The notes under the pieces: model-generated | Database searches by the model: none | Seen by the model: only the letters and a program-made list of their open reading frames with translations | Told to the model about the DNA's origin: nothing | Translations under genes and position numbers: made by a program | Origin: Halobacteria archaeon HArc-gm2 | Lineage (GTDB): Archaea > Halobacteriota > Halobacteria > Halobacteriales > Haloarculaceae | Direction: 5' to 3' | Assembly (NCBI GenBank): GCA_025517465.1 | Contig: JAOPKE010000003.1 | Coordinates: 1-64,000 of the forward strand | Length of the DNA: 64,000 nucleotides | Shown here: positions 1 through 64,000 of the stretch, one piece after another | How positions within the stretch are numbered: position 1 is the stretch's first letter | Layout: every line of letters starts with the position of its first letter

Positions 1-123
1 CGATACTAGTTCGAGAAGTGTTGAGCCGCGCTGTTTCGGGCGTCTAAACAAGGCCTTTTATACCATTTGATGTAAAATACCCGCCCCGTGCATAGGCGAA
101 TGGATCGGTTCGGATGGCTGAAG

Positions 124-294
124 TTAGAATGTCCCCACCAGTTCGAAGAGCGCGTAAACGATGGCACTAACCCCGAACACGAGTCCTATGGTTCCTAATA
201 GTTGATTCCGCGGTACGACAGTCGTTTGAGAAACAACCAATACGGCCATGAGCATGACGAGAACAGCCAACAGTCGATCTGTTCGATTGGACAT
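124..294 (-). CDS. small two-helix membrane protein
   Basis: A 56-residue protein read from an ATG at 294. The frame stays open to 441, but the upstream part overlaps the antitoxin gene and looks non-coding. Residues about 8-23 and 34-55 are hydrophobic and form two predicted membrane segments joined by a short polar loop. No catalytic or binding motif is visible. It lies 118 bp downstream of the ribbon-helix-helix gene on the same strand, where a VapC-type toxin would be expected, but it shows no PIN-domain residues. Function unknown. Confidence 0.45.
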   Translation of the reverse strand: MSNRTDRLLAVLVMLMAVLVVSQTTVVPRNQLLGTIGLVFGVSAIVYALFELVGTF

Positions 295-412
295 ACCACA
301 TCCATCCAACCTGTTCAATGTGAACTGTTCGATACTCCTTTTGTATTGATCGAGAGATAGTATCAACCAATGAGCCCCGAAAGAGCGGTATCTGTAGCGA
401 TGACGAGGGGGC

Positions 413-637
413 TTACTGTTCTGCCAGTCGTTCTGCAACATTGCTATCGATCAACTCCGCCAGTTCGTCGACGTCTTCGTCGGTCAGTTCACTGTCTGAG
501 GTGAGCCGATTCATCATCTCGAGATCGTCGATTTTCTCTTCGAATGCGTTGCGGGCGACTTCGGACCAGTTGATCTCGGAATGGTCCTCCATCTGGTCTT
601 TGAGGTCGTCGTCGACGTTGATGGTTACCGTTGGCAT
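413..637 (-). CDS. ribbon-helix-helix antitoxin-like protein
   Basis: A 74-residue acidic protein. The N-terminus (PTVTINVDDDLKDQM) has the beta-strand plus helix pattern of a ribbon-helix-helix DNA-binding domain, followed by an NWSEVARNAFEEKI helix typical of VapB/CopG-type antitoxins. The acidic C-terminal tail would be the toxin-binding part. Such proteins dimerise on an operator and repress their own operon. No PIN-domain or RelE-type toxin follows; the next gene downstream is a small membrane protein. It may therefore be an orphan antitoxin. The fold call is firm; the antitoxin role is inferred from family. Confidence 0.7.
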   Translation of the reverse strand: MPTVTINVDDDLKDQMEDHSEINWSEVARNAFEEKIDDLEMMNRLTSDSELTDEDVDELAELIDSNVAERLAEQ

Positions 638-677
638 TGTGGATTGGTCCTTGGCTGAGATTATGGCTGCTGTGACT

Positions 678-794
678 TATGTCTATTGTGGGAGCTGTGA
701 TTTCTGTGTTTACTGCGTTCGGCCGCTATTCCCATCGTGATGACTTGGATTGTGAGAATTCAATCACCCCCGCACCCCTCAGGGGGCAATAAAA
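678..794. repeat. imperfect direct repeat, copy A
   Basis: This segment matches 1285-1400 in order over nearly its whole length: a conserved first half (ending in a GCCGCTATTCC block), a variable middle, then a C-rich stretch and a final ATAAAA. The two copies flank the DUF8139-like gene. The C-rich end (763-796), a GC dyad followed by CAATAAAA, recurs at 2699-2730 upstream of the DUF6735 gene. Read on the minus strand, the end begins TTTTAT(C/T)G, like an archaeal TATA box followed by a GC dyad. Confidence 0.6.
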
Positions 795-871
795 CACCGT
801 TGCGTTGCCAACCCGATGAATACGTAGAGGTAACGATGGACTGATACGGTTTGCCAGTTCAAAACGAATCA

Positions 872-1132
872 ATGGCTGATATCCCGCAACCGTCCAATGA
901 TGTATATTCGGTCGGGGATCGGGTCAAGATCTACATCGGCGCTGACGATCCTGATTCCCAGTATCATGGAGTCCGCTGTGAGGTCGTCGAAGTTCAAACG
1001 GACGACCTTGGTTCGGAAACGGGTCGAACCACAGACGGGTACTCGTACATGCTTCGAGAGGTAGAGACGGACGAAGAGCTTCCAATTTCGTTTCGTCACC
1101 GGGATCTCGTACCGGTCGAAAACAACGAGTAA
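872..1132 (+). CDS. DUF8139-like small haloarchaeal protein
   Basis: An 86-residue acidic protein from the ATG at 872; an in-frame TTG at 851 would add seven residues. It has the pattern VGDRVKIYIG, then YHGVRCEVVEVQTDD, then a closing RHRDLVPV strand, which suggests a small SH3-like or KOW-like beta barrel. I recognise it as the haloarchaeal DUF8139 type, from memory. No catalytic residues are evident. It stands alone between two copies of an imperfect 117-bp direct repeat, so it may have moved or been duplicated with them. Function unknown. Confidence 0.55.
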   Translation: MADIPQPSNDVYSVGDRVKIYIGADDPDSQYHGVRCEVVEVQTDDLGSETGRTTDGYSYMLREVETDEELPISFRHRDLVPVENNE

Positions 1133-1284
1133 ATCACCAGTATTGGCCGACGTTGCATTTCGATATGTAACAGGACGTCCACGTCAGGGACGGGAGGACT
1201 GTTCTCGAAGTGACGATCGATGCATTCGTCGATGGCCGTCGCGGAGAGGCTCGCTTCGTACCCGAGCCCAGGGGCAATGGGACG

Positions 1285-1400
1285 TATGCCTATCGTGGAA
1301 GCTGTGATCTCTGTGTCCACTACGTTCAGCCGCTATTCCTGACGTGATCCCTGGAGTGCGAGGGTCTGGAACCCCCCGCATCCTTCCAGAGACGATAAAA
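1285..1400. repeat. imperfect direct repeat, copy B
   Basis: Partner of the repeat at 678-794. The two align end to end with scattered substitutions and share GAAGCTGTGATCTCTGTGT-like and GCCGCTATTCC blocks and the terminal GATAAAA. This copy has lost the perfect GC dyad seen in copy A and at 2699-2730. It lies downstream of hicA and antisense-side of the DUF8139-like gene. The rest of the 1133-1449 interval shows no gene. Confidence 0.6.
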
Positions 1401-1449
1401 TAACGCGACGAAACTCGTCCACCTGATCTTCGGCTGCGACGTCAGTAAG

Positions 1450-1704
1450 CTACCTGTTACGGTCGATCCAGCGACAGAACTCGTCGAAATCGTTCGCCCC
1501 GGCCTGTTCGGCGATAGACGATAGCGTTCCTGTGTCTATCCGGTCGTGATAGGGGACGGTGACTGTCCGCGGCTCGGTCTCGTGGTCTGTGGGCGGGTCC
1601 CACTTGAGTATGTAGTGGTCCCCGCGTATCCGGTCGAGACGGAAATTTCCAACGTTACAGAGCACGCTCACGATGTCGGCTCCGCTAAAATCGCGGGATA
1701 CCAT
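1450..1704 (-). CDS. hicA: HicA-type mRNA interferase toxin
   Basis: An 84-residue protein with the YcfA/HicA double-stranded-RNA-binding-like fold. The start VSRDFSGADIVSVLCNVGNF is followed by RIRGDHYILKW, where the histidine of GDHY corresponds to the catalytic His of HicA. The strand TVTVPYHDRIDTGTL follows, then a C-terminal helix. HicA cleaves mRNA and is neutralised by HicB. The gene starts 11 bp after the HicB stop on the same strand, so the pair is an antitoxin-first operon, the reverse of the classic hicA-hicB order but usual in haloarchaea. The length is normal for the family. Confidence 0.85.
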   Translation of the reverse strand: MVSRDFSGADIVSVLCNVGNFRLDRIRGDHYILKWDPPTDHETEPRTVTVPYHDRIDTGTLSSIAEQAGANDFDEFCRWIDRNR

Positions 1705-1715
1705 CGAGAGAACGA

Positions 1716-1961
1716 CTACTTGAGAACGTCCGGGAGATCGCCCGAACAGGTATTTTCGTCGGGATCGATTCCGAGTTCTCGTAGCTCAGCGTCGGTGGGT
1801 TCACGACCTGCACCGTTGTAACCCGCGACTGCTTCGTCGAGATTTTCGAGGGCCTTCTCTCGGGTTTCGCCCTGGCTTGCGACGCCAGTTTCTACGTCGA
1901 TCGCCGTCCAGAGGTCCGTGTCCCCCTCGTTCGTAAGTCTGATCTCCTTCCCAGCGCTCAT
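1716..1961 (-). CDS. hicB: HicB-type antitoxin
   Basis: An acidic HicB-like protein of 81 residues from the ATG at 1961; another in-frame ATG lies at 1973 and the frame is open to 2024. The core reads WTAIDVETGVASQGETREKALENLDEAV, the usual HicB pattern of a partly degenerate RNase H-like fold, followed by a short C-terminal region ending DLPDVLK. A GTTTATC box about 30 bp upstream of 1961 fits an archaeal TATA element for a leaderless transcript and favours that start. It pairs with the HicA gene directly downstream and probably autoregulates the operon. Confidence 0.8.
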   Translation of the reverse strand: MSAGKEIRLTNEGDTDLWTAIDVETGVASQGETREKALENLDEAVAGYNGAGREPTDAELRELGIDPDENTCSGDLPDVLK

Positions 1962-2057
1962 ATGATGAGACATTCGTGGTTTCTCCTGATAAACGTGTCC
2001 GTCAGTCGAGTAGCGATGCGTCACCAGACAATGGGTGCCGTCAGTGAGAACTCACGA

Positions 2058-2684
2058 CTACTCGGGCGCTCGGTGAACGTGGATCTCCGCGTCGTCGTTG
2101 ACCCACGCCTGGAGTTTCTCGATCATGTAGGTCCGTGCCTCATTCTCGTCGAAGACGTCCCTGTCGAGCATGTCTCGCGTGATCGATCGCAATGCGCGAA
2201 GCCGACCACGGAGGACGCCGTCGCCGACTGGTTCGCCGTCGTTCCACCGGACCGGGACGAGTGCGCCGTTGCCGACAGTGGTGCCCTCGCTCGTGCGATG
2301 GGCAACGTGATCCATCGCGAAGGAGAACGTCCGGTAGGCCGTGATATCGAACTCTCGGTCGACGACGTAGAACGCTTCGTGCGTGAGGTAGTAGAGACGC
2401 TCCGCACAGATTGTTTCTAGCGTGAGGGCGATTCCTTTCGGTTCCATCTCGACCGGCGTTGCACAGTATCGTCCACTGTCGACTGAGATCGCGGCGCCGT
2501 CGGGCTGGACTTCCAGCATGAGTTCCAGCCGGTTTCGCTGGTCGGAACTCGGGACTGTCCCACCGAACGGTGTTTCGGCTGTGATGTCCGTCGCCAGCCG
2601 AAGTTGGTACGCGCCTTCGTGCGAGTAGTGCAAGTTGTATCGTCCGTCGGGTCGCTCGTACGCGACCAGTGCTCTGTGTGCCAT
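2058..2684 (-). CDS. DUF6735 family protein
   Basis: A 208-residue protein starting MAHRALVAYERPDG and continuing YNLHYSHEGA, the hallmark start of the haloarchaeal DUF6735 family. No active-site motif is evident. DUF6735 genes occur scattered in haloarchaeal genomes and plasmids; their function is unknown. Upstream on this strand lies TTTTATCG followed by a GC-rich dyad (2699-2730), a plausible promoter with an overlapping operator about 40 bp before the ATG. The family call rests on the recognised N-terminus and length. Confidence 0.75.
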   Translation of the reverse strand: MAHRALVAYERPDGRYNLHYSHEGAYQLRLATDITAETPFGGTVPSSDQRNRLELMLEVQPDGAAISVDSGRYCATPVEMEPKGIALTLETICAERLYYLTHEAFYVVDREFDITAYRTFSFAMDHVAHRTSEGTTVGNGALVPVRWNDGEPVGDGVLRGRLRALRSITRDMLDRDVFDENEARTYMIEKLQAWVNDDAEIHVHRAPE

Positions 2685-2698
2685 GATGTGCTGCGGGA

Positions 2699-2730
2699 TT
2701 GCCCCCGCACCCCTCGGGGGGCGATAAAAT
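2699..2730 (-). promoter_or_regulatory. TATA-like box plus GC dyad upstream of the DUF6735 gene
   Basis: On the minus strand, TTTTATCG is followed directly by an inverted repeat, GCCCCCCG and CGGGGGC around AGGGGTG. The same block occurs at 763-796 and in decayed form at 1371-1400. The TATA-like element is about 40 bp from the ATG at 2684, so transcription would start inside or just after the dyad, which could act as an operator. The remaining sequence to 3038 shows no supportable gene. Confidence 0.4.
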
Positions 2731-3038
2731 CACGTGGAGCGGAGCGGTATCATGATGAATCGGCGACCTTAGCACCACGCGAAAAGTACGCCCAGAGTCA
2801 AACTGTCGACCCGGCCGCACAGCTGCAAATGGCTAGTTCTCTACCTCGTCTCCCGATTGGCGAATAGACGATATTTTCGCAGACAATGAAGACTACGTCA
2901 CCGATTCTCTGGATCAATGCTGGTTTCTACAGATGGCGTGGAATGGTAACGACGGTCGCGAAGCCGATATCCGGCATGTCATCCAGGGCTAGCGAGGAAG
3001 GGCCTGGTACAACAGGAAGGTCGTTCTCTCAACACCAC

Positions 3039-4418
3039 TTATTGGGACGCTGGCTCGAACGATACCTCCGCAGTGTGAATCGCAGCGTCGTCGGGCGTTC
3101 CTTCCTTGTTGAGTAACTGGTCGGGGAACGCATCGTAGGCAAGCCCGATCAGCTGGGGTTCGACCTCGGCGAGGAACGCTGGGACGCCGTAGGGGCCCAG
3201 ATCCGCATCGGGATTCCAGGCGCGAACCCAGAGATACGTTGGTTTCCGAAGGCGGCGCGTCCCGGGCTCGAACAGCGCGTCCGCCCAGTGAACTTTTCGC
3301 TCGTCGTCGCCGTGGATCGCCATCGAGAGTTCGCCGACGTGCCAGTAATCACCGTCGCCCCAGCGAGCGAAGCTCCGCGTCGCGTTCCGCTCGTTCGCGA
3401 TCTCGACGAAGTTCGAGCTGAGTTCACGCTTCTTCCCGTACACTTCGGCCTTACCGATGTACCGAGGGACGACGTCGGCAGGGAAGAGGTCGGGACCGTC
3501 GTCGGCGAGCTGGTACATGACGTAGAGGAGCCCCTCATTCTCGGGATGGGGCGTGCCCGTGTCGTCGAGACACTTCAGCCCTTCCCGTCGAATTCGCTCG
3601 TCGATCGCTACCGAGCGCTTCAGTCGACCATTGTCGGTCAGGGAGACAGTGCTCTGCTCGTCGACGTCGAAGAGTGGGATCGGGTCGGCAGTACCGCCAG
3701 CACGGATATCCTCCAGAATGTACTCGTCAGCCCAGGCCTGCCACTGTTCGGTCTTCGAGCGGTTGGTCTGGAGTGTCGTGGACGTGATCGATTCGGTCTC
3801 TCCAGTGGAGACAGCCTCAGCTTCGGGATCGGTGACCCACTCGGACCCAGCCTTCCCGATAGCGTGGAGGATCTGGTTCGGGACGAACTCCCGGTTGGCG
3901 AACACTCGCTCGTACCGGTCCTGCCCGTGAACGAGCCCGACGAGTTTCGCTTCGAGTTCCTGGCGATAGGTCTCGTGGCCGTAGGGCCCGGCAGCGAGTT
4001 CGTCGACGTCACAGATCCAGACGTACAGTGATTGGGACGTGGCCTCACGGATAGCCGCGATGTGGTCGTACTTCGAGAAACTGCCCCACTCGCCGTCGTC
4101 TTCCCACTCCGTGACCGGGAGTGCGTCCCTGATCTTCCGAGAGTGCTGCCCGATACGGGAGCTAATATCGGCCGACTCACCGACGTAGACCGGGGTGATG
4201 TCGTGAGCGTTCTCGACTGGCTCGTCCAGCAGGTAGACGAGGTAGAGGTACTCTCCCTGGTTCAGCCCCCACTTGTACTTGCCGAGGGCGTTGCTGGTGG
4301 TTAATCCACTGGCGTCCTCGTCGAAGAACGGGACTGGGTCCGGAGTGTCCTGGGCGTGGATGTCCGAGACGAGTGTCTCTTCTATCCACTGGCCCCACAG
4401 CTCCGCTTTCGTCGACAT
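3039..4418 (-). CDS. tandem GIY-YIG-like nuclease domain protein
   Basis: A 459-residue protein with two related halves. Each half opens with a W-x-W/WIEE...DIRA-type helix and a DPxPxFD segment, then a GIY-YIG-like core. In half one, LVYLL (60-64) leads to VYVGES (77-82), with R88 and H92 after it. In half two, LLYVMY (about 294-299) leads to RYIGKA (about 318-323), followed by a KKRELSSN helix. GIY-YIG domains cut one DNA strand and occur in homing, repair and restriction enzymes. A TATA-like ATTAAAAG about 30 bp upstream supports the start. It borders a defence island, so a restriction role is inferred, not shown. Confidence 0.6.
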   Translation of the reverse strand: MSTKAELWGQWIEETLVSDIHAQDTPDPVPFFDEDASGLTTSNALGKYKWGLNQGEYLYLVYLLDEPVENAHDITPVYVGESADISSRIGQHSRKIRDALPVTEWEDDGEWGSFSKYDHIAAIREATSQSLYVWICDVDELAAGPYGHETYRQELEAKLVGLVHGQDRYERVFANREFVPNQILHAIGKAGSEWVTDPEAEAVSTGETESITSTTLQTNRSKTEQWQAWADEYILEDIRAGGTADPIPLFDVDEQSTVSLTDNGRLKRSVAIDERIRREGLKCLDDTGTPHPENEGLLYVMYQLADDGPDLFPADVVPRYIGKAEVYGKKRELSSNFVEIANERNATRSFARWGDGDYWHVGELSMAIHGDDERKVHWADALFEPGTRRLRKPTYLWVRAWNPDADLGPYGVPAFLAEVEPQLIGLAYDAFPDQLLNKEGTPDDAAIHTAEVSFEPASQ

Positions 4419-4528
4419 CGATGGGGTTGTATTTGCATATTACCCATTAAAAGCATATCGGGTAGTATGCTGACCGTCGCAGATGTACTTATCCCCTGTT
4501 GAAAGCGAATCAAACATGGACGGGCGTG

Positions 4529-4621
4529 TTAAGATCTAAGTCGACGAGAGCATATTCCCGGACAACAGAGTGAATGACAGCAACAAATAGAGTCTGCATC
4601 TTAAGATCTAGTCTGTTATAA
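4529..4621 (+). promoter_or_regulatory. promoter with two TTAAGATCTA repeats
   Basis: TTAAGATCTA occurs at 4529-4538 and again at 4601-4610. The second copy is directly upstream of a TATA-like GTTATAAC (4614-4621), which sits about 27 bp before the ATG at 4645. This is the position of the BRE and upstream contacts in archaeal promoters, so the repeats could bind a regulator. The interval 4454-4644 is otherwise AT-rich and non-coding. Confidence 0.4.
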
Positions 4622-4644
4622 CCATTGCTTAGAATTGGTGTGTT

Positions 4645-5397
4645 ATGAAGCAGTATCGGTTTGTCCAGTTCCTAGGTAGTGAGATTGAGGAAGTTGGAAA
4701 AGAGGTTGATGGTATTGCTCAAAGAATTGTTGATGAATACGAACAGGGTGAACTGCCTTCTGAGCGCGAGGCGAACCAGGAGATTGCAAGGCAGATCAGG
4801 AAAGTTCTGACGAAAAGAATTCAGCAGCGCTTAGATGGAAAGGTGAAGAACGGTGTCGAGTTTTACGCTCGTGTATTATCTTCGCAGAAGAAAGGTTCTG
4901 AAGAATCCATGGTGGGTGCAGATATTGCTATCGTGTTTGAGGCAGACTTGCCGGACTACAAGGTGTCAAAATCTGTGCTCGTTCAGAGCAAGACCTGGAG
5001 ATCGCGCTCTTCTAAGGACCGATTCAATATTCAGCACTTGGAGGACGAAGTCGAAGATATGTTGAAATGGTCATCTGATTCGTTCATTTTTGTTTTCCCT
5101 GTTGAAGGAAGCGTGAAAGTCATTCCTGCATTTGCCATTAAGGCATTAACCGATGCAGGAGAGTCAATTCCGTCCGACTATCCCGATAAACTCTATACCA
5201 AGAGTATTGGTCGCTTCTTTGAAGAACTAGCCGAATGTTACATAGGCGACCACAAGATCATTCAGTGGGCCAAAGAACCGCTCAGTTGGGAAGAAAACAA
5301 CTTTCAACTAATGATCGATGAACTTCAAATAGACACACTCCTATACATAGGAGTACAGAAAGAATTCGACGAGACGGCGCAACACGACTTCGAATAG
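4645..5397 (+). CDS. PD-(D/E)XK-like protein of unknown family
   Basis: A 250-residue protein I do not recognise as a named family. After a helical N-terminus, E72 (in VEFYARVLSS), GADIAIVFE (91-99) and LVQSK (112-116) follow the order of a PD-(D/E)XK nuclease core, with D93 as the metal ligand and Q114-x-K116 replacing the usual E-x-K. That replacement is tolerated in some restriction enzymes but may mean lost activity. The C-terminal half (FIFVFPVEGSVKVIPAFAIK onward) looks like a substrate-recognition region. The base composition is AT-richer than its neighbours, suggesting transfer. It stands alone beside the large defence locus. Confidence 0.5.
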   Translation: MKQYRFVQFLGSEIEEVGKEVDGIAQRIVDEYEQGELPSEREANQEIARQIRKVLTKRIQQRLDGKVKNGVEFYARVLSSQKKGSEESMVGADIAIVFEADLPDYKVSKSVLVQSKTWRSRSSKDRFNIQHLEDEVEDMLKWSSDSFIFVFPVEGSVKVIPAFAIKALTDAGESIPSDYPDKLYTKSIGRFFEELAECYIGDHKIIQWAKEPLSWEENNFQLMIDELQIDTLLYIGVQKEFDETAQHDFE

Positions 5398-5437
5398 TCC
5401 CCGGTTTAGACATAGACTGTCGTACTTCCAAGTAGGC

Positions 5438-5758
5438 CTATCCGCATTCGAATGCATTTTGTCCCTCTACACCGATGCCATGTCCTTTAGGAAACCGTGG
5501 TTTGGGAAACTCAACCAGAATATCAGCACGCCGGTCACCGAGCGGTTTCTCTCACCCTATTACAACGTCAGGATACTTTGTCGTGAGCTTCGAATACGCG
5601 ATCGACTTGATCCGCAAATGGAGGGATTCACCACCACTGTCAGTCTCCTCTTCAGTAGCGTGGTAGAAATGACGTGCGACGAACGATCCCTTACGGCGAT
5701 GCGAGCCGCGAATTTTCAATATTACGCCGCACTTCGGACACTCAAGCGAAATGCCCAT
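5438..5758 (-). pseudogene. broken CoiA-like zinc-finger protein gene
   Basis: The frame opens at ATG 5758 with LECPKCGVILKIRGSHRR, then RHFYHA and GGESLHLRIKSIA, which is the N-terminal signature of CoiA-type proteins (CPxC, HFxH, GESxxHxxxK). A TGA at about 5552 interrupts the frame. Past it the same frame continues RRADILVEF and GHGIGVEGQ, matching the family's nuclease-like core, and stops at TAG 5438-5440. The gene therefore carries an in-frame nonsense codon and an early end. It is co-oriented with and 76 bp downstream of the FtsK-type gene, as if once part of that operon. Confidence 0.65.
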
Positions 5759-5834
5759 TCCCCACCTGATGCGGAATGACCTCGGTGCCGTCGTGGGGGG
5801 CGAAAACGACATACAAATTACGCATTTATAGTGG

Positions 5835-8800
5835 TCACCGGTATTTGTTGATGAGTTCGCGAATGTCGTCAGAGTCCACATAGAGGCCTTGGAGTCGAGT
5901 GGTTCTGTCTGCTTCTTTCAGTAGCATGTCTCCGTCTCCACCAAGTTCCTCTGCTCCACCTTCGTCGATTAGGATTCGAGAGTCAGACTGCTTTGGAAGT
6001 CGGAAAGCTACCCGAGTGTCCAAATTGGCACGGAGGTCCGTGTCGATAGCTTCGTGTGAAGGTCGCTGGGTAGAGATGACGAGATGGATACCCTGTGCCC
6101 GTGCGATTTGGGCGATGCGGCGCACATTGTCCTCGGTGTCGTCAGCGTCTTCTCCAAGTTGCTGGAGTAGGTCGCTGTATTCGTCGATGATGACGACGAT
6201 GGGCTTCATCTGGTCATCCGGGTTCTGCTCGTTGTACTCCCCGATGTCACGGCAGACGCTTTCCCGAAGAAGTTGTTTTCTACGCGGAATTTCGTCATCG
6301 ACGAGCCACTCGAACAGTTTAGCAGCGTCTTCGGCGTCAGTGATCACTTCGCCGTTTGAAAGATTCGGCAGGGCATCGAAGAAGATGAAGTCGGTCTCCT
6401 TTGGATCGACCAGGGCGAACTCAACATTTTCCTGGCCTTTCTGCTCCATGAAGTTCATAATCAGTGAGTACAGGAACACGGTCTTCCCGCTACCTGTTGC
6501 TCCGCCGACCAACATGTGCGGTGCTTCAGAGAGGTCAGAGCGGTAGACATCGCCGTCTGGTGTGACTCCTGCCAGGAAGGGTAGTGAGGCGGTCTCAATC
6601 TCGTCAGGCTGCTTGTACCGGTCTCCGTAGTCGCGTAGAGGGACGACGACGTTGTTCTCTCGGGGAACGTCAAGGGCAACGTATTCAGTGCCAGGGAGTT
6701 CTTGGAATATGGGTTCTTTTTCGAACGCCATTTCCCGGGCGATGTCCTCCATTCGTTGTTTTAGTGAGGCATTCTTCTCGTGGGAGGCGAGCCGAATCTT
6801 GAAGCGGACTACGTTTGGCCCAACTTCGATATCGTTAGAGTCGATTTCCTGGATGTCGATTTTGAAGTCGTTGAGTACCCGTTTCAGGGTTTCAACCTCG
6901 TCGCTGTACTGTTTTGTGGCTCCAAACCGGTCGGGCGAGGTTTCAGAGTCTTTGGGCCCTTCGCTTGTTTCCTCTGCCTTGTCCATGTCCTCGTCCGCAG
7001 TTGCACTATCCGTTTCTTCTTCCCCTTTTTGCATCCCTTCAGTGGTTCCCTCATCTTCCTCTGTAGTCTGAGTTTCCCGGTCTTCGATACCGCTGACGAT
7101 CAGGCGCTTGATCGACTGGCGGGGAAGCTTGTCGATCCTGATGGACTGGGCGTTGGGAGTTACCCCGTCGATTCGTTCGTCTGAAGTGGCCTCGCTCGTG
7201 ACTTCGACTGATACGATCCTCGGGTTGATATCGATTTGGGCATCGCCGTTGAATACATCGTTAATCCGGTCTGCCCACTCCTGTTTACCCTCCATCCCTT
7301 CTGCGGAGGTCAGCTCGTAGTACAGCTGTTCTCGGAGAGCTTCTTTTCGGGGCGACGTGGTGAGGTTTTTGTCGCCGGTGAACAGGCCGCGGATAGTGTC
7401 TGTCGTCTCGAAGACCTGATCGACGGCGCTTCCTTTCACGACCTTAGTGCCATCTTCGTCTTTGACAGTGTAGGCGGTGCTGGTTTCTTCAAGAGTCTTG
7501 ATTTCAATGATGTCGAGGATGAGGCCGCCGTCATCGTCGAACTGGACGGTAAGGATGTCGGCTCGGCTTTCACTGTCCCCCAGGTTCAGCCATTCCCGAG
7601 TACGTGGGTTGTCGATGGAGAAGATCAATTTGGGGTCTGCAAGTGTCTGCTGAAGCCACTGTACTGCAATGATAGAGCCAAGCAAGCCCTTCGTGTTCCT
7701 GGATTTTCCGCTGCCAAGGGTTTCCCGGGTGATGAGGCGGAGAAGACCGCTTTGCTGCAGGTCAGCGATTCTCTCCGCGATTTCCTCCAAGTCGGTGTCA
7801 TCTGGGGCGAGACGGTATTCGTTAATGATGCGCCGGAGGATCCGACGGAAGTAGTCGATATCCTCTGAGTACGTGGCGAAGTCGCGTTCGCCTCGTCGTT
7901 CCCTTGAGATCAGGTTGTCCTTCCAGAACGGATTACCGTTCATCGGTGGTGAGGAGATAGAGACCCAGATTGCGGAGTCGAGGAGCTCGTCAATAGTCTC
8001 TTTTTCGACGTTGAGTTCGTTGACCTCGGCGTTGTGGATGGCCTGGCGCTGATTATAGAGCTGGTTGATCAGGTCCTGGTACTCGGAGAAGAGGACGCCT
8101 TCCTTCGACGGTGAGATATTGATTTTGTCCTCGAGTAGGTCGTAGTCGAACTCTTTCGGGACATACAGAGGGTGGATTGTGGTTTCGGCGTCTCGTTCGA
8201 AGGTCTGGATGCTAAAGTCGCTCTGGTCGTTTATCAGAATGAAGTGCTGTGGATCACTTTTCAGATCCTCGCCGTATGAGTCGTAGCTGGGGTGTTCATT
8301 TGTAACGATCTCGAACTTGCCAGAGTCGTTGTCCGGACCGAACAGATTGATGATGTCCTCGGAGAGGCTGGGTGAGGCAGTGCCGTTAAGCACAGGCTTC
8401 TCTTCGTCCTCGATGAAGGCGAATTCCACTGTCGCGCCTTGGATTTCTTCTTTCTCCGCCAAGTCCGCGATATCCGAGAGCAGGTCCACCGGATCCAAGG
8501 GGTCGATAATGCTAATTTTGAGGTGGCGTCGGGATGGTGGATACGCTGACGTGAATTTATCGAGGACGTAGTCGTAGAACTTAGAGTTCGTACCTTCTGC
8601 TGCGTTCTCAATCCGGGTGTAGACCGGCAGGCGATCGACCTCCGCGGATTGTACGAGGTAGGTCTCATCTGCCAGCCGGTAGTTCCCGCCGACGTGAATG
8701 CTTCGGAGGACGTGTGGCTGTTCTTCGACGCTGTTGATGAGAAAGTCGCGTTCCTCCTCGGTCAGTGATTCCTTCTCCTCCTTCATCTCCCTCGCCAGTT

Positions 8801-10421
8801 TGGAGTATTTCCAAAGGTGAAGCGGGTGCAGCGGGGAGAGAACGAGTTCTCGGTCGTCTTCGTATTCTAGGATTATAGTGTCGAATAGGAGAAAGTCAGA
8901 GAGGAGTTTGGAGGAACCTTCGGAACTGACGTTCTGTATCTCTCGGTACTTCTTGTCCAGTTTATCCTGGACTTCACGGTATGACTCGATATACTCCTCT
9001 GCAGATCCCAGTAGGTCTTCGTCTCCGAGAAGCCGGATGAGGGGTGCGGATAGTAGTCCGGGTAGAGCGTCGACGAGTTCGCTGCGCGCTGTTACGTATC
9101 GGTCGATGGACTCAACCAGGTCTTCGAACTTGCCGCTGTTCTCGGCTACTCTACGGAGTTTTTCGAAGCTGCTGTCTTCGCCTCGCGGCTGGAACTTCTC
9201 GGTTCTCAGTGCTTGGAAGTTCTTGATCGCGCTCTGTCTGTCCTCTGGATTGTGGATGATTCCGCCGAAAGAGCTCTCAGTGACGAAGTGTTTGATGAAG
9301 TAGAAGAGGTCGTCGTTGACATCGAAGGCCAATTGTTCGTCCCCGGTGAATTCCATGTCGACTCGATTTTCTTCTTCCTCGACAGCTTCTCGGTACTGGT
9401 TATCGAACTCTTCAGAAAGGCGTTCCAGATCTTCGTCGTTGTCGTCGAAGACTGCTTCCACGCTGGCAGATTCGACATCTCTCCGGGTACTGGTAGTTGA
9501 ACGGCGGCGGCTAGACTGGCCCGAGGTGGAAAATATCTCTTTAACCTCGTTGTATGTCAGGTCGGCAAGAATCTCCGAGTCACCTGTTCGTTCGAACCGT
9601 CGAAGCTTGGCTACAGTTTTTTCCCGTTCTTCCCTTTCGCTGTCGTCGACTTTGGTGACACTGTTAGTGAGGCGACGTCGATCTCTGTTCGACATGTGGG
9701 AAACTCGCAGTACGAGGTCCAGGTTGTCGGAAAGCCTGTCAGGGATTTCGTCGGGATTGTTGAGGCCGGGGTCGTTGAACAGCCTCAGTCTGTAGAGTTC
9801 AATTCCGAGGGCGTCGAGTGAGGCTTGTTCTGATTCTTTGAGCGTCGAGGTCGCATAGTCAGCTACTGCAGGAATTTCGAATCGATCATACAGATTGGAT
9901 CCGAGGGTTTTCCAGAGAGCTTGGGCTGGGGGACTGTCGGCAAACTGTTCTTGGGCCTGTATCTGGTCGGTAATTTCCCGTGTGATTTCTGCTAGAGGCA
10001 GGTCGACCATGCCCTCGAAATCTTTCATCGAGTTCAGGCGTGCATGATCTCCCCGGATCAGGATCACCAACTTCTCTGGTTCGATACGTCCGTCCCATTC
10101 GAACCCAGTGTCGGTGCCGTTCCGCCAGTTGACGGCAACACTGACTTTGTCCGTGAGTCTGACGGAGGAGTCCTCAGTCCGTGACTGAAGATTGTCAATG
10201 TCTGCTTCACCGATGCTAACCATTGCCAGGCCGACATCGTATCGTGCTTTACTGCAGAGGATGTCGACGAACTCCTCAGCATCGAACCGGGGCGGAGATT
10301 CGATGATGACCCCGATATTTTCCTCAGTCAATTGTTCGACTGTTTCGTTGGCTGTTGCTTTGCCAATCAACTCCTCGTTGCTCTCGTATGAGTTGTCTTG
10401 TGTCTGCGTGCCTTCGTTCAT
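5835..10421 (-). CDS. FtsK/HerA-type DNA translocase with embedded nuclease motif (DptH-like)
   Basis: A 1528-residue protein, last intact gene of the leftward operon. The C-terminal third is an FtsK-type motor: Walker A GGATGSGKT (about 1306-1314), DPKETDFIFFDALP, Walker B VVIIDEYSDLL (about 1405) and a STQRPS motif. At about 953-974, RADILTVQF followed by DIIEIKT has the D...E-x-K pattern of a PD-(D/E)XK nuclease. An acidic low-complexity linker (about 1115-1165) separates this from the motor. Size, domain order and position last after an ATPase and a mid-sized gene resemble DptH (DndH) of phosphorothioation-dependent restriction. Its ATG overlaps the preceding stop as ATGA, so translation is coupled. 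The DptH relation is inferred. Confidence 0.65.
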   Translation of the reverse strand: MNEGTQTQDNSYESNEELIGKATANETVEQLTEENIGVIIESPPRFDAEEFVDILCSKARYDVGLAMVSIGEADIDNLQSRTEDSSVRLTDKVSVAVNWRNGTDTGFEWDGRIEPEKLVILIRGDHARLNSMKDFEGMVDLPLAEITREITDQIQAQEQFADSPPAQALWKTLGSNLYDRFEIPAVADYATSTLKESEQASLDALGIELYRLRLFNDPGLNNPDEIPDRLSDNLDLVLRVSHMSNRDRRRLTNSVTKVDDSEREEREKTVAKLRRFERTGDSEILADLTYNEVKEIFSTSGQSSRRRSTTSTRRDVESASVEAVFDDNDEDLERLSEEFDNQYREAVEEEENRVDMEFTGDEQLAFDVNDDLFYFIKHFVTESSFGGIIHNPEDRQSAIKNFQALRTEKFQPRGEDSSFEKLRRVAENSGKFEDLVESIDRYVTARSELVDALPGLLSAPLIRLLGDEDLLGSAEEYIESYREVQDKLDKKYREIQNVSSEGSSKLLSDFLLFDTIILEYEDDRELVLSPLHPLHLWKYSKLAREMKEEKESLTEEERDFLINSVEEQPHVLRSIHVGGNYRLADETYLVQSAEVDRLPVYTRIENAAEGTNSKFYDYVLDKFTSAYPPSRRHLKISIIDPLDPVDLLSDIADLAEKEEIQGATVEFAFIEDEEKPVLNGTASPSLSEDIINLFGPDNDSGKFEIVTNEHPSYDSYGEDLKSDPQHFILINDQSDFSIQTFERDAETTIHPLYVPKEFDYDLLEDKINISPSKEGVLFSEYQDLINQLYNQRQAIHNAEVNELNVEKETIDELLDSAIWVSISSPPMNGNPFWKDNLISRERRGERDFATYSEDIDYFRRILRRIINEYRLAPDDTDLEEIAERIADLQQSGLLRLITRETLGSGKSRNTKGLLGSIIAVQWLQQTLADPKLIFSIDNPRTREWLNLGDSESRADILTVQFDDDGGLILDIIEIKTLEETSTAYTVKDEDGTKVVKGSAVDQVFETTDTIRGLFTGDKNLTTSPRKEALREQLYYELTSAEGMEGKQEWADRINDVFNGDAQIDINPRIVSVEVTSEATSDERIDGVTPNAQSIRIDKLPRQSIKRLIVSGIEDRETQTTEEDEGTTEGMQKGEEETDSATADEDMDKAEETSEGPKDSETSPDRFGATKQYSDEVETLKRVLNDFKIDIQEIDSNDIEVGPNVVRFKIRLASHEKNASLKQRMEDIAREMAFEKEPIFQELPGTEYVALDVPRENNVVVPLRDYGDRYKQPDEIETASLPFLAGVTPDGDVYRSDLSEAPHMLVGGATGSGKTVFLYSLIMNFMEQKGQENVEFALVDPKETDFIFFDALPNLSNGEVITDAEDAAKLFEWLVDDEIPRRKQLLRESVCRDIGEYNEQNPDDQMKPIVVIIDEYSDLLQQLGEDADDTEDNVRRIAQIARAQGIHLVISTQRPSHEAIDTDLRANLDTRVAFRLPKQSDSRILIDEGGAEELGGDGDMLLKEADRTTRLQGLYVDSDDIRELINKYR

Positions 10422-11920
10422 ATTTCCTCCTCAGGGACAGAGACGATGGTAACGCCGTCCGCGTATTCCTCGGCGTATCCCAGGCTGGATACGGCTTCTT
10501 TGAAGCCCTCGTAGTTCTGGTTGTTCAGTGGGTCACTCTCAGATGCGCTGGCGCCGAGGCGGATGTCCCACTCGGCCAGGTGCCTGCGATCCTGCTCAGT
10601 ACCGCCTATGATGATCCCGTATCGTTGTCGGAGTTCTTCTGAAATATCTTGGAGGGACATGCTCGTACCAGGTTCGATTACTGAAAGTAGAATGGGTTCA
10701 AGCATTTCTGGATCAGGACGATACCTGCGTTTGTTCGCCCGGTTTCCTCGTGGTTTGAGTATCCCGGCACGCCAGGCGAATGTCTGGGCCGTGGATTGCG
10801 GTGTGTACGTGTCGAACCGGTTCGAGAAGTCGTGGATTACGTTGCTGACAGCATCCACTAGCCTGTGGAAGGTGGTATCCTGTTCGGGATCCCGCGAGGC
10901 ACGGAAGACCTGTTCAAACTTTTCGTAGTCCTGTGCGATCTTGTCCTCCTTGTTCCGGTTCAGTTCCAAGAAACTGTGATTCTCAATCTCTTGGAGGATG
11001 TCGTCCTCGCTGTAGTCTTTGTAGCCCTGCAGGTCGAGGATGTGCTTGACTCCGAGCCGGGTAGCTAATTGAATCTCGGACCCTACGACGCGGAAAGATT
11101 CGAGGCTGGCATCGGCTACCGGGTTGTTTTTGTTCCCTGTGTAGTTCAGAACTAAGGGGACCGGTTCGCCTTTACCTCCATCTTCCCGGATCTCATTGTG
11201 CCGGTTGGCCATGTAGATATAGAGCAGAAACCCGCCGAATTTGATTGTGCGGCGAAGATCACGAGCGTAGTTCAGGTCGTAGTCGCCGTTAGAGTCTTTC
11301 AGGTGCTTTGATAGAGTTTCGAAGCCTTCCACGAACTCTTCCGCTATTTTCCCGCTCCCAAATGCGTCTCCGAGGACAGGCTCTTCCCAGGGCGAGACCG
11401 TGACATTACCGTCCTCTCCATCTTTAGCGAGTGGTCGGAACAAGAGGGAGATGGCATCGTGGTGGTCTTGTAGTTGGTCCGTCAGTTTCTGGTTGATAGC
11501 GCTGTTAGATTCATCCAGTACGGTGTAAATGAACTGTGAGGGGGTCACACCGATTCGACGGTAGGCGACGAACCAGTCGCTCATTGAAGTCATCGCGGAG
11601 TGCTGTGGACTACTTGCGTACAGAGCATTATCGTTGTCCAAGACTTTCCGCATCCTGTATCGGAGGTTGTCCATCTGTTCGTCGCTGAGATCGCGGGAAG
11701 ACTCGAACAGATCGTGGTATTTTTCGTCCAATTCGCTGGAAGGGGTTTTCCCAGGTTTCTCGACAAACACAAACAAATCCTCCGATTGATGGGTAGAGCC
11801 GAGGACGTTGCTGAAAACGACCTGAGAAAGATGCACTGGTTTCAGGGACGCGGAGGTTGCTTTGAATCCAAATGCGGCTTCAGATGCGTCGGAGTTGACG
11901 TCGTTAAGTCTCATAGGCAT
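10418..11920 (-). CDS. DptG-like protein with C-terminal winged helix
   Basis: A 500-residue protein without a recognised catalytic motif. Alternative starts are ATG 11920 and ATG 11914. The N-terminal half is mixed alpha/beta. Near the C-terminus, LEPILLSVIEPGTSMSLQDI followed by an EELRQRYGIIIGG helix looks like a winged helix-turn-helix. It sits 6 bp after the P-loop ATPase gene and overlaps the translocase start, so it is the middle member of a three-gene unit laid out like dptF-dptG-dptH. Its role as a DptG equivalent rests on position and length alone and could be wrong. Confidence 0.5.
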   Translation of the reverse strand: MPMRLNDVNSDASEAAFGFKATSASLKPVHLSQVVFSNVLGSTHQSEDLFVFVEKPGKTPSSELDEKYHDLFESSRDLSDEQMDNLRYRMRKVLDNDNALYASSPQHSAMTSMSDWFVAYRRIGVTPSQFIYTVLDESNSAINQKLTDQLQDHHDAISLLFRPLAKDGEDGNVTVSPWEEPVLGDAFGSGKIAEEFVEGFETLSKHLKDSNGDYDLNYARDLRRTIKFGGFLLYIYMANRHNEIREDGGKGEPVPLVLNYTGNKNNPVADASLESFRVVGSEIQLATRLGVKHILDLQGYKDYSEDDILQEIENHSFLELNRNKEDKIAQDYEKFEQVFRASRDPEQDTTFHRLVDAVSNVIHDFSNRFDTYTPQSTAQTFAWRAGILKPRGNRANKRRYRPDPEMLEPILLSVIEPGTSMSLQDISEELRQRYGIIIGGTEQDRRHLAEWDIRLGASASESDPLNNQNYEGFKEAVSSLGYAEEYADGVTIVSVPEEEI

Positions 11921-11926
11921 TAGTAT

Positions 11927-13486
11927 TCACCTCCGCTCCATCTGGTACCGATCATCATTGACCGTCAGAATCTCGAGTTCGCCGGTCTCCGTATCCATGA
12001 TATGGACGGTACCATAGTCCTCATCGTGGCTTTCTCTATACTCAATCTCCTCCATAAACTCTAGCAACTGCTGTTCTTCCTCCCTTCCGCGTAGGATGTA
12101 AGGTATATTACCCTCCAAGGCACCAAGTGTTTCTGACAGATCTGGGTCGATCCGGAGTCTGACTGTCGAGGTCCTGCCTTCGTATTCGAGAACATGGTGG
12201 TCGTGGTTGTAGTCCATGGCATCGCTGATTTCCGGGTGGAGTTGCGGGACCCGGCGATTTAGCTCACGTTTCGGGATTTCTGTCCGGGAAATCAGGGATA
12301 AGGAACTTTTGGATCGGTAGTTGTGGGACAGCCAGACCCGAAGGTCGGATCCTTTGGAGGAGTCCGGCATAAAGTAGCTGTTAATCATCTCTATGACGTC
12401 CTCTTTTACGCTATCGTCTGCACGTTCCCTATTACGCTGGTTGTGGAAGGAGTAGTTGGTTTCGTGGTAGAGATCGCGGGCGTCGTAGTCTTTGATGGCA
12501 ACATCCTCGAAGTAGAACTGGCGTTTTTTCTCGATGAAGCGTTGATCGACTTCTTCCTCTGAGTCTTCTTCGTCTCTCCGTGAGACTTCTTCTTCGGCGT
12601 CTGCCCAGAGCTTGCTGTCGATGAATGGATGTGTGAGGTCGCGGGGATGGAAGTATTCGTTGAGGAGAGTGAATATCTTCCCGCTACCGCTGAAGGCGAG
12701 GTTGTAGTATTTTAGGTCTTCACCGAAGTCAGTGACACTCTCTTCCTTGGCCCCAGTAATGCAGTAAGCGAGAAAGTTCAGAAGGTCCCGGACAGTAACG
12801 TGGGCGTCCAGCTGGCCGACCGACTGGAGGAGACGAATGATGTTATCTCTGACACGGTTGTTCCGCATCTTGTCCATATTGTAAGCGATATGGCCGTCGA
12901 TGTCGTCGCCATTATTCTCTTTCAGAAATTTGTTCGAGGTGAGGTTCTCGATAGCCTGGCCAATGACTTTGCGCGTGAGGATGTTCCGGTTATTGAGGTC
13001 AATGACGACGATAGAGTCGAAGTCAGCGTTGTCGGCTTGACCTTCGTCGTAGATAATCTGGTTTTGGAACTGGTTACGAACCTTTTCCAAGAAGGGATAC
13101 TCATCGGCGTGTTGGGTCGTCATCTCATAGAGAGGACCGTCGTTGATAGCGAGGATACCAGGACGGCCGTCGTCGAGGGCGTCTTGCCATTTATCGAGTA
13201 AGACGGTGTAATCGTCGTACTCGGAGGCGTCAGAAAGATAGAAACAGTCGGGTTCCGGGTATTCGGTCTTCATCTGCAGGATGTACTGAGTTTTCCCGTC
13301 GCCGGGGTTTCCGGTGAGAACGACCTGCTTTCCATCTTCCAGTGCGCTCTGCAAGTATTTCTCCCCATCTAGGCGAGTTGTTATGTGTATCTCCCTACGT
13401 TGCTCATCGGTGAGTTGTTCAGCGAAGCCACCCTGTGCCAGCTGCGAAAGGAATCGTAGATTTAGTGTTGATGCTTCAATTCCCAT
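11927..13486 (-). CDS. P-loop ATPase, DptF-like
   Basis: A 519-residue ATPase. Walker A is GNPGDGKT (59-66), preceded by a strand VVLTGN; FDSIVVIDLNNRNIL (157-170) is a candidate Walker B. The GNxGDGKT form and an early start region (LRFLSQLAQGGFAEQL) resemble DptF (DndF), the ATPase of phosphorothioation-dependent restriction. The C-terminal half contains an acidic stretch (about 305-325) and no nuclease motif that I can see. It lies 39 bp after the DUF4338-like gene and 6 bp before the 500-residue gene. It likely supplies ATP-driven recognition or loading for the FtsK-type partner; this is inference from family. Confidence 0.6.
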   Translation of the reverse strand: MGIEASTLNLRFLSQLAQGGFAEQLTDEQRREIHITTRLDGEKYLQSALEDGKQVVLTGNPGDGKTQYILQMKTEYPEPDCFYLSDASEYDDYTVLLDKWQDALDDGRPGILAINDGPLYEMTTQHADEYPFLEKVRNQFQNQIIYDEGQADNADFDSIVVIDLNNRNILTRKVIGQAIENLTSNKFLKENNGDDIDGHIAYNMDKMRNNRVRDNIIRLLQSVGQLDAHVTVRDLLNFLAYCITGAKEESVTDFGEDLKYYNLAFSGSGKIFTLLNEYFHPRDLTHPFIDSKLWADAEEEVSRRDEEDSEEEVDQRFIEKKRQFYFEDVAIKDYDARDLYHETNYSFHNQRNRERADDSVKEDVIEMINSYFMPDSSKGSDLRVWLSHNYRSKSSLSLISRTEIPKRELNRRVPQLHPEISDAMDYNHDHHVLEYEGRTSTVRLRIDPDLSETLGALEGNIPYILRGREEEQQLLEFMEEIEYRESHDEDYGTVHIMDTETGELEILTVNDDRYQMERR

Positions 13487-13525
13487 ATTTACTTTAGATG
13501 TTGATGACCGAGTGTGCCCGCCATG

Positions 13526-15643
13526 TTAACTGTTGCTTATAATAAACTCACTAAGACTGGACTGTCGTTTGTCGAGATCGATCTCGCTGCTCAGTTTGAA
13601 CTCTTGTTTGTCAAATTTTCTAATATTTTCCAGGACCTCCTGTTTTTGAGCTCTCATACTTGCCCACCGGTCGATCCAGTGCTGATAAATTGACTCCTGT
13701 TCTTTCTGTGGATCGTCGAATTTCCAGTAGTATTCGGGATTGTCATTGATCCCAAGTAGATAGTCTTGGGAATTCTCCGCGAGATCGATTCCGTACACGA
13801 TCCGCCTGGATTCGTGTTTCAATAGATCTGTCTCTAAACCGCAGTTCTTCAGGCCGCGACGGATTTTTCGGATGCGCGGAGAGACACCTTCTCCAAACCG
13901 GCCTCGGACGACTTTGCGGCCTTCCTCTAACTGTGTGACCTGGCTTAGCCGCTTTCGTGTCTCGGGACCGAACTGTATTGAACCGTAGCCTTCAGTGTAT
14001 CCGATCTGGTCGTATTCGATCTGTCCGTTTTCGGTTGGAACTCGAATACGGTCGTATTGGGCACTTCCAATCTCGAACAGGCCGGTAGTATCGAGGAAAA
14101 CTAGTTCATTCGGTTTACTCACAGCTTCGCCTTTCATCGAACTGGCGATTTCGCTCTGGTAGTCGCCGTACTTGTCCTGGTACATGTCGATGACTTTCGG
14201 ACCAGTCAAGGCCATCGCCACAAGCTTCCCACCGAGGATTCGGTTGTATGGAGGGATAGCACCGCAGACCATTATGTTCATCATGCCAGAACCAACCCGC
14301 TCTTTCTTGATCTCCTTCAAGGCGGTTTTGATGGCTCGCCGCCCTGAGTCCTTGTTCAAACCAGTTTTGATGAACTCGACGTCGTCTTCGTCGCTATGTT
14401 CTTGGAAGTATTTCCGGTCGCGGAGAAGCTTTTGAAGTGCTCGAGCCCGCTTTTTCCGGAACAGGGCTGTCTCACTTCTTTTCTTCCAGGACTCTATCTT
14501 CTCTGGGTTCTCGTCCTCGCCTTCTTCGATGGTCTGCTCAGCTTCCTTTTCTATCTCCTCGAGAATCTCGATAACCCGTTCGTCCGGGGTGACGAAGCTG
14601 TCCTTGGATAGATCCGGATGTTCCTCGGCGAAGTCGTCGTGCCGGATATTGGAAATCGCATCCTTGATGGAATTTTCAAGGGTTTCTCGTATATCGGAGC
14701 AGAACTCGCTGACCCTCTCTTTGTATTCCTCCTCGGTCTCCAGCCATTCTGTGTTTGTGACTGTCCGAGTTTTCTTGTCCGGCGTTCGCTTCTCCTCTGG
14801 CAGTTGTTCCTCATATTCATGAACCCGTTTCTTCCGCTGCAGTTTATCTTCGACCGCGTCAATGGTCCAGCCGATATAATCATCCCTGACTGACAGGTTC
14901 ATCATAGGGCTTGCCAATGTCGCAATCCCCATCACCGGGTCTTTCGGCTTCGCTCCGTTTCTAATAAGGAAGTTGATGTTTCTTCCGGGAACTGTGTTGT
15001 ATGGCGTTAGCCAGGTATAGCGAAAGTACCGCCAAATATCCATCAGGTCCAACTCGGTGTGTTCGCATTTCTCCCCCTTCTCTACTTTCTGTATGTAGGG
15101 TTGGACGACGTCTTCCAGATCTCCGGCTATTTTATCTTGGCTCTGGTCCTGAAGCGGCGCTAAATCTTGATATAATTGTTCCCCGTTAGTTATATATTCC
15201 AGAACACTTCTCCCACCATTTGTGTCATCACGGGTGTCTCTCTCCATTTTCCGGACGAACTCACGAACGCTTTCCTCTTTGAATTGTGCCCGTCGTTCCT
15301 TCTGGAGGACAGTTCTCTCTTGCTCTTTGAATTGTTCTGGATCATCCTTGTACCGATCCGGGTCTGGACGGACAACGTGTAGTCCGGAGTTTTTTCGGAT
15401 GTCGTAGTTGATCTCAATAAGATCCAGGAGAACCTCTAACGCTGCGAGATATCGAATCTGGCCTTCAGTTACTCCATCTTCTATTTCGCTTTCAATTGAA
15501 CGAATCTCGTCTTTGATGGCAACCTCTCGGTCGAGTTCTTCCTGAAATTCGATTAGTTCATCGGTTAGAGCCTCAAATCGCCGTTGATACTTGTCTGGGA
15601 GATCGGGCGAAAAATCAACTTCTCGTTCAGAATTCGCACCCAT
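13526..15643 (-). CDS. DUF4338 (DruA-like) protein
   Basis: A 705-residue protein, first gene of the leftward operon. Two blocks match what I know of DUF4338. The first is GRNINFLIRNG, then an alanine-rich strand and VRDDYIGW (about 215-257). The second is VCGAIPPYNRILGGKLVAM followed by a DMYQDKYG helix (about 458-490), like the NLASHIL...YG segment of DruA. The region between is charged and largely helical. DruA is the defining protein of type I Druantia anti-phage systems. Here it heads an operon with DptFGH-like genes, and faces a DruE-like helicase across a divergent promoter. The homology is called from motifs and is probable rather than certain. Confidence 0.55.
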   Translation of the reverse strand: MGANSEREVDFSPDLPDKYQRRFEALTDELIEFQEELDREVAIKDEIRSIESEIEDGVTEGQIRYLAALEVLLDLIEINYDIRKNSGLHVVRPDPDRYKDDPEQFKEQERTVLQKERRAQFKEESVREFVRKMERDTRDDTNGGRSVLEYITNGEQLYQDLAPLQDQSQDKIAGDLEDVVQPYIQKVEKGEKCEHTELDLMDIWRYFRYTWLTPYNTVPGRNINFLIRNGAKPKDPVMGIATLASPMMNLSVRDDYIGWTIDAVEDKLQRKKRVHEYEEQLPEEKRTPDKKTRTVTNTEWLETEEEYKERVSEFCSDIRETLENSIKDAISNIRHDDFAEEHPDLSKDSFVTPDERVIEILEEIEKEAEQTIEEGEDENPEKIESWKKRSETALFRKKRARALQKLLRDRKYFQEHSDEDDVEFIKTGLNKDSGRRAIKTALKEIKKERVGSGMMNIMVCGAIPPYNRILGGKLVAMALTGPKVIDMYQDKYGDYQSEIASSMKGEAVSKPNELVFLDTTGLFEIGSAQYDRIRVPTENGQIEYDQIGYTEGYGSIQFGPETRKRLSQVTQLEEGRKVVRGRFGEGVSPRIRKIRRGLKNCGLETDLLKHESRRIVYGIDLAENSQDYLLGINDNPEYYWKFDDPQKEQESIYQHWIDRWASMRAQKQEVLENIRKFDKQEFKLSSEIDLDKRQSSLSEFIISNS

Positions 15644-15864
15644 AGTAATCTGGTTAACGTAGCAAATCGTTCACTGCTGAAATCCAAAAGAGTATCGACT
15701 CGACTCAGGTTGTATCGCCTGCAGTCTGGTGGATCGTGAGCAAATGTATATTTGATACCATATGTATTCAGAATAACAATAGATTTAATTTGCTGTCCAT
15801 CAGGTTTGATAGCACATGAAGAAGGGTACTATCAGAACTGTAATTAGCAGCCATCAGACTGTCC
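15644..15864. promoter_or_regulatory. divergent promoter region of the defence locus
   Basis: About 220 bp between the outward-facing first genes of the two operons. It is AT-richer than the flanking genes. TTTGATACC, AATAGATTTAATTTG and TTTGATAGC stretches around 15755-15820 could serve as TATA elements for either direction. Shared control of both operons from this interval is inferred from layout; no operator dyad was identified with confidence. Confidence 0.4.
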
Positions 15865-17361
15865 GTGAGTAAACTCTCCATTCCCTTTGGGCTTAACCCA
15901 GAGGGATCAAGAACTCCGATCGAAGAGGCTCAACGGAAAACAGACTATTACCGATGCCCAGAATGTGGTGAATTCCTGACCCCCCGAATCGGTACTCAAC
16001 GCCAGTATTTTGCTCATAAGCAGGGGGCCCTTGAGGACATTTCCTGTTCACTCTCTAGCGACGAGGGTGTCGAAAAGATGATCGAGGATCTCCGTACCTC
16101 GGACATCGAAGAAGGTGAGCGTGAGCGATCAATTCGAACCTATCTCGGCCAACGCAATGATGGCGGGATCGAATTGTTCGGTATCGTACCTTCTCTCAAT
16201 TGGGATCAACTCCAAGAGGACAAAAATGTAGACGCGCTTTTAGAGAAAATGGATATCGAAGCGACAGGAATTACCCATCCACCTGTACCGAGTAATTTCC
16301 ACCCTTCAGAGGCAGAGGTCACACTTGATCTTGACCCAACAGTAGACAGTTACCGACTTCAGATTACAGGACCAGACGCACTCGGAAGCATTACCGGAAC
16401 ATGGACTACTCCAGGACTCGAACACGGAGACCTCTTTGTCGGTGACGAAACTCGGGCACAACGATATGACTCAGGGCGTCAAGTACGCAAAGATACGTGG
16501 GTGTATCTGGTCTCAGATAACCCCCCACAGACCGAGGTTTCATTCGTTGATGTCTACGATTTCGCGGATGTCTCTCTGGTTGGATTCCGTGCTTCCGAAA
16601 AGACGGAGCCCTTTCTTGACCGTTATGGTGAGGGCCTCAGTACAGGAAATCACGGCTTCGACGCGGACATTGTATTACCCGCGCACGCAAACCCAACTGT
16701 CGAAGCACCCCTATATGCGCTACCAGAGGAGCCAACCCTCGTAGGAGTTACTCCTTCTGAGGAAGTCGACCCCATATTTGAGGTTGTGTCTATCCCCAAA
16801 GACGCAAACGAGACAGTCGAAATCGATCGAACTGGGCCGGGGGAACCACGATACTACGTAACCGAAATACCTGTTGATGGCTCTAAGCGGGTGAGTATCC
16901 ATCAGCGGAACTCGGATCGGCATCGTCTGATCCACCTCCATCCATCCGAAGAATCAATCTCCAGAATTATTTCGGGCCCACAATCTCGACAAATTGGTAT
17001 CGAAATCCAAGATGGGGAGAGTCGAGAGGTGCTCTCACCTATCAGCGGGACATCTTCGAAGCGTATGCCCGCAGATTTTAATCCCCACCTCTTGCATACG
17101 AATCTTGGATATCTCGGGCCAGACGGTCTTGAGTTGGAAGTGGTCGCTACGTTTGCGGAAGAGGCGCCGCTCGGGCCGACAATTACTCGCGACGTATCAG
17201 TATTCAACAACATTATCTCGGAAGTCGTCCACTGGGTAGAGAGCGGCTGTATTGAACTCGAGATTCGATTCGACGGGATTGGCAGCGTTTCGATCGGGTT
17301 TCGGCAGCCATCGGACTCAGAAACAAATGATAACGGAGTAGTCTCAGGGGGAGACCGATGA
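15865..17361 (+). CDS. defence-operon protein with CoiA-type N-terminal zinc finger
   Basis: A 498-residue protein starting at GTG 15865; an in-frame stop lies 24 bp upstream, so no longer start exists. Residues 29-61 (YRCPECGEFLTPRIG, FAHK, C61) form a CCHC zinc site like the N-terminal finger of CoiA proteins: C31, C34, H51, C61. The rest is strand-rich and acidic with no recognised enzymatic motif. Unlike CoiA proteins it lacks the GESxxH and E-x-Q nuclease elements. Its end overlaps the next gene (ATGA at 17358), so it is the first of four coupled genes. A substrate- or DNA-recognition role is plausible but unproven. Confidence 0.5.
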   Translation: MSKLSIPFGLNPEGSRTPIEEAQRKTDYYRCPECGEFLTPRIGTQRQYFAHKQGALEDISCSLSSDEGVEKMIEDLRTSDIEEGERERSIRTYLGQRNDGGIELFGIVPSLNWDQLQEDKNVDALLEKMDIEATGITHPPVPSNFHPSEAEVTLDLDPTVDSYRLQITGPDALGSITGTWTTPGLEHGDLFVGDETRAQRYDSGRQVRKDTWVYLVSDNPPQTEVSFVDVYDFADVSLVGFRASEKTEPFLDRYGEGLSTGNHGFDADIVLPAHANPTVEAPLYALPEEPTLVGVTPSEEVDPIFEVVSIPKDANETVEIDRTGPGEPRYYVTEIPVDGSKRVSIHQRNSDRHRLIHLHPSEESISRIISGPQSRQIGIEIQDGESREVLSPISGTSSKRMPADFNPHLLHTNLGYLGPDGLELEVVATFAEEAPLGPTITRDVSVFNNIISEVVHWVESGCIELEIRFDGIGSVSIGFRQPSDSETNDNGVVSGGDR

Positions 17362-19184
17362 ATCTGAAACCCGGTGATGAGTTCACAGCGGAAGTAGACA
17401 ACGTTACGAACCGTGGGACCTGCACGGTGAAATACGACGGAGAAAGGATTAATATTGGACCGGTCACATGCGAACCTGGACGGTCGGTTCGATTGCGATA
17501 TCTCGGAGCAGACTCAGTAGCCGGGACATCGATACGCTTCGCGCTTTGCCTAACCGACGAAGTCCTCGCAGATGGGTATAAAGACCACATTCGACGCCAT
17601 GTGAGTGGCCTTCTTCCAGACCGCCCTCCACAAGAGGGAGAACAGACATACATTGAGATCGATAAACTCGATGAGCATGGACTCGGGCTTGCGGTTGCAG
17701 GCGGTGAAGTCGTTGAGCTTGGGCCCGTACAAGCAGACGAAGGCGACTTAATACACGTAGTCGGACGCGAGCCAGGATATGCGGAAATATTGAACGCAAG
17801 GGCGCGTGGCAAACGCTATAGAACACGCTTCAATATTCTTCGCGAGCGTTGGCAAGAACTCCCAGTCAGGAAGGGTGTATCGTTCACCGCGACAATAGAT
17901 GACACCGATGGCAATAACCTCATTGCGTACGTTGACGGGATGCCAGTACACTTCCCAGGCGGTAATGCCAGAATCGGCCAAAAAATTGATGCAGAACTCA
18001 TTAGATTCAACCGGGGGCGCGGGATTGGTCGGGTGACACAGATCTCTGATACGGTTGGGGATATCGAAGATCCGGGTCATGATACGCGGATGCAGCACCT
18101 TCAGCAAGCAGGAATCGGCCAGGAACCGTTTCGTGCATTGGCCCAGCGGTTTATCGGTGTGAGTAACGAGCAACTGCCGTCAAACGAGATCGGTATCCGA
18201 GACGCCTTAATCGGTGAGGCAATTCGACTTGGGCTTGCTGAGAAGGCTGAATCGGGCGATCAACAGTATCCACAGGCACACGTCACTGCGATCCGTCACT
18301 GGGTCGTCCATAAGCTGGAGGCTGTTCTCGGACAGCCAGCCGTAGACACCGACTCACCATCCGATGATGTTGGGTGGTTCCGGGCAGCATTAACGGAGCG
18401 TACCGGCCCAACAATCACGTTCCTCGGTGATGTGATCCAGCTATCACAAGGGTACTATGCTCCAGCCCCGACGCGAGCTGTGATGATCTCCGAATCCGAG
18501 GCCGTGCTCGTTTCAGGAGATCCAAGCCGTCCATTCCTGGAGTCGGGCTTTGAGATCGAATTTCGGGGATTGACTCGGATACTTACTGACACTAGTGAAG
18601 AAGAACTGCGTTCGAGAGAAATCCCTGTTCATTCTAAAGATGAATACATCGGTCTGGGCGAAGCGCCGATCACGACACCTGCCACACTACGTGAGTACAT
18701 TGAGCAACGGCCACAGGAATCGTGGGAACCGGAGGAAGATTGGGAACCATACACTGGACAGTACTATGGATTCAGCGTAGATGGTGAGCCACTCGTCATT
18801 GAAGAGGCAGATGGAACTGCGGTCAGCTTGTGGCGAGTTCCAGTCGAATACGGCGCCGATACCTACCAATTTAGGATTCAATCGAGCGACGGCAAAACAA
18901 TGGCTGTCACTGTCTCACCGAAATTCCGCAAACATGCATGCCTTACTCTCGACTCAATGGCCGAGGACCCACAGACAATTGAACTCACCGCATATGACGA
19001 GGAGGTGTTGTTGAGTTGCGACTTTGCACCACCACGGGCACAGATGCGCTGGCTGTACGCAGTCGGAGCAGAGTGGCTCGAGACATCGTCGTATCAACTT
19101 CAATGGCGAATTTCGAACACCGATGCCGAATCAGTACGGGAAGTCTTCGACGAACTGCCTGTGAACATCATCGACAACACATAA
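17358..19184 (+). CDS. TRAM-repeat protein of the helicase operon
   Basis: A 608-residue protein. The N-terminus holds up to three TRAM/OB-like barrels: 4-50 (GDEFTAEVDNVTNRGTCTV onward), about 96-145 (EIDKLDEHGLGLAV) and about 172-225 (KGVSFTATIDDTDGNNL). TRAM domains bind RNA or DNA. A middle helical region is followed by LSQGYYAPAPTRAVMIS then EAVLVSGDPSRPFL and a G-L-T-R-I end (about 355-410), a pattern I associate with proteins next to large defence helicases. It overlaps the gene before it by 4 bp and ends 1 bp before the helicase, so it is probably a helicase partner. No nuclease motif is visible. Confidence 0.5.
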   Translation: MNLKPGDEFTAEVDNVTNRGTCTVKYDGERINIGPVTCEPGRSVRLRYLGADSVAGTSIRFALCLTDEVLADGYKDHIRRHVSGLLPDRPPQEGEQTYIEIDKLDEHGLGLAVAGGEVVELGPVQADEGDLIHVVGREPGYAEILNARARGKRYRTRFNILRERWQELPVRKGVSFTATIDDTDGNNLIAYVDGMPVHFPGGNARIGQKIDAELIRFNRGRGIGRVTQISDTVGDIEDPGHDTRMQHLQQAGIGQEPFRALAQRFIGVSNEQLPSNEIGIRDALIGEAIRLGLAEKAESGDQQYPQAHVTAIRHWVVHKLEAVLGQPAVDTDSPSDDVGWFRAALTERTGPTITFLGDVIQLSQGYYAPAPTRAVMISESEAVLVSGDPSRPFLESGFEIEFRGLTRILTDTSEEELRSREIPVHSKDEYIGLGEAPITTPATLREYIEQRPQESWEPEEDWEPYTGQYYGFSVDGEPLVIEEADGTAVSLWRVPVEYGADTYQFRIQSSDGKTMAVTVSPKFRKHACLTLDSMAEDPQTIELTAYDEEVLLSCDFAPPRAQMRWLYAVGAEWLETSSYQLQWRISNTDAESVREVFDELPVNIIDNT

Positions 19185-19185
19185 C

Positions 19186-22100
19186 ATGAAATCAATCAAA
19201 GAAGTCTCGGAAGAGCTCGAGAACGACCTTCAACAGTACATCGAATCACGGTACCACCTCCATCATCCGCGGCTTCTCAAGGAACGTCGTGCCCTGATGA
19301 ATGAGGGCGAGACAGCCACCGAACCTTGGGTCGAGGCCACACCGACCTATGTCTCGGGCGATCCCCTCAGAGAGTTGGACTTGCCGAGCGAAGTTGTTGA
19401 CTTGCTGAAAGAGCTCGAAAGCGACGATCTCGACATCTTCGATCCACCATACAAACATCAGGCCGACGCTCTCCAATCGTTCTTCAACGACGAGGATGAC
19501 CTCATCGTATCAACCGGGACGGGGTCCGGGAAAACCGAGATTTTCCTCTATTCAATTCTGGGGCAGCTCGCCCAGGAGGCAGCGCGAGGAGAGACAGCCG
19601 ACCAACGTGGGATACGGACATTGGTTCTCTATCCAATGAACGCCCTCGTCGCGGATCAGCTCTCGCGGATGCGCCTACTCTTTGGTGACGAGAAAGGGGC
19701 AAATACACTTGAGGACTACATGGGCCGGCGTGTACAGTTTGGGATGTACACGAGTCGTACACCCTATCATGGGGAATACGACAAGAGTAAGAACGATAAT
19801 CTGGTCAAGCCGGTCATCAACCGATATCTCAAGTTGGAGGAAGAGCAGCCGGACCTCTACGAACAACTCGCAGATAAAGGTCGTATTCCTGCAAAGGATC
19901 TGGAAAGATTCCGGAACAAGAATAAGAAAAAGGAAACTCACTTCCGTACCCAACCCGGCGATACCGAACTGTTCACACGTCAAGAGATGCACACTCGCGA
20001 TGGAAGCAATCCCCATGGCGGGACGCCGGATCTCCTGATCACGAACTACTCGATGCTGGAGTATATGCTACTCCGGCCGATCGAACAGCCCCTTTTCGAG
20101 GATACCCGTGAGTGGCTTGCGGAAGACGAAGATAACGAATTGAATATCGTCCTTGACGAGGCTCACCTCTATCGGGGCGCACAGGGGGCAGAGGTTGCGC
20201 TCCTTTTGAGCCGCTTACTCCAGAAACTCGGGATATCTCGCGATCGTGTGCGCTTCATTCTTACGAGTGCGACGATGGGCGAAAATGTAGAAGAAGTAGC
20301 CCCAGACTTTGCGGCCCAGCTCACAACCGGAGATCCAGACGATTTCTCAGTAATCAGAGGAGAACAGGTGGAGTACGAAGGTGGTGAGCCGAGCGAAAAG
20401 CGTACGGCGCAACTCCTAGAGCGAGTAGGTTACCAGCTAGAGGACCCATCGAAGATTCGTAACGTCGCGAGCGAACGAGGCTGGGACCCCCTCGAAAGTG
20501 ATGACGTAGAATCGGTCCGTTCGTACCTCGCCGACCAGTTAGTCGAGGACCCTCTCTTCCGCTTGGCGCACGAATTCCTTCGTGAAGAGCCACTGCGCCT
20601 ATCAGACCTCGCCGAAGAGTTATTCGAGGATATCGATAAAGAATTGGCCCGTGAAGCGACTGGGAATCTTCTATACCTTTGTACGGAAGCTCGTCAGGGA
20701 GAGGACCAGGCATTGCTCCCGACGCGGCTCCATATGTTCCTCAAAGGGCTCCCCGCCCAGTATGCGTGTGTCAATCCCGAATGTAGTGGTCGACGTGTTA
20801 CAGAGGGGGAAAACCTCCTCGGACGCATTTACAGTAACCCGCACACGACCTGTAAATACTGTGACGGTCGCGTCTTCGAATTGATTAGCCACCGAACCTG
20901 TGGGGCAGCGTATCTACGAGCGTATCGACGATCTGATGACGAACGCGGGCCGACTTTCCTGTGGTCAGATCCCGAGAGCAGCGAGGATTTGGACGAACTC
21001 CACCTGTTAGTTGAGGAACCTCGCAACGACCCGAATCCAGACCACGAACACGGCCGTTCGCTCGCCGAGACAACGACCTCACGGAACCTCTCAATTGCCT
21101 CTGGACACCTTGTTGATGATCGACACGTAGACGACGAGGCACTGACAACTCATATTGAGGTCCAGGTCCCGACTGAAGAGCCTCCGGATGAGGACGGTGC
21201 ATGGAGTTGGACTCAATGCCCGGCGTGCGGGATCAAAGAGCGACGGCGTCCGAATGGCGACACGAAGATTGAAGATCTGGTTACCAAAGGCGAGGAGCCA
21301 TTCGCACAAAGCGTCCGGTCAATGTTTGGCATCCAGCCGACCGACCCACTCAAAAAGGAGTTCCCCAACGAGGGGCGCAAGGTATTGTGCTTCTCTGATG
21401 GTAGACAAAAGGCAGCCCGCTTAGCTCGCGATCTCCAGTCAAATGTTGAATCCGACTCGTTCCGCGAGGTCCTGACCGACATTATTGGATCCACGGACGG
21501 TAAAATCACAATGGATCGGTTATTCGCCGAGTTCGCAGTTTACTGTGCCAATAACAACATCGTATTCTTTGACGACAGTGACCAATACACGAATCAGTCG
21601 GGAGTCGTGTATAAGGGGTCACGCTCCCACTTCGAGGATATTCGTGGAAACCTGTCCGACATCGTCGATGAGTACTACCTTGAGTCCATCGATGATATTC
21701 CTGAGGTCCCAGCCGCACGCAATGCGTTGTCGGAGCGTCCCCGCCAATATGAGGAACTTCTCCTCCGATCACTTGGGGATGAACAGTACTCCATCACCGG
21801 TGCCCTCGTCGGATACATTGCGCCGTCCGAGGAGGTGTTTGAGAAAATCGATGAAGCTGTCCCTGAAATTGAGACAGACCAGCTCAAGAGCATCCTCATA
21901 GAGGCGCTCCGCCATGCCTGCGAGGAACGGGCATTTGATTCAAGTATTGAAGCCAGACGACGTTCGAACTCCTACCCCTACCAAAATTGGATTGACCCGG
22001 ACAAGACGGGGCTCCCTCACAGTGAAATAATCCCTGAGTACATTGTAGAATCACTCGACGACGAAGTACCGGAAGAGGCGTGGAATAGTCTGAAACGGGC

Positions 22101-24609
22101 GTTGATGACGACAGAACCGGTATTGTTTGGGGCCTCCCACGGTAATTACTTCGCCAATCCGAAAGCAACGACAATCGATCTCCGACTCGACGACGATTGG
22201 TACCGGTGCGAAGGATGTCGTCGGTTCTCGGTCGTGTCACTCAATGATTCGTGCCCCTACGATGGTTGCCGCGGAACTCTCAGTGCGGTAAGCGATGATG
22301 ACATCCATCTCCAGGCACGCAAGAACTTCCTCCGGAATCCACCACGCGAAGTGCTTCATGGCAAACGGGACCCACTCACGCTTCGTTCAGAAGAGCACTC
22401 AGCCCAACTGAGTGCAAAGGACAACTCCGAGGCGTTTGCACGCTCCGAAGAGTACGAACTGCTTTTTCAGGACATCCTCGTCGGGGACTCTGAGGCCGAT
22501 CAACCGATCGACGTGCTAAGTTGTACGACTACGATGGAAGTCGGGATTGACATCGGGAGCCTTACTGGCGTCGCCATGCGGACGGTCCCGCCAGGACCAG
22601 AGAATTATGAGCAACGTGCTGGCCGCGCAGGGCGTCGCGGGGCCGGACTCTCGACGATCGTCACCTTCGCGGACAACTCCCCTCACGAGTCACACTATTT
22701 CGAGAACCCTGAAGAGATGATCACAAGCGATGGAAACGCACCGGTCATCTACGCTGGCAACGAAAAGATCGCCCGACGGCACATCAACGCCTCGCTGCTT
22801 GCTCGATTCTTCGACCCATCGGCTGTCGAGACGGAAGCCGCCGTATTCCGCTCACTCAAAGGTACAGCCGAGTTCTTTGAAGGAAAAGGCGACCAAACGC
22901 TCGCCGCGTTTGAAGATTGGCTGGACGAAGAAATCTTCGCTGATTCATCATCGACGGTGGAGCAATTAGGTGCCCTCCTTCCGGATGCACTAGGAGAAGG
23001 ACGATCATCCGACTGGGAGGTCGCATTAGTCCGCGACGCCGCTACAGAGTTCCTAAGCGAACTCCAGGATCTACAAGCCAAGACAGAATGGGAAGAGCAA
23101 TCCACGGAGGACGATGATCTACTTTCCGTCCTTCTGGATGCAGCCCTACTTCCGACGTTTTCGTTCCCGACTGATGTGGCCGATTTCGTCGTGCGCGAAA
23201 ATGAACCAAGGTCGTCACAGCCGAAGAACAAGTACCAGATGTCTCGGGATCTTAAGCAGGCACTCTCAACGTACGTTCCAGGCCGGGAAATCGTCGTTGA
23301 CAAGAAGACCTACGAGTCCTACGGTGTCTATGTCAAATTCCCAGATAACCCGAAGAACCGCTTGGCTGGCGAAGACTGGGGAGACCTCGATTGGTTGAAC
23401 TGGTGTGACGTCTGTAAGACGGTTTTTGAGGAGCATGATGGGAGTCTCGCAGCCAGGGATATGGAGTGCCCTGTCTGTGAAGGAGCGACGGTCAGTTCAC
23501 TCCAGATGTACACTCCGGAGGCATTTGCACCGAAAGTCGATGAGACAGGTGCAGCTGAGAAAGGGTCGGACTACAACGAGAACCGGGCCTACGCGACACA
23601 GCCTAAATACCCGCTTACGTCGACTTCTCATGAAAGTGAGAACGCTAGCGAGATGGTTGAGGAGAAATCCATTGGCCATTCGATAGTGGGGAAGATGAAT
23701 GACGAACAACTTCTTGTCGCTAATTTCGGAGCTGATGAGGATGGATTCGAGGTTTGCACCGACTGTGGGGCCGTTAGTCGCGATGGTCCACTCTCAAATC
23801 CCCATGCACGTCCCTACCCCAAGGATCTCCGATTCGTTGGTGAATATGACTGGGATGACCAGTGTACCGGGTCGACGGTCACGACGAGTTTCAGCCATCG
23901 CTTCCCCAGTGATTTGACCGTCCTCCAAATTCCGTTGGGTGATGAGATGGAGTTCGTCCCATCGGAAGCGTGGTTCGAGACACCGGGCCAGTCACTTGCG
24001 GAAGCATTAGTCATGGGTGCATCCCGTGCACTGGGAATCGAAGATGATGAACTCGAAGGGGGATTTCGAACTCGATCTGCAGAACATGCCGATATCGACG
24101 CGCAAGGCGTTATCGAGGTCTTCCTTTTCGACACAACCGCCGGTGGTGCTGGGTTCTCATCGCGCGTCTGGGAGGAATTCGACGCGGTATGTGCAAAAGC
24201 TCGCTCGATCCTCGAGAGTTGTTCATGCGATACGGCGTGCCACAACTGTCTGCGCCGATATCAGAACCGCCATCTCCACGACTCATTGAACCGCCATGAA
24301 GGCCTCGCCTTACTAGATTACGCGCAGACAGGCACGCCCCCGACGCTTCGTCCGGAAAAGACACAGAGCCTAATCCAGCAACTAGAACGTGCCTTGGAGT
24401 TGAAGCAGGAGGACGTCGCACTCAGAGCAATTGACGACGATAAATGGGAGATTGAGATTGACGAGGCGACGATGGTTTTCGGCGTCCGCTCGAGTCTGCG
24501 GCGTTCACGTGCGCCTGAGTCTACGACGTACGACGAAGACTACTCAGACTACGAATTGTCCCAGCGGTTGCCTGAGGTGGCTCACTCGATCGTCGATCAA
24601 CTCCAATAG
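19186..24609 (+). CDS. DruE-like superfamily 2 helicase with DUF1998-type C-terminus
   Basis: An 1807-residue helicase. Visible motifs in order are GTGSGKTE (about 109-116), LVLYPMNALVADQLSRM (Ia), LDEAHLYRG (about 322), LTSATMG (about 357), VLCFSDGRQKAARLA (IV), CTTTMEVGIDIGS (V) and QRAGRAGRRG (VI, about 1143). Between and after these lie several CxxC zinc pairs (about 527/556, 678, 1008, 1407/1428, 1524). A closing DUF1998/MrfA-type region has DTTAGGAGF and CSCDTACHNCLRRYQN (about 1680-1695). The very long helicase with DUF1998 is what defines DruE of Druantia and related DISARM/Dpd-type helicases. It likely translocates on invading or unusual DNA. ATP hydrolysis motifs are intact. Confidence 0.8.
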   Translation: MKSIKEVSEELENDLQQYIESRYHLHHPRLLKERRALMNEGETATEPWVEATPTYVSGDPLRELDLPSEVVDLLKELESDDLDIFDPPYKHQADALQSFFNDEDDLIVSTGTGSGKTEIFLYSILGQLAQEAARGETADQRGIRTLVLYPMNALVADQLSRMRLLFGDEKGANTLEDYMGRRVQFGMYTSRTPYHGEYDKSKNDNLVKPVINRYLKLEEEQPDLYEQLADKGRIPAKDLERFRNKNKKKETHFRTQPGDTELFTRQEMHTRDGSNPHGGTPDLLITNYSMLEYMLLRPIEQPLFEDTREWLAEDEDNELNIVLDEAHLYRGAQGAEVALLLSRLLQKLGISRDRVRFILTSATMGENVEEVAPDFAAQLTTGDPDDFSVIRGEQVEYEGGEPSEKRTAQLLERVGYQLEDPSKIRNVASERGWDPLESDDVESVRSYLADQLVEDPLFRLAHEFLREEPLRLSDLAEELFEDIDKELAREATGNLLYLCTEARQGEDQALLPTRLHMFLKGLPAQYACVNPECSGRRVTEGENLLGRIYSNPHTTCKYCDGRVFELISHRTCGAAYLRAYRRSDDERGPTFLWSDPESSEDLDELHLLVEEPRNDPNPDHEHGRSLAETTTSRNLSIASGHLVDDRHVDDEALTTHIEVQVPTEEPPDEDGAWSWTQCPACGIKERRRPNGDTKIEDLVTKGEEPFAQSVRSMFGIQPTDPLKKEFPNEGRKVLCFSDGRQKAARLARDLQSNVESDSFREVLTDIIGSTDGKITMDRLFAEFAVYCANNNIVFFDDSDQYTNQSGVVYKGSRSHFEDIRGNLSDIVDEYYLESIDDIPEVPAARNALSERPRQYEELLLRSLGDEQYSITGALVGYIAPSEEVFEKIDEAVPEIETDQLKSILIEALRHACEERAFDSSIEARRRSNSYPYQNWIDPDKTGLPHSEIIPEYIVESLDDEVPEEAWNSLKRALMTTEPVLFGASHGNYFANPKATTIDLRLDDDWYRCEGCRRFSVVSLNDSCPYDGCRGTLSAVSDDDIHLQARKNFLRNPPREVLHGKRDPLTLRSEEHSAQLSAKDNSEAFARSEEYELLFQDILVGDSEADQPIDVLSCTTTMEVGIDIGSLTGVAMRTVPPGPENYEQRAGRAGRRGAGLSTIVTFADNSPHESHYFENPEEMITSDGNAPVIYAGNEKIARRHINASLLARFFDPSAVETEAAVFRSLKGTAEFFEGKGDQTLAAFEDWLDEEIFADSSSTVEQLGALLPDALGEGRSSDWEVALVRDAATEFLSELQDLQAKTEWEEQSTEDDDLLSVLLDAALLPTFSFPTDVADFVVRENEPRSSQPKNKYQMSRDLKQALSTYVPGREIVVDKKTYESYGVYVKFPDNPKNRLAGEDWGDLDWLNWCDVCKTVFEEHDGSLAARDMECPVCEGATVSSLQMYTPEAFAPKVDETGAAEKGSDYNENRAYATQPKYPLTSTSHESENASEMVEEKSIGHSIVGKMNDEQLLVANFGADEDGFEVCTDCGAVSRDGPLSNPHARPYPKDLRFVGEYDWDDQCTGSTVTTSFSHRFPSDLTVLQIPLGDEMEFVPSEAWFETPGQSLAEALVMGASRALGIEDDELEGGFRTRSAEHADIDAQGVIEVFLFDTTAGGAGFSSRVWEEFDAVCAKARSILESCSCDTACHNCLRRYQNRHLHDSLNRHEGLALLDYAQTGTPPTLRPEKTQSLIQQLERALELKQEDVALRAIDDDKWEIEIDEATMVFGVRSSLRRSRAPESTTYDEDYSDYELSQRLPEVAHSIVDQLQ

Positions 24610-24613
24610 CGGA

Positions 24614-25480
24614 ATGGATGATTCAGAACAGTTAGCACACGTAAACTGGTCGGCGTCCGCAGCGCGGCTTTTCGAAGAGTGCCCACGGCGGTTCTTCTAT
24701 CGATACCAGCAATCCGAGTCTACCGGAGGCCATAGTGAATATACACCCACGCCTGGAGTCTATCTGGGGACAGTTGTGCACAAGTCTCTCTCAGCCCAGA
24801 TTGCACGGTGGGCCCGAGGCGAGAACATCCATCTCCAGACAGCGACGGATTATGCAAGGGACAAACTTGAGTGGTACGTTGAAGCTAATGCTGAGGAGAT
24901 CGCAGATCGGAATGGCGACACCGATGAGGGAGAATTCAATATCGATTCCTTCGCCCATTCGTTAATTCGCACCGCGCGTGAGCACATCAAGCAATTCTTC
25001 CGCGTGATTTGGCCACACTTTGAGGGGCATCGCTACATTGCTCACGAAACGCGGCAGACTTTCGATATTGCTGAAGAGCCCGTAACCGTACAACCAGATC
25101 TCTGTACACGAAGCGCAGAAGGAGACTTTGTCGTCACCGACTGGAAGACAGGGGCGTATGACCGGTTTAGCAACCCGACGATACAGATGCAAGCATATGC
25201 ACTCTATGCTCATGAAGCGTATGAACCCGAGTTCAGGCGGATTCGAGTCCAATTAGTCCATACGGGAAGTGGGGAGTTCGATCGAATGGTGCCGACCAGA
25301 GATGATATCAGACGGGTGCGAGAGCGGATTACGAACGAGAGGTCCTTTTGGAACAGTCAGAGAGACGTAGGATCTTATGAGACGGATCCAACTGTCAAGA
25401 AATGCAGCCAATGCTCGTACCTTCACCGATGTACAGATGGGCAAGCCGTCGTGGGGGATACCCAGAATCAATCTAAGTAG
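24614..25480 (+). CDS. Cas4/RecB-like PD-(D/E)XK nuclease with Fe-S cysteines
   Basis: A 288-residue protein from ATG 24614, 4 bp after the helicase stop; the frame extends upstream but only as overlap. It has ECPRRFFYRY (C23), GTVVHKS (H56), QPDLCT (D162), VVTDWKTG (D176-x-K178) and QMQAYALYA, the full order of motifs of RecB/Cas4-family nucleases. C23 with C264, C267 and C273 (CSQCSYLHRC) gives the four cysteines of the usual 4Fe-4S cluster. All catalytic residues appear intact. As the last gene of the helicase operon it is the best candidate for a cutting subunit working with the helicase, as AddB or Cas4-type nucleases do. It ends the defence operon. Confidence 0.8.
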   Translation: MDDSEQLAHVNWSASAARLFEECPRRFFYRYQQSESTGGHSEYTPTPGVYLGTVVHKSLSAQIARWARGENIHLQTATDYARDKLEWYVEANAEEIADRNGDTDEGEFNIDSFAHSLIRTAREHIKQFFRVIWPHFEGHRYIAHETRQTFDIAEEPVTVQPDLCTRSAEGDFVVTDWKTGAYDRFSNPTIQMQAYALYAHEAYEPEFRRIRVQLVHTGSGEFDRMVPTRDDIRRVRERITNERSFWNSQRDVGSYETDPTVKKCSQCSYLHRCTDGQAVVGDTQNQSK

Positions 25481-25547
25481 TTAAATGCGAATTAGGTTGA
25501 CTTACACCTCATCAATTGCGGGAAAATGAACCAGTTGACAATACCAC

Positions 25548-26048
25548 TTACTTACGCAATTGATAGATCCACTTGCGGCGGATAAAATCATCAACTGATG
25601 AACGACCTTCGCGCGACTGCCAACTATCTCCCTGGGCTTTCTCTTCCCGAACCAGTTTGAAACCTGCCGCTGAATAAACCGTTCCCCTGTTACCTGCTAC
25701 TCCAGCATGAGCAGAGACCCGTTGATACCCCTCTAAGAACGCCCACTTTCGAGCGCGAGCAATAAGCCAAGAACCCGTGTTTGATGGTCTTTCGGGTCGC
25801 GATCCGTACCGCGTAATTGAGATTTCTTCATCTTCATCAACCATTCGAGCCACAGGACGTCCAAGAACGCAGACTGCGATTAGATTAGACTCATAACGAG
25901 CTCCGAAAGCAGCTTTCCATCCCGGGATACCCCCTAATATGTGGTTTACTTCTTGTGACTCGAGAAAATCGTTAATCTCGTTTCGGCTTCTCTCTCGGGT
26001 TAGTTTGAGATCCGATACAGAACCAGGCGCTGATATTGGACCTTTCAT
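25548..26048 (-). CDS. Mom-like / XF1762-like GNAT-fold protein
   Basis: A 166-residue protein. GWKAAFGARYESNLIAVCVLG followed by RPVAR, an acidic turn, an RYGSRPERPSNTGSWLI segment and a GYQRVSAHAG...YSAAGFKLV end matches the acyltransferase-like fold of phage Mu Mom and XF1762-like proteins. Mom converts adenine in DNA to N6-carbamoylmethyladenine, protecting phage from restriction. The asparagine-serine segment and the GF near the end are the family marks I rely on. It is convergent with the defence operon, 67 bp past its end. It could modify host DNA for self-recognition or be a phage remnant; the sequence does not decide. Confidence 0.55.
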   Translation of the reverse strand: MKGPISAPGSVSDLKLTRERSRNEINDFLESQEVNHILGGIPGWKAAFGARYESNLIAVCVLGRPVARMVDEDEEISITRYGSRPERPSNTGSWLIARARKWAFLEGYQRVSAHAGVAGNRGTVYSAAGFKLVREEKAQGDSWQSREGRSSVDDFIRRKWIYQLRK

Positions 26049-26278
26049 CGTTTGCCTGAGGCAATTTGCGCCTCACGCAACGAGGCGCATGAAAAACAGA
26101 ACGATACCACAAGAAGGAACACAAATTTCTGCCCAATATAATTGAAACATACTTCACCTTTACAAGAACAGAGGTGGTAGTTGGACAAAGGATTATCAAG
26201 GGGGGCTCCATCTCATCGAATAATGAGTTGCGACCTCCGTCGGCAGTCTCGGTGGAAACCTTGGTTATGCCCTCCCGT

Positions 26279-26533
26279 CTAGAACGGAATCATCCCCCAG
26301 TGATAGGCGTCGGTCTCGTCGGAAGCCTCGTTCGTGATGTTGTGAAGATCGCCCCCATCGCGAATCTCGTTTTCCCTGTCCTGCAAGTAGATCTGGACGG
26401 CGGTGCTCAGGTCTATAGATTCTACTTCAAAGCTTTTGTTTGGCTTCTCCGAACTGACCGACGGCATGGATCCGCGTCCTGTGGCGGGTTCGACTCTCAT
26501 CCAGAGTCCCGCGCCATGACTTAAGGGACGCAC
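26279..26533 (-). pseudogene. possible N-terminal fragment of a tyrosine recombinase
   Basis: An 84-codon frame. Its middle, VESIDLSTAVQIYLQDRENEI, looks like the first helix of the core-binding domain of haloarchaeal phage integrases, after which similarity stops (DGGDLHNIT...) and the frame ends. No catalytic R-H-R-Y residues are present. It could be a recombinase relic marking the right edge of the island. The similarity is short and weak. The rest of 26049-26754 is AT-rich and apparently non-coding, with runs such as ATTTATTATTTG before the next gene. Confidence 0.3.
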
Positions 26534-26754
26534 TTACGTTACTTGATTTCTCAGTAGGTTGCGAGAGGAAGGACGCTGCAGGACTTCTTTAAATGTAGAA
26601 ATAGTTTGGAGCCACTCCACTGTATTGGCAGACAACACAAATATATCAAACATTATTTATTATTTGTACCAGTATTTTTAATCCTAATCAGCGTTCAAAT
26701 TAGTGAACCAGGCAGAACGCCTTTGTACGAACAGATAGCCCCTAATATCGCGAT

Positions 26755-27726
26755 ATGAATGACCTTGACGCGAAGTTCCATCACATTGGTGTCGGTAGCG
26801 TAAATGATGGCTCGGACTCACCAGTAGTCAAATACCTCTACGAGAATGGATTCATTCTATGCCATTATGAGGATGTGATAAGCTTCGATCCGAAGGATTA
26901 CGATGGGGATACAGGCGACCTTGAACCAATGGTTGACGCAATTAGAGATGACTCATCGTATCTCTGCTACGTGCGGTTAGCAAGAGGCCATGGGAGCGAT
27001 GGAACACGTCAATTAGGACGATTAGAAGCAAAATCGGAACCTCAGATCATTGCAGCCCGAGAAACTAATCATAAGTCCGGAAACAATGAAGTAGAAGGTT
27101 TTGAAATTCAAGAGTTCCCTGAATCTGAGTTAGAGGCCGCAAAGCAAGAGCTGAATTCAGACGCATGGAAAATATACAAAGGAGCTCAATTGACCGCTGT
27201 CAAACAGTTATCTCCAGAAGAGCATACCGGATTAAGTGAGGTTCCGTTTACTACGTGGTCCAACTGGGACCCCGCGGAGCAGGTTTTTGATTTGTACGAA
27301 GGAAACAATTTGAACCCGCGGGATCCACGGTCATTTAGTCCACCACAAACGGAGCGGCTTTGTGAAGAATTTCTTCGGTTAGTGCGTCCAAATTACTGTC
27401 CTCTGGTGGAGCCAGGCGGCTCACATGGCACCGGAGATCTCGATCTCATTGGATTTGATGATAGGACGAGAGTCCTTGGAGAAGTGAAAAATACTACTTC
27501 ACCACCGTCAGAGTCCGATCTAAACGCAGTAGCTACTCAGTCTCGAGATCCCAATACCGATGCATATCTGTTTACCCGTACTCCTCCTGAGAATGACTAT
27601 CCAGAAGTTATAGTGATCAATCTGTCAACGGTAATTGAAACACTGCATGAAAATCAGCGAACGCGAAAGTTGATGGAACGCATGGTCTCACATGGCTCAA
27701 GTCTAGAGGAGGACGCATCTGAGTGA
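26755..27726 (+). CDS. PD-(D/E)XK restriction endonuclease-like protein
   Basis: A 323-residue protein. The C-terminal third carries LCEEFLRLVRP, then GTGDLDLIGFD (D228/D230) and VLGEVKN (E243-x-K245), the standard motif order of PD-(D/E)XK nucleases with all three catalytic positions intact. The N-terminal half (1-200) has HHIGVGSVNDG and a conserved-looking SYLCYVRLARG strand and probably recognises a substrate or partner; I do not recognise it. It is AT-richer than the QueC gene next to it. It stands alone, with no methylase nearby, so a modification-dependent or accessory defence role is possible. Confidence 0.6.
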   Translation: MNDLDAKFHHIGVGSVNDGSDSPVVKYLYENGFILCHYEDVISFDPKDYDGDTGDLEPMVDAIRDDSSYLCYVRLARGHGSDGTRQLGRLEAKSEPQIIAARETNHKSGNNEVEGFEIQEFPESELEAAKQELNSDAWKIYKGAQLTAVKQLSPEEHTGLSEVPFTTWSNWDPAEQVFDLYEGNNLNPRDPRSFSPPQTERLCEEFLRLVRPNYCPLVEPGGSHGTGDLDLIGFDDRTRVLGEVKNTTSPPSESDLNAVATQSRDPNTDAYLFTRTPPENDYPEVIVINLSTVIETLHENQRTRKLMERMVSHGSSLEEDASE

Positions 27727-27840
27727 GCAGAGTATAATACATATTTTCGCGTTTGTAAAACGGATATTTCTGTATAAGTCGCCCTGGCTCCCGTGTACTG
27801 GTACAACTAAGAGTATTTCCTTCGCGAGATGAGGCCGTGC

Positions 27841-28539
27841 TTACGATTTTTCTATGTAGTCGGGCCGTTCGGCGTACTCGATAGGGTCAGCCACACCGAC
27901 CCGTTGGAACGCCTGGAGACGGAACGCACACGCGTCACAGGTTCCACACGCCGGCGCCTCCTCGCGATAGCAACTCCAGGTCAGTTCGTACGGAACGTCC
28001 AGTTCCTGCCCTCTCTCGGCGATATCCGTCTTCGAGCACTCAACGAACGGTGCGACGAGTTCGATCGTCGTCTCGGGCTTGGTGCCGACGTCGATCACCT
28101 GCTGGAAGGCGTCGAAGAACTTCGGCCGGCAATCCGGGTACCCCGAGAAGTCCTCGCTGTGGGCACCGATGAAGATCGCCGAACAGTCGTTGGCTTCGGC
28201 GTATGACGTTGCCATTGCGAGCAGGTTCGCGTTCCGAAAGGGAACGTACGACGTTGGGATCTCGTCGCTCTCTAAATCGGCGTCCTCGACGTCAAGTTCG
28301 TCGTCCGTCAGGCTGGATGCACCGATCGTCGCGAGATGCTCCGTCTCGACGTGGAGGAACTCCGCAGCCCCTACCTCCTCGGCCAGCGCCTCGGCGCACT
28401 CATGTTCTTTCTGCTCGGTCTCTTGCCCGTACGAGGTGTGGAGGAAGAAGGGATCGTACCCGCGGTCCATCGCCTCGTAGACGGCCGTCGCGCTGTCCAT
28501 CCCGCCCGATACCAGAATCACTGCTCGGTTCGTACTCAT
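27841..28539 (-). CDS. queC: 7-cyano-7-deazaguanine synthase QueC
   Basis: A 232-residue enzyme from ATG 28539; the frame opens earlier but overlaps queE. AVILVSGGMDSATAV near the N-terminus is the ATP pyrophosphatase PP-loop (SGGxDS). The C-terminal CSKTD, then SCYREEAPACGTCDAC supplies the zinc-binding cysteines. QueC converts 7-carboxy-7-deazaguanine to preQ0 using ATP and ammonia. It is the last gene of a queD-queE-queC operon, 11 bp after queE. In haloarchaea the product feeds archaeosine at tRNA position 15. The length and motifs are normal. Confidence 0.93.
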   Translation of the reverse strand: MSTNRAVILVSGGMDSATAVYEAMDRGYDPFFLHTSYGQETEQKEHECAEALAEEVGAAEFLHVETEHLATIGASSLTDDELDVEDADLESDEIPTSYVPFRNANLLAMATSYAEANDCSAIFIGAHSEDFSGYPDCRPKFFDAFQQVIDVGTKPETTIELVAPFVECSKTDIAERGQELDVPYELTWSCYREEAPACGTCDACAFRLQAFQRVGVADPIEYAERPDYIEKS

Positions 28540-28550
28540 AGTAATCTTCC

Positions 28551-29324
28551 TCAGGTTCCAGGCGCGTCGTTCCACAGGTCGACGTGAAGTCGCGGCGTGT
28601 AGCGGTAGCCGTACTCCATCGCCAGTTCGGCGACGTCGTTTCGCGATCTGTCTAGCTGGTCGCGCGTCGTCCCCTCCGGCATCAACAGGATGTCCGAGTC
28701 TGCGATTGCAGAGGTAGTCGCTGATCGAACTCGCTCGACAAGGTCCTCGATCTCTTCCATGTCGTCACGACCGGTGACGACGAACTTCAACTGGCTCTCG
28801 TAGGCGTCCACGAGCGCGGCCAGGTCGTCCATATCTATCCGGTTCGCCTCGTGTTTCTCGGCCCACTCGCCCTCGCCTCTGGGATCCTTGGACTCCGTCG
28901 GCGTGCTACTCGCGAGCTTCGGACTGATACTCGCGAGGTCGACGTGGGCGTCCCGGTAGATGGTCCCGTTCGTCTCGACGGTGGTGTGATATCCCGCTTC
29001 GCCGAGTCGGTCAAGTAGTTCGATACTCGCCTCGTGCATCAGGGGTTCGCCACCGGTCAGGACGACGTGGTCGGCGTCGTGGTCCGTCACCTCGGCGAGG
29101 ATCTCGTCGAGCGTCATCCAGGCGTGGGTCGGCTCCCACGAGGTGTGATACGAGTCGCAGAACCAGCACCGGAGATTACAGCCGCTCGTCCGGACGAAGA
29201 CAGTCGGCGTGCCCGCGAGTTTCCCCTCACCCTGGAGGGAGTAGAACACCTCGTTGACAGGGAGCCCATTCTCGGCTCTGGATGCCTCCTCGACTCCGTT
29301 GTCGGCGTCAGCGTTCACCGGCAT
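28551..29324 (-). CDS. queE: 7-carboxy-7-deazaguanine synthase QueE
   Basis: A 257-residue radical SAM enzyme. FYSLQGEGKLAGTPTVFVR leads to CNLRCWFCD, the C-x3-C-x2-C site for the 4Fe-4S cluster, and LTGGEPLMH is the SAM-contacting glycine motif. QueE rearranges 6-carboxy-tetrahydropterin into the 7-deazapurine ring. Its ATG shares one base with the queD stop (TGATG), so the two are translationally coupled. The length is typical for archaeal QueE. Confidence 0.93.
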   Translation of the reverse strand: MPVNADADNGVEEASRAENGLPVNEVFYSLQGEGKLAGTPTVFVRTSGCNLRCWFCDSYHTSWEPTHAWMTLDEILAEVTDHDADHVVLTGGEPLMHEASIELLDRLGEAGYHTTVETNGTIYRDAHVDLASISPKLASSTPTESKDPRGEGEWAEKHEANRIDMDDLAALVDAYESQLKFVVTGRDDMEEIEDLVERVRSATTSAIADSDILLMPEGTTRDQLDRSRNDVAELAMEYGYRYTPRLHVDLWNDAPGT

Positions 29325-29779
29325 CAGTAGGTGGCACAGAGTTCGCCCGTCTCACTCACTTCGACCGAGACGTCGGTGACGTTGTCACCAAATGCGGCCT
29401 GCATCCGCTCTTCGAGAACCAGGCCCATCACCTCGGCCGTCGGGGGATGGTCGAGCACGACGACGGCGTCACCGTCACCGCTCGCCTCGAACGCGTCGAC
29501 GAGCGGATCGCCAGCTTCGAGAAGAAACCGATGGTCCCACTCGGCGAGTATCGAGGTGACCTCGCCCTTGTCGACGACCCAGCCGTCTTCCGAGAGATGC
29601 CCAGTCACTTCGACCCGAATCTCGTAGTTGTGGCCGTGTGGACGGGAACACTTCCCGTCGTGGTGCTGTAATCGATGCCCCGCACTGATGCGGATCGACC
29701 TGTCCCGCCCGACGACTAGTGTTCGCTCGGGTTGCTCCTCAAGGTCGTGTTGGTCACTGGTGGCTGCAGTCGGCCCCAT
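29324..29779 (-). CDS. queD: 6-carboxy-tetrahydropterin synthase QueD
   Basis: A 151-residue enzyme. SAGHRLQHHDGKCSRPHGHNY contains the histidine zinc ligands and active-site cysteine of the QueD/PTPS family. WDHRFLL, PPTAEVMG and a C-terminal ETGELCATY are also family marks. It makes 6-carboxy-tetrahydropterin from dihydroneopterin triphosphate, the first committed step to preQ0. First gene of the queD-queE-queC operon. The interval 29780-30113 upstream contains a GGCCCGAAGGCC hairpin but nothing else I can name. Confidence 0.93.
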   Translation of the reverse strand: MGPTAATSDQHDLEEQPERTLVVGRDRSIRISAGHRLQHHDGKCSRPHGHNYEIRVEVTGHLSEDGWVVDKGEVTSILAEWDHRFLLEAGDPLVDAFEASGDGDAVVVLDHPPTAEVMGLVLEERMQAAFGDNVTDVSVEVSETGELCATY

Positions 29780-30113
29780 ATGAACGATAGTTCCGAGAGA
29801 TTACTTAGACCTTCCTCAAAGATTATCTTTGAGGAGAGAAAGGTGAAGAGCACTCCCACGAGAGGGTACCAGGCCCGAAGGCCAGCGAGCTAGGGACTGT
29901 GGATCCACAATGGAGCCAGTTGTTCCATCGGAGACAGACTCGTATTGCTCAGGACTATTCTTGAGCCACTAGACGGAGTTTCTATCGACGAGAGATCGCT
30001 GCCGAACAGGAATACAACTATTGATGGATAATGCTTGTTTGTCACCAATCCAAGCACGAACAATACAACCTTCGTCCGAAAATGTTGTAATGGTCGGCCC
30101 CGTTGGCGAAGAT

Positions 30114-31370
30114 ATGTCCGACGAGTTCACGCTACCTGACTCTGCGCCGGGGCGCTACATCCCGTTACGGGAAGATGCCCCCCACCACCGCGCCTACTAC
30201 CCGGACAACCTACCGCCCTCGATCGAACTTACTGACGAGATCGTCGACGAACTGACCAGAGCCATGCATTCACTCGGTCGGCTCGACGGCGTCACGAGTG
30301 AGGTCGAGAATGCGACGACTGTCTTTTCGTCCTTTCTGTACAAAGAGGCAGAACAATCCTCGCAAGTCGAGGGAACGGCAGTCACGGTTTCGGACATTAT
30401 TGAATCCGAACTCACTGACGGAGCACCGGCAGGGAGCACAGACCCGTCAGAGAAGGACATCCAGGAGGCACGCAACTATATTCGGGCGGTAAAGGAGGGG
30501 CTTGGGTATCTACAGACTGCTGGGCGCTCCCGTTCCAATATCACGACAGAACTCGTGAAATCTCTTCACGAAACGCTCATGGAAACGGGACGAACGGACG
30601 AAGATGACCCCCTACAGGGGGAGTTTCGGCCCGACCTCGCATATATCAAAGAGGACACCGAACCGTGGAAAGATCCGGTCAGGTTCGTCCCTCCCAAACC
30701 CGACATGGCGCGGGCGCGGATGGCCGACCTCGAATCGTATATCCAATCCGATGGCCAGTATCCGGACCTGATCGATATTGCGCTCACTCACTATCAGTTC
30801 GAGACGATCCATCCGTTTCGAGACGGCAACGGTCGCGTCGGCCGCTTACTTGTTGTTCTCTTGCTCTATTGCGCCGACATCCTCGTCAACCCGATCCTGT
30901 ACCTGAGTTCGTACATTAATCAGCGCCGCGACACCTACGCTGACTTGCTGTTACACGTGAGTGAGCGTGGCGCGTGGAAGGAGTGGATCCAGTTCTTCCT
31001 GACTGGCCTCCGGAAACAGGCCGACGAAGGGTTCGTTCGAGCCAAACTGCTGCTCCGAAAACGTCGCGAGTACCGAGAAACCTACGACGAAGCGGCGACG
31101 TCGACAGCGAGATTGGCACAGGCTCTCTTTAGCAAGCCGTATATTTCTATTCGGGAGGCGGCAGATCTGATCGACATGTCTTACGAATCCGGTCGCAAGG
31201 CTGTCGATGTACTGGTCGACGACGGGGTACTCGTTCCACATACAGAGCGAAAGTGGGGACGTCTCTATCGCGCCGACGAAATTCTCGATATTGTCGAACG
31301 CAGCGAAACAGCGCTTCCAGAGCCGGCAGACCTGATCGACAACGACGTAACCGGTCGACTCTCGATCTGA
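30114..31370 (+). CDS. Fic family protein with C-terminal winged helix
   Basis: A 418-residue protein from ATG 30114; in-frame ATGs at 30021 and 30090 are possible but add poorly conserved residues. A Fic N-terminal region holds SSQVEGT (about 82-88), the inhibitory (S/T)xxxE(G/N) helix that blocks ATP binding in class II Fic proteins. The catalytic loop HPFRDGNGRVGR (233-244) is complete. About 330-418 is a winged helix with FSKPYISIREAADLI and RKWGRLYRADEIL. Fic enzymes transfer AMP to target proteins, and the self-inhibited, HTH-bearing form may act as a regulator or toxin-like element. The gene is monocistronic and convergent with the next pair. Confidence 0.88.
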   Translation: MSDEFTLPDSAPGRYIPLREDAPHHRAYYPDNLPPSIELTDEIVDELTRAMHSLGRLDGVTSEVENATTVFSSFLYKEAEQSSQVEGTAVTVSDIIESELTDGAPAGSTDPSEKDIQEARNYIRAVKEGLGYLQTAGRSRSNITTELVKSLHETLMETGRTDEDDPLQGEFRPDLAYIKEDTEPWKDPVRFVPPKPDMARARMADLESYIQSDGQYPDLIDIALTHYQFETIHPFRDGNGRVGRLLVVLLLYCADILVNPILYLSSYINQRRDTYADLLLHVSERGAWKEWIQFFLTGLRKQADEGFVRAKLLLRKRREYRETYDEAATSTARLAQALFSKPYISIREAADLIDMSYESGRKAVDVLVDDGVLVPHTERKWGRLYRADEILDIVERSETALPEPADLIDNDVTGRLSI

Positions 31371-31380
31371 TTATTATCTA

Positions 31381-31575
31381 TCAAACGGGCGATGGAACAC
31401 CGTCGGCAGGCAATGTAGGCACGCCGCCACTCCAGTCGATTTTCGGAATGCGTGTCCGTATCTGGACGGCGTCACAACCGGGTTCTTTCACCACTCGTCT
31501 TCGGATCGCCTCGTAGAGCTTCGCTTTCGTGAGGTTACCCCTGTTCGTCAGGAACACGATTCCCACCGGCGCCAT
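31381..31575 (-). CDS. small partner protein of unknown function
   Basis: A 64-residue frame from ATG 31575, 4 bp after the stop of the winged-helix gene, so co-transcribed with it. It reads GIVFLTNRGNLTKAKLYEAI, then AVQIRTRIPKIDW. The protein is compact and plausible in composition. I recognise no family. The pairing of a winged-helix regulator with a tiny downstream gene could be a toxin-antitoxin-like module, but no toxin motif is seen. It could also be a truncated relic. Confidence 0.45.
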   Translation of the reverse strand: MAPVGIVFLTNRGNLTKAKLYEAIRRRVVKEPGCDAVQIRTRIPKIDWSGGVPTLPADGVPSPV

Positions 31576-31579
31576 CGTC

Positions 31580-32152
31580 CTAGGCGACCCTCGTCTCGAA
31601 CGACCCGACGTCTGCCGACTCCCCGCCATCCGGGCCCCCCTGCTCGACGTACGGATCGACGTCGTGAAGGTCCTCGTAGAGTGCGAGTGCGTGCTCCAGC
31701 AGTTGCATCTCGTCTGTGATCTCCTCCCACTCTCGAAGCGCCTTCTTACGCTCACGAGTCGCCGCTGCCGAGACGTCCTCGTCGCTCAGTGATGCCTCCA
31801 GTTCGTCCTTGCCGTCGACGCCGTATTCGGTCTCGATCGCCTCGATGTCCTCCTTGGCCTGGACGACTTCGTCGCGGAGGTCCCCACGCGAGAATTCCAC
31901 TGCGAGTTCTCGAACCCGCTCGGTGTAGAGCCGGGTGAAGTCCGGGACGTACCTGACGTCGCCGTCCTGGTCGACCCGGCGAAGGTCGCCACGGTCGGCG
32001 AGCTGTTCCAGCTCGTTCTTGGCAGTCTGCCAGCCGACGCCTGCCTGGTCCTTCACCCAGTTCGCCGAGACAGGATCCGTCACGGTCTCGACGATTTGCC
32101 TGACGCGTTCCCGTGCAGAGAGATCGTCTTTCCAGTTGGGCATTGTCCTCAC
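31580..32152 (-). CDS. winged-helix DNA-binding protein (DUF7342-like)
   Basis: A 190-residue acidic protein. Residues about 10-75 (LSARERVRQIVETVTDPVS, NWVKDQAGVGWQTAKNELEQL, RGDLRRVDQDGDVRYV) form a winged helix-turn-helix. The remainder is a long charged helical region with a predicted coiled coil (about 85-175), probably for dimerisation. This matches the haloarchaeal family I know as DUF7342. It probably represses its own operon with the small gene downstream. The upstream interval 32153-32491 is described separately. Confidence 0.65.
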   Translation of the reverse strand: MRTMPNWKDDLSARERVRQIVETVTDPVSANWVKDQAGVGWQTAKNELEQLADRGDLRRVDQDGDVRYVPDFTRLYTERVRELAVEFSRGDLRDEVVQAKEDIEAIETEYGVDGKDELEASLSDEDVSAAATRERKKALREWEEITDEMQLLEHALALYEDLHDVDPYVEQGGPDGGESADVGSFETRVA

Positions 32153-32325
32153 CTATCGACTTGTACTTCAACTATACTGAAATATATTACGACCACTCGT
32201 AGAATATTGAGTATCAGCTGCAGCAACTGCTTCCTCGACAGCGAGGTCTTCGTCGACGCCGCCACCCTTGGGGTCGACGATGCGCTCGGCAGTGGCAAGA
32301 GCCGATTAGCACTGTTGCCCCCCGA

Positions 32326-32462
32326 TTAAGGTCGTGGCTGCGCGCGCAGCGAAAGCGAGACCGAACGGAGTGAGGTCTCGAAGTGCGAACGGGGAACGCA
32401 ATGACCCGTGAGCAGCGAGCACGGAGCGGAGGGTGGGGAGGCGGGGCCTGGGTCGGTCTGGC
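32326..32462. other. GC-rich hairpin tract, non-coding
   Basis: Downstream of the OB-fold gene and upstream of the winged-helix gene lies a GC-rich stretch with CTGCGCGCGCAG (perfect palindrome) and CGAGACC...GGTCTCG (7-bp stem around GAACGGAGTGA). No frame looks coding. It could be the 3' end of the ssDNA-binding-protein transcript or a small structured RNA. The 32153-32325 part shows nothing recognisable. Confidence 0.35.
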
Positions 32463-32491
32463 ACCAAGAAAAAAGAGACCGCGTTAGTCGC

Positions 32492-33352
32492 CTATTCCCA
32501 CCACGGACCGTGTTCGGGGAACCTGACCATCGACCACCCGGTGAGCGCGATTGAACACCGGCCCTCGTACCAGTTCTTGCTGGCATTGATGAACGTGACC
32601 GTGTCTCCCTCCCGAACTTTCGGCAGGTTCGACTTCTCCCAGACCGTGAACTTGATCCGACCACTGTCGTCCGCGATCAGCCCGACTTGTGCGATACTCG
32701 AATCTGAGGGTTCCCACAGCGTCTCGATGGTCCCCTCGACACTCACCCCAGGTCGATCGGCCCATTCAACTTGGTTAATCGGAATGACGTATCCAGACTG
32801 GTCACGAATGAATTCGATAACGTCGACGACTGCGTCGAGGACGTCCATCCCGTCTGCGATCCGCCGGGCTAGATGCCGCGATATCGCCGCCCGGGTCATT
32901 CCCCGTGTCTGCGCTTTCACTCGCTTTGCCTGCTTGTTCACCGTCGCCAGTTCTGCCTGCGTGAGCATCTCCCTGGGATCCTCCCGGTCCGGGCCATCCC
33001 ACTCGTCCGTCTCCAAACCACGCCGTTCGAACTCCCGCGTTCGCTCGTGACTGACGTCCCAGACCGTGTCTCGTGACCGTGCTTCCCGGTCCGACTCCTG
33101 CCGGTTCCCCCACCGCCCGTGCGTTCGCTCTATCTCCCACTCGTGTGCCGCCAGTTTCTCTTCCGCCTCAAGCGTCAATCCCGTCCGGCCACTGTCCGGG
33201 TGATTCGTGTCGACCTTGCCCTGTATCTCCTGTTCGACCGACCGCCGCAGTTCCGGTTCCTGGCCAGCCGCCCGCTCGTGTCGCTGTTCGACTGTCTGTT
33301 CGTCGACCGATCCTTCATTACGAATGACGTTGTTACTGTTCATTGGAATCAC
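32492..33352 (-). CDS. OB-fold single-stranded-DNA-binding (RPA-like) protein
   Basis: A 286-residue acidic protein (ATG 33352; alternative ATG 33343). The N-terminal 110 residues are highly charged and probably disordered. About 125-185 is helical. About 190-275 is an OB fold: INQVEWADRPGVSVEGTIE, VGLIADDSGRIKFTVWEKS, VREGDTVTFINA, RCSIALTGWS, the pattern of haloarchaeal RPA-like ssDNA-binding proteins. Such proteins protect single-stranded DNA in replication and repair and are frequent on haloarchaeal plasmids and integrated elements. It diverges from the structured GC-rich tract to its right. Confidence 0.7.
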   Translation of the reverse strand: MIPMNSNNVIRNEGSVDEQTVEQRHERAAGQEPELRRSVEQEIQGKVDTNHPDSGRTGLTLEAEEKLAAHEWEIERTHGRWGNRQESDREARSRDTVWDVSHERTREFERRGLETDEWDGPDREDPREMLTQAELATVNKQAKRVKAQTRGMTRAAISRHLARRIADGMDVLDAVVDVIEFIRDQSGYVIPINQVEWADRPGVSVEGTIETLWEPSDSSIAQVGLIADDSGRIKFTVWEKSNLPKVREGDTVTFINASKNWYEGRCSIALTGWSMVRFPEHGPWWE

Positions 33353-33484
33353 TTGATGGGTGATTTTCCACGAAGGCGCTCACTCCGCGTCTTCACTTTC
33401 CAACGACCCGCCAGCCGTCGCTCTCCGCGACGACCATCGCTCGCACCTTCTACGAGACACGACCAGACACCCGAGAACGCCGTC

Positions 33485-34380
33485 ACCCGAGGCGTCCGCG
33501 CCGCGCCCGCAAGCCGGACTCCGTCCGGCGCGGCGCGACGCCGACGGCCTCCCCCACAGACGAGTGCGGGGTGGAAGCTCGAGGTGAGCGCGCACCCAGG
33601 GCCGTAAACCCACCGCGTCTCCGCGGGTCTTCGCCGCCGCCGTCCGGCAAACGAGCACCGACGGAGTCGGCGCGCAGTGCCGGCGCAACGGACGCGGCGA
33701 AGAGACGGCACGGCCGGGGGGTTTACGGTCCTGGACGGCCGCGGACAAGGCCGCAGCGAGGGACGGCGTGGCGCGCGAACGGCCAGGAACGGCGAGCGAC
33801 GGCGAGGAGTCCGTGTGAGCGAACTCGTTCGCGAACGCGGACGCTCGGCGGCGCGAGTCCGCACGCCCGGCAGCGGGCGACACGCCGACCGAGTTTGAGC
33901 GGACGCCCGGCAGGCAGCGCAGCCGTCCCCGAGCGCCGACGACCGACAGTCCCGGTCACCCCGGTCCCGGGTCGCCAGACCCGGTTTCGGGGCGCGGGGC
34001 TGTCGGGCGAGAAGCGAGCGGTGAGGGCTCGCCCGAACGGCGAGCAGCCCGACCCGGACCGCGAAAGAGGCCGCGTCTGAACCCCCTGTCCGTCGGCGCG
34101 GGCGGTGTGGAGAGCGCCGACGCAACGCGGGGTGAAGATGCAGCCGGCCCGGTCACGGTCGAATCCCGGTCGCGGGCCGAGTGCTCGCAGGCCCGCTCTC
34201 GGGTGAGTCCGGTATCGGGCGGCTGCACTCGGCCCGACCCGGCCCCGCGACCGTGTCCCGTCCGTCGCCGCCGCGGGTTGGCGGCGTCGCAACGGAACGC
34301 GCGAAAGCCCGGGCCCGGCAGGACCGTAATGCAGGCCGGGGCGCGCGCAACCCGAGGAGTCCACCCCGCACGTACGGCCA
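33485..34380 (+). ncRNA. candidate large structured non-coding RNA
   Basis: About 0.9 kb of very GC-rich DNA where frames on both strands stay open only because stops are rare, yielding arginine/proline-rich nonsense. It is packed with strong nested helices. (1) 33497-33504/33530-33537 stacks on 33513-33519/33523-33529, closed by 33491-33495/33538-33542. (2) 33596-33611/33719-33734 is 16 bp with one G-U, enclosing 33628-33637/33694-33703 and a CCGAC-GGA-GTCGG hairpin. (3) 34154-34161/34248-34255 encloses a 12-bp perfect helix 34173-34184/34225-34236. Further stems include CCGGGTC-GCCA-GACCCGG near 33967 and TCGGGCGAG/CTCGCCCGA near 34003-34038. The G-U pair in helix 2 would be C-A on the other strand, which favours plus-strand transcription. 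No known RNA family was recognised; ends are approximate. Confidence 0.5.
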
Positions 34381-34525
34381 AGTGACACTGGATTTCCGGG
34401 AGAGTCGGCCATCAGGAAGGGAAGGTAGCTGAGACGATTTGGCTACGATAGCGAATCGAACACCGCACTCCCACAGTCGAGAAAGCGGTCTATCTACTAT
34501 CCAGCCAAAGGAGACCTAACCACCA

Positions 34526-34634
34526 GGGCGGGACTGAAAGGGGCCGCGGGTTCGACCGGTCCCCGGACCCACAAGCACCGCAGGTACGAGGAGCGCAGTG
34601 CGGTCCGCGGACCGTCGAACCCGGGGGGGCTTTC
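34526..34634 (+). repeat. structured repeat element, copy 1 (full length)
   Basis: It begins GGGCGGGACTGAAAGGGGC and ends GGGGGGCTTTC. Between the ends a perfect 10-bp helix CGGGTTCGAC (34547-34556) / GTCGAACCCG (34614-34623) encloses an inner ACCGCA...TGCGGT hairpin with a GAGGAGCGCAG loop side. Copies 4 and 5 keep the ends and the helix but with different helix sequences. Such covariation indicates selection on a folded RNA or DNA. It lies upstream of the aRF1 paralogue. Confidence 0.7.
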
Positions 34635-34997
34635 GGGGAATGAATCGTTCAAGTGGAGTGGCTTTCTCCAAGCCCAGTAACCGATTTAGAATTCTCCTGT
34701 AGGTACCTTCTAGCAACGAAGAGATAGAGCAACCAGACGCGACACCTGTTGGACGCAGTGTGAAAGTCGAAACCGATGACATCCCTCTCTAGGTGGTGAC
34801 TGCTTCGACTACGCCTCCCACACTGGCACAACCATTATTCCCAGCTACCACGTACACCGACCATGCACCACACACCGCCGGTGCGACAGGTGACTGCGCG
34901 CACGACCAGCGCTTGCCTCGTTCTCTCGTAGCTCGTAACAGCGCCGGCGGGTGTATCGCCTTCTCATCGAGTAGCAGCGCCGCTGTCACCGACCCAC

Positions 34998-36074
34998 ATG
35001 CAGACCACCGAGTACCAACTCCGCGACCGAATCGACCAGCTCGCAGACTACCGCGGCGAGGGGACCGAACTCGTCACCGTCGCCGTTCCGCCAGACAAGT
35101 CACTTCAAACCATCCGCGAACGCATCGACCGCGAGCAAGCACAGGCCGAGAACATCAAATCCGACCGGACACGAACCAACGTTCAGGACGCCCTCGGGCG
35201 TATCCGTCGCCACCTCCAGGCGTACGAGGAGACGCCACCGAACGGCCTCGTCGTCTACGCGGGGGTCGTCGACGGCGAACTACGCGACGACGTCTTCGAC
35301 GACCTCGACCGACCAGTCGACGTCTCGATCTACCGCTGTGCGGCCGAGTTCGAGACCGCACCCGTCGAACAGGCGCTCACCCCGTCGACGGCGTACGGTC
35401 TGGTCGTCCTCGAACGAGGTCGCGCCGCCCTCGGGCGACTCGCCGGCGAGCGAATCGTCGACACTCGAACGATCGAGAGTCAGGTAATGGGCAAGTCCCG
35501 CGCGGGCGGCCAGAGCGCCCAGCGGTTCGAACGCGAACGCGACCGCCAGAAACACGAGTTCTTCACGCAGGTCGCCGACGCCGTCGAAGGGACGTTCCTC
35601 AGTGAGCCCACCGTCGATGGCCTCGTCCTCGGTGGCACGACGATCACCGTCGACGAGTTCCAGCAGGGCGACTACCTCCACCACGAGTTGCGGGACCGCG
35701 TCCTGGGCGTCTATCCGGTCGAGTACGCGACCGAGCAGGGCCTTGCACAGCTCGTCGAGCGTGCCGAGGACGTGCTGTCCGATGCTCAACGACGACGGGA
35801 ACGGGCGGCGCTAGACCGGTTCTTCACGGCACTCGGACGGGATGGCGACGTCGCCTACGGGACTGATGCAACGCGAACCGCCATCGAGTACGGCGCAGTC
35901 GACGTCCTCCTCGTCGCTGACACACTCCCACCAGAGCAAGTCCGCGACCTAGAGACAGCAACGACCGACCAGGGGGGTGAGTGTCTCATCGTGTCGACCG
36001 ACACGGATCGCGGTGCGCAGTTCGAGACCGCACTCGGGGGTCTCGGGGCGTTCCTCCGGTTTCCGATCGAGTAA
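34998..36074 (+). CDS. aRF1/eRF1 family peptide chain release factor paralogue
   Basis: A 358-residue protein with the three functional motifs of class I archaeal release factors: NIKS (52-55), YRCAAEF (112-118, YxCxxxF) for stop-codon reading, and GGQ (170-172, in SRAGGQSAQRF) for peptidyl-tRNA hydrolysis. It is shorter than the roughly 415-residue housekeeping aRF1, mostly through compact N and C domains. It lies in accessory DNA between two copies of the structured repeat. It may be a second, conditionally used release factor or a ribosome-rescue factor of the wider eRF1-like group. Motif completeness argues against decay. Whether it replaces or modifies normal termination cannot be read here. 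Confidence 0.85.
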   Translation: MQTTEYQLRDRIDQLADYRGEGTELVTVAVPPDKSLQTIRERIDREQAQAENIKSDRTRTNVQDALGRIRRHLQAYEETPPNGLVVYAGVVDGELRDDVFDDLDRPVDVSIYRCAAEFETAPVEQALTPSTAYGLVVLERGRAALGRLAGERIVDTRTIESQVMGKSRAGGQSAQRFERERDRQKHEFFTQVADAVEGTFLSEPTVDGLVLGGTTITVDEFQQGDYLHHELRDRVLGVYPVEYATEQGLAQLVERAEDVLSDAQRRRERAALDRFFTALGRDGDVAYGTDATRTAIEYGAVDVLLVADTLPPEQVRDLETATTDQGGECLIVSTDTDRGAQFETALGGLGAFLRFPIE

Positions 36075-36144
36075 GCCGAGTAGAACATATCCGTTGGTAC
36101 AGCTGATGGACTTCTCCATCCTACCGCCGACCGACAAACCGCCC

Positions 36145-36195
36145 GGGCGGGATTGAAAGGGGCCGCGGGTTCGACCGGTCCCCGGGCCCACAAGC
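36145..36195 (+). repeat. structured repeat element, copy 2 (5' part only)
   Basis: It starts GGGCGGGATTGAAAGGGGC and is nearly identical to copy 1 through the GTTCGACCGGTCCCCGG and CCCACAAGC blocks, then diverges abruptly; no GGGGGCTTTC end follows. Copies 1 and 2 are therefore direct repeats of about 50 bp flanking the aRF1 paralogue. The rest of 36075-36420 shows no gene. Confidence 0.65.
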
Positions 36196-36420
36196 CCTCG
36201 CAGCCTGAGCTGGCGTTGTATGGTCGAAGACTGCCGTCGCAGGCACGTCCGCGTCGATGGGCCAACACAAGAATTCGTTGCGCTTCGGCTCCGATTCGCC
36301 GTTGCAAGTGCCAGCTAGGCGCGAGGAGACGACTGAAGTGCGAGAGAGACGAGCCACGAGGGGGAAGATACATTCACTTTCGCCAATAGATTTAATATTC
36401 CACATGAAAACGTTTCAATC

Positions 36421-37119
36421 GTGAATCAGAAAATTCAGCGGACACGGCGAGGAATGATCAAGACACTCGGTGCAGGCATTACCGGCCTCACGCTATCGGG
36501 AACAGCGAGTGGAGACCCCCCTGAAAAGACACAGCACATTCAGCTCCTCCATACGACGCGCTTCTGGAATCGCCTTCGATACAATTACTACACCAACACG
36601 GCGGAGGCCCGCTTGAACGAGCGTGTCGACAGGTTCGGCGGGAAGTACGTCGAATTTTACGGAGACGCGGGCATAACCGACGATCAGATCGAAGCTGGAA
36701 AGTCACAGGTGAATTCCCCCGCAGATTGGTCCGAGTATATGATCGAGGCCATGATATATCACTTGCGAGAACGCGAGACGCCGGTTATGGATCTTCCACG
36801 TATGTTCGTCGTGCTCGACTACGTGCCTGAAATGACCCCGTTCACAGCAGCCAAAACGGTTACAATCCCTCCATATAAATGCGTGTTCGCAAATTACTAT
36901 CACGTCAACAAAAACAATCTCACTGAGGTGAAAAATGCGGGTGACACCGACCAGTACAAAGAGCCACTTCCGTCGCCGAGAGATTCAGAACCAGCATACG
37001 ATGTCAGCGAGATGGCGTTCTGGATATATCTCTCACTGGTCCCCCTTATCGACGGCGACCCCGAGTACGATCCCTCCAAGGCTGCTAGCTTGATCGCTCA
37101 GGGAGCAGAGGCGCTCTGA
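36421..37119 (+). CDS. exported protein with twin-arginine signal, function unknown
   Basis: A 232-residue protein starting at GTG 36421; a TTTAATATT stretch 25-35 bp upstream fits a TATA element. The N-terminus TRRGMIKTLGAGITGLTLSG is a twin-arginine-type signal, with likely cleavage after the TASG region. The mature part (LLHTTRFWNRLRYNYYTNTAE, then YVEFYGDAGITDDQIEAGK, and MTPFTAAKTVTIPPYKCVF) resembles no family I know. No metal site is obvious. Folded export across the membrane is inferred from the signal. Confidence 0.6.
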   Translation: MNQKIQRTRRGMIKTLGAGITGLTLSGTASGDPPEKTQHIQLLHTTRFWNRLRYNYYTNTAEARLNERVDRFGGKYVEFYGDAGITDDQIEAGKSQVNSPADWSEYMIEAMIYHLRERETPVMDLPRMFVVLDYVPEMTPFTAAKTVTIPPYKCVFANYYHVNKNNLTEVKNAGDTDQYKEPLPSPRDSEPAYDVSEMAFWIYLSLVPLIDGDPEYDPSKAASLIAQGAEAL

Positions 37120-37843
37120 CTCGAGACCGTACCCATGGTCCCGAGGGCGGTGATACCCTCACCGCTGGGACCAACGAGTCTTTGCAGGACAGAAGAACTC
37201 ACTAAGCCAGTCGACGATCTCGCGGTCCGTCGCATCTCTGTGAAACAGGTCACGACTGTCGAACGGCGCTCACGACTGGCGAACGCACCCCTATGCACAG
37301 CTAGTTGCGCCGTCAGTTCTTCACGATCGCCCACAGAGACCGGTAGAAGCGTTCTCTCGGGCTTCTAGATCTGTGTGTGAGAGCCGAGACGCATCGTGGA
37401 TGACCAATACTGCCTGCTGCAATGTTCCCGAGACAGACGGTTACGCCCCTGATTTCGGTCACTTCAGAAGTCACTGCACGCCACTACGTCGGGGCCAGTT
37501 CCACGCACTGAGAGTCGCTCATTCAAAATCGCAAGACTGCAGCCGTTTGTGAAGCACACATCAGGCTCAGACCGGAACCAGGCCATCGCTTCGGTTGACC
37601 CACGCTCCTCGTGAATTATCCGTCTCACCCCTGCTAAGACCCGTTTCAGGCCACTTGTGACTGCTGACTGGCTCTGCTACCCTCGTTCCCGCCCGCTCAC
37701 ACACGACCAGTGTCTCCTGGTGAGAGTTCTTCTACCGGCCGAAAACACCGATCGTGAAAATACGGGGGAGACACCAAGACTCGGTTTGCAGTGCTTGGAA
37801 GCGATCTCAGTTTCTCTCGATAGTTGTGATCTCTGGAGTTGAA

Positions 37844-37933
37844 ACAAAGGTCGGGTCCAAGACGCGCTTCGCTACCCACTACCACAAACTCACGCCGCTC
37901 GCCGATCACCTCGACCGCGTCGAACAGGACTGA
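37844..37933 (+). pseudogene. MutS fragment (relic)
   Basis: In the frame starting at 37844 the sequence reads TKVGSKTRFATHYHKLTPLA then DHLDRVEQD and TGA. This matches the segment of MutS just after its Walker B region (GA+TLFATHYHEL..LAD.L..V). Upstream of 37844 the similarity is lost, and the relic ends exactly where copy 3 of the structured repeat begins. It is a fragment of about 29 codons left by deletion or insertion. The rest of 37120-37992 contains no supportable gene. Confidence 0.6.
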
Positions 37934-37953
37934 AAGGGGCCGCGGGGGCTTTC
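37927..37953 (+). repeat. structured repeat element, copy 3 (collapsed)
   Basis: Only the ends of the element are present: GGACTGAAAGGGGCCGCGGG runs straight into GGGGCTTTC, with the whole internal helix and loop missing. It directly overlaps the stop of the MutS relic. This could be a deletion product between the short G-rich ends, or an empty form of the element. Confidence 0.6.
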
Positions 37954-37992
37954 ATTCCGTGTCCCTATTGATGACAGTCGGATGGTACACTA

Positions 37993-39006
37993 CTACTCGG
38001 AATCGGTATTTCCGACGGAACGGGTCGAGTACCCCCGAAAATCCGTGTCGACCCACTGCTCCCAGAACTCGTCCGCATCCTCGTAGTCGACTGATTTCCA
38101 GACCGCGGCAGTAAACCGGTCGTCACCCTTCGGCTTGCCGCCACCATGGGCGAAGTAGTGACAGTCGCTGCAGAGAGTTGCGAGATTTTCGAGCTCATTC
38201 GTGCCACCGCCACTGCGAGGAATGATATGGTGAACGACAAGGTCGGTCGAATCTCCACAGGAGACGCAACTTTGGTCATCACGTTCTAACACTCGATCTC
38301 GGGACTTCCCCTTGAGCCGACGTTGGGCGATTCCTTCGCCGGGAATATGCTTAAACTTCTCTGCGTATGACCGGGAGCTATCAGCGGCTTTCGCAGTGAG
38401 GCCATTATTCGCCCGAAGATACGGAAATGCGGTCTTGAGCTCTATGATCTTGTGTTTCTTCTTCTCGAACGGAATCTCTCGTTCCGCGAGGTGGGTTCGG
38501 TAGATTCGGATCAACTGTGATTCCACGCGTCGGAGCCGGTGAGTGAGCTCAATCCACTTTGTATCGAAACGCCGCATTTCGTACCGTACCTGCCGGCATT
38601 TCCGGCGAAACTCTTCGTGAACCTCCGGATTTCTCATCAAAGAGATTCCATCGATCTGGTCGAGAGCGTGTTCTTCCAGTGGATCCGTCCACTGATCCTC
38701 CCGATTAGAGCGGTCCTCTAAGACGTGTTCCCTTTCCCGAACGAAATCCAGATATTCGTCAGGTGCGTTGGCTCCCAGTACTCGTTCGACTTCTTCGAGA
38801 TCGCCGATGTGACGATTCCACGCTGCAGCCGTGTTTAGAGGAACGTCAAATTCGTCTGCGATCTCCTGTAGAGCCTCTGGATAGAGTGGGTCTACATCGG
38901 TCATATCTGAGAAGTCTGTGTTGTACTCCTGGAATACGAGTTGCTCAGTAAAAGGCTGGGGGAATTTTGAGGCTTCATCACGATCTCGTTCCCGACCTCG
39001 TGACAC
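37993..39006 (-). CDS. HNH endonuclease domain protein
   Basis: A 337-residue protein. The C-terminal domain reads RDRVLERDDQSCVSCGD, LVVHHIIPRSGGGTNELEN and LCSDCHYFAH (about 235-285), a complete HNH nuclease with two CxxC zinc pairs, the catalytic HH and the asparagine. The N-terminal two thirds includes an HTH-like QEIADEFDVPLNTAAAWNRHI (about 47-67) and long helices, suggesting site recognition. It stands alone, divergent from the AGOG gene about 60 bp away. A restriction or mobile-element role is likely. The catalytic residues are intact. Confidence 0.8.
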   Translation of the reverse strand: MSRGRERDRDEASKFPQPFTEQLVFQEYNTDFSDMTDVDPLYPEALQEIADEFDVPLNTAAAWNRHIGDLEEVERVLGANAPDEYLDFVREREHVLEDRSNREDQWTDPLEEHALDQIDGISLMRNPEVHEEFRRKCRQVRYEMRRFDTKWIELTHRLRRVESQLIRIYRTHLAEREIPFEKKKHKIIELKTAFPYLRANNGLTAKAADSSRSYAEKFKHIPGEGIAQRRLKGKSRDRVLERDDQSCVSCGDSTDLVVHHIIPRSGGGTNELENLATLCSDCHYFAHGGGKPKGDDRFTAAVWKSVDYEDADEFWEQWVDTDFRGYSTRSVGNTDSE

Positions 39007-39066
39007 GGCCGTTCGAAGGGTGATATCCCGACAATCCTTAAGCGACTCCGTTCGGCAGGGAGAGAC

Positions 39067-39903
39067 ATGCAGGAGGACCGCGTCGAGGCCGTCGCTGATG
39101 CGATCGCTGGCCTGGGCTACGACGGGATCGTCGCGTTCGACAGAACCGAGCCGGAGTACGCGACGATCGAATCGCTCTATGACGCCTACGAGAACGAAGC
39201 ACTCGTCAAGCTACTCGTCGTCTGTGCGACGACGCAGGACTACCAGCTCAACGGGGATGCACAACAGTTCTGGCGCAAGCTCGACGAGGTCGCGCTCGAC
39301 CATGGCACACTCGACACCCAACAGGACGTCCGTGACATCCTCGGGACGTTCATGGAGGCCGACGTCAACGCCCGGTTGAACGACCAGAAGCGAGATCGGC
39401 TCGTCCGCATCCTCGAAGCCGGCTTCGACGACTGGTTCGTCGAGAATTACCGAATCGCCACGCCACTGAAAGTCTGGGAACGGCTCGCCGGCGCACTCGA
39501 TACGGGGATGAACAAGAAGACGGTCGTCCTCGCGATGAAGATATACGACATCGCCCACCTGATTCGCCACGGCGAGTACCTGGAATTTCCGTGGGAGATC
39601 CCCATCCCGTGTGACCTCCAGGTCGAACGCGTCTCCCGGACGTCCGGGGTCAACGAGGGCGGGACGACGACCGAGATTCTGGAGACGTGGGCCGCGGTGA
39701 TGGAGGGCGTGAGTGAGCGACTGGACCAGCACATCTCGCTGCTCCGCATCGACTCGATCGTCTGGCAAGCCGGGCAGATCATCGGCGAACACGAACCGGA
39801 CGCAAATGTAGCCCGGGACGCACTCACCGACCACTTCCAGACAGTCGGGATCGATCAGGAACCGGCGAACGAGTTAGCCAGCGAACTCACGGCGAGGATG
39901 TGA
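39067..39903 (+). CDS. archaeal 8-oxoguanine DNA glycosylase/lyase, AGOG family
   Basis: A 278-residue protein. MNKKTVVLAMKIYDIAH carries the catalytic lysine of the AGOG helix-hairpin-helix (K151) and IPIPCDLQVERVS carries the aspartate (D183). Their 32-residue spacing matches that known for Pyrobaculum AGOG (K140/D172). AGOG excises 8-oxoguanine and nicks the abasic site. The family is usually annotated N-glycosylase/DNA lyase in haloarchaea. Its stop abuts the next gene (GTG start possible at 39900), so the two are probably co-transcribed. Confidence 0.85.
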   Translation: MQEDRVEAVADAIAGLGYDGIVAFDRTEPEYATIESLYDAYENEALVKLLVVCATTQDYQLNGDAQQFWRKLDEVALDHGTLDTQQDVRDILGTFMEADVNARLNDQKRDRLVRILEAGFDDWFVENYRIATPLKVWERLAGALDTGMNKKTVVLAMKIYDIAHLIRHGEYLEFPWEIPIPCDLQVERVSRTSGVNEGGTTTEILETWAAVMEGVSERLDQHISLLRIDSIVWQAGQIIGEHEPDANVARDALTDHFQTVGIDQEPANELASELTARM

Positions 39904-39911
39904 GACCGACG

Positions 39912-40358
39912 ATGGCACCAGATTCTCCCCGTGAGATAGGACTCGTGAGTTGCGTGAAGAGCAAGCGCGAGGAGCCAGCGACTCCAAAGGATCTCTACAC
40001 CTCGCCGTACTTCCGGAAGATGCGCCGCTACGCCGAGGAGGTCCACGACGACTGGTGGATCCTCTCCGCCGAGCACGGGCTCGTCCACCCCGACGGAGAG
40101 CCGATGGCGCCCTACGAGAAGACGCTCAAAAACGCGAGCAAAGCCGAGCGGGAGGAATGGGCCGACCAAGTGCTAGCAGAGATGGAGCATTCGGGCCTCC
40201 TGGAGGGAGTAACCACAGTCGTCATCCACGCCGGCAAGGACTACTATGGGGAGCTAGTGCCGCTCCTCGACGAGTACCAGGGGATAGACGTCGAACTCCC
40301 CACCCAAGGGCTCGCCTTTGGCGAGACGCTCGCCTGGTACAACGAGCAGTTTGAGTAA
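39912..40358 (+). CDS. DUF6884 family protein
   Basis: A 148-residue protein from ATG 39912; a GTG at 39900 overlapping the AGOG stop would add four residues. IGLVSCVKSK, then KDLYTSPYFRKMRRYAEE, WWILSAEHGLVHPD and PYEKTL match the DUF6884 family, common in haloarchaea and phages and distantly like YaaA-type proteins. The conserved C-x-K-S-K, and SAEHGL suggest a nucleotide- or DNA-associated activity, but no reaction is established to my knowledge. It forms a two-gene unit with the glycosylase. Confidence 0.75.
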   Translation: MAPDSPREIGLVSCVKSKREEPATPKDLYTSPYFRKMRRYAEEVHDDWWILSAEHGLVHPDGEPMAPYEKTLKNASKAEREEWADQVLAEMEHSGLLEGVTTVVIHAGKDYYGELVPLLDEYQGIDVELPTQGLAFGETLAWYNEQFE

Positions 40359-40426
40359 CCACGTTCATCCGCACAGGCCGTTCTGCCGCCCGATATCGAA
40401 GCGGATCCAAGCGCCAAGGGTCCGCC

Positions 40427-40870
40427 CTATCCGGCTATTGAATTGAACTCGCTGCTATCCAGAGGCCGATATGCGAACCGGGTTGCCTGATCCAGCGCAT
40501 CATTCCAGGTTTCGACGGTTTTCGAGGCGATCGTGTCGTGAGTGTCAGTATAGAGATGGACCGTGTACTTGCTCTCATCGGGAACAATCTCCAGATGGAC
40601 GTCTGCAGGCTCACGGTCCCACGTATAGAGGCGATGGTCGCCTTCCTTCTCGACCAGTTCGTACTGTGAAAGGGAATCTCCGTCCGCCGTCGGTAGATCG
40701 AGATCCTCGACAACTGGGATCAACCAACTAGAATAGATGTGATCAATCCCAGAGTCCAGCTCGATGAGACTCTCGCGAAGGTCGGTTGCTGTCCGAATGC
40801 CGGCTTCTTGCAAGCGTCCACTCGTCGTCCCGGAAATACCAGTGATCGCGGTGAGATCGTCTGTTGGCAT
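40427..40870 (-). CDS. helix-hairpin-helix protein of unknown function
   Basis: A 147-residue acidic protein. The first 40 residues (LTAITGISGTTSGRLQEAGI, then TATDLRESL) form a helix-hairpin-helix of the kind that binds DNA backbone without sequence specificity. The C-terminal 80 residues (YELVEKEGDHRLYTWDREPAD and VHLEIVPDES onward) look like a small beta-rich domain. No catalytic residue is visible. It is monocistronic and next to other repair-type genes. Confidence 0.6.
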   Translation of the reverse strand: MPTDDLTAITGISGTTSGRLQEAGIRTATDLRESLIELDSGIDHIYSSWLIPVVEDLDLPTADGDSLSQYELVEKEGDHRLYTWDREPADVHLEIVPDESKYTVHLYTDTHDTIASKTVETWNDALDQATRFAYRPLDSSEFNSIAG

Positions 40871-41016
40871 GGTTTCCGAGTCCGAATCCAGCCATTAGAT
40901 ACCACCGATGCAGGGTCTCTCACATCAGTGTGCTATTTCTGAACACGACCGCTGCACTATGGGTGAAAAGTAGTGGACAGCATTGACTGGACTCAACACA
41001 TGATGACGGTCCAGGG

Positions 41017-41709
41017 TCAGACAAACTCCCCCAACCCAGTCTGTTCCGACTCGTCCTCCTCGATGATCCCAGCGTGATCGTGAGATGGATCGTTAACCGC
41101 AGTAGAGATGGGATATGCGTCGAGGTCGTCGCCAGGATAGGGACGGCACAGCTTCTGGCGTTCGTCGGGCCCGGCGACCAGCCACTCACGTTCGCTCGAT
41201 TCGTTGAGGATGACCGGCATTCGATCGTGGATGGGGTCGACGACGTCATTGGGCTCGGTCGTGAGGATGGTCACCGTCGCCACTGACTCATCATCGCCTT
41301 CCCAGCGCTCCCAGAGGCCCGCCATCGCGAACGATGGATCGTCACCGTCGCGATAGACCCGGTAAGGCCGCTTACCACCGACGTCGCGCTCTTGCCACTC
41401 GTAGAAGCCCGTCGACGGGACGAGACACGGGCGACGTTCCCAGGCCTCGCGGAACGAGCGCTTCTCTGCAGCCGTCTCCGATCGGGCGTTGATCATGCCC
41501 TGGTTCGGGTCGTCCGCCCAAGACGGGACGAGCCCCCAGTGGAACTGGTCGATCGTTTCGGGGGCCTCGTTCGTGATGACCTCGAGGTCATCGCTAGGGG
41601 CGATGTTGAACCGGGGTCGATAGTCCACCCCGCCGTCGGTGACGAGTTCAGCGCCGAAGCGCTCCTCGAGGTCGTCGGGTTCGAGGAACAGGGAGGTACG
41701 CCCACACAT
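41017..41709 (-). CDS. SRAP domain (HMCES/YedK) abasic-site shielding protein
   Basis: A 230-residue protein from the ATG at 41709, which puts the invariant cysteine at position 2 (MCGRTSLF) once Met is removed; the longer frame would bury it. RFNIAPSDD, INARSETAAEKRSFREAW, CLVPSTGFYEW and IHDRMPVIL are the SRAP motifs with Cys2, Asn, Glu and His intact. SRAP proteins form a stable crosslink with abasic sites in single-stranded DNA and protect them. The length is typical. It stands alone near the AGOG glycosylase, whose reaction creates abasic sites. Confidence 0.9.
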   Translation of the reverse strand: MCGRTSLFLEPDDLEERFGAELVTDGGVDYRPRFNIAPSDDLEVITNEAPETIDQFHWGLVPSWADDPNQGMINARSETAAEKRSFREAWERRPCLVPSTGFYEWQERDVGGKRPYRVYRDGDDPSFAMAGLWERWEGDDESVATVTILTTEPNDVVDPIHDRMPVILNESSEREWLVAGPDERQKLCRPYPGDDLDAYPISTAVNDPSHDHAGIIEEDESEQTGLGEFV

Positions 41710-41843
41710 TGGCTTGAAAGAAGAAATCCAGCGCACTAAGCATATCGGCCAGTCCACTTGATTTCGGATGGCAGCGGAGTAGGAGAGCAGAATATCGCCA
41801 CAATCTACTTACCACACACTAGCAATAGCTGGATCAGTCTCGG

Positions 41844-43082
41844 ATGCCAGACTGTGAGTACTGCGGGACGAACGATGGGCTCACGCGCACCTGCAAATAC
41901 TGCAGGCGGAGCTACTGTGGTGAGCATACGCTCCCGGAGAATCACGACTGCCCTGGACTCGATCAGACGACGACGTTGGGACCGGAATTTCGTCAAGAGG
42001 AGACTGAGCCCACAGCTAACTCCCCCAGTACAACTACGATCGGAGAGGCGAAGGATGAAAACGAGGAGACGAAATCCGCTGACTCTCGTTCACCGACGTA
42101 TTCCAAGGGTCCCGACGTCGAACGGGACGGAAGTATTGCTGGACAAAGCTCGGAGGAGACGGCCGAAAACAACGGAATTGTCGGCAGGATTGGAACGGTA
42201 TTTACTGGCGCGTTCGCCGGCAAGCGGTACAAGGGAGAGTGTCCCAACTGTGGAAACTGGGTGACGAAACGGGGTACTCAGCGATTCACAGCGTGTGACG
42301 ACTGCGATTGGAAGGCAGGGTTGCCAGGACTTCGGCTCTTCACCCACTGGCCAAACCGGTATCTATGGAGGCGCAGGGCTGTCCGATGGAGCAAACGAGC
42401 AGTACTGGGATCCATTCTCTTGGTGCTTCTCGCTTTCCTCATCGGTGCAACCACCGGGACAGGGATCGCTCCCATCGATAACACGGCCGGTGATGTAGCC
42501 AGTTCGGCAGGCGTGGCAGGAGTCCTGAATTCATCCGCCCCAGCGACTCCAGATTCGAATCCAGCATCCTCTGATGGGATGGTCGAATCACAGTCTGGAG
42601 TCAATCGAACAGAAGTAGCGTACCAGATTCACCGGTTCGTTAACCGGGAGCGAGCAAGTCGAGGCCTCACTGAACTCCAGTTTAACGCCCAAATTCGGAA
42701 GGCTGCCCGATATCACAGCGAAGATATGGCTACTGAAGAGTACTTCGCGCACGAGTCACCAGCTGGTCACACCTTCGAAGACCGATACGGACGGTTCGGG
42801 ATCGATTGTAGCGTTCGTGTTTCGTCGAATACGATGGCTGGAGGTGCCGAGAACATCGCCTACACCTACGCTTCGGCAGATATCGTAGCCGAAAGCGGAG
42901 AGAGCATCAACCACGATGGCAATGAAACGAAGATCGCACGTGGCATCGTCACCCAATGGATGAACTCCAGTGGCCATCGGGAGAACATCCTCCGGTCCTA
43001 CTGGAACACGGAAGGGATCGGAGTGGCAGTTGCTGAAGACGGAGGGAAGACGCGCGTGTATGCCACACAGAATTTCTGCTGA
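41844..43082 (+). CDS. AN1-type zinc finger / membrane / CAP-domain fusion
   Basis: A 412-residue protein with three parts. Residues 4-36 are an AN1-type zinc finger (C4, C7, C17, C20, C25, H28, H34, C36), followed by an acidic, Ser/Thr-rich linker. A zinc ribbon CPNCGNW...CDDCDW lies around 132-155. A membrane segment VLGSILLVLLAFLIGATTG spans about 187-205. Residues about 260-412 form a CAP/SCP-like domain (FVNRERASRGL, AARYHSEDMA, HRENILRSYWNTEGIGVAVA). The topology places the zinc fingers in the cytoplasm and the CAP domain outside. CAP domains are secreted proteins of varied function. Zinc finger plus CAP fusions are known in haloarchaea; the role here is unknown. Confidence 0.75.
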   Translation: MPDCEYCGTNDGLTRTCKYCRRSYCGEHTLPENHDCPGLDQTTTLGPEFRQEETEPTANSPSTTTIGEAKDENEETKSADSRSPTYSKGPDVERDGSIAGQSSEETAENNGIVGRIGTVFTGAFAGKRYKGECPNCGNWVTKRGTQRFTACDDCDWKAGLPGLRLFTHWPNRYLWRRRAVRWSKRAVLGSILLVLLAFLIGATTGTGIAPIDNTAGDVASSAGVAGVLNSSAPATPDSNPASSDGMVESQSGVNRTEVAYQIHRFVNRERASRGLTELQFNAQIRKAARYHSEDMATEEYFAHESPAGHTFEDRYGRFGIDCSVRVSSNTMAGGAENIAYTYASADIVAESGESINHDGNETKIARGIVTQWMNSSGHRENILRSYWNTEGIGVAVAEDGGKTRVYATQNFC

Positions 43083-43122
43083 GCTACTTGCCCAGACAGT
43101 AGCCCTTCGGCAACAACCTACG

Positions 43123-43230
43123 GGGCGGGACTGAAAGGGGCCGAGGGCTCACGAGGCGAGACCCGCCAAGCACCACAGCGTAGCGAGGAGCGCAGGTGCG
43201 GTCGCAGCCCGTGAGCACGAGGGGGCTTTC
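43123..43230 (+). repeat. structured repeat element, copy 4 (full length)
   Basis: It starts GGGCGGGACTGAAAGGGGC and ends GAGGGGGCTTTC. The closing helix here is GCTCACG (43147-43153) / CGTGAGC (43210-43216), different in sequence from copies 1 and 5. An inner GCACC...GGTGC hairpin carries the AGCGAGGAGCGCA segment. It lies between the CAP-domain gene and the TraG-like gene, about 80 bp before the latter's ATG. Confidence 0.7.
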
Positions 43231-43310
43231 TTGTTACCCTCTGCTTCAATCCAAACTGACTAGCAGGCAATTAATACTCATCCCCTCCCACGCACACCCA
43301 GACGGATTAA

Positions 43311-46300
43311 ATGTCGCTGTGGAACAACGACGATGCCGAAGACACACCGCTCCCGACAACTGACGACCGCACCTACCTCACGATCGAACCGGCGAAGAAA
43401 CCACTCGACCCAAGCAATATCACATCGAGCTTCGAGCGACTCCACCAGCTCGAAGCCCCCAAACCGGATACGTGGCTCCCGGACTTCCTCACCACCACCC
43501 CGACGCCGACGATCGAGTGGCTCCTCGTCGCGAACGACAACACCATCGACTACACGGCCAGTATCGACCCGCCCGAACTCACCGACGGGCTCGAACAAGC
43601 TCTCAGAGATTGCTTTCCCACGTCGTACAAGATCACCCAGGACGACGTCCATCCCGCCGTGGAACTTCTCTACGACACCGATCCCACCACGGCCGTCGAG
43701 TACTACGGCCAGCCCGAACGGACCAGGGACTGGCAGACACGACTCAAAACGTTCGAAGCGTTCCACGTAGATGACGGGTCGAACAACCGCGTCGCACTGA
43801 GTCCACTCATTGAGACGCTCGCCAACGAGGACGCCCCGACCGTCGTCCAGATACTCCTTCAGCCGTACCCGAACTGGGTCCACGAGGCGAGCTACCGCAA
43901 GCGGGATATCGAGGAGGGGACCGACACCAGGCTCGGCCGGCTCTCCCAGATGATCGTGGGTATCGCCGAGGACTACGAACCCACTGCCGGGGAGCGGCAA
44001 CGCCTCGACGAACTCGACGCCAAGAATGCCCGCCGTTCCTTCGTCGTCAACGTCCGGGCACTCCAGCACGACCAGCCCGACCACGCCGCGACCAACCTTC
44101 AGACGGCGTTCGGCCACGTCGGCAACACCTCCTACGAGATAACCGGAAAAACCGCCAGCGACCCCACCGCCGTCCACGAGGCACTCCGCGACCGGACGCT
44201 CCACCAGCCCAGCTACGACAGTCGAATTCCCTTCAAGAGTCCACAGAGTCGCGGCATCGTCGCCGACCCCGCGGAACTGGGGAACTTCTGTCTCGTCGAC
44301 GGGAGCGCCCTGGCCGACGAGGGGCGACGAGCCATCGCCCCGACCCCCGGCGAGCGGATCCCCATGCCCCTCCCACCAGAACCGCAACTCGACCGCTACC
44401 GGACCCCCGGCCTCACCATCGGGAAGCCGATCAACCAGGACGGGACGCCCTTGCCGAACCCGATCTCCCTGCCACCGTCACTCCAGCGCCTCCACGTCGC
44501 GTGGTTCGGCGCGAGCGGGGCCGGGAAGAGCGTCTCGCAACTGATCGCCGAACTCGATAACCACGCCGCCACGGACGGCGCCGCCATCATCATCGCGCCG
44601 AAAGGTGACGGGATGCCCCAGGCGTACATGCGCACCCACTACGAGCGCTACGGCAACCTCGAGAACGTCGTCTACTTCGACTGTGCAGAGGTCCTGCCCG
44701 CGATCTCCTTTTTCGACATCCGGTCGGCACTCGACGCTGGCATCTCGCGAACGACGGCCGTCGAGCAGACAGCCAACCACTACGTCGAAATCCTGCGACA
44801 ACTCGTGGGTGAGGAGCAATTCGACAGCTCGATCCGGGCCGACGACATCATTCAGTACCTCGTCGAGGCGCTGTTCGACCCAGTCAACGGCGCCGATGCC
44901 TTCACGAACAGGGACCTCCACCAGACGCTGGTCCACATGAACGACACGGGGCGGACCCCGCCAGTCTCCGACGACCGCCTGGAGGAGGTGATCGCGAACG
45001 TCCTCACCAACACGGACAAGACCTTCACCAACATCATCCAGGGGGTGCTCAACCGCGTCGAGGCGGTGACCAGCAACAACAGGCTGGCCACAATGTTCAA
45101 CCACGTCCCCGAGGAGGGTGACCCGCACTTCGACTTCGAGGAGATCCTCGACGAGAACGTCGTGGTCATCTTCGACACGGGCTCGCTCGAACCGGACACA
45201 CAGCGCGGGTTCTCGCTGCTCGTGCTGTCGAAGCTCTGGCGGGCACTGAAACGACGCACCGAACGGAACGTCACCGACGCACATCGAGCGGGCGTCGTCC
45301 CGGACGACCTCCCGCTGGTCAACTGCTACGTCGAGGAGGCCTCCTCCGTCGCCGTCTCGTCGATCCTCTCGGAGCTGCTGTCCCAGGCACGCAGCTTCGA
45401 CTGTTCGATGACGCTGTCCATGCAGTTCCCCGCACAGCTTCGCAAGGCCGACGAGGACACCTACGACGAGATGATAAACGACATCTCGACGGTCGTCACG
45501 GGGCGGGTCAACGTCGACGACCACCTCGCCAAACGATTTACGACCGACGAGATGAAACAGGCCGACGTCGCAAATCGCCTCCGGGCGCTCAAGCGCGGCG
45601 AGTGGCTGGTCTCCCTCCCCGCCGAGTTCGACGAGGACCCGCCCCGACCGTTCCTCTGTCGGTCTGCCGACCCGCCCCGTGGTCACCCCGCGAGCGACCA
45701 CCCACCAGCCCGGACGGGATTCCAGGACGCCTACGAGCGCGTCGAGGAGCGCGTTCGGGGCGAGTACGGCGTCGAACTCGGCGAGCCGAGTACGACCGAC
45801 GAGGCCCAACCGGACGATGAAATCGACGAGCTGAAGCAACCAGCTTCGGGCGACGACGTTCCATCACCACTCCAGACCACCAGGCGCATGCCACCGACCG
45901 TCGAGTACCTCCCGCCGGTGGACGCCCTCCGCTGTACCGAGTGTCACAATCGGTACGACCCGACCGTCGACGGCATGCGACGGGCCATCGACTGCTGTGG
46001 GAAGCTCACCACGGTCGAACGGGCCGACGTTCCCATCTGCAGCCTCAACCTGAAGCTCACACCCGAAGAACGCGAAGAGAGCCAGTGGTCCGACCGCCAG
46101 CTCATGTTCCTCCAGGCGGTGTACAACGCCCAGCAACTCCGCTACGAGGACCTGGAGTACGACCTGCTCTCCGATTCGATGATTCGTCTGCAAGAGTACG
46201 TCGGGCTCGACGGTGACGATCTAGAAGCGCTCGTCGAGGCTAACCTGCTCAGTCACGACGGCGACCACCCACATCGCCTTTACACGGTGACGCCCGCGGG

Positions 46301-46904
46301 TCGAGGAACCATCGGCGAGAGCTATCGCCAGGGCGTCGACTACGGCCACGGCCAGGGCGACCTGGAGGAATCGAGCCTCCACGTCCTCATGGTCGAGGTC
46401 GGCCGTCGCTACCTCGTCGAGAAGTTCGAGCACGATGAGGACTCGCCCGTCCAGCGCGTGATCCCCTACTACGACCTCGACGAGGAGGACAGCACCATCC
46501 TCCCGGCGTCGGCGGCGATGGGCACGGACGAGTCGGAAGTCGAGGATACCTTCGACGACTACGAGAGTCGCCGCCTCGACGTCGCTGGGCTCGACGTGGA
46601 GGGCAACGTCGTCGCCGCCGTCGAGGCCGAGCGCGTCAACAACGACGTCCACCGGGCCGTCCCAGAGGACTTCGACAAGATGGCCGACTGTGGCGTGGAG
46701 GAGGCTATCTGGATCGTCGAGAGCCAACCCGACGGGCACAAGGTCCTGTCGGCGCTCAACGACCCGATAGAAGGCGAGACACGAGTCGAGAAGTCCTACA
46801 GCGACTCGACGCCGCCTCAGCAGTTCATGATCGACGAGCCCGGGTTGACGGAGATCTACCCAGTTGGGTGGATACAGAACAAACTCGAAGAGATCGAGAA
46901 CTAG
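43311..46904 (+). CDS. TraG/VirD4-HerA-like coupling ATPase
   Basis: A 1197-residue protein. After a 390-residue N-terminal region, WFGASGAGKSVSQLI is the Walker A (about 400-407). IIIAPKGDG follows. NVVVIFDTGSLE (about 617) and NCYVEEASSVAVS (about 670) supply Walker B-type acidic residues. LLSQARSFDCSMTLSMQFP resembles the TraD/TraG motif III. About 875-900 has CTECHNRYD...CCGKL, a zinc site. The C-terminal 250 residues contain winged-helix and possible PD-(D/E)XK-like (VVAAVEAER) regions. Proteins like this are the DNA-pumping ATPases of haloarchaeal conjugative or integrative elements. No relaxase or pilus gene lies nearby, so it may be an isolated remnant or work alone. Confidence 0.75.
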   Translation: MSLWNNDDAEDTPLPTTDDRTYLTIEPAKKPLDPSNITSSFERLHQLEAPKPDTWLPDFLTTTPTPTIEWLLVANDNTIDYTASIDPPELTDGLEQALRDCFPTSYKITQDDVHPAVELLYDTDPTTAVEYYGQPERTRDWQTRLKTFEAFHVDDGSNNRVALSPLIETLANEDAPTVVQILLQPYPNWVHEASYRKRDIEEGTDTRLGRLSQMIVGIAEDYEPTAGERQRLDELDAKNARRSFVVNVRALQHDQPDHAATNLQTAFGHVGNTSYEITGKTASDPTAVHEALRDRTLHQPSYDSRIPFKSPQSRGIVADPAELGNFCLVDGSALADEGRRAIAPTPGERIPMPLPPEPQLDRYRTPGLTIGKPINQDGTPLPNPISLPPSLQRLHVAWFGASGAGKSVSQLIAELDNHAATDGAAIIIAPKGDGMPQAYMRTHYERYGNLENVVYFDCAEVLPAISFFDIRSALDAGISRTTAVEQTANHYVEILRQLVGEEQFDSSIRADDIIQYLVEALFDPVNGADAFTNRDLHQTLVHMNDTGRTPPVSDDRLEEVIANVLTNTDKTFTNIIQGVLNRVEAVTSNNRLATMFNHVPEEGDPHFDFEEILDENVVVIFDTGSLEPDTQRGFSLLVLSKLWRALKRRTERNVTDAHRAGVVPDDLPLVNCYVEEASSVAVSSILSELLSQARSFDCSMTLSMQFPAQLRKADEDTYDEMINDISTVVTGRVNVDDHLAKRFTTDEMKQADVANRLRALKRGEWLVSLPAEFDEDPPRPFLCRSADPPRGHPASDHPPARTGFQDAYERVEERVRGEYGVELGEPSTTDEAQPDDEIDELKQPASGDDVPSPLQTTRRMPPTVEYLPPVDALRCTECHNRYDPTVDGMRRAIDCCGKLTTVERADVPICSLNLKLTPEEREESQWSDRQLMFLQAVYNAQQLRYEDLEYDLLSDSMIRLQEYVGLDGDDLEALVEANLLSHDGDHPHRLYTVTPAGRGTIGESYRQGVDYGHGQGDLEESSLHVLMVEVGRRYLVEKFEHDEDSPVQRVIPYYDLDEEDSTILPASAAMGTDESEVEDTFDDYESRRLDVAGLDVEGNVVAAVEAERVNNDVHRAVPEDFDKMADCGVEEAIWIVESQPDGHKVLSALNDPIEGETRVEKSYSDSTPPQQFMIDEPGLTEIYPVGWIQNKLEEIEN

Positions 46905-47442
46905 AATGTACGACGATCTCGTATGCCTGACAATAGCGCTCCCACCCGAATTAGCGACTTCATCGTTGCAGTCCGGTAGGTGCTTGCCAGGTGATGCCGT
47001 TCTGGAGTTTGGTTGAGACAGAAAGCATGAGTATGACGCCCAGTGTAACTCCCGTGAGGAGAACTAAACAACGGGGAATCTCTGGGGTCGCTATTGGAAG
47101 GCGCGTATAAATTCCAGTTCTAATGACTCGCTGGTAGAGTCATTAGCAGGATTCTACGTGAAGATGCAGCGTCAGTAAATGTTCACACTGCTGAGCCAGT
47201 TACAGAACAAAGTAGAGTCAACTAGCTCTAGGACTACGGATTTCATACGCTGGATTAGGATGTCAATGACGTGGTCGCAATCAAGAGATAGAGCTTGATC
47301 AATGTGCAAGTCAACATAGCCATGATTCCTGTGGAAGGAGTTAATGGACCGTCTTCTGTCTATTCACACATATTCAAAACCTAATATTGTATTTTTCTTT
47401 CAAATACAAAACTTAATGTAAAGTTCTATTGTAACTAATTGC
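46905..47442. other. intergenic region with a perfect dyad
   Basis: A 538-bp gap. TAATGACTC and GAGTCATTA form a perfect inverted repeat at 47121-47145. On the minus strand, 46970-47110 encodes a hydrophobic stretch (LVLLTGVTLGVILMLSVS) without a start codon, perhaps a relic of a membrane-protein gene. The last 100 bp are AT-rich and include likely promoter sequence for the protease gene. No complete gene is seen. Confidence 0.35.
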
Positions 47443-48852
47443 GTGAACTCAGATAGTAGATGGACGAGGCGGACGACTCTCAAGAGCATTATCGGAAGCG
47501 GAGCTGCGGTAAGCGGCTTCGGAGTTGGAACAAGTCTAGGTCAATCGACCGAGAATGAGCAGCTGTATATCGTTCTTGCAGGAGGAACCGGACTTCGTGA
47601 CGAACTACGCGAGAAAGGATTCGAGGTACTACACGAGATCGGTGGGGGATCGGTAGTTATTGCGAACGGATCGACGGAACGCGAGAGTGAACTTCGGTCA
47701 CTGGCCGTGGTGAGTGACGCAGTTCCGAACCAGACTATTGTAGCCGAGGAAGTAGAGCGAAAGCAAAATAATGTCGAGCCGGACAGTGAACAGTTCTCCC
47801 AGAAGCAGTGGGACAAACGTCTCACGAATACCTTTGATGCCCACGAAATCGCAACTGGCGCTGGAACGTCACTAGCGATCATCGGTACTGGGGTTGATCA
47901 CTCCCATCCAGATCTCCCGTCAGTTGACGCCGAACGCAGTCGCGCCATCCACAGGGGACAATTTGAATCCGGACGGCAATCGATCAACGTCCGAACGAAT
48001 CCGTCAGAATGGTTACCATCTACGCAGGATGTTGAATTACCCGCTGGCTCAGACGTTGATGGACACGGGACGCATGTAGCGGGGATCGCTGCTGCTTCAC
48101 GCGATGGGGGCGGGATAACCGGCGTCGCACCTGACGCGAACGTCGTCTCACTCCGAACAGGTGCGTACCAAGAGACAGGCGCTGGATACTCCCGATTACA
48201 GATTACAGTAGCAGACGTCCTGATAGCTATCGATTATGCCGTTGAGATCGGAGTGGACGTGGCAAATATTAGTCTGATACTGGGTCCACTGAACGAAGGG
48301 ATAGAACGGCGCCGGTATTTTGCTGCATTCAGACGGCTCGTGCAGCACGCCATCGAGCAAGGAACAGTTGTTGTCGTGGCAGCAGGCAATCAAGACACGA
48401 ATATCGAAGAAAACCCGCTGTACGTCTTACCGAGTACTAACAGAGGCGTCATTAACGTCACGTCAACAGGTCCGAACGACCGGCGGTATTACAACTCCAA
48501 TTTCGGCGAAGGTATTGTTGACGTCGCCGCACCGGGTGGTGGATACGAGACGCGAGAAAAGACATTTTATTCTGATGATGTTGAATGGCCAGCCCCTGCA
48601 AATCAAATCATTTCGACCGTACCATCGAGGATATTTGATCAAAAATATAGATATGACCTTGGCACATCGATGGCGGCACCGCAAGTAGCTGGACTGGCCT
48701 GTCTCATCCGAGAACTCAAACCCGGCCTTCATCCGCGCCGCGTCAAGCAAGCAATCGAGCGGAATGCAGTCGAGGTAGCGGGGCCAGATACGACAGAACT
48801 AGGCGCCGGGCGTATTTCAGTCCTGGATACTGTAAAGCGGTTGAAGAGGTGA
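47443..48852 (+). CDS. exported subtilisin-like serine protease (S8)
   Basis: A 469-residue protein starting at GTG 47443. The signal WTRRTTLKSIIGSGAAVSGF is of twin-arginine type. A propeptide-like region precedes the catalytic domain. The triad is complete: D152 (GTGVDHSHPDL), H208 (DGHGTHVAG), S409 (GTSMAAPQVAG), with oxyanion N316 (VVAAGNQD). Halophilic subtilases (halolysins) are exported folded by the Tat pathway and act outside the cell. No C-terminal PKD or membrane anchor is visible. The gene is monocistronic. Confidence 0.92.
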   Translation: MNSDSRWTRRTTLKSIIGSGAAVSGFGVGTSLGQSTENEQLYIVLAGGTGLRDELREKGFEVLHEIGGGSVVIANGSTERESELRSLAVVSDAVPNQTIVAEEVERKQNNVEPDSEQFSQKQWDKRLTNTFDAHEIATGAGTSLAIIGTGVDHSHPDLPSVDAERSRAIHRGQFESGRQSINVRTNPSEWLPSTQDVELPAGSDVDGHGTHVAGIAAASRDGGGITGVAPDANVVSLRTGAYQETGAGYSRLQITVADVLIAIDYAVEIGVDVANISLILGPLNEGIERRRYFAAFRRLVQHAIEQGTVVVVAAGNQDTNIEENPLYVLPSTNRGVINVTSTGPNDRRYYNSNFGEGIVDVAAPGGGYETREKTFYSDDVEWPAPANQIISTVPSRIFDQKYRYDLGTSMAAPQVAGLACLIRELKPGLHPRRVKQAIERNAVEVAGPDTTELGAGRISVLDTVKRLKR

Positions 48853-49205
48853 TTTGAGTATAGAGATAACGTCTATATAGATCTTGCCGTTGTTGTAGTA
48901 ACCAGCGAACTATGATTAAATATTGGGCAAACTAGTTTGATTAACTATGCCCCACAGATATAGTCTCGAATATCGTCCAAGATATCAGGGCAGTCTGCGC
49001 GATCACTGACGCCATTGATAGAGATCAATTTCTACCGTGCGAACCCGGCTCCAGGTATAAGGTCATGTCCCGTCGACAGCGAAACTGACGTCTGCAGGCA
49101 GGTTCCGAAGTTCCCAACACCGGCAAATTCCGTTGTTTCAGGAAGGTTATATTCGGAAGCCTGGCAGTGTGAAAGCCTCCGCGTAGAGCACTATTCAGTG
49201 TGAAT
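48853..49205. other. intergenic region, no convincing gene
   Basis: AT-rich non-coding sequence between the convergent protease and phospholipase-like genes. A 62-codon frame (49015-49203) has no recognisable features and no good promoter, so I leave it uncalled. Confidence 0.4.
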
Positions 49206-49240
49206 CAGAAAAAGGTGAATCCGGTGTTACGGGTTCACCC
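49206..49240 (-). terminator. hairpin plus T-tract after the phospholipase-like gene
   Basis: On the minus strand GGGTGAACCC...GGATTCACC forms a stem of about eight pairs with one mismatch, followed by CTTTTTCTG. It begins within 10 bp of the stop of the gene ending at 49249. A stem plus T-run fits transcription termination. Confidence 0.5.
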
Positions 49241-49248
49241 TCGCTGTA

Positions 49249-50511
49249 TTACGTCTGGACGTAGTAGAACAGCCCCATTAGGTGGCCTGCAGAATCCTTT
49301 AGAGCATTTTCGGTTATCTTGCGTACTTCAGACTTTAGATTGAACTGGCTGGGATTGCTAGTTAGGTACGTCCAGAGAGTGTAGGCTCGACCATTAGAGT
49401 CGTCGGCGAGCTTCTTGAAGTCTGATTCCATACCGCTCACGTCCACTGCATCACCATAGCTCAAACTAGAGCGGAAGTCAGGCCAGATGTCGTACGCGGC
49501 CCAGTTTGCAAATTTATAATGGATGCTATCTTCCGCGCCGTTTTCTATATAGTCTAGTGCCTGATCGAGCTCTACACCAGTATGGAGTGGCTGAGCTAAG
49601 TCTGCTATGTAATGACTGGAATAGGCCGCATCTAGAAGCGCGGGTTTCGGATTGCTCGAACTCCAGCGGTCGTTTGCTTGGAGCGCGTAGTTAGCCGCAT
49701 TGGTGTGTCCATATCCAGTATTGTACAATGGATTGTAATAGTGGTTAGCTGAGTGGATGACTTTCGTGAAATATTTCTCAGCTTCGCTGTCCTCAAATTT
49801 GAATGGGACATTGGCTCCATCATCGTAGTCAGGTTCCGCTGCCTCCACTTTGATAGGGTCTCTGTACTCGTCCCAGACACCCATCTCTTGGGCAGCAAAC
49901 CAGGTCATTTCACCGTGATGATTTCTAGTCCCGGCCCCTCCGCCCCCCTTACGCCACTGTGTTTCCATCCCTCCTGAGGAGTGAGCGTTGGCGAGGCCGT
50001 TATGGAACGCCCTTGCAGCATTTGCTAGTGAGTCACTATCGCTACTACTCTGGGTAGACATGGTTCCCCCTCCCGCCGAAGATTGATCTCCTCCGTTTTT
50101 CCCCCAATTAGTTTTGCCGGATTTGGAAGGTTTGATCAGTATATCTTCACCGTCGGAAGTTTCTGTAACCGGATACTTACGTCGGAGTGTCTTTATGAAA
50201 TCATTCGCTGCCTGGGTGTCTACATTCGGGTCGTCAGCGTTAGACACGTTGGTGTATACCGTACTCTCTGGAAGCGTAAGCAAGGTCCAGTAGTTCGTCG
50301 TCTGCTTGATTTCATTTGAGACACGGTAGAGTGTTACATCGGGATGAGCAGGCTCACGCTCATCCGGGTCAACTGGGTCAGCTCCTTCCGGTGGCCCAGC
50401 CTGCTTCTCCCCTGATGACTGTGCGGAAGCAACTCCGATACTCCCAGTCCCTGCCATTGCGATACCGATCGAACGGAGCAGTGCCCTCCGTGACTTGTTA
50501 CTTGGGTTCAT
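49249..50511 (-). CDS. exported zinc-dependent phospholipase C / S1-P1 nuclease-like protein
   Basis: A 420-residue protein with a twin-arginine signal (KSRRALLRSIGIAMAGTGSI; cleavage near VASAQ). After an 80-residue linker region, the catalytic domain shows NHHGEMTWFAAQEMG, VIHSANHYYNPLYN, HTNAANYALQ and SSHYIADLAQPLHTG. The spaced histidines and aspartate match the tri-zinc site of the phospholipase C / S1-P1 nuclease superfamily. Whether it cleaves lipid or nucleic acid cannot be told. A low-complexity Gly/Ser stretch (about 140-165) separates the domain from the N-terminus. It is probably extracellular. Confidence 0.7.
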   Translation of the reverse strand: MNPSNKSRRALLRSIGIAMAGTGSIGVASAQSSGEKQAGPPEGADPVDPDEREPAHPDVTLYRVSNEIKQTTNYWTLLTLPESTVYTNVSNADDPNVDTQAANDFIKTLRRKYPVTETSDGEDILIKPSKSGKTNWGKNGGDQSSAGGGTMSTQSSSDSDSLANAARAFHNGLANAHSSGGMETQWRKGGGGAGTRNHHGEMTWFAAQEMGVWDEYRDPIKVEAAEPDYDDGANVPFKFEDSEAEKYFTKVIHSANHYYNPLYNTGYGHTNAANYALQANDRWSSSNPKPALLDAAYSSHYIADLAQPLHTGVELDQALDYIENGAEDSIHYKFANWAAYDIWPDFRSSLSYGDAVDVSGMESDFKKLADDSNGRAYTLWTYLTSNPSQFNLKSEVRKITENALKDSAGHLMGLFYYVQT

Positions 50512-50865
50512 TTGTAACCCAGATAGTCAATGGAGCATACATGATTTAACTTTTTTTGATAGAGTTCCAATATTATTCATCGGTGCAATTGACTGCATCT
50601 TGGGTACACAGAGCCGCTTGATGGTCTATCCGAGACCAACAAAACAAGTATGCTGAACCCATAGATGAATGAAGACGACATACGGCCTCGCATCCCCAAC
50701 GGCCGTCGGTCTAAGCAATCGCATGTAAGTGGCTGAATCCTCCCAGATCGTCAACCACGTTGCATCAGCTAGTCGTTCTCGCCCTAGTTGAAATGAACAG
50801 CTACACTCATCCCTGCAAGCCCTATCAAAAAATATTTATAAAGGGGATTACACCTACGTCGCACG

Positions 50866-52137
50866 ATGAAATCGGGAAAAGTGAGCAGGCGACGCCTCCT
50901 ACGAGCGACTGGAGGAGTCTTCAGCGTCGGGGCGCTCGTGTCCAGGTCAAGTCGGCCTACACGTGCCCAGTCCGGCGAGACGTGGTCCCAGTTCGGCTAC
51001 GACGACGCGAACACGCGGCACGCGCCCGAGAACACGGGCCCCGTCACAGACATCTCCCAGCAGTGGGCCGTCGAAACGGGCAACAGGGTGTGGTCGTCAC
51101 CGGCAGTAGCAGACGGCACTGTCTACGTCGGAAGTTACGACAACAGCGTGTACGCCCTGGATGCGACCGATGGCGCCGAGCAGTGGACTTTCGACACGGG
51201 TGGAATGTTGGAATCATCGCCGGCAGTGGCCAACGGCACCGTCTACGTCGGGAGTAATGACAACAGGGTGTACGCGCTGGCTGCTGCCGATGGCACCGAG
51301 CAGTGGACCTTCGAGACCGGTGACTCGGTGCGGTCATCGCCGACAGTGGTCGACGGCACCGTCTATATCGGGAGTACTGATAATACGGTGTACGCGCTTG
51401 ACGCGGCCGACGGCAGCGAGCAGTGGGCCGTTGAGACTGGCGACAAAGTGTCCTCATCACCGGCAGTGACCAACGATACCGTCTACATCGGGAGTAACGA
51501 CGGCAACGTGTACGCGCTGGACGCGGCCGATGGCACCGAGCAGTGGGTCTCCGACACAGGCAGCCCAGTGTTCGACTGTTCGCCGGCAGTGGCTGACGGC
51601 ACCGTCTTCGTCGGGAGTCTTGGCAGACTCTACGCGCTGGACGCGGCCGACGGTACTACGCAGTGGACCTTCCAGATGCCCAACGACGTCGGCTCGGCGC
51701 CGGCAGTGGCCGACGGGACTGTCTACGTCGGAAGGGGCGACCACACCGTGTACGCGCTGGACGCGGCCGACGGCACCGAGCAATGGGCCTTCGACACAGG
51801 GTTCGACGTGTACTCGGCGCCGGCAGTCGCCGATGGCGTCGTCTACGTCGGAAGTTACGACAACAACGTGTACGCACTGAATGCGGCCGACGGTACCGAG
51901 CAGTGGGCATTTGAGACGGGCGATAGTGTGTACTCGTCGCCGGCAGTCGCCGACGGCACCGTCTACGTCGGAAGCTTCGACAACTCAGTGTACGCAATAG
52001 AAGGCTCCCCGGGGACGCCAAAGAGCGAGCCCACGGATGGCTCCGGGCTGGGATTCGGAGTACTCAGTGCAACGGCCGGCGCGGGGGTGGCCGGCCTCGC
52101 CAAGGCATTCTCGACGGACCGGGATTCGGACGAGTGA
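50866..52137 (+). CDS. exported PQQ-type eight-bladed beta-propeller protein
   Basis: A 423-residue protein with a twin-arginine signal (SRRRLLRATGGVFSVGALVS). Eight repeats of about 40 residues follow, each with a PAVADGTVYVGS strand, a VYALDAADGTEQW core and a TG turn, the pattern of PQQ/quinoprotein-like propellers. The DNA shows the same period of about 120 bp. No PQQ-binding residues or catalytic site are evident; many such haloarchaeal proteins are binding scaffolds. A C-terminal hydrophobic GFGVLSATAGAGVAGLA near 395-411 may anchor it. The preceding interval 50512-50865 has no gene. Confidence 0.85.
   Translation: MKSGKVSRRRLLRATGGVFSVGALVSRSSRPTRAQSGETWSQFGYDDANTRHAPENTGPVTDISQQWAVETGNRVWSSPAVADGTVYVGSYDNSVYALDATDGAEQWTFDTGGMLESSPAVANGTVYVGSNDNRVYALAAADGTEQWTFETGDSVRSSPTVVDGTVYIGSTDNTVYALDAADGSEQWAVETGDKVSSSPAVTNDTVYIGSNDGNVYALDAADGTEQWVSDTGSPVFDCSPAVADGTVFVGSLGRLYALDAADGTTQWTFQMPNDVGSAPAVADGTVYVGRGDHTVYALDAADGTEQWAFDTGFDVYSAPAVADGVVYVGSYDNNVYALNAADGTEQWAFETGDSVYSSPAVADGTVYVGSFDNSVYAIEGSPGTPKSEPTDGSGLGFGVLSATAGAGVAGLAKAFSTDRDSDE
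51061..52000 (+). repeat. tandem 120-bp coding repeats
   Basis: Eight in-frame units of about 117-123 bp inside the beta-propeller gene, each containing a GGCACCGTCTACGTCGG-like segment and a GTGTACGCGCTGGACGCGG-like segment. The high nucleotide identity between blades points to recent internal duplication or gene conversion. Confidence 0.7.
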
Positions 52138-52404
52138 ACGTGTGGTTGAGGCACCATTGATGGCCCCTCTCACTGGCCAGGGTCAGTAAACAGGGGTTCC
52201 CGGAGTTGTTGAAATTCTTCGGACGTCATAGGAGCAGCGGCGGCAAATCTACTCCAGATTCTGTTAATAGAGGCTCCCCAGTATAGCGTGCCACAGGATT
52301 GCCAACACTGCAACTGTATTCGGTCGGCGTTGATCAGGCAGTTTACCGATAGCGGACCGAACTAGAAACAGAAAAGAGGGGAGTTCAACGAACCCTCCTC
52401 CTTG

Positions 52405-52920
52405 CTAGCTCAGCTCGAATGACCGAATTGCCTCCCGATTCCGTTCGAGTTCCTCCAGCGTCCCGTAGTACGGCCGGGATGGCGCCGTGCTCCAGTCTGG
52501 GCACTCCAGTACCTCGACGTCATGCTCTCGCATGATCGCGATAGCTCGCTGATGGAGAGCCAGCACCAGTTCACGGAGTTGATCGAACGAACAAACGTAC
52601 TCGCCGATTTCGGAACCGACGAGATCGGTCATCTGCCAACGTATCTGTCCATCCTCGACGGGCGTCAGTTCCCAGCGAATGAACGCACAGCCGCGCTGGC
52701 TACAGGGGCAGCAAAACGATTCCCCAGCGGCTTGGCCGTTACTCGCGAGTGCACCCAGGATTTCGTACTGTGCTCGCGCCGTGTCGAAGACCTCGAACGT
52801 CGCTGGAAGTTTGTTGTCGTGGTTGACCTCGTCACCGTTCACATAGAGATGGATCGTCCGGTGATCGTCGCCGTGTAGGGGCGTGTATACCCCGCGGATT
52901 CGGCACCGGCATGGACGCAC
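52405..52920 (-). CDS. hypothetical protein, possibly frameshifted
   Basis: A 171-codon frame. From HGDDHRTIHLYVNGDEVNHD onward it looks coding: TFEVFDTARAQYEILGAL, ESFCCPCSQRGC (cysteine-rich), then WELTPVEDG. The first 15 codons are unconvincing. Directly upstream, the frame 53030-52839 reads MSGSTIVESLADEYEDLECV then HAGAESAG. That frame runs into this one in a different phase near 52890. A single-base shift there would join them into one roughly 200-residue protein, so this may be a frameshifted gene. I do not recognise the family. Confidence 0.5.
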   Translation of the reverse strand: MRPCRCRIRGVYTPLHGDDHRTIHLYVNGDEVNHDNKLPATFEVFDTARAQYEILGALASNGQAAGESFCCPCSQRGCAFIRWELTPVEDGQIRWQMTDLVGSEIGEYVCSFDQLRELVLALHQRAIAIMREHDVEVLECPDWSTAPSRPYYGTLEELERNREAIRSFELS

Positions 52921-53090
52921 TCAAGATCCTCGTATTCGTCGGCAAGCGATTCGACGATCGTCGAGCCACTCATTGGCACGACAACCGTATCGAGCGAGAA
53001 AATGGCTTTGCTAGTGTGCCAGCGGTCCACAGAGAAGACGGAGACACTACCTGCAGTACACTCCCGAATCGCCAGGTGGCCAAATTAACC

Positions 53091-53197
53091 GGGCGGGAAT
53101 GAAAGGGGCGGCCGGCTCGACGACGGCAGGTGACGCAAGCACCGGAACGCAGTGAGGAGCACCGCGAGCCTCCCGAGTCGAGCCGGCCGGGGCTTTC
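53091..53197 (+). repeat. structured repeat element, copy 5 (full length)
   Basis: It starts GGGCGGGAATGAAAGGGGC and ends GGGGCTTTC. The closing helix is GGCCGGCTCGAC (53110-53121) / GTCGAGCCGGCC (53177-53188), 12 perfect pairs with a sequence unlike those of copies 1 and 4. The inner AAGCACCGGAACGCAGTGAGGAGC part keeps the family's loop. It lies upstream of the homing-endonuclease-repeat gene, about 100 bp before its start. Confidence 0.7.
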
Positions 53198-53300
53198 AGG
53201 TTGTTCGCACCTCCGAGTGCATCCCTTTCACCGAACGAAAATCCAGACGGGCAACTAACGAAAAGAAGGATTTAGTACCGAACAAGTGAACCCCTGCCTG

Positions 53301-53684
53301 ATGGGGTCTCCGCGAATACCCGATGCGAAACTCGAACAGGACCTCCAGCGCCTGGCCGAGGAACTCGATCGGATCCCGCGGGCACGGGACATCAGGCTCT
53401 ACGGCGAGTACGGCTACGACACCTACCTGGACCGGTACGGCGGGATCGAGGCCGCCCTCCAAGCAGCAGGCTTCGACGCACACAGCAGGGTAAACTGTGG
53501 CCCAGGCGACATCGGGACCGAAGCACTCCTCGACGACCTCCAACGACTGGGCGAGGAACGGGGGCGAACGCCCAGGACGAGCGACGTCGAAGCCGACGGC
53601 CAGTACTCCCTGCCAACCTACTACAACTACTTCGAGAGCTTCCGCGACGCGCTCGCCCAGGCTGGCTTCTCCCGGGAGTCGTGA
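53301..53684 (+). CDS. homing-endonuclease-associated repeat protein
   Basis: A 127-residue protein from ATG 53301; a GTG at 53286 is an alternative. It consists of two tandem copies of a helical repeat. The first has LEQDLQRLAEELDRIPRARD and YGYDTYLDRYGGIEAALQAAG; the second has LLDDLQRLGEERGRTPRTSD and YSLPTYYNYFESFRDALAQAG. This is the HNH/homing-endonuclease-associated repeat that acts in DNA recognition. No nuclease domain is attached, so it may be a stand-alone DNA-binding protein or a detached part of a homing nuclease. Confidence 0.7.
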   Translation: MGSPRIPDAKLEQDLQRLAEELDRIPRARDIRLYGEYGYDTYLDRYGGIEAALQAAGFDAHSRVNCGPGDIGTEALLDDLQRLGEERGRTPRTSDVEADGQYSLPTYYNYFESFRDALAQAGFSRES

Positions 53685-54306
53685 GGCTGCAGTTCGAAGC
53701 GCCATGCAGTCCCCCTTCTATACCGACCGCGGACGATACCGAACAGAGCCTGTTCTGAGCGTTCTAAGAGAGACCAACCACCCGTTTCGCTGGCGACAGT
53801 GAGTATCCAGGACGCTCGTCATGCCACGGACAGCTCCTCCACTCCCAGATTGGTGAGAAACGACAGGTCATGAGTCCCATCAGGCCCGTCGCGTGTCAGC
53901 GTGCTAACGGCGCCGGGGCAGTATGAGGTCAGCCCGGAATGATGGGTCGGGATACGAGACGATCGCTACCTGGACAGGGCGAACGAATGCGACGCTCGGC
54001 AGCAATCGGTATCAAAAAGCCCCGGGACGATGGCCAGATGAGGGGGGTTGGGGGGTTAGGGGTCAGAGAGCTGGCAATCGATGACCGAGGCATCCCATGC
54101 CAGTACTTGTGCTTACACTGGCGTCTGAACGGTGACTATGGTCGTATAAAACTGCTCTGGGCCAATTATCAGTCAGATACGCTTGGAAACCAGTCCATGA
54201 CGGTATCACGAGATGACTGGGTGGTAGTGGAAATGATGCCGGGACTGACGTGAATCTGGTGAGAAGAACGCCCACCTTATCAAAAGGGAGTAACAGATTC
54301 AATCGT
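53685..54306. other. intergenic region, no convincing gene
   Basis: A 622-bp stretch. One frame (53939-54253) is open for 104 codons but its composition, glycine/arginine-rich then random, does not look coding. Nothing else was recognised. Confidence 0.4.
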
Positions 54307-54462
54307 ATGGTCCTCGAACTCGTCCTCCCGGGCGTCGTCGGATTCGTGTTTGTGATGGGCGCTGCCTACGCCGGAACACTTCGGGCGTTAGAAGTCTACT
54401 TCGACACGGAGCAAGACAGCATCTTCCTCTCGGACGACTACGAGCCCCCAGGTCGACAGTGA
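54307..54462 (+). CDS. small single-span membrane protein
   Basis: A 51-residue protein from ATG 54307; the frame opens upstream without added hydrophobicity. VLPGVVGFVFVMGAAYAGTL (about 6-25) is one membrane segment, followed by a short acidic tail (DTEQDSIFLSDDYEPPG) predicted outside or at the surface. No family was recognised. The GGTCGACAGTGA end and the haloarchaeal codon pattern make it plausible. Confidence 0.45.
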   Translation: MVLELVLPGVVGFVFVMGAAYAGTLRALEVYFDTEQDSIFLSDDYEPPGRQ

Positions 54463-54660
54463 GTTCGCTGCCACTGACGACAACCTGCGTGACAGTGGAC
54501 AACCGGTGAGGATTTCCACAGGGTCGAATACCCCTCTCGTCCGAAAAGTGGCCAGAGCCTATCGTTTGTGACGAATTTCGACGAAACCCGGCGATCGTTA
54601 ATTTAATTCGATATGTAATTAGGGAAGACATTCAAATACACCAATCGACTTGTCCACACT

Positions 54661-54789
54661 GTGACTGACTATATTGAATGTGAAGGCTGCGGGTTCGTCC
54701 TCCAGGCCGACTCGTCTTCGGAATTGCAACCCCATGGTCGGTCGGATTGCCCGGACTGTGGGTCGAGGAATTTTAAGCCGCCAGAGTGA
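54661..54789 (+). CDS. zinc-finger microprotein
   Basis: A 42-residue frame starting at GTG 54661. It reads DYIECEGCGFVLQADSS, then SDCPDCGSRNFKPPE and TGA. Two CxxC pairs (CEGC and CPDC) about 22 residues apart make a zinc ribbon. Small two-CxxC proteins of this kind are common in haloarchaea. TTTAATTCGATATG about 45-60 bp upstream could hold a promoter. Short length limits certainty, but the cysteine pattern and codon use support a real gene. Confidence 0.65.
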   Translation: MTDYIECEGCGFVLQADSSSELQPHGRSDCPDCGSRNFKPPE

Positions 54790-55474
54790 GCGAGATGGTC
54801 CAATTGTCGGTCAATTCGTCACACTGATTCATCGCGGGTAGGGCTGACCGCTCGCACAGAGTGGCTTCCCACCAATACCACGACCACGATTTCAAGAATC
54901 CCTGCAGTGAATCTGTCACACCCACCCGGTGGCACCATTGAAATCGTCTGTGATCGAGACGAGTTGCGTGTTGGATAGGGACGTATGGATCCAGGATACA
55001 GACCTTGAAACCAGGGTCTACCGACTAGATCCTCTGGCTACAGCCGCTAACGTGTCGTGTGATTAGGAGTCTCCAAAGTGATCGTCTGCGATTTCTCTGA
55101 GGGAATCGTTTGGATGGGACTGTGTCCATGGATCCTTCGGCTCTACTCGATTCGTGATACCGAGAACCCAGTCAAGATCCGTCCGGGGAATCAGCGTGAT
55201 ATTAAAACCATCCTGGCCACAGTATTGCATTTTTCCAGACTGGCGACGATGCCCCTTGCCGTGAGCGGGAATACCACTTTACAGGCGACATACTTGCTGA
55301 CGCTGTAGACTCCGTGTTCTACAGTGTGTGCTTCTGGACGAGGTAGCCTGGTGGCTAGTCGGCTGCGAATCTGTAGAAATCCTCGTGATCGGCACATTGT
55401 ATTAATATAATTCAATATGAAAATACTGCCGCATGACACGAATACATACACCCAGCAGATGACAATCATCCTGT
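54790..55474. other. intergenic region, no convincing gene
   Basis: A 685-bp stretch with open frames on both strands lacking recognisable motifs. The last 90 bp are AT-rich (ATTAATATAATTCAATATG) and probably contain the promoter of the gene at 55475. Confidence 0.4.
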
Positions 55475-55855
55475 ATGTCATCGAACGACATCACCAGACG
55501 CTCGGTGCTTCGAAAAGCAGGTATTGGCGCGACTGGTGTCGCTGGACTCGCCGCGTCGGCTAGTGGGGCGGCCAGTGCGCAAAGCAAAACTGTGATTACC
55601 GGCGGTGGCGGCGGGAGTCTCCCGTTCGAACCGGGAGACCGGGTTGTCCCCGCCGACGGTGGAATTTATCCGACGGAGGATCCCTGTGGACGAATCGCCG
55701 ATCAGGGCCCCTGGGGCGAATGTGCAACCGTCACCGATTGGACGTTCTGCGAGGGAGAGATTCAGATTCGCATTGATGGGGACGACAACATCTTATTCAG
55801 TGGTGCTCGAGGATGGGTTTCGGTAGACGAGGCGGAAGCGTCTGATCACTGCTAG
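55475..55855 (+). CDS. small exported protein with twin-arginine signal
   Basis: A 126-residue protein. ITRRSVLRKAGIGATGVAGL, then ASASGAASAQ is a clear twin-arginine signal with a likely cut after SAQ. The mature part is about 90 residues, with a GGGGGS turn and three or four cysteines (CGR, CATV, FCEGE, final C) that may form disulfides. No family was recognised. It is monocistronic. Confidence 0.65.
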   Translation: MSSNDITRRSVLRKAGIGATGVAGLAASASGAASAQSKTVITGGGGGSLPFEPGDRVVPADGGIYPTEDPCGRIADQGPWGECATVTDWTFCEGEIQIRIDGDDNILFSGARGWVSVDEAEASDHC

Positions 55856-56264
55856 TACAGATCACCGAAAACCGAATTTTACAGCCCTCAAATTGGCGTC
55901 ACAGACGGTTTCCGCCGGTCCATTACGTTCCACCGAGTACGTTCGTGGTTTCGTGTTCGAGGGCAACTTCGTAGGAGGTTCGGCATTCGACTTCCGGGAT
56001 TTACGGGTCTTCGCCCTGGACTTGGCGAGCTTGGCAAGCTCCTCGCGTTGGATTGAGACGATACATTCGATTCCCACGCCCGAATGCGTGGTACCTGGCC
56101 GCTTCATCGACGCGTTGTGAGCGACAGATGAGTTCCCGAGTTCCTGGACTGACGAGGCAAGCGTCGAACGACGGGTGAGCGCTCGGAGAATGGTACAAAA
56201 TCGTCATCACGGCCACAGTACCAAGCAGCAGTCTTCTAGGACGATTTGGGTGCCTAGACACCGA

Positions 56265-57330
56265 TTCATAATCGGTCCAAACGTCCGGGAGAGAGACAGT
56301 GGACAAAGCGTATCCCGAACTAGGCACACCAGCGTGGCGGATCACAGAGGCGTCGACACCAGCGGAACCAGCAGCGAGCGAGGAGGGGCAGCAACCGCCT
56401 TTGAGAGTGATTAATACGTCATTAGCGGTGGAACGCTGAAACCGCTAATCGCAAGACGAAAACCGATTATGAAAATTTTGACCCGGTGAGTAGCAGATCG
56501 GCGGGGTGACCGCGATGAGCGAGGGGTGAATTCGGGTATATCCATATCAATCGGACCAGCGCGAACACCCAGGTGGAACCAGCACTGGCAGCGTGGAGAA
56601 GAGCTACTTCGGATTGCTAATCTGCAAAACACGCCAGAGAAATCCAATAGCAGGTGTTCGCGTGGGTTTCGGATTCACGCCTCACGGTAAATTGAGCATC
56701 GCTCTTCACGACCAGCTCTCGGGTATCATCGAGGGCAATTTGTCCCAGTATCGTGTTTCGGCGAACCTCACGGGATCGGTCTCGAATCGGCCTGCTCGAC
56801 AACCCAAAATCGCCAGAGGGAAACCGATTATGAAAATCACTCCGACCGGGCAGACCAACCACTATAGCGGCAACTTCCACCCGCTTTGACGGCGCTCATC
56901 GATCGTTCGAGTCACCCCCAGTTCGGAGCGTTCACTCCCGACGTCTCAAACCTCATTTGGCCGAATATTGGCTACTCAGTTACCCAAGCTGCCAATTTTG
57001 TTCCTTTGAGTGTCGGGAGTTCGCTCTCGAACGAGTCTTCCACCGACGCCTCGGCCTGGTTCAGCGGTCATAGAATCACCTGGCTGGAGTGGATCCCATC
57101 GGTGTTTTCGTCGATCCCCTAATCGCCAGACTGAAACCGATTATGAAATTTATAGACCTTGATTTCGGGTCCAGATATCTCGATTCGTCGAGCGCAGATT
57201 CGCCTGGTTCGGCGCTATTCCCCAGCTACGCCTGTTCGCTCCCGGGTTGGGTCCCTTTCCGAAATGGTGACTAGTTCCGATGTGACGCCATGCTTAGTGG
57301 TCCTCCCGGACGTTTGGACCGATTATGAAC
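56265..57330. repeat. cluster of dispersed repeats with core ACCGATTATGAA
   Basis: Five copies share the core ACCGATTATGAA. Three on the plus strand (56447-56479, 56808-56840, 57121-57153) also share a preceding ATCGC(A/C)AGA block. Two others share a preceding CCCGGACGTTTGG block and lie in opposite orientation (56265-56291 minus, 57303-57330 plus). Spacing is irregular (about 150 to 360 bp), so this is not a CRISPR. The wider interval 55856-57465 has no convincing gene; it also holds ATTAGCGGT/ACCGCTAAT (56422-56450), a perfect dyad. Confidence 0.55.
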
Positions 57331-57465
57331 GCCGGACTAGCGGTCTAGATTGGCGAAGACAGTTGCTGGGACGAACTGCATCGCTATCTCCAGTTTTGTT
57401 AGAAGCGAAAGGTGGGATATCAGCGAACGGAGATTCATAAGCGAAGACGGGACCAATATTTCCCG

Positions 57466-58701
57466 ATGCAAGCTTCAGAAAACTACCCGCTTGCTGGTCC
57501 GAAGAATAGCCCCAGAACTGTACTTGCCGAAGGCGGCTTCACCGCTGACACAGAGATTATGACCACGACGGGCCCAGTGATGGCCGCAGAACTCACCTCC
57601 GGGGATACTGTCCTCGCACTGAACCCAACGACTCGAATGGTCAAACCAAAAGAAGTGGTTAAGGTACAAACGATCCACGACGTCGACGAGATAATCGCCC
57701 TCGAAACGCGCCGGTGTGATTTCCGTCTCGCACCCGATCATCCGTTCTTCTACACGACGAAAGCGATTTCCAAGATTCGTAAAACGACTGTTGCTGATCT
57801 TCAACAGTGGTTCCAGCGAAGATTCGTCAACGAGTGGCAGCCACGCTCGGGGACGCGACTGGAGGAGGTCGACATAACGGACCTCGTCGACGTCTACGAG
57901 ATTTGTGCGGCGAGTGAGGACCACGGGATCGCGTTCAGGGCTGCTCTCCCGGATGATTGTACGCCAGTAGGGAGTAGTAGTCACAAAGGATGCTTGTTCG
58001 ACCCGGACACGTTCAAACAGTACCAGTCTGAAATCGAATCGGTTGCCGACCGGACGACGATCCATTCTGGCTCCAATTCGCGCCGTCGACCCTATCGGTT
58101 CGAAGGTGACGACTTCATCGAATTCCTCGGCTGGTTCATCGCAGAAGGGAGCGTCAGCTGGACGCAGTCACGCGACACGCCTCACATACAACTGGCACAG
58201 AAAGACGAACGGCACCGGCCGAAGATCGCATCACTCTTCGAGCGTCTCGGTATCAAACCGTCGGTAACGAATAACGGGTTCTCCTTCGGGTCGACTATAT
58301 TCGGGACGATGCTCGATGAGCTTTGTGGGCACGGTTCGAAGAACAAACGAATTCCATCGTTCATCTGGAACGTGAGTAATCCCCAGAAGCAACTCCTGTT
58401 CGAAACACTGATGATCGGTGATGGGACGGATCAGCGGACGTACTACACGGCGAGCGAGGAACTCGCGGGTGACGTCCTTCGGCTCTCGCTGGAACTCGGC
58501 TCGAAACCACGGTATACGAAGCGGGGAGACATGTGGCGTATCTTCGTGAGTTCGAATGCAGATGGGTTCAGATCAGACCGGAATCTCGACTGGGAGGCCA
58601 ATTCGGATCCGCTCTATCGGGTGACGATCTATGACTTCTCCCTGGTAATGGCCGGTCGCAATGGAAAGTTCCAGTGGGTCGGTGCGAGTGGAGTCGTATA
58701 A
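57466..58701 (+). CDS. free-standing intein / LAGLIDADG homing endonuclease, splicing-defective
   Basis: A 411-residue protein from ATG 57466. Residues 24 onward read GFTADTEIMTTTGPVMAAEL then SGDTVLAL, the first Hint block of inteins, followed by RLAPDHPFF (block B). Two LAGLIDADG-type motifs, FIEFLGWFIAEGS (about 215-227) and LLFETLMIGDGTD (about 311-323), form the homing endonuclease. The end reads TIYDFSLVMAGRNGKFQWVG, matching intein block F, then ASGVV and stop. The expected first Cys is Gly24 (a single-base TGC to GGC change would explain it) and the C-terminal His-Asn is missing. No extein frame continues on either side. Splicing should be dead; endonuclease acidic residues appear intact. 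Confidence 0.75.
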   Translation: MQASENYPLAGPKNSPRTVLAEGGFTADTEIMTTTGPVMAAELTSGDTVLALNPTTRMVKPKEVVKVQTIHDVDEIIALETRRCDFRLAPDHPFFYTTKAISKIRKTTVADLQQWFQRRFVNEWQPRSGTRLEEVDITDLVDVYEICAASEDHGIAFRAALPDDCTPVGSSSHKGCLFDPDTFKQYQSEIESVADRTTIHSGSNSRRRPYRFEGDDFIEFLGWFIAEGSVSWTQSRDTPHIQLAQKDERHRPKIASLFERLGIKPSVTNNGFSFGSTIFGTMLDELCGHGSKNKRIPSFIWNVSNPQKQLLFETLMIGDGTDQRTYYTASEELAGDVLRLSLELGSKPRYTKRGDMWRIFVSSNADGFRSDRNLDWEANSDPLYRVTIYDFSLVMAGRNGKFQWVGASGVV

Positions 58702-58779
58702 TCTTGGTTCAAAAGTAGCAGGCCATCGACGGCGTCGTCGTCCAGGAACGAGCGGGCTGGACCCACGTCCTCGCCGTCG

Positions 58780-58850
58780 CGTTCGACCTGGGGACGACGA
58801 CGCAACGGCAACACACGGAACTGTCGACAGTCGTTCGGGCCGGGTACGAC
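58780..58850. repeat. duplicated gene-end fragment, copy 1
   Basis: This segment matches 60479-60550: CGTTCGACC...ACGACGAC...GGAACTGTCGAC...GT(C/G)GT(T/C)CGG. In one frame it encodes AFDLGTTTQRQHTELSTVVR before a stop, against AFDRRTTTERERTELSTVVR in the second copy. The two lie in the same orientation on either side of the beta-propeller lipoprotein gene. The frame here is open only over the last 50 codons, so it is a gene-end relic. The rest of 58702-59043 shows no gene. Confidence 0.5.
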
Positions 58851-59043
58851 TAGCCGAAACGCGACCAGAGGGGCTGACGAACGCAACTAGCCGGTTCAGA
58901 CGTATACGGGGTGTATCTTGGATCCATCGTGACTATTTCCGGATGTTCCGCATCGACTGGGCGGACTCAGAGCACGAATCGCCGCGTCCGGACCGGGCCA
59001 GACGATGAGAAAGTACTTGTCGGTGACAGAACCAGGGCAGTCC

Positions 59044-60447
59044 ATGTCGACCGACTGGTCCCGGCGGGCCCTCCTCGGCACGGTCGCGACGGTCCTGGCC
59101 GGCTGTTCGGCCGACTCAGAGACGACGGCAACGGCCACCGAGTCGTCGTCGACGGCCAGTGAGACGGGGACGGAGGCCGGCGAGTTCGAATCGCTACGGA
59201 CCGACGACCCGGCGCTCACCTGGGCAGTAGCCCTCCCGGAAGCTGTCGTGACGCCTCCTGCGCTGGATCCAGGGGCAGACCGCCTGTACGTCGGAGCGGG
59301 AGAGCACGACGGTGAGACGCCGACGGACAAGCGAGAGTCCTCGAATGGTGCGCTCTATAGCCTTCGGACGGCGGACGGACAGAAGGAGTGGCGAACCGCG
59401 ACGCCGGGACGGATAGCGGCACAGCCACTCGTCCACGACGAGCGAATACACGCAGTTGCGGGCATCGGCGGGCCACTGGAACCATCGATCGGTGAGCCGG
59501 AGATAGTCGCCTACGGCGCCGACGGCGAACAGCTGTGGACGGCAGCCCCAGGAGGTCCGGAATTGTCGCTCCTCGGTGCAGACGGCGGACGGGTGTTCGG
59601 TGGGTCGAGGGACGACCAACTCGTCGGAACCGAAAACAGATCGCTGTTCGCGCTCGGCGACGACGGGGCGGTAGTCTGGGAACGCGATGCGAGCGACGCC
59701 ATGGGAGGCGCAGTAGCTGGTGCCCACCTCTTGCACTGGGACGGGACAGAGGAACTTGCCGCGTATAGCCTCGAAACCGGCACGGAGGCCTGGCAAGTTT
59801 CCGAAGCGCCGATACTGACGTCGAGCGAAAATCCCGAGCTACGGTCGGCGTTGGATCCGGTGGTGTTCGACGGTCTCTGCTTTACGAAATCGAGTGAGGC
59901 GGCCGATGGGAGTCAGGCGCTCGTCGCGCGGTCGGTGGCGGACGGATCCGAACGGTGGCGGTACGAGCCACCCGACGGCGACACGTTCCGTCCGACGGGC
60001 GTCGCTACTAGCACCGGCGTAGCCGACGGACACCACGAGGACCCCTCGATCGTGGGAACGGGGGACGACGGCACCGTATTCTCGCTGTCCGACGACGGAA
60101 CCGAGCGGTGGACGACGACCGTCGGTGGCGTGCGACGGGGTAGTCCGCTCGTCGGCGACCAGATCTATATTCACGGAAACGAGACGATATACGCCCTGGA
60201 CCCGACAGAGGGGACCGAGCGTTGGCGAGCGTCGGTACCGGGGAACGGCACGCTCCGTCTGCTCTCCAATGGCGTCGTTGCGTTTTCGAACCGTGAGAAC
60301 GACAGCGTCGTCGCGTCCTTCCGGTCCGACGGGAGCGAACGGTGGCGATACGAGACGTCGAAGGACCTGACGCAGCCAGCAGTCCACGGGAACCGCGTGT
60401 ACGTCGGTACAGCGGACGGAACCGTCCTCGCCTTCGCTGCCGAGTGA
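59044..60447 (+). CDS. PQQ-type beta-propeller lipoprotein
   Basis: A 467-residue protein from ATG 59044, which places the signal WSRRALLGTVATVLAGCSAD at the N-terminus: twin arginine followed by a lipobox (LAGC), so probably a Tat-exported lipoprotein anchored through Cys. A Ser/Thr/Glu linker (about 25-50) precedes the propeller. Repeats end in W motifs (DGQKEWRTATPG, DGEQLWTAAPGG, GTEAWQVS, GSERWRYEPPDG, GTERWTTTVGG, GTERWRASVPG, GSERWRYETSKD). They are more diverged than in the other propeller gene. No PQQ site is recognised. Flanked by a duplicated gene-end fragment. Confidence 0.8.
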   Translation: MSTDWSRRALLGTVATVLAGCSADSETTATATESSSTASETGTEAGEFESLRTDDPALTWAVALPEAVVTPPALDPGADRLYVGAGEHDGETPTDKRESSNGALYSLRTADGQKEWRTATPGRIAAQPLVHDERIHAVAGIGGPLEPSIGEPEIVAYGADGEQLWTAAPGGPELSLLGADGGRVFGGSRDDQLVGTENRSLFALGDDGAVVWERDASDAMGGAVAGAHLLHWDGTEELAAYSLETGTEAWQVSEAPILTSSENPELRSALDPVVFDGLCFTKSSEAADGSQALVARSVADGSERWRYEPPDGDTFRPTGVATSTGVADGHHEDPSIVGTGDDGTVFSLSDDGTERWTTTVGGVRRGSPLVGDQIYIHGNETIYALDPTEGTERWRASVPGNGTLRLLSNGVVAFSNRENDSVVASFRSDGSERWRYETSKDLTQPAVHGNRVYVGTADGTVLAFAAE

Positions 60448-60478
60448 CGTGTGGGAGTGAGGCGAGATGAGCGCTTGG

Positions 60479-60550
60479 CGTTCGACCGCCGGACGACGAC
60501 CGAGCGCGAACGGACCGAACTGTCGACCGTGGTCCGGCCCGTGGGCGACC
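60479..60550. repeat. duplicated gene-end fragment, copy 2
   Basis: Second copy of the segment at 58780-58850, downstream of the lipoprotein gene in the same orientation. It encodes AFDRRTTTERERTELSTVVR then PVGDREP and stop. The parental gene is not in the window. Confidence 0.5.
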
Positions 60551-60656
60551 GCGAGCCCTGACTGCTGCGCCCTGCCCGACAGCGTGCGAGCAATCGGGGA
60601 TGCACCCCGCCCCGAGATAGCATCGTTCAAGTAGCGGACCGAGAGACAGAGGGCAG

Positions 60657-61880
60657 ATGCTGGATCGATCGGTCCGGACCAGGTGGCTGCTCGTCCTCGT
60701 CGCGGCGGCCGGGATGGGTGCCGCCGGGTCCTACCAGTTCGTCTGGTCGTCGCTCAGACCAGCGCTCGGCATGCGACTCGGGGCGAGCGAGGCGGCGCTG
60801 GGGACGGTCTATACGATTTACCTCGTCGCCCAGACGCTCTCGCAGTTCCCGGCGGGCTGGTTCCGCGACCGCTACGGGCCGCGCCTGCCGGTGGCCGTCG
60901 GCGCGGTGCTCCTCGCCGTGGGCTACCTGGGAACCGGGGTCGCGACGGCGACGTGGCAGGTTACGCTCTGGTACGCCGTCGGCGGCGTCGGCGCGGGCAC
61001 GCTCTACACCATCGCGGTGAACACGCCGGTCAAGTGGTTCACCGAGCGCCGCGGGCTGGCGACGGGGATCGTGACGATGGCCTACGGCGGCCTGAGCGTG
61101 CTGTTCATCCCGTTCGTTCGCGACGGGCTTGCGACGGACTTCTTCGGGACGGTTGCGACGCTCGGACTCGTCACCGGCGCCATCGCGTTCGCCGGCGCGC
61201 TCGTGCTCCGGGACCCCTCCTCGAGTTCCGACGACGGGGACGAGAGCGAAGTGGACGAGAGCCCCGACGCCGTGAGTGGCCAGACCACGACAGCGGACGA
61301 GACCTACACCTGGCGCGAGGCGGCCCGGACCTGGCAGTTCTGGCTCCTGTACGCAATGCTGGTCGTCGTCAACGCCGTCGGGCTGATGCTCATCGGCAAG
61401 GCGGTTGCCTTCGCCGACCAGTTCGGCCTGCCCGCGGCGGTGCTGACGGCGGCGGCGTCGGTCGTCGCGCTCGCGGACAGCGCCGGCCTGCTGGCCATCG
61501 GCGGGCTCTCGGACCGCCTCGGCCGCGAGCGCACCGCGGCGGCGACGGTGACGCTCTCCGGCGTCGCCATCGCCCTGGCGGTGTGGACCGGCGCCACCCA
61601 GCGGGCGCTGCCGTTCGTCGTCTTGCTCGGCGCGGCGGCGTTTTTCCGGAGCCCGGTGTTCTCCATCGTCCCGTCGCTGGTCGGCGAGTACTACGGTCAG
61701 GCCCGGTCCTCGGAGAACTACGCCGTCCTCTACACCGCGAAGGCCTGGGGTGGCATCGGCGGCGGCGTCGTCGCGAGCCTGCTGATCACCCGCGTCGGCT
61801 GGTCCATGGCGTTCCTCCTGGGCGCCGCTGCGCTGAGTGCCGTCGGGCTGTCGCTGACCAGGTTGCGGCCAGTGGAATAA
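60657..61880 (+). CDS. MFS transporter, OFA-like
   Basis: A 407-residue integral membrane protein with about twelve hydrophobic segments in two six-helix halves split by an acidic loop (about 180-215, SSSDDGDESEVDES). FRDRYGPR between helices 2 and 3 is the MFS motif A. The second half has the matching GLSDRLGRERT. Sequence style (YTIYLVAQTLSQFPAGW, VKWFTERRGLATGI) resembles the oxalate/formate antiporter-like family. The substrate is unknown. Neighbouring arsenic genes start 460 bp downstream and are probably a separate unit. Confidence 0.85.
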   Translation: MLDRSVRTRWLLVLVAAAGMGAAGSYQFVWSSLRPALGMRLGASEAALGTVYTIYLVAQTLSQFPAGWFRDRYGPRLPVAVGAVLLAVGYLGTGVATATWQVTLWYAVGGVGAGTLYTIAVNTPVKWFTERRGLATGIVTMAYGGLSVLFIPFVRDGLATDFFGTVATLGLVTGAIAFAGALVLRDPSSSSDDGDESEVDESPDAVSGQTTTADETYTWREAARTWQFWLLYAMLVVVNAVGLMLIGKAVAFADQFGLPAAVLTAAASVVALADSAGLLAIGGLSDRLGRERTAAATVTLSGVAIALAVWTGATQRALPFVVLLGAAAFFRSPVFSIVPSLVGEYYGQARSSENYAVLYTAKAWGGIGGGVVASLLITRVGWSMAFLLGAAALSAVGLSLTRLRPVE

Positions 61881-62032
61881 GTATCGTCATTCCCGGGGTC
61901 TGACTATCTCGTGTTTCAGCGGTTCAGGATGCGCACCCACACTTCCCCGATTCGTTCGTCCGTGGGAACTGAAAGCTAATGGAGCGCCGGAAGGTCAGCA
62001 AGGTGAACACCGGGCGCCGTAGAACTGCCGTG

Positions 62033-62320
62033 TTACCCAGTTTTCTCTGTCCAACTCCCCGAATTCTGGTGCCCGAATCGGTCCGGTGTTTTCAGCGTGA
62101 AGTACCGTTCCGTCCACGTCGTCAACCATAGCGTGACGTCCTCGAACGGCGTGCCGTCGGGGTCGTCTGGAGTGACGTAGTCAGCGCGAACCCGCCCGTC
62201 GACAGTGGCGAGTGCAGCGGTCGTCGTTGTCCGTGAGCGTACGAACGCCGTACACGACGACCGTGCCAGGTGAGAGAGATTTCGTCTCCCTCCGGTCGAA
62301 ACAGCTATATTAGCATTCAC
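62033..62320 (-). CDS. hypothetical protein, doubtful
   Basis: A 95-codon frame. Its latter half (ATVDGRVRADYVTPDDPDGT and VTLWLTTWTERYFTLKT) has plausible haloarchaeal composition; the first 30 residues do not. It is divergent from arsR and its ATG lies 20 bp from the arsR start. It could be a relic of a longer gene. No family was recognised. The stretch 61881-62032 shows nothing. Confidence 0.3.
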   Translation of the reverse strand: MNANIAVSTGGRRNLSHLARSSCTAFVRSRTTTTAALATVDGRVRADYVTPDDPDGTPFEDVTLWLTTWTERYFTLKTPDRFGHQNSGSWTEKTG

Positions 62321-62340
62321 TCATATTACCATTCACTGAA

Positions 62341-62718
62341 ATGGCTCCGAACGCTACCGAAACGGAATCCCAGTCCTGTCGACCCGACGACTCGGCCGAA
62401 AACGCGTGTTGTACAGCCATTCCCGAGGTCGAGGAGGATGCGCTGGTCGCGGACGTCCAGTTGCTCTCGGCGCTCGGCAACGACACCCGGTACGAACTGG
62501 TACGCCGTATCGGCGCCGCGGAGGGCAGCGTCTGCGTCTGCGACCTCGAAGCGGTCGTCGGCATCAGCCAGAGCGGCGTCAGCCAGGCTCTGTCGCGGCT
62601 CTACTCGGCGGGGCTGGTCACGCGACGGAAAGAGGGGTCCTGGCGGTACTACGGACTGACCGACGACGCCGAACGGCTTCTGGACACGCTCGACGCGCTG
62701 GGGAACGACGATGAGTGA
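62341..62718 (+). CDS. arsR: ArsR family arsenic-responsive repressor
   Basis: A 125-residue winged-helix repressor. LLSALGNDTRYELVRRI opens the ArsR HTH domain. SVCVCDLEAVV holds the arsenite-binding pair C65 and C67 (CxC in the alpha-3 region). SQSGVSQALSRLYSAGLVTR is the recognition helix and RKEGSWRYYGL the wing. An N-terminal CC (23-24) may contribute a third ligand. It overlaps the start of the ArsM gene by 8 bp, so it probably represses its own operon and releases DNA on binding As(III). AT-rich ATTAGCATTCACTCATATT just upstream is a likely promoter. Confidence 0.88.
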   Translation: MAPNATETESQSCRPDDSAENACCTAIPEVEEDALVADVQLLSALGNDTRYELVRRIGAAEGSVCVCDLEAVVGISQSGVSQALSRLYSAGLVTRRKEGSWRYYGLTDDAERLLDTLDALGNDDE

Positions 62719-63589
62719 CACACCACCAGAGCAGTCGTCGCTCGACCGTGACGCCGATGAACAGCGCCGTCTCGTCAGAGAACGCTACGCCGACATTGCC
62801 ACCGGCGACGGCGCGGATTCCTGCTGTGATGACGGGACGGGCAATGGGGAGAGCCGTCGTGAGGACGGGACTGGCGGCGGGGAGGGCTGTTGCGACGACG
62901 GCACAGGCACGGACAGCGAACGACTCGGCTACTCAAAGGACGACATCGAAGCGGTCGCGAACGGCGCAGACCTGGGCCTCGGTTGCGGGAACCCCAAATC
63001 AATGGCCGACCTCGAACCGGGCGAGACGGTCCTCGACCTGGGCTCCGGTGCCGGCTTCGACTGCTTCCTCGCCGCGAACGAGGTCGGTGACAGAGGACAG
63101 GTCATCGGCGTCGATATGACGCCCGAGATGGTCGAGAAGGCCCGCGAGAACGTCGCAGTGAACGACGCGCGAAACGTCGAGTTCCGCCTCGGCGAGATCG
63201 AGTACCTTCCCGTGGCCGACGCCAGCGTCGACGTCGTCATCTCGAACTGCGTCATCAACCTCTCGCCGGCGAAAGGCCAGGTGTTCGCGGAGGCGTTCCG
63301 CGTCCTCGTTCCGGCCGGTCGCCTCGCCGTCTCGGACGTCGTGTTGACCGCGCCGCTTCCCGAGTCCCTCGAAACCGACCCGGACTCGGTGGCGGCCTGC
63401 GTCGCCGGTGCGTCGCCCGTCGCGGAGATCGAACGGCTGCTCATCGACGCCGGGTTCGTCGACGTCCGGATCGATCCGAAAGACGACAGTTCGGAGTTCA
63501 TCAACGAGTGGGACGACCAGCTCGACCCGAGCGAGTACGTCGTCGCGGCGACGATCGAGGCGCGGAAACCGGCGGCCGAGCGGGACTGA
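62711..63589 (+). CDS. arsM: arsenite S-adenosylmethionine methyltransferase ArsM
   Basis: A 292-residue methyltransferase. VLDLGSGAGFDCFLAA is the SAM-binding motif I; GVDMTPEMVEKA and DVVISNCVINL follow. Cysteines C92 (LGLGCGNP), C180 (SNCVINL) and C230 (AACVAG) correspond to the three arsenic-binding cysteines of ArsM; the last two are 50 residues apart as in the Cyanidioschyzon enzyme. The N-terminal 75 residues carry two CC(D/E)DGTG units (SCCDDGTGNG, GCCDDGTGTD), an acidic duplication that could bind extra As(III). It methylates arsenite stepwise. It overlaps arsR by 8 bp and is translated with it. Confidence 0.92.
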   Translation: MSDTPPEQSSLDRDADEQRRLVRERYADIATGDGADSCCDDGTGNGESRREDGTGGGEGCCDDGTGTDSERLGYSKDDIEAVANGADLGLGCGNPKSMADLEPGETVLDLGSGAGFDCFLAANEVGDRGQVIGVDMTPEMVEKARENVAVNDARNVEFRLGEIEYLPVADASVDVVISNCVINLSPAKGQVFAEAFRVLVPAGRLAVSDVVLTAPLPESLETDPDSVAACVAGASPVAEIERLLIDAGFVDVRIDPKDDSSEFINEWDDQLDPSEYVVAATIEARKPAAERD

Positions 63590-63601
63590 CCGTCGGGACC
63601 G

Positions 63602-64000
63602 ATGTCGGCGCACGCGGATCGGTCCAGCGACGGGTGGATCGACCGACCGAACGTCCGGATGCTGGCGGTCGTCAGCGCGACGCTGTTGCTGTCGGCGTTG
63701 CTCTGGTTCAACTACTCGGCGGTACTGCCGACCGTCTCCGATCGCTGGGGTCTCAGTGGCCTCCAGGCCGGCGTCGTCTACGGCGCCTTCCAGGCGGGGT
63801 ACCTCCTCGGGGTCGTCCCGTTCGGGGCGCTCGCCGACCGGTACACGCCGCGGCCGGTCATCGCAGTGGGCGCGACGGTCGCGGCGATCGGTAACCTCGC
63901 GTTCGGCGCGGTGGCGGACGGGTTTCTCGTCGGGACCGCGTTCCGCTTTCTCAGCGGCGTCGGGATGGCGGCCGTCTACGTCCCGGGGATGCGATTCGTC
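63602..64000 (+). CDS. MFS transporter (partial, runs off the window)
   Basis: A frame of 133 codons from ATG 63602, 12 bp after arsM, still open at the end. LAVVSATLLLSALLWFNYSA, then SGLQAGVVYGAFQAGYLLG, and FGALADRYTPRPVI (MFS motif A between helices 2 and 3) identify an MFS transporter. Position just downstream of arsR-arsM suggests the same transcript and possibly export of arsenic species, but family members near ars genes vary and the substrate cannot be fixed from 133 residues. Confidence 0.8.
   Translation, partial: MSAHADRSSDGWIDRPNVRMLAVVSATLLLSALLWFNYSAVLPTVSDRWGLSGLQAGVVYGAFQAGYLLGVVPFGALADRYTPRPVIAVGATVAAIGNLAFGAVADGFLVGTAFRFLSGVGMAAVYVPGMRFV

What the first reader, a model, noticed from the sequence alone, without database searches (positions are those of the whole stretch)
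5835..25480. Divergent eight-gene defence locus combining DruA/DruE-like and DptFGH-like parts
Two coupled four-gene operons face away from a shared 220-bp promoter. Left: DUF4338 (DruA-like), P-loop ATPase, mid-sized winged-helix protein, FtsK-type translocase. Right: CoiA-type zinc finger protein, TRAM-repeat protein, DruE-like helicase with DUF1998 end, Cas4/RecB-like nuclease. Known relatives cover only parts. Druantia has DruA and DruE but no FtsK trio. DptFGH, and the PbeABCD module reported in haloarchaea, pair with dnd phosphorothioation genes, which are absent here. The set could be a new composite system, or an archaeal Pbe-type module beside a Druantia/DISARM-like one.
Basis: partly seen in the sequence, partly recalled or inferred. 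Interest (0 to 1): 0.88.

Follow-up and report, generated by a model that had tools for sequence, protein, structure and literature searches.

The report
Druantia joined with a DndFGH module
A mobile block of nine genes in salt-loving archaea joins parts of two known antiviral systems (Druantia type I and DndFGH) with, usually, a probable DNA-marking enzyme, and it travels as one unit between distantly related hosts, so it probably acts as one layered defence machine.

Summary
Left: DruA plus DndF/SspF-, DndG/SspG- and DndH/SspH-like proteins. Right: a CoiA/DruB-like protein, a TRAM protein with a DruD-like end, full-length type I DruE, and a Cas4/RecB-like Fe-S nuclease. Gene nine is an XF1762/Mom-like GNAT-fold protein. 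In 391 haloarchaeal genomes DruA and F occur in the same 11; DruE occurs in 9, all inside those 11. The set survives at 56-62% DruE identity and in a rearranged, convergent layout. DndC and DndE are absent from all 11 carriers and the trio matches no Pbe model, so the phosphorothioate and Pbe readings fail. In bacteria DruA pairs either with DruE or with FGH (often fused to F); both together were seen in only two bacterial loci. The composite is thus a genuine haloarchaeal union of two known modules sharing one DruA. Standalone archaeal DndFGH and DUF4338-DndF fusions are published; I found no report of the union. Best mechanism: PT-independent DNA restriction by a translocase-nuclease complex followed by helicase-nuclease destruction; self-marking by the Mom-like enzyme is plausible but unproven.

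The parts
5835..10421 (-). H: DndH/SspH-like protein, 1528 aa: N-terminal region with conserved PD-(D/E)XK-like triad D955/E973/K975, then FtsK-alpha and FtsK motor (Walker B D1413-E1414, Q1452)
   Evidence: Pfam FtsK_SpoIIIE 8e-34 and FtsK_alpha 3e-10; SspH 2e-68; triad at least 95% conserved in 24 homologues; solved FtsK 6e-68 and DptH 7es4 4e-7
10418..11920 (-). G: DndG/SspG/MAD7-like protein, 500 aa
   Evidence: SspG 1e-12; MAD7 3e-7
11927..13486 (-). F: DndF/SspF-like P-loop protein, 519 aa, Walker A GNPGDGKT at 59-66
   Evidence: SspF 2e-15, DndF 2e-7; Walker A conserved in 18 homologues
13526..15643 (-). DruA (long form, DUF4338), 705 aa
   Evidence: Pfam DruA 1e-35; PADLOC DruA1 4e-146; AF2 pLDDT 87.6
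15644..15864 (.). 221-bp divergent intergenic region
   Evidence: coordinates; aligned in 6 loci, mean column identity 88% including flanks
15865..17361 (+). CoiA/DruB-like protein, 498 aa, N-terminal C31-C34-H51-C61 zinc finger
   Evidence: CoiA_N 2e-5; zinc-finger region matches the bacterial DruB group by hhalign, 91.5% over 46 columns
17358..19184 (+). TRAM-like N-part plus DruD-like C-part, 608 aa
   Evidence: TRAM 0.0065, below cut-off; DruD1 2.6e-6 at 355-432; stand-alone 355-aa version in Natribaculum hits DruD1 8e-7
19186..24609 (+). DruE type I, YprA-family helicase with MZB/DUF1998 module, 1807 aa
   Evidence: PADLOC DruE1 1570 bits, residues 2-1806; MZB 2e-13
24614..25480 (+). Cas4/RecB-like PD-(D/E)XK nuclease with four conserved Cys (Fe-S type); ORF opens at 24431 but ATG 24614 is the likely start
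   Evidence: PDDEXK_1 5e-23; Cas4 1.5e-7; C84, C325, C328, C334, H117, D223, K239 conserved in 13 homologues, numbered on the 349-aa ORF
25548..26048 (-). XF1762/Mom-like GNAT-fold protein, 166 aa (candidate DNA base modifier)
   Evidence: XF1762_fam 53.4 bits, cut-off 50; Pfam Mom 1e-4, below cut-off, but 10 of 19 homologues hit Mom, best 3e-11; linked to DruE in 8 of 9 haloarchaea and in Natribaculum

Best explanation
The locus is one mobile composite antiviral cassette in which a Druantia type I core (DruA, DruB-like, DruD-like, DruE, plus a Cas4/RecB-like nuclease) and a DndFGH-type restriction complex share a single DruA, usually with a Mom-like DNA-modifying enzyme. Shown here: gene content, homologies, conserved catalytic motifs, co-inheritance in several arrangements, and absence of Dnd modification genes. 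Inferred: the F-G-H-DruA complex scans DNA (G and the N-part of H bind DNA, the FtsK motor of H pumps it, F senses nucleotide state) and nicks or cuts incoming DNA with the PD-(D/E)XK site of H. DruE, aided by the DruB/D-like proteins, then unwinds the damaged or replicating viral DNA and the Fe-S nuclease degrades it. Inferred and less certain: the Mom-like protein marks host DNA so that it is spared, making the set restriction-modification-like without phosphorothioation.
For: Profiles: DruE1 full length, DruA1, SspF/G/H. Motifs: Walker A in F, D955/E973/K975 in H, Fe-S cysteines and active site in the nuclease. Co-inheritance: DruA and F in the identical 11 of 391 genomes, DruE in 9, all within the 11 (hypergeometric 1e-16 before allowing for kinship). 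Linkage kept when the layout changes: divergent in the window and seven assemblies; convergent in G149 and Natribaculum, where mom-CoiA-DruD-DruE-nuclease faces H-G-F-DruA. Neobacillus carries DruC-DruD-DruE-DruA-F-G-H on one strand. DruA is one gene serving both halves and is fused to F in many bacteria. No DndC or DndE. Published basis: DndFGH as a standalone nuclease-translocase system (PMC10853773); type III DruE as helicase-nuclease (PMC13192584).
Against: In bacteria the two halves mostly occur apart, and two haloarchaea have the left half alone, so FGH plus DruA does not need DruE. G129 lacks the Mom-like gene. Right-half genes diverge much faster than left ones, which could mean replacement rather than co-evolution. 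Relatives of the Mom-like protein sit in virus-like contexts, so it may be an anti-restriction gene. Foldseek gave no significant PDB match for DruA or for the N-part of H.
Confidence: 0.6

Rival explanations
1. Two independent systems share a defence island: a DruA-DndFGH system on the left and a reduced Druantia type I on the right. They move together only because the island moves, and DruE may borrow or not need DruA.
For: Left half alone in G026 and Halobaculum litoreum; mostly separate in bacteria; unequal divergence of the halves.
Against: DruE was never found without the left half in 391 haloarchaea. The right half has no DruA of its own. The same gene set persists at 56-62% DruE identity and through a change of layout, while genes flanking it are not conserved. 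Neobacillus has both halves on one strand.
Confidence: 0.27
2. An ordinary phosphorothioation-dependent Dnd/Ssp or Pbe restriction module beside a Druantia system.
For: F, G and H match SspF, SspG, SspH and DndF models.
Against: DndC over its cut-off in 18 of 391 genomes but in none of the 11 carriers. DndE absent from all 11 while 4 of 4 positive controls rang. No PbeB, C or D hit. SspBCD were not searched separately.
Confidence: 0.05
3. The Mom-like gene is a passenger or an anti-restriction gene of viral origin, not the self-marking enzyme; the system tells self from non-self by DNA state (free ends, replication intermediates) like other YprA/Druantia systems. This is compatible with the composite itself being real.
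For: A homologue in Haloarcula hispanica tailed virus 1 is annotated Mom-like; another homologue lies beside terminase and integrase genes; absent in G129 and in all bacterial loci.
Against: Linked to the right half in 8 of 9 DruE carriers and in Natribaculum (75% identity), moving with it when the layout changes.
Confidence: 0.45

Closest known systems
Druantia type I (DruABCDE)
   Same: Long DruA, type I DruE over its full length, a DruD-like domain, a zinc-finger protein resembling DruB's N-terminus.
   Different: No DruC; DruA sits in the FGH operon; extra Cas4/RecB-like nuclease; extra FGH; Mom-like gene.
Standalone DndFGH / SspFGH (PMC10853773)
   Same: F, G and H families, FtsK-alpha plus FtsK motor, conserved nuclease motif; DUF4338 known as a DndF fusion partner; DndFGH reported in archaea.
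   Different: DUF4338 is a separate DruA gene here, and the trio is tied to DruE and a nuclease; no link to Druantia is mentioned in that paper.
MADS (MAD7, MAD8)
   Same: G resembles MAD7 and the motor of H resembles MAD8.
   Different: No other MADS gene, and no methyltransferase, was hit among the eight proteins.
BREX-related capture (BRC) systems (PMC12839542)
   Same: Composite of a HerA/FtsK translocase with a GNAT as putative self-DNA modifier.
   Different: BRC is built on PglZ/BrxC-like parts and often TGT; no Druantia genes.
DndCDEA-PbeABCD of haloarchaea (PMC6459918)
   Same: Haloarchaeal host, four-gene cassette.
   Different: No homology of F, G, H to PbeB, C or D; no DndC or DndE gene.

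Membership tests
Druantia type I | DruE of type I (YprA-family helicase with DUF1998/MZB) | tested here: met
   1570 bits to DruE1, residues 2-1806, far above DruE2, 3 and 4
Druantia type I | DruA (DUF4338) | tested here: met
   PADLOC DruA1 4e-146, Pfam DruA 1e-35
Druantia type I | DruB | tested here: inconclusive
   No PADLOC DruB hit; only the N-terminal zinc finger aligns with the DruB group, 46 columns, 91.5%
Druantia type I | DruC | tested here: not met
   No DruC hit among window proteins or in Natribaculum's 558-aa protein; positive controls Pseudomonas putida and Neobacillus rang
Druantia type I | DruD | tested here: inconclusive
   DruD1 2.6e-6 over about 78 residues of the TRAM protein; longer match in a stand-alone homologue
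DndFGH / SspFGH | F: P-loop nucleotide-binding protein | tested here: met
   SspF 2e-15, DndF 2e-7; conserved Walker A
DndFGH / SspFGH | G: triple winged-helix protein | tested here: inconclusive
   Family match met (SspG 1e-12, MAD7 3e-7), but the winged helices themselves were not resolved
DndFGH / SspFGH | H: nuclease followed by HerA/FtsK motor | tested here: met
   FtsK motor; D955/E973/K975 conserved
DndFGH / SspFGH | H: SNF2-like, TRD and inactive methyltransferase domains | tested here: inconclusive
   Best Foldseek matches of the N-part are largely methyltransferases, including M.BseCI (probability 0.95), but none reaches E 0.001; no HMM hit for the N-part alone
PT-dependent Dnd system | dndC/dndE modification genes in the genome | tested here: not met
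   Absent from the window genome and from all 11 carriers
PbeABCD | PbeA-D homologues | tested here: not met
   Only DruE hits PbeA, through the generic helicase, 3e-4
DISARM | DrmA, DrmB, DrmC with a methylase | tested here: not met
   Only weak DrmA hits through DruE helicase motifs; no DrmB, DrmC or methylase among the eight proteins
XF1762 / Mom-like GNAT | Curated profile score | tested here: met
   XF1762_fam 53.4 bits over cut-off 50; Pfam Mom 22.3 below its 27.1 cut-off
XF1762 / Mom-like GNAT | DNA adenine modification activity | not testable with these tools
   Needs mass spectrometry or nanopore data

The most novel reading that the evidence does not exclude
This is a restriction-modification-like system of a new chemical class: the Mom-like GNAT-fold enzyme marks host adenines, the DruA-DndFGH translocase-nuclease attacks unmarked DNA, and DruE with the Fe-S nuclease finishes it, with DruA as the hub that links the Druantia and DndFGH families.
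Probability: 0.25. Interest if true: 0.82.

Novelty: new variant of a known kind. Interest (0 to 1): 0.62.

Why it matters
It links two defence families described separately and suggests that DruA, whose role is unknown, is a shared component that works either with the DruE helicase or with the DndFGH translocase-nuclease, and in haloarchaea with both. It offers a phosphorothioate-free DndFGH in which the self/non-self signal can be looked for, with a concrete candidate (a Mom-like modifier). Natural left-only and Mom-less versions make the dependence of each part directly testable.

Tried and rejected
PT-dependent Dnd module: rejected. Pbe module: rejected. DISARM or Dpd: only generic helicase similarity. 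DruA fold by Foldseek: no significant PDB match; several weak MYST acetyltransferase matches (E 6-10) agree with the published GNAT assignment but prove nothing. H N-part: methyltransferase-like matches, none significant. DruA profile against PDB sequences: no hit. Flanking genes 3039-4418, 4645-5397 and 26755-27726 as further members: rejected, not found in any other locus. Direct repeats or a tRNA marking island ends: none found. Mom-like gene in bacterial DruA loci: none. One genome search failed for a wrong accession.

Full report
WHAT IS THERE. The window is the first 64 kb of a 520-kb contig of a haloarchaeal genome. A relative in the same genus has a 75,827-bp contig that is the size of a Halomicrobium urmianum plasmid, so the genus is probably Halomicrobium (inference). 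The G+C of the stretch (about 0.48-0.55) is below much of the rest of the window.

LEFT OPERON. DruA (705 aa; PADLOC DruA1 4e-146), F (SspF 2e-15, DndF 2e-7), G (SspG 1e-12; MAD7 3e-7) and H (SspH 2e-68, through an FtsK-alpha plus FtsK motor). F has a conserved Walker A in 18 homologues; H has D955, E973 and K975 at 95% or more in 24 homologues and a conserved FtsK motor. The motor matches solved FtsK (6e-68) and, more weakly, DptH 7es4. An AlphaFold2 model of residues 1-1130 of H (pLDDT 79) puts E973 and K975 on a strand next to a strand that begins beside D955, as expected of a PD-(D/E)XK core; that reading is mine. Its best fold matches are largely methyltransferases including the DNA adenine methylase M.BseCI, none significant; this agrees with, but does not prove, the inactive methyltransferase domain described for DndH (PMC10853773).

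RIGHT OPERON. DruE is type I over its whole length (1570 bits). Before it come a protein with a CoiA-type zinc finger that aligns with the N-terminus of bacterial DruB and a 608-aa protein whose C-terminal part is DruD-like. No DruC was found. After DruE comes a Cas4/RecB-like nuclease with four conserved cysteines and a conserved active site. Type I DruE is reported to carry an inactivated C-terminal Vsr nuclease (PMC12458937), so this separate nuclease may supply the cutting activity (inference).

NINTH GENE. At 25548-26048 (minus), 67 bp after the nuclease, lies an XF1762-family protein (53.4 bits, cut-off 50). Pfam Mom is hit below its cut-off, but 10 of 19 homologues hit Mom, best 3e-11, and the homologue in Haloarcula hispanica tailed virus 1 is annotated 'Mom-like DNA modification protein'. 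It is present in 8 of the 9 DruE-carrying haloarchaea of the survey (truncated by a contig end in G149) and in Natribaculum longum; it is absent from G129, the left-only loci and all bacterial loci.

CO-INHERITANCE. In the same 391 class-level genomes DruA occurs in 11, F in the identical 11, and DruE in 9, all among the 11. Naive odds are 1e-16; kinship weakens this, since six of the other eight DruE carriers are at least 85% identical in DruA and 95-96% in DruE, i.e. one recently spread cassette, found in six different genera. Independent support comes from G129 (DruE 72%), G149 (62%) and Natribaculum (57-58%), which keep the set. In G149 and Natribaculum the halves are convergent rather than divergent, and the Mom-like gene moves with the right half. 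Several copies are on plasmids. The left half stands alone in G026 and in Halobaculum litoreum, where it occurs twice with broken reading frames.

NOT PHOSPHOROTHIOATE. DndC passes its cut-off in 18 of 391 genomes but in none of the 11 carriers; with so few carriers that lack of overlap is not itself significant (P 0.59), but it shows the genes are missing. DndE is absent from all 11 while four positive controls rang. PbeABCD is stated by its discoverers to be unrelated to DndFGH (PMC6459918), and F, G and H hit no Pbe model.

BACTERIA. A scan of 84,980 species genomes with a DruA alignment gave 50 loci. By iterative HMMs (my count) 16 have DruA with F, G or H and no DruE in view, 17 have DruA with DruE and no FGH, 5 have both (three haloarchaea, Neobacillus mesonae, and an uncultured proteobacterium), and 12 have neither, some on short contigs. 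In Neobacillus DruC, DruD, DruE, DruA, F, G, H and an SfsA-like nuclease lie on one strand. In many bacteria DruA and F are one protein; Hymenobacter canadensis is an annotated example. In several DruE-type loci DruA follows an HSP90-like ATPase gene. So DruA has two alternative partner sets, and the window unites them.

PRIOR ART. Rakesh, Aravind and Krishnan (PMC10853773) describe DndFGH as standalone, report it in archaea, and note DUF4338 fused to DndF, calling it a GNAT domain. They do not mention Druantia or YprA. Bell et al. (PMC12458937) classify YprA helicases including type I DruE; 'ftsk' is absent and 'dnd' occurs once in their main text. A 2026 BREX survey (PMC12839542) describes another composite joining HerA/FtsK with a GNAT as putative self-marker. 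Text searches pairing Druantia with DndFGH or FtsK turned up no paper that, by title, abstract or the passages I read, describes this union. The library holds only openly licensed papers, so absence there is not proof of novelty.

MECHANISM. Shown: gene content, motifs, linkage, lack of Dnd genes. Inferred: FGH with DruA scans and cuts incoming DNA while translocating; DruE and the Fe-S nuclease destroy the opened DNA; the Mom-like enzyme may mark self. I give about 0.6 to the composite being one functional unit, and about 0.25 to the full self-marking version.

LIMITS. No experiment. Right-half proteins evolve much faster than left ones (for example CoiA 47% against F 84% between the window and G129), which fits either an arms race or replacement. 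SspBCD-type modification was not searched.

Noticed in passing
window 27841-29779, minus: queC and, by sequence, probable queE and queD genes (archaeosine/preQ0 pathway) lie close to the cassette; the same stretch is found in same-genus relatives, so the cassette seems inserted near a chromosomal locus.
   Followed up: partly
L078 8349-9965, L096 569-2206, L068 7953-9797, L087 8307-9824: In bacterial Druantia-type loci DruA is directly preceded by an HSP90/MORC-like HATPase (Pfam HATPase_c_3, PADLOC MzaB), a partner I have not seen named for Druantia.
   Followed up: partly
L105 19815-20525; L066 19772-20470; L103 19722-20444; L070 11832-12515: In Paenibacillus and Neobacillus an SfsA-like DNA/RNA nuclease gene follows H (or DruA) closely; NCBIfam match tested in L105 and L066, the other two look alike by sequence.
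   Followed up: partly
L025, L026 (Halobaculum litoreum plasmid): Two near-identical copies of the left half at distant sites of one plasmid; each has broken reading frames (DruA, F and H in L025; G and H in L026).
   Followed up: no
window 13526-15643 (DruA model): The DruA model matches predicted proteins of giant viruses (Faunusvirus A0A3G4ZXG3, E 2.6e-8, TM 0.52 of target; Yasminevirus A0A5K0UAJ3, E 7e-6) but nothing significant in the PDB.
   Followed up: no
L157, L158, L159: Other haloarchaeal XF1762/Mom-like genes sit beside terminase and integrase genes, near an N-6 DNA methylase, or in plasmid regions of unknown function; some are part of longer proteins.
   Followed up: partly
L099-L102 (Pelagibacteraceae): Four Pelagibacteraceae loci carry DruA with a conserved roughly 600-aa upstream gene but neither DruE nor FGH in view.
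   Followed up: no
window 30021-31370; 47443-48852; 57412-58701; 43311-46904: Fic-domain protein, subtilase, LAGLIDADG-like protein and a 1197-aa ORF with no Pfam hit elsewhere in the window.
   Followed up: no

Follow-up and report, generated by a model that had tools for sequence, protein, structure and literature searches.

We suggest, with a probability of roughly 0.6, that haloarchaea possess a so far unrecognised superfamily of large RNAs with elaborate structure, each encoded divergently from a gene of one single family of OB-fold proteins. The bodies of these RNAs appear unrelated to one another (giant A, giant B, and short), carry a common leader and a CGCAAC module, and replace one another next to the same gene. 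If this is correct, no giant ornate RNA had been known from archaea before, and the ribonucleoprotein would be of a new, modular kind. The RNA described here lies in a window of 64,000 nucleotides, that is, the whole stretch of DNA that was analysed (positions 1–64,000 of contig JAOPKE010000003.1 of Halobacteria archaeon HArc-gm2, forward strand), and positions refer to this window unless another contig is named. The best reading is a new giant structured RNA that represents one form of a module consisting of an RNA and an OB-fold protein.

The original prediction had placed a giant structured RNA of roughly 0.9 kb at positions 33485–34380, and this reading has held up: the element displays compensatory change, does not code for a protein, is not matched by any Rfam family and is represented by homologues in three families of haloarchaea. 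Its bounds had to be widened, as the conserved unit extends from about position 33344, at the start codon of the OB-fold gene, to about position 34376; the extension to the left adds two small hairpins which had not been predicted. The G+C content is 76% at the element and about 55–65% in the surroundings. The tract 33485–34380 folds with −549 kcal/mol versus −499 ± 10 kcal/mol in dinucleotide shuffles (z = −4.9), and equal energies of real and shuffled sequences, which would have refuted the prediction, are thus not observed; the reverse complement reaches z = −6.1. The absence of a coding frame is likewise confirmed by five pairs of relatives, in which 76 of 81 indels are not multiples of three and the substitutions are spread evenly over the three codon phases, ruling out a protein-coding function on either strand. 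The comparison with Rfam that had been proposed alongside the prediction was carried out and matched no known RNA family, neither in the window at gathering thresholds nor in the region 33300–36300 at E values up to 5. No tRNA or tmRNA was found in the window, and a literature search that lacked most subscription journals yielded no description of a haloarchaeal RNA of such kind.

The evidence for a conserved structure comes from an alignment of 22 sequences, for which RNAalifold gave a consensus of 299 pairs. Standard pairs occupy 93.5% of the cells, compared with 35–41% when the partners are slid, and two-sided changes are seen at 68 pairs as opposed to 42 in shuffles and 14–32 upon sliding. 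Along the tree we count 52 double compensatory changes versus 4.5 ± 1.9 in a control in which partners were exchanged at random between pairs of identical consensus letters (200 trials, maximum 9); a lack of compensatory changes among homologues, named beforehand as a possible refutation, can therefore be dismissed. As the consensus structure was derived from the very alignment used for counting the events, an unbiased scan of all column pairs was also run (stacks of at least 4, with at least two compensatory events). Its four best helices (33596/33734, 33491/33542, 34172/34196, and 33568/34367) correspond to the three structures of the original prediction and to a closing helix. When pairs were tested singly in an R-scape-like manner (APC G-test against a tree-based null), none was significant; this test has little power here because the effective number of sequences is only about ten, and it was replaced by the count of compensatory branch events with matched control. 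Compensated secondary structure over several hundred nucleotides, the criterion for a giant structured RNA, is present, and there is hardly any doubt that some sort of structured element has been conserved here.

Read on the plus strand, the element begins with a leader of two hairpins (33340–33400, fold z = −3.6). Hairpin 0 (33345–33369, pairing 33345–33352 with 33360–33369) adjoins the start codon of the OB-fold gene and has a mean stem of 5.5 bp versus 3.7 ± 0.13 bp when its halves are swapped between 63 loci. Hairpin A (33375–33391, GGCGC...GCGUC) contains the GAAGGCGC motif, which is common to the giant and the short types, and also folds. There follows, outside the closing helix, a stacked hairpin (33479–33548; 97% of cells paired, 9 double compensatory events), which had been predicted at 33491–33542, appears in the alignment model as 33491–33507/33527–33542 and ranks second in the unbiased scan. 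The body itself is held by the closing helix P1, absent from the prediction, in which 33560–33593 form 26 pairs with 34341–34373 (98–100% of cells paired, 5 double compensatory events). Inside P1 lies a domain at 33596–33734 with 9 double compensatory events. Here the predicted long-range helix with its enclosed helix and small hairpin was recovered in place; the model comprises the long-range helix 33596–33623/33706–33734, an inner helix 33628–33638/33693–33703 and a hairpin 33640–33648/33682–33691, and the long-range helix is the best of the unbiased scan, with 5 compensated and 0 broken. A second long-range helix pairs 33736–33745 with 34330–34338 (98% of cells paired), one of its pairs being C-G 11 times and G-C 10 times.

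The middle domain (33749–34072) is variable, and both pairing and alignment quality are lower here. It is followed by a conserved stem (34075–34139, helices 29–30, 94–97% of cells paired) and by a three-layer domain (34140–34226) with 6 double compensatory events; the latter had been predicted at 34154–34255, is modelled as 34140–34182/34187–34226, covaries and holds the third best helix of the scan, 34172/34196. The most conserved part is the 3′ domain (34229–34327, 98–100% of cells paired), which carries the module CCGUC.CGUC...ACGCAACGG and the string GCGAAAGCCCGGGCCCGGCAGGA; its motif is common to a divergent giant type described below. Copies of the CGCAACG module are located at 33683–33691, at 34119–34127 within the conserved stem, and at 34286–34295. 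In the model the module hairpins have the form CCGU-C-CGUC/GACG-CA-ACGG with a 1 × 2 internal loop.

Full-length relatives with 70–75% identity to the window are found in haloarchaea of three families, among them the whole element at 73–74% identity in two genomes of another genus of the same family. A search of 391 genomes of the class with the copy from one of these two gave matches in about 20, mostly over the full length, whereas two family-wide searches added one further carrier only, which is fragmentary. Carriers include Haloferax denitrificans, H. gibbonsii, H. prahovense, H. marisrubri, H. massiliensis and Haloferax sp. Q22 as well as Halorubrum californiense, Halorubrum saccharovorum, Halolamina pelagica, Halopenitus persicus and Haloarchaeobius sp. 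FL176; plasmid copies are present in Halolamina sp. CBA1230, Haloferax alexandrinus and H. lucentense, and some genomes have two or three copies. A naturally compact copy (L063) measures 558 nt in the aligned stretch and lacks most of the middle domain (gap from position 33761 to about 34090). In one H. marisrubri locus (L094, G201, contig C18, near 318500–318740) the giant RNA is heavily deleted, with about 170 nt of its 5′ end and 100 nt of its 3′ end retained beside an intact-looking OB-fold gene. At another locus (L003 of genome G087, 2550–3617) a tyrosine recombinase gene follows directly after the RNA, which fits a mobile setting. A virus-borne giant type was considered and discarded, as neither phage records nor viral contigs gave a match. 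Most of the weak BLAST matches of the first genome search (E values of 1e-6 to 1e-3) were short, GC-rich and not considered further; it was through one of these weak matches that the divergent giant type came to light.

Every copy of the giant element adjoins a divergent gene for an OB-fold protein of about 300 amino acids. In the window this gene (32492–33343, minus strand, 283 amino acids) encodes an RPA/SSB-like protein with a C-terminal OB domain and about 190 N-terminal residues unlike known families. Residues 173–271 match the NCBIfam replication factor A model PRK07217 with 66 bits, which does not reach the curated cut-off of 353, and the protein also matches PDB entry 2kbn (E = 7e-9); its structure was predicted with low confidence only (mean pLDDT of 51). 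The element had been described as lying between a gene for a single-stranded DNA-binding protein and an aRF1 paralogue; the former neighbour is constant, but the latter is not conserved. No third conserved protein gene near the module was convincing. The OB-fold family is widespread in haloarchaea: none of the best 150 matches listed for the class has an E value above 1.1e-129, some genomes contain up to about 11 matches (in this per-genome count, more distant RPA relatives are included in the best match of nearly every genome), and the family is present in 152 plasmid records, including those of pNRC100 and pNRC200 of Halobacterium salinarum. Phage records and viral contigs contained no match to the protein.

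Most of 60 further OB-fold loci have another GC-rich tract, of about 400–550 nt, in the slot of the giant RNA. When 30 other OB-fold loci were tested, the upstream sequence had a fold z below −3 in 26 cases (median −5.4), in comparison to a median of +1.8 for the OB-fold coding sequences. This short type and the giant type have the leader in common, namely hairpin 0 followed by the GAAGGCGC hairpin. A third type, a much diverged giant tract beside a diverged OB-fold gene, is found on contig C15 of the genome that contains the window (locus L098, 400–1760) and in a close relative (L099); it aligns to the RNA of the window over about 70 nt only, folds with z = −8.6 and shares the motif of the 3′ domain. 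Fragments of this tract are also seen in two further genomes (G048 and G101). As a second OB-fold locus of the same genome (L127, contig C2) is of the short type, this genome contains three modules with three RNA types. On pNRC100 and pNRC200 of H. salinarum NRC-1 (L160 and L161) the short structured type is located upstream of the OB-fold genes, in about 700 bp without listed genes directly upstream of VNG_RS12910 and VNG_RS11940.

In nine giant RNAs CGCAACG occurs 29 times, where 2.1 occurrences are expected, and ACGCAACGG 22 times (0.1 expected); CGCAAC is present in 51 of 57 short-type RNAs (53 occurrences, 20 expected). The hairpin module is found in several copies in the giant types (up to 4 in relatives of the window's RNA) and mostly once in the short type. 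We infer from this, in the absence of binding data, that this module is the strongest candidate for a protein-binding site common to the types. The distribution of the giant type on a tree of 80 OB-fold proteins requires 10 changes, and well-supported branches force at least 9 of them; moreover, two OB-fold proteins that are 93% identical stand beside a giant (L044) and a short RNA (L101), respectively. Therefore, RNA bodies have been swapped beside the gene, or lost and regained.

Which strand is transcribed can only be inferred. The original prediction relied on one G-U pair, which is far too thin a basis; a count of events nevertheless leans to the plus strand as well. In well-supported symmetric helices predicted on both strands, with support judged by a strand-neutral criterion, we find 24 G-U versus 10 A-C events (p = 0.024), and 10 versus 0 in the two symmetric parts of the closing helix. 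The short type alone gives 25 versus 20 events, and both types pooled 49 versus 30 (p = 0.04). Unpaired positions on the plus strand are 35% A and 10% U. Thus, wobble pairs and A-rich loops moderately favour the plus strand without settling the question, and the minus strand also folds well. A putative BRE/TATA-like promoter of the RNA is located at 33307–33321 (plus strand) inside the N-terminal codons of the OB-fold gene; its consensus, ACCGAAAC and TTCATTAC, lies about 26 nt before the first hairpin and is conserved position by position at a fixed distance from the start codon in 70 loci. However, conservation of the protein motif VSVDEQ could also account for this block, and there is no clear haloarchaeal TATA box.

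These uncertainties leave some room for the possibility that the element is a very long 5′ leader of the OB-fold mRNA on the minus strand, by which the OB-fold protein or a ligand controls expression of the gene. The structure ends within about 30 nt of the OB-fold start with hairpin 0 directly before the ATG, no promoter of the OB-fold gene can be made out between the ATG and the hairpins, and the minus strand folds as well as the plus strand. We nevertheless regard such a leader as unlikely, as the G-U bias in well-supported helices and the A-rich loops point to the plus strand and no conserved promoter-like sequence follows past the right end. A further explanation, folded single-stranded DNA such as a single-strand or transfer origin recognised by the RPA-like protein, is quite unlikely: covariation alone cannot separate RNA from DNA, the neighbour is of the single-stranded DNA-binding type and many copies are on plasmids, but the G-U versus A-C asymmetry and the composition of the loops speak for RNA. 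Moreover, known origins are far less ornate, the slot can be filled by any of several unrelated structured types, and neither a relaxase nor a Rep gene is conserved nearby. An antitoxin/toxin-like or defence pair with specificity set by the RNA type would fit a two-part module with patchy distribution, several copies per genome and exchanged RNA types, but is very unlikely given that neither a toxin or nuclease domain in the OB-fold protein nor a conserved third gene was found.

Thus, we consider it probable, though far from certain, that the element is a structured RNA of the plus strand that works with the OB-fold protein; transcription and binding of the partner are inferences, and support for the strand is moderate. 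According to this proposal, a large non-coding RNA would be read divergently from the OB-fold gene, starting from a weak promoter inside its first codons, and would fold into a short 5′ hairpin leader and a multi-domain body held by P1. The protein of the adjacent gene would be the likely partner, the repeated CGCAAC(G) hairpins its likely binding sites, and both may act as a ribonucleoprotein. The module moves on plasmids and chromosomes, and its RNA body switches between giant and short types while gene and leader stay. That the RNA serves as a scaffold for maintenance or expression of the host replicon, the RNA type giving specificity, is a guess and remains doubtful. As the short type is present in H. 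salinarum NRC-1 and the giant type in cultured Haloferax, existence, partner and function of the RNA are directly testable.

Downstream of the element, the aRF1/eRF1 paralogue (34998–36071; TIGR03676, 314.6 bits, cut-off 234.7) resembles a second copy and lies in accessory-looking DNA between two copies of a GC-rich repeat of about 110 nt (GGGCGGGACTGAAAGGGGCCG ... GCACCGCAGG.ACGAGGAGCGCAG ... GGGGGCTTTCGGGG), which is found at 34518–34640, 36137–36200 and 37927–37946 and also after the short RNA at four other OB-fold loci (L105, L115, L122 and L127). Its first copy folds with z = −3.9 and the repeat has no match in Rfam; it may be a small structured RNA in its own right or else a miniature mobile element. 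Further downstream an HNH endonuclease is encoded (37996–39006), whose HNH part is IscB-like (51 bits, below the cut-off of 175).

The giant ornate RNAs GOLLD, ROOL and OLE are known from bacteria and bacteriophages, and what they do is poorly understood; GOLLD, from bacteria and phages, often lies near tRNAs, and OLE is a bacterial RNA of about 600 nt. None of the three models matched the window at gathering thresholds or the region 33300–36300 at E values up to 5. GOLLD is often over 800 nt long and ornate, has a conserved 3′ region and a less conserved 5′ part, and resides in mobile DNA with unknown function (PMC12286853). The haloarchaeal element is likewise very large, ornate and in a mobile setting with the 3′ domain as its most conserved part, but differs in its hosts, its fixed OB-fold neighbour and the exchange of RNA types; moreover, the setting of GOLLD is not met, as the window has no tRNA and phage records and viral contigs have no match to the giant type. 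ROOL, a large ornate RNA found on a megaplasmid of Lactobacillus salivarius (PMC5643018; PMC12286853), has no known protein partner (PMC12286853). It resembles our element in size, ornateness and mobile setting, whereas the haloarchaeal element is always accompanied by an adjacent protein gene and has no sequence match to ROOL. Hence the element resembles GOLLD and ROOL in kind and is a member of neither. OLE is a large ornate RNA found in extremophiles, where it acts together with encoded protein partners (PMC9723947); the hosts of our element are extremophiles as well, but its neighbour is an OB-fold protein. This neighbour is similar to the haloarchaeal RPA of PRK07217 in its C-terminal OB domain and differs by its long unrelated N-terminal part and the adjacent structured RNA. 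Because no known family or partner arrangement matched, we call the element new in category; taken loosely as a giant ornate RNA, it would belong to a known kind and form a new archaeal class within it. If our reading is true, archaeal giant RNAs with a genetically linked protein join GOLLD, ROOL and OLE, and nature would supply both a compact variant and a series in which RNA bodies are exchanged next to near-identical proteins.
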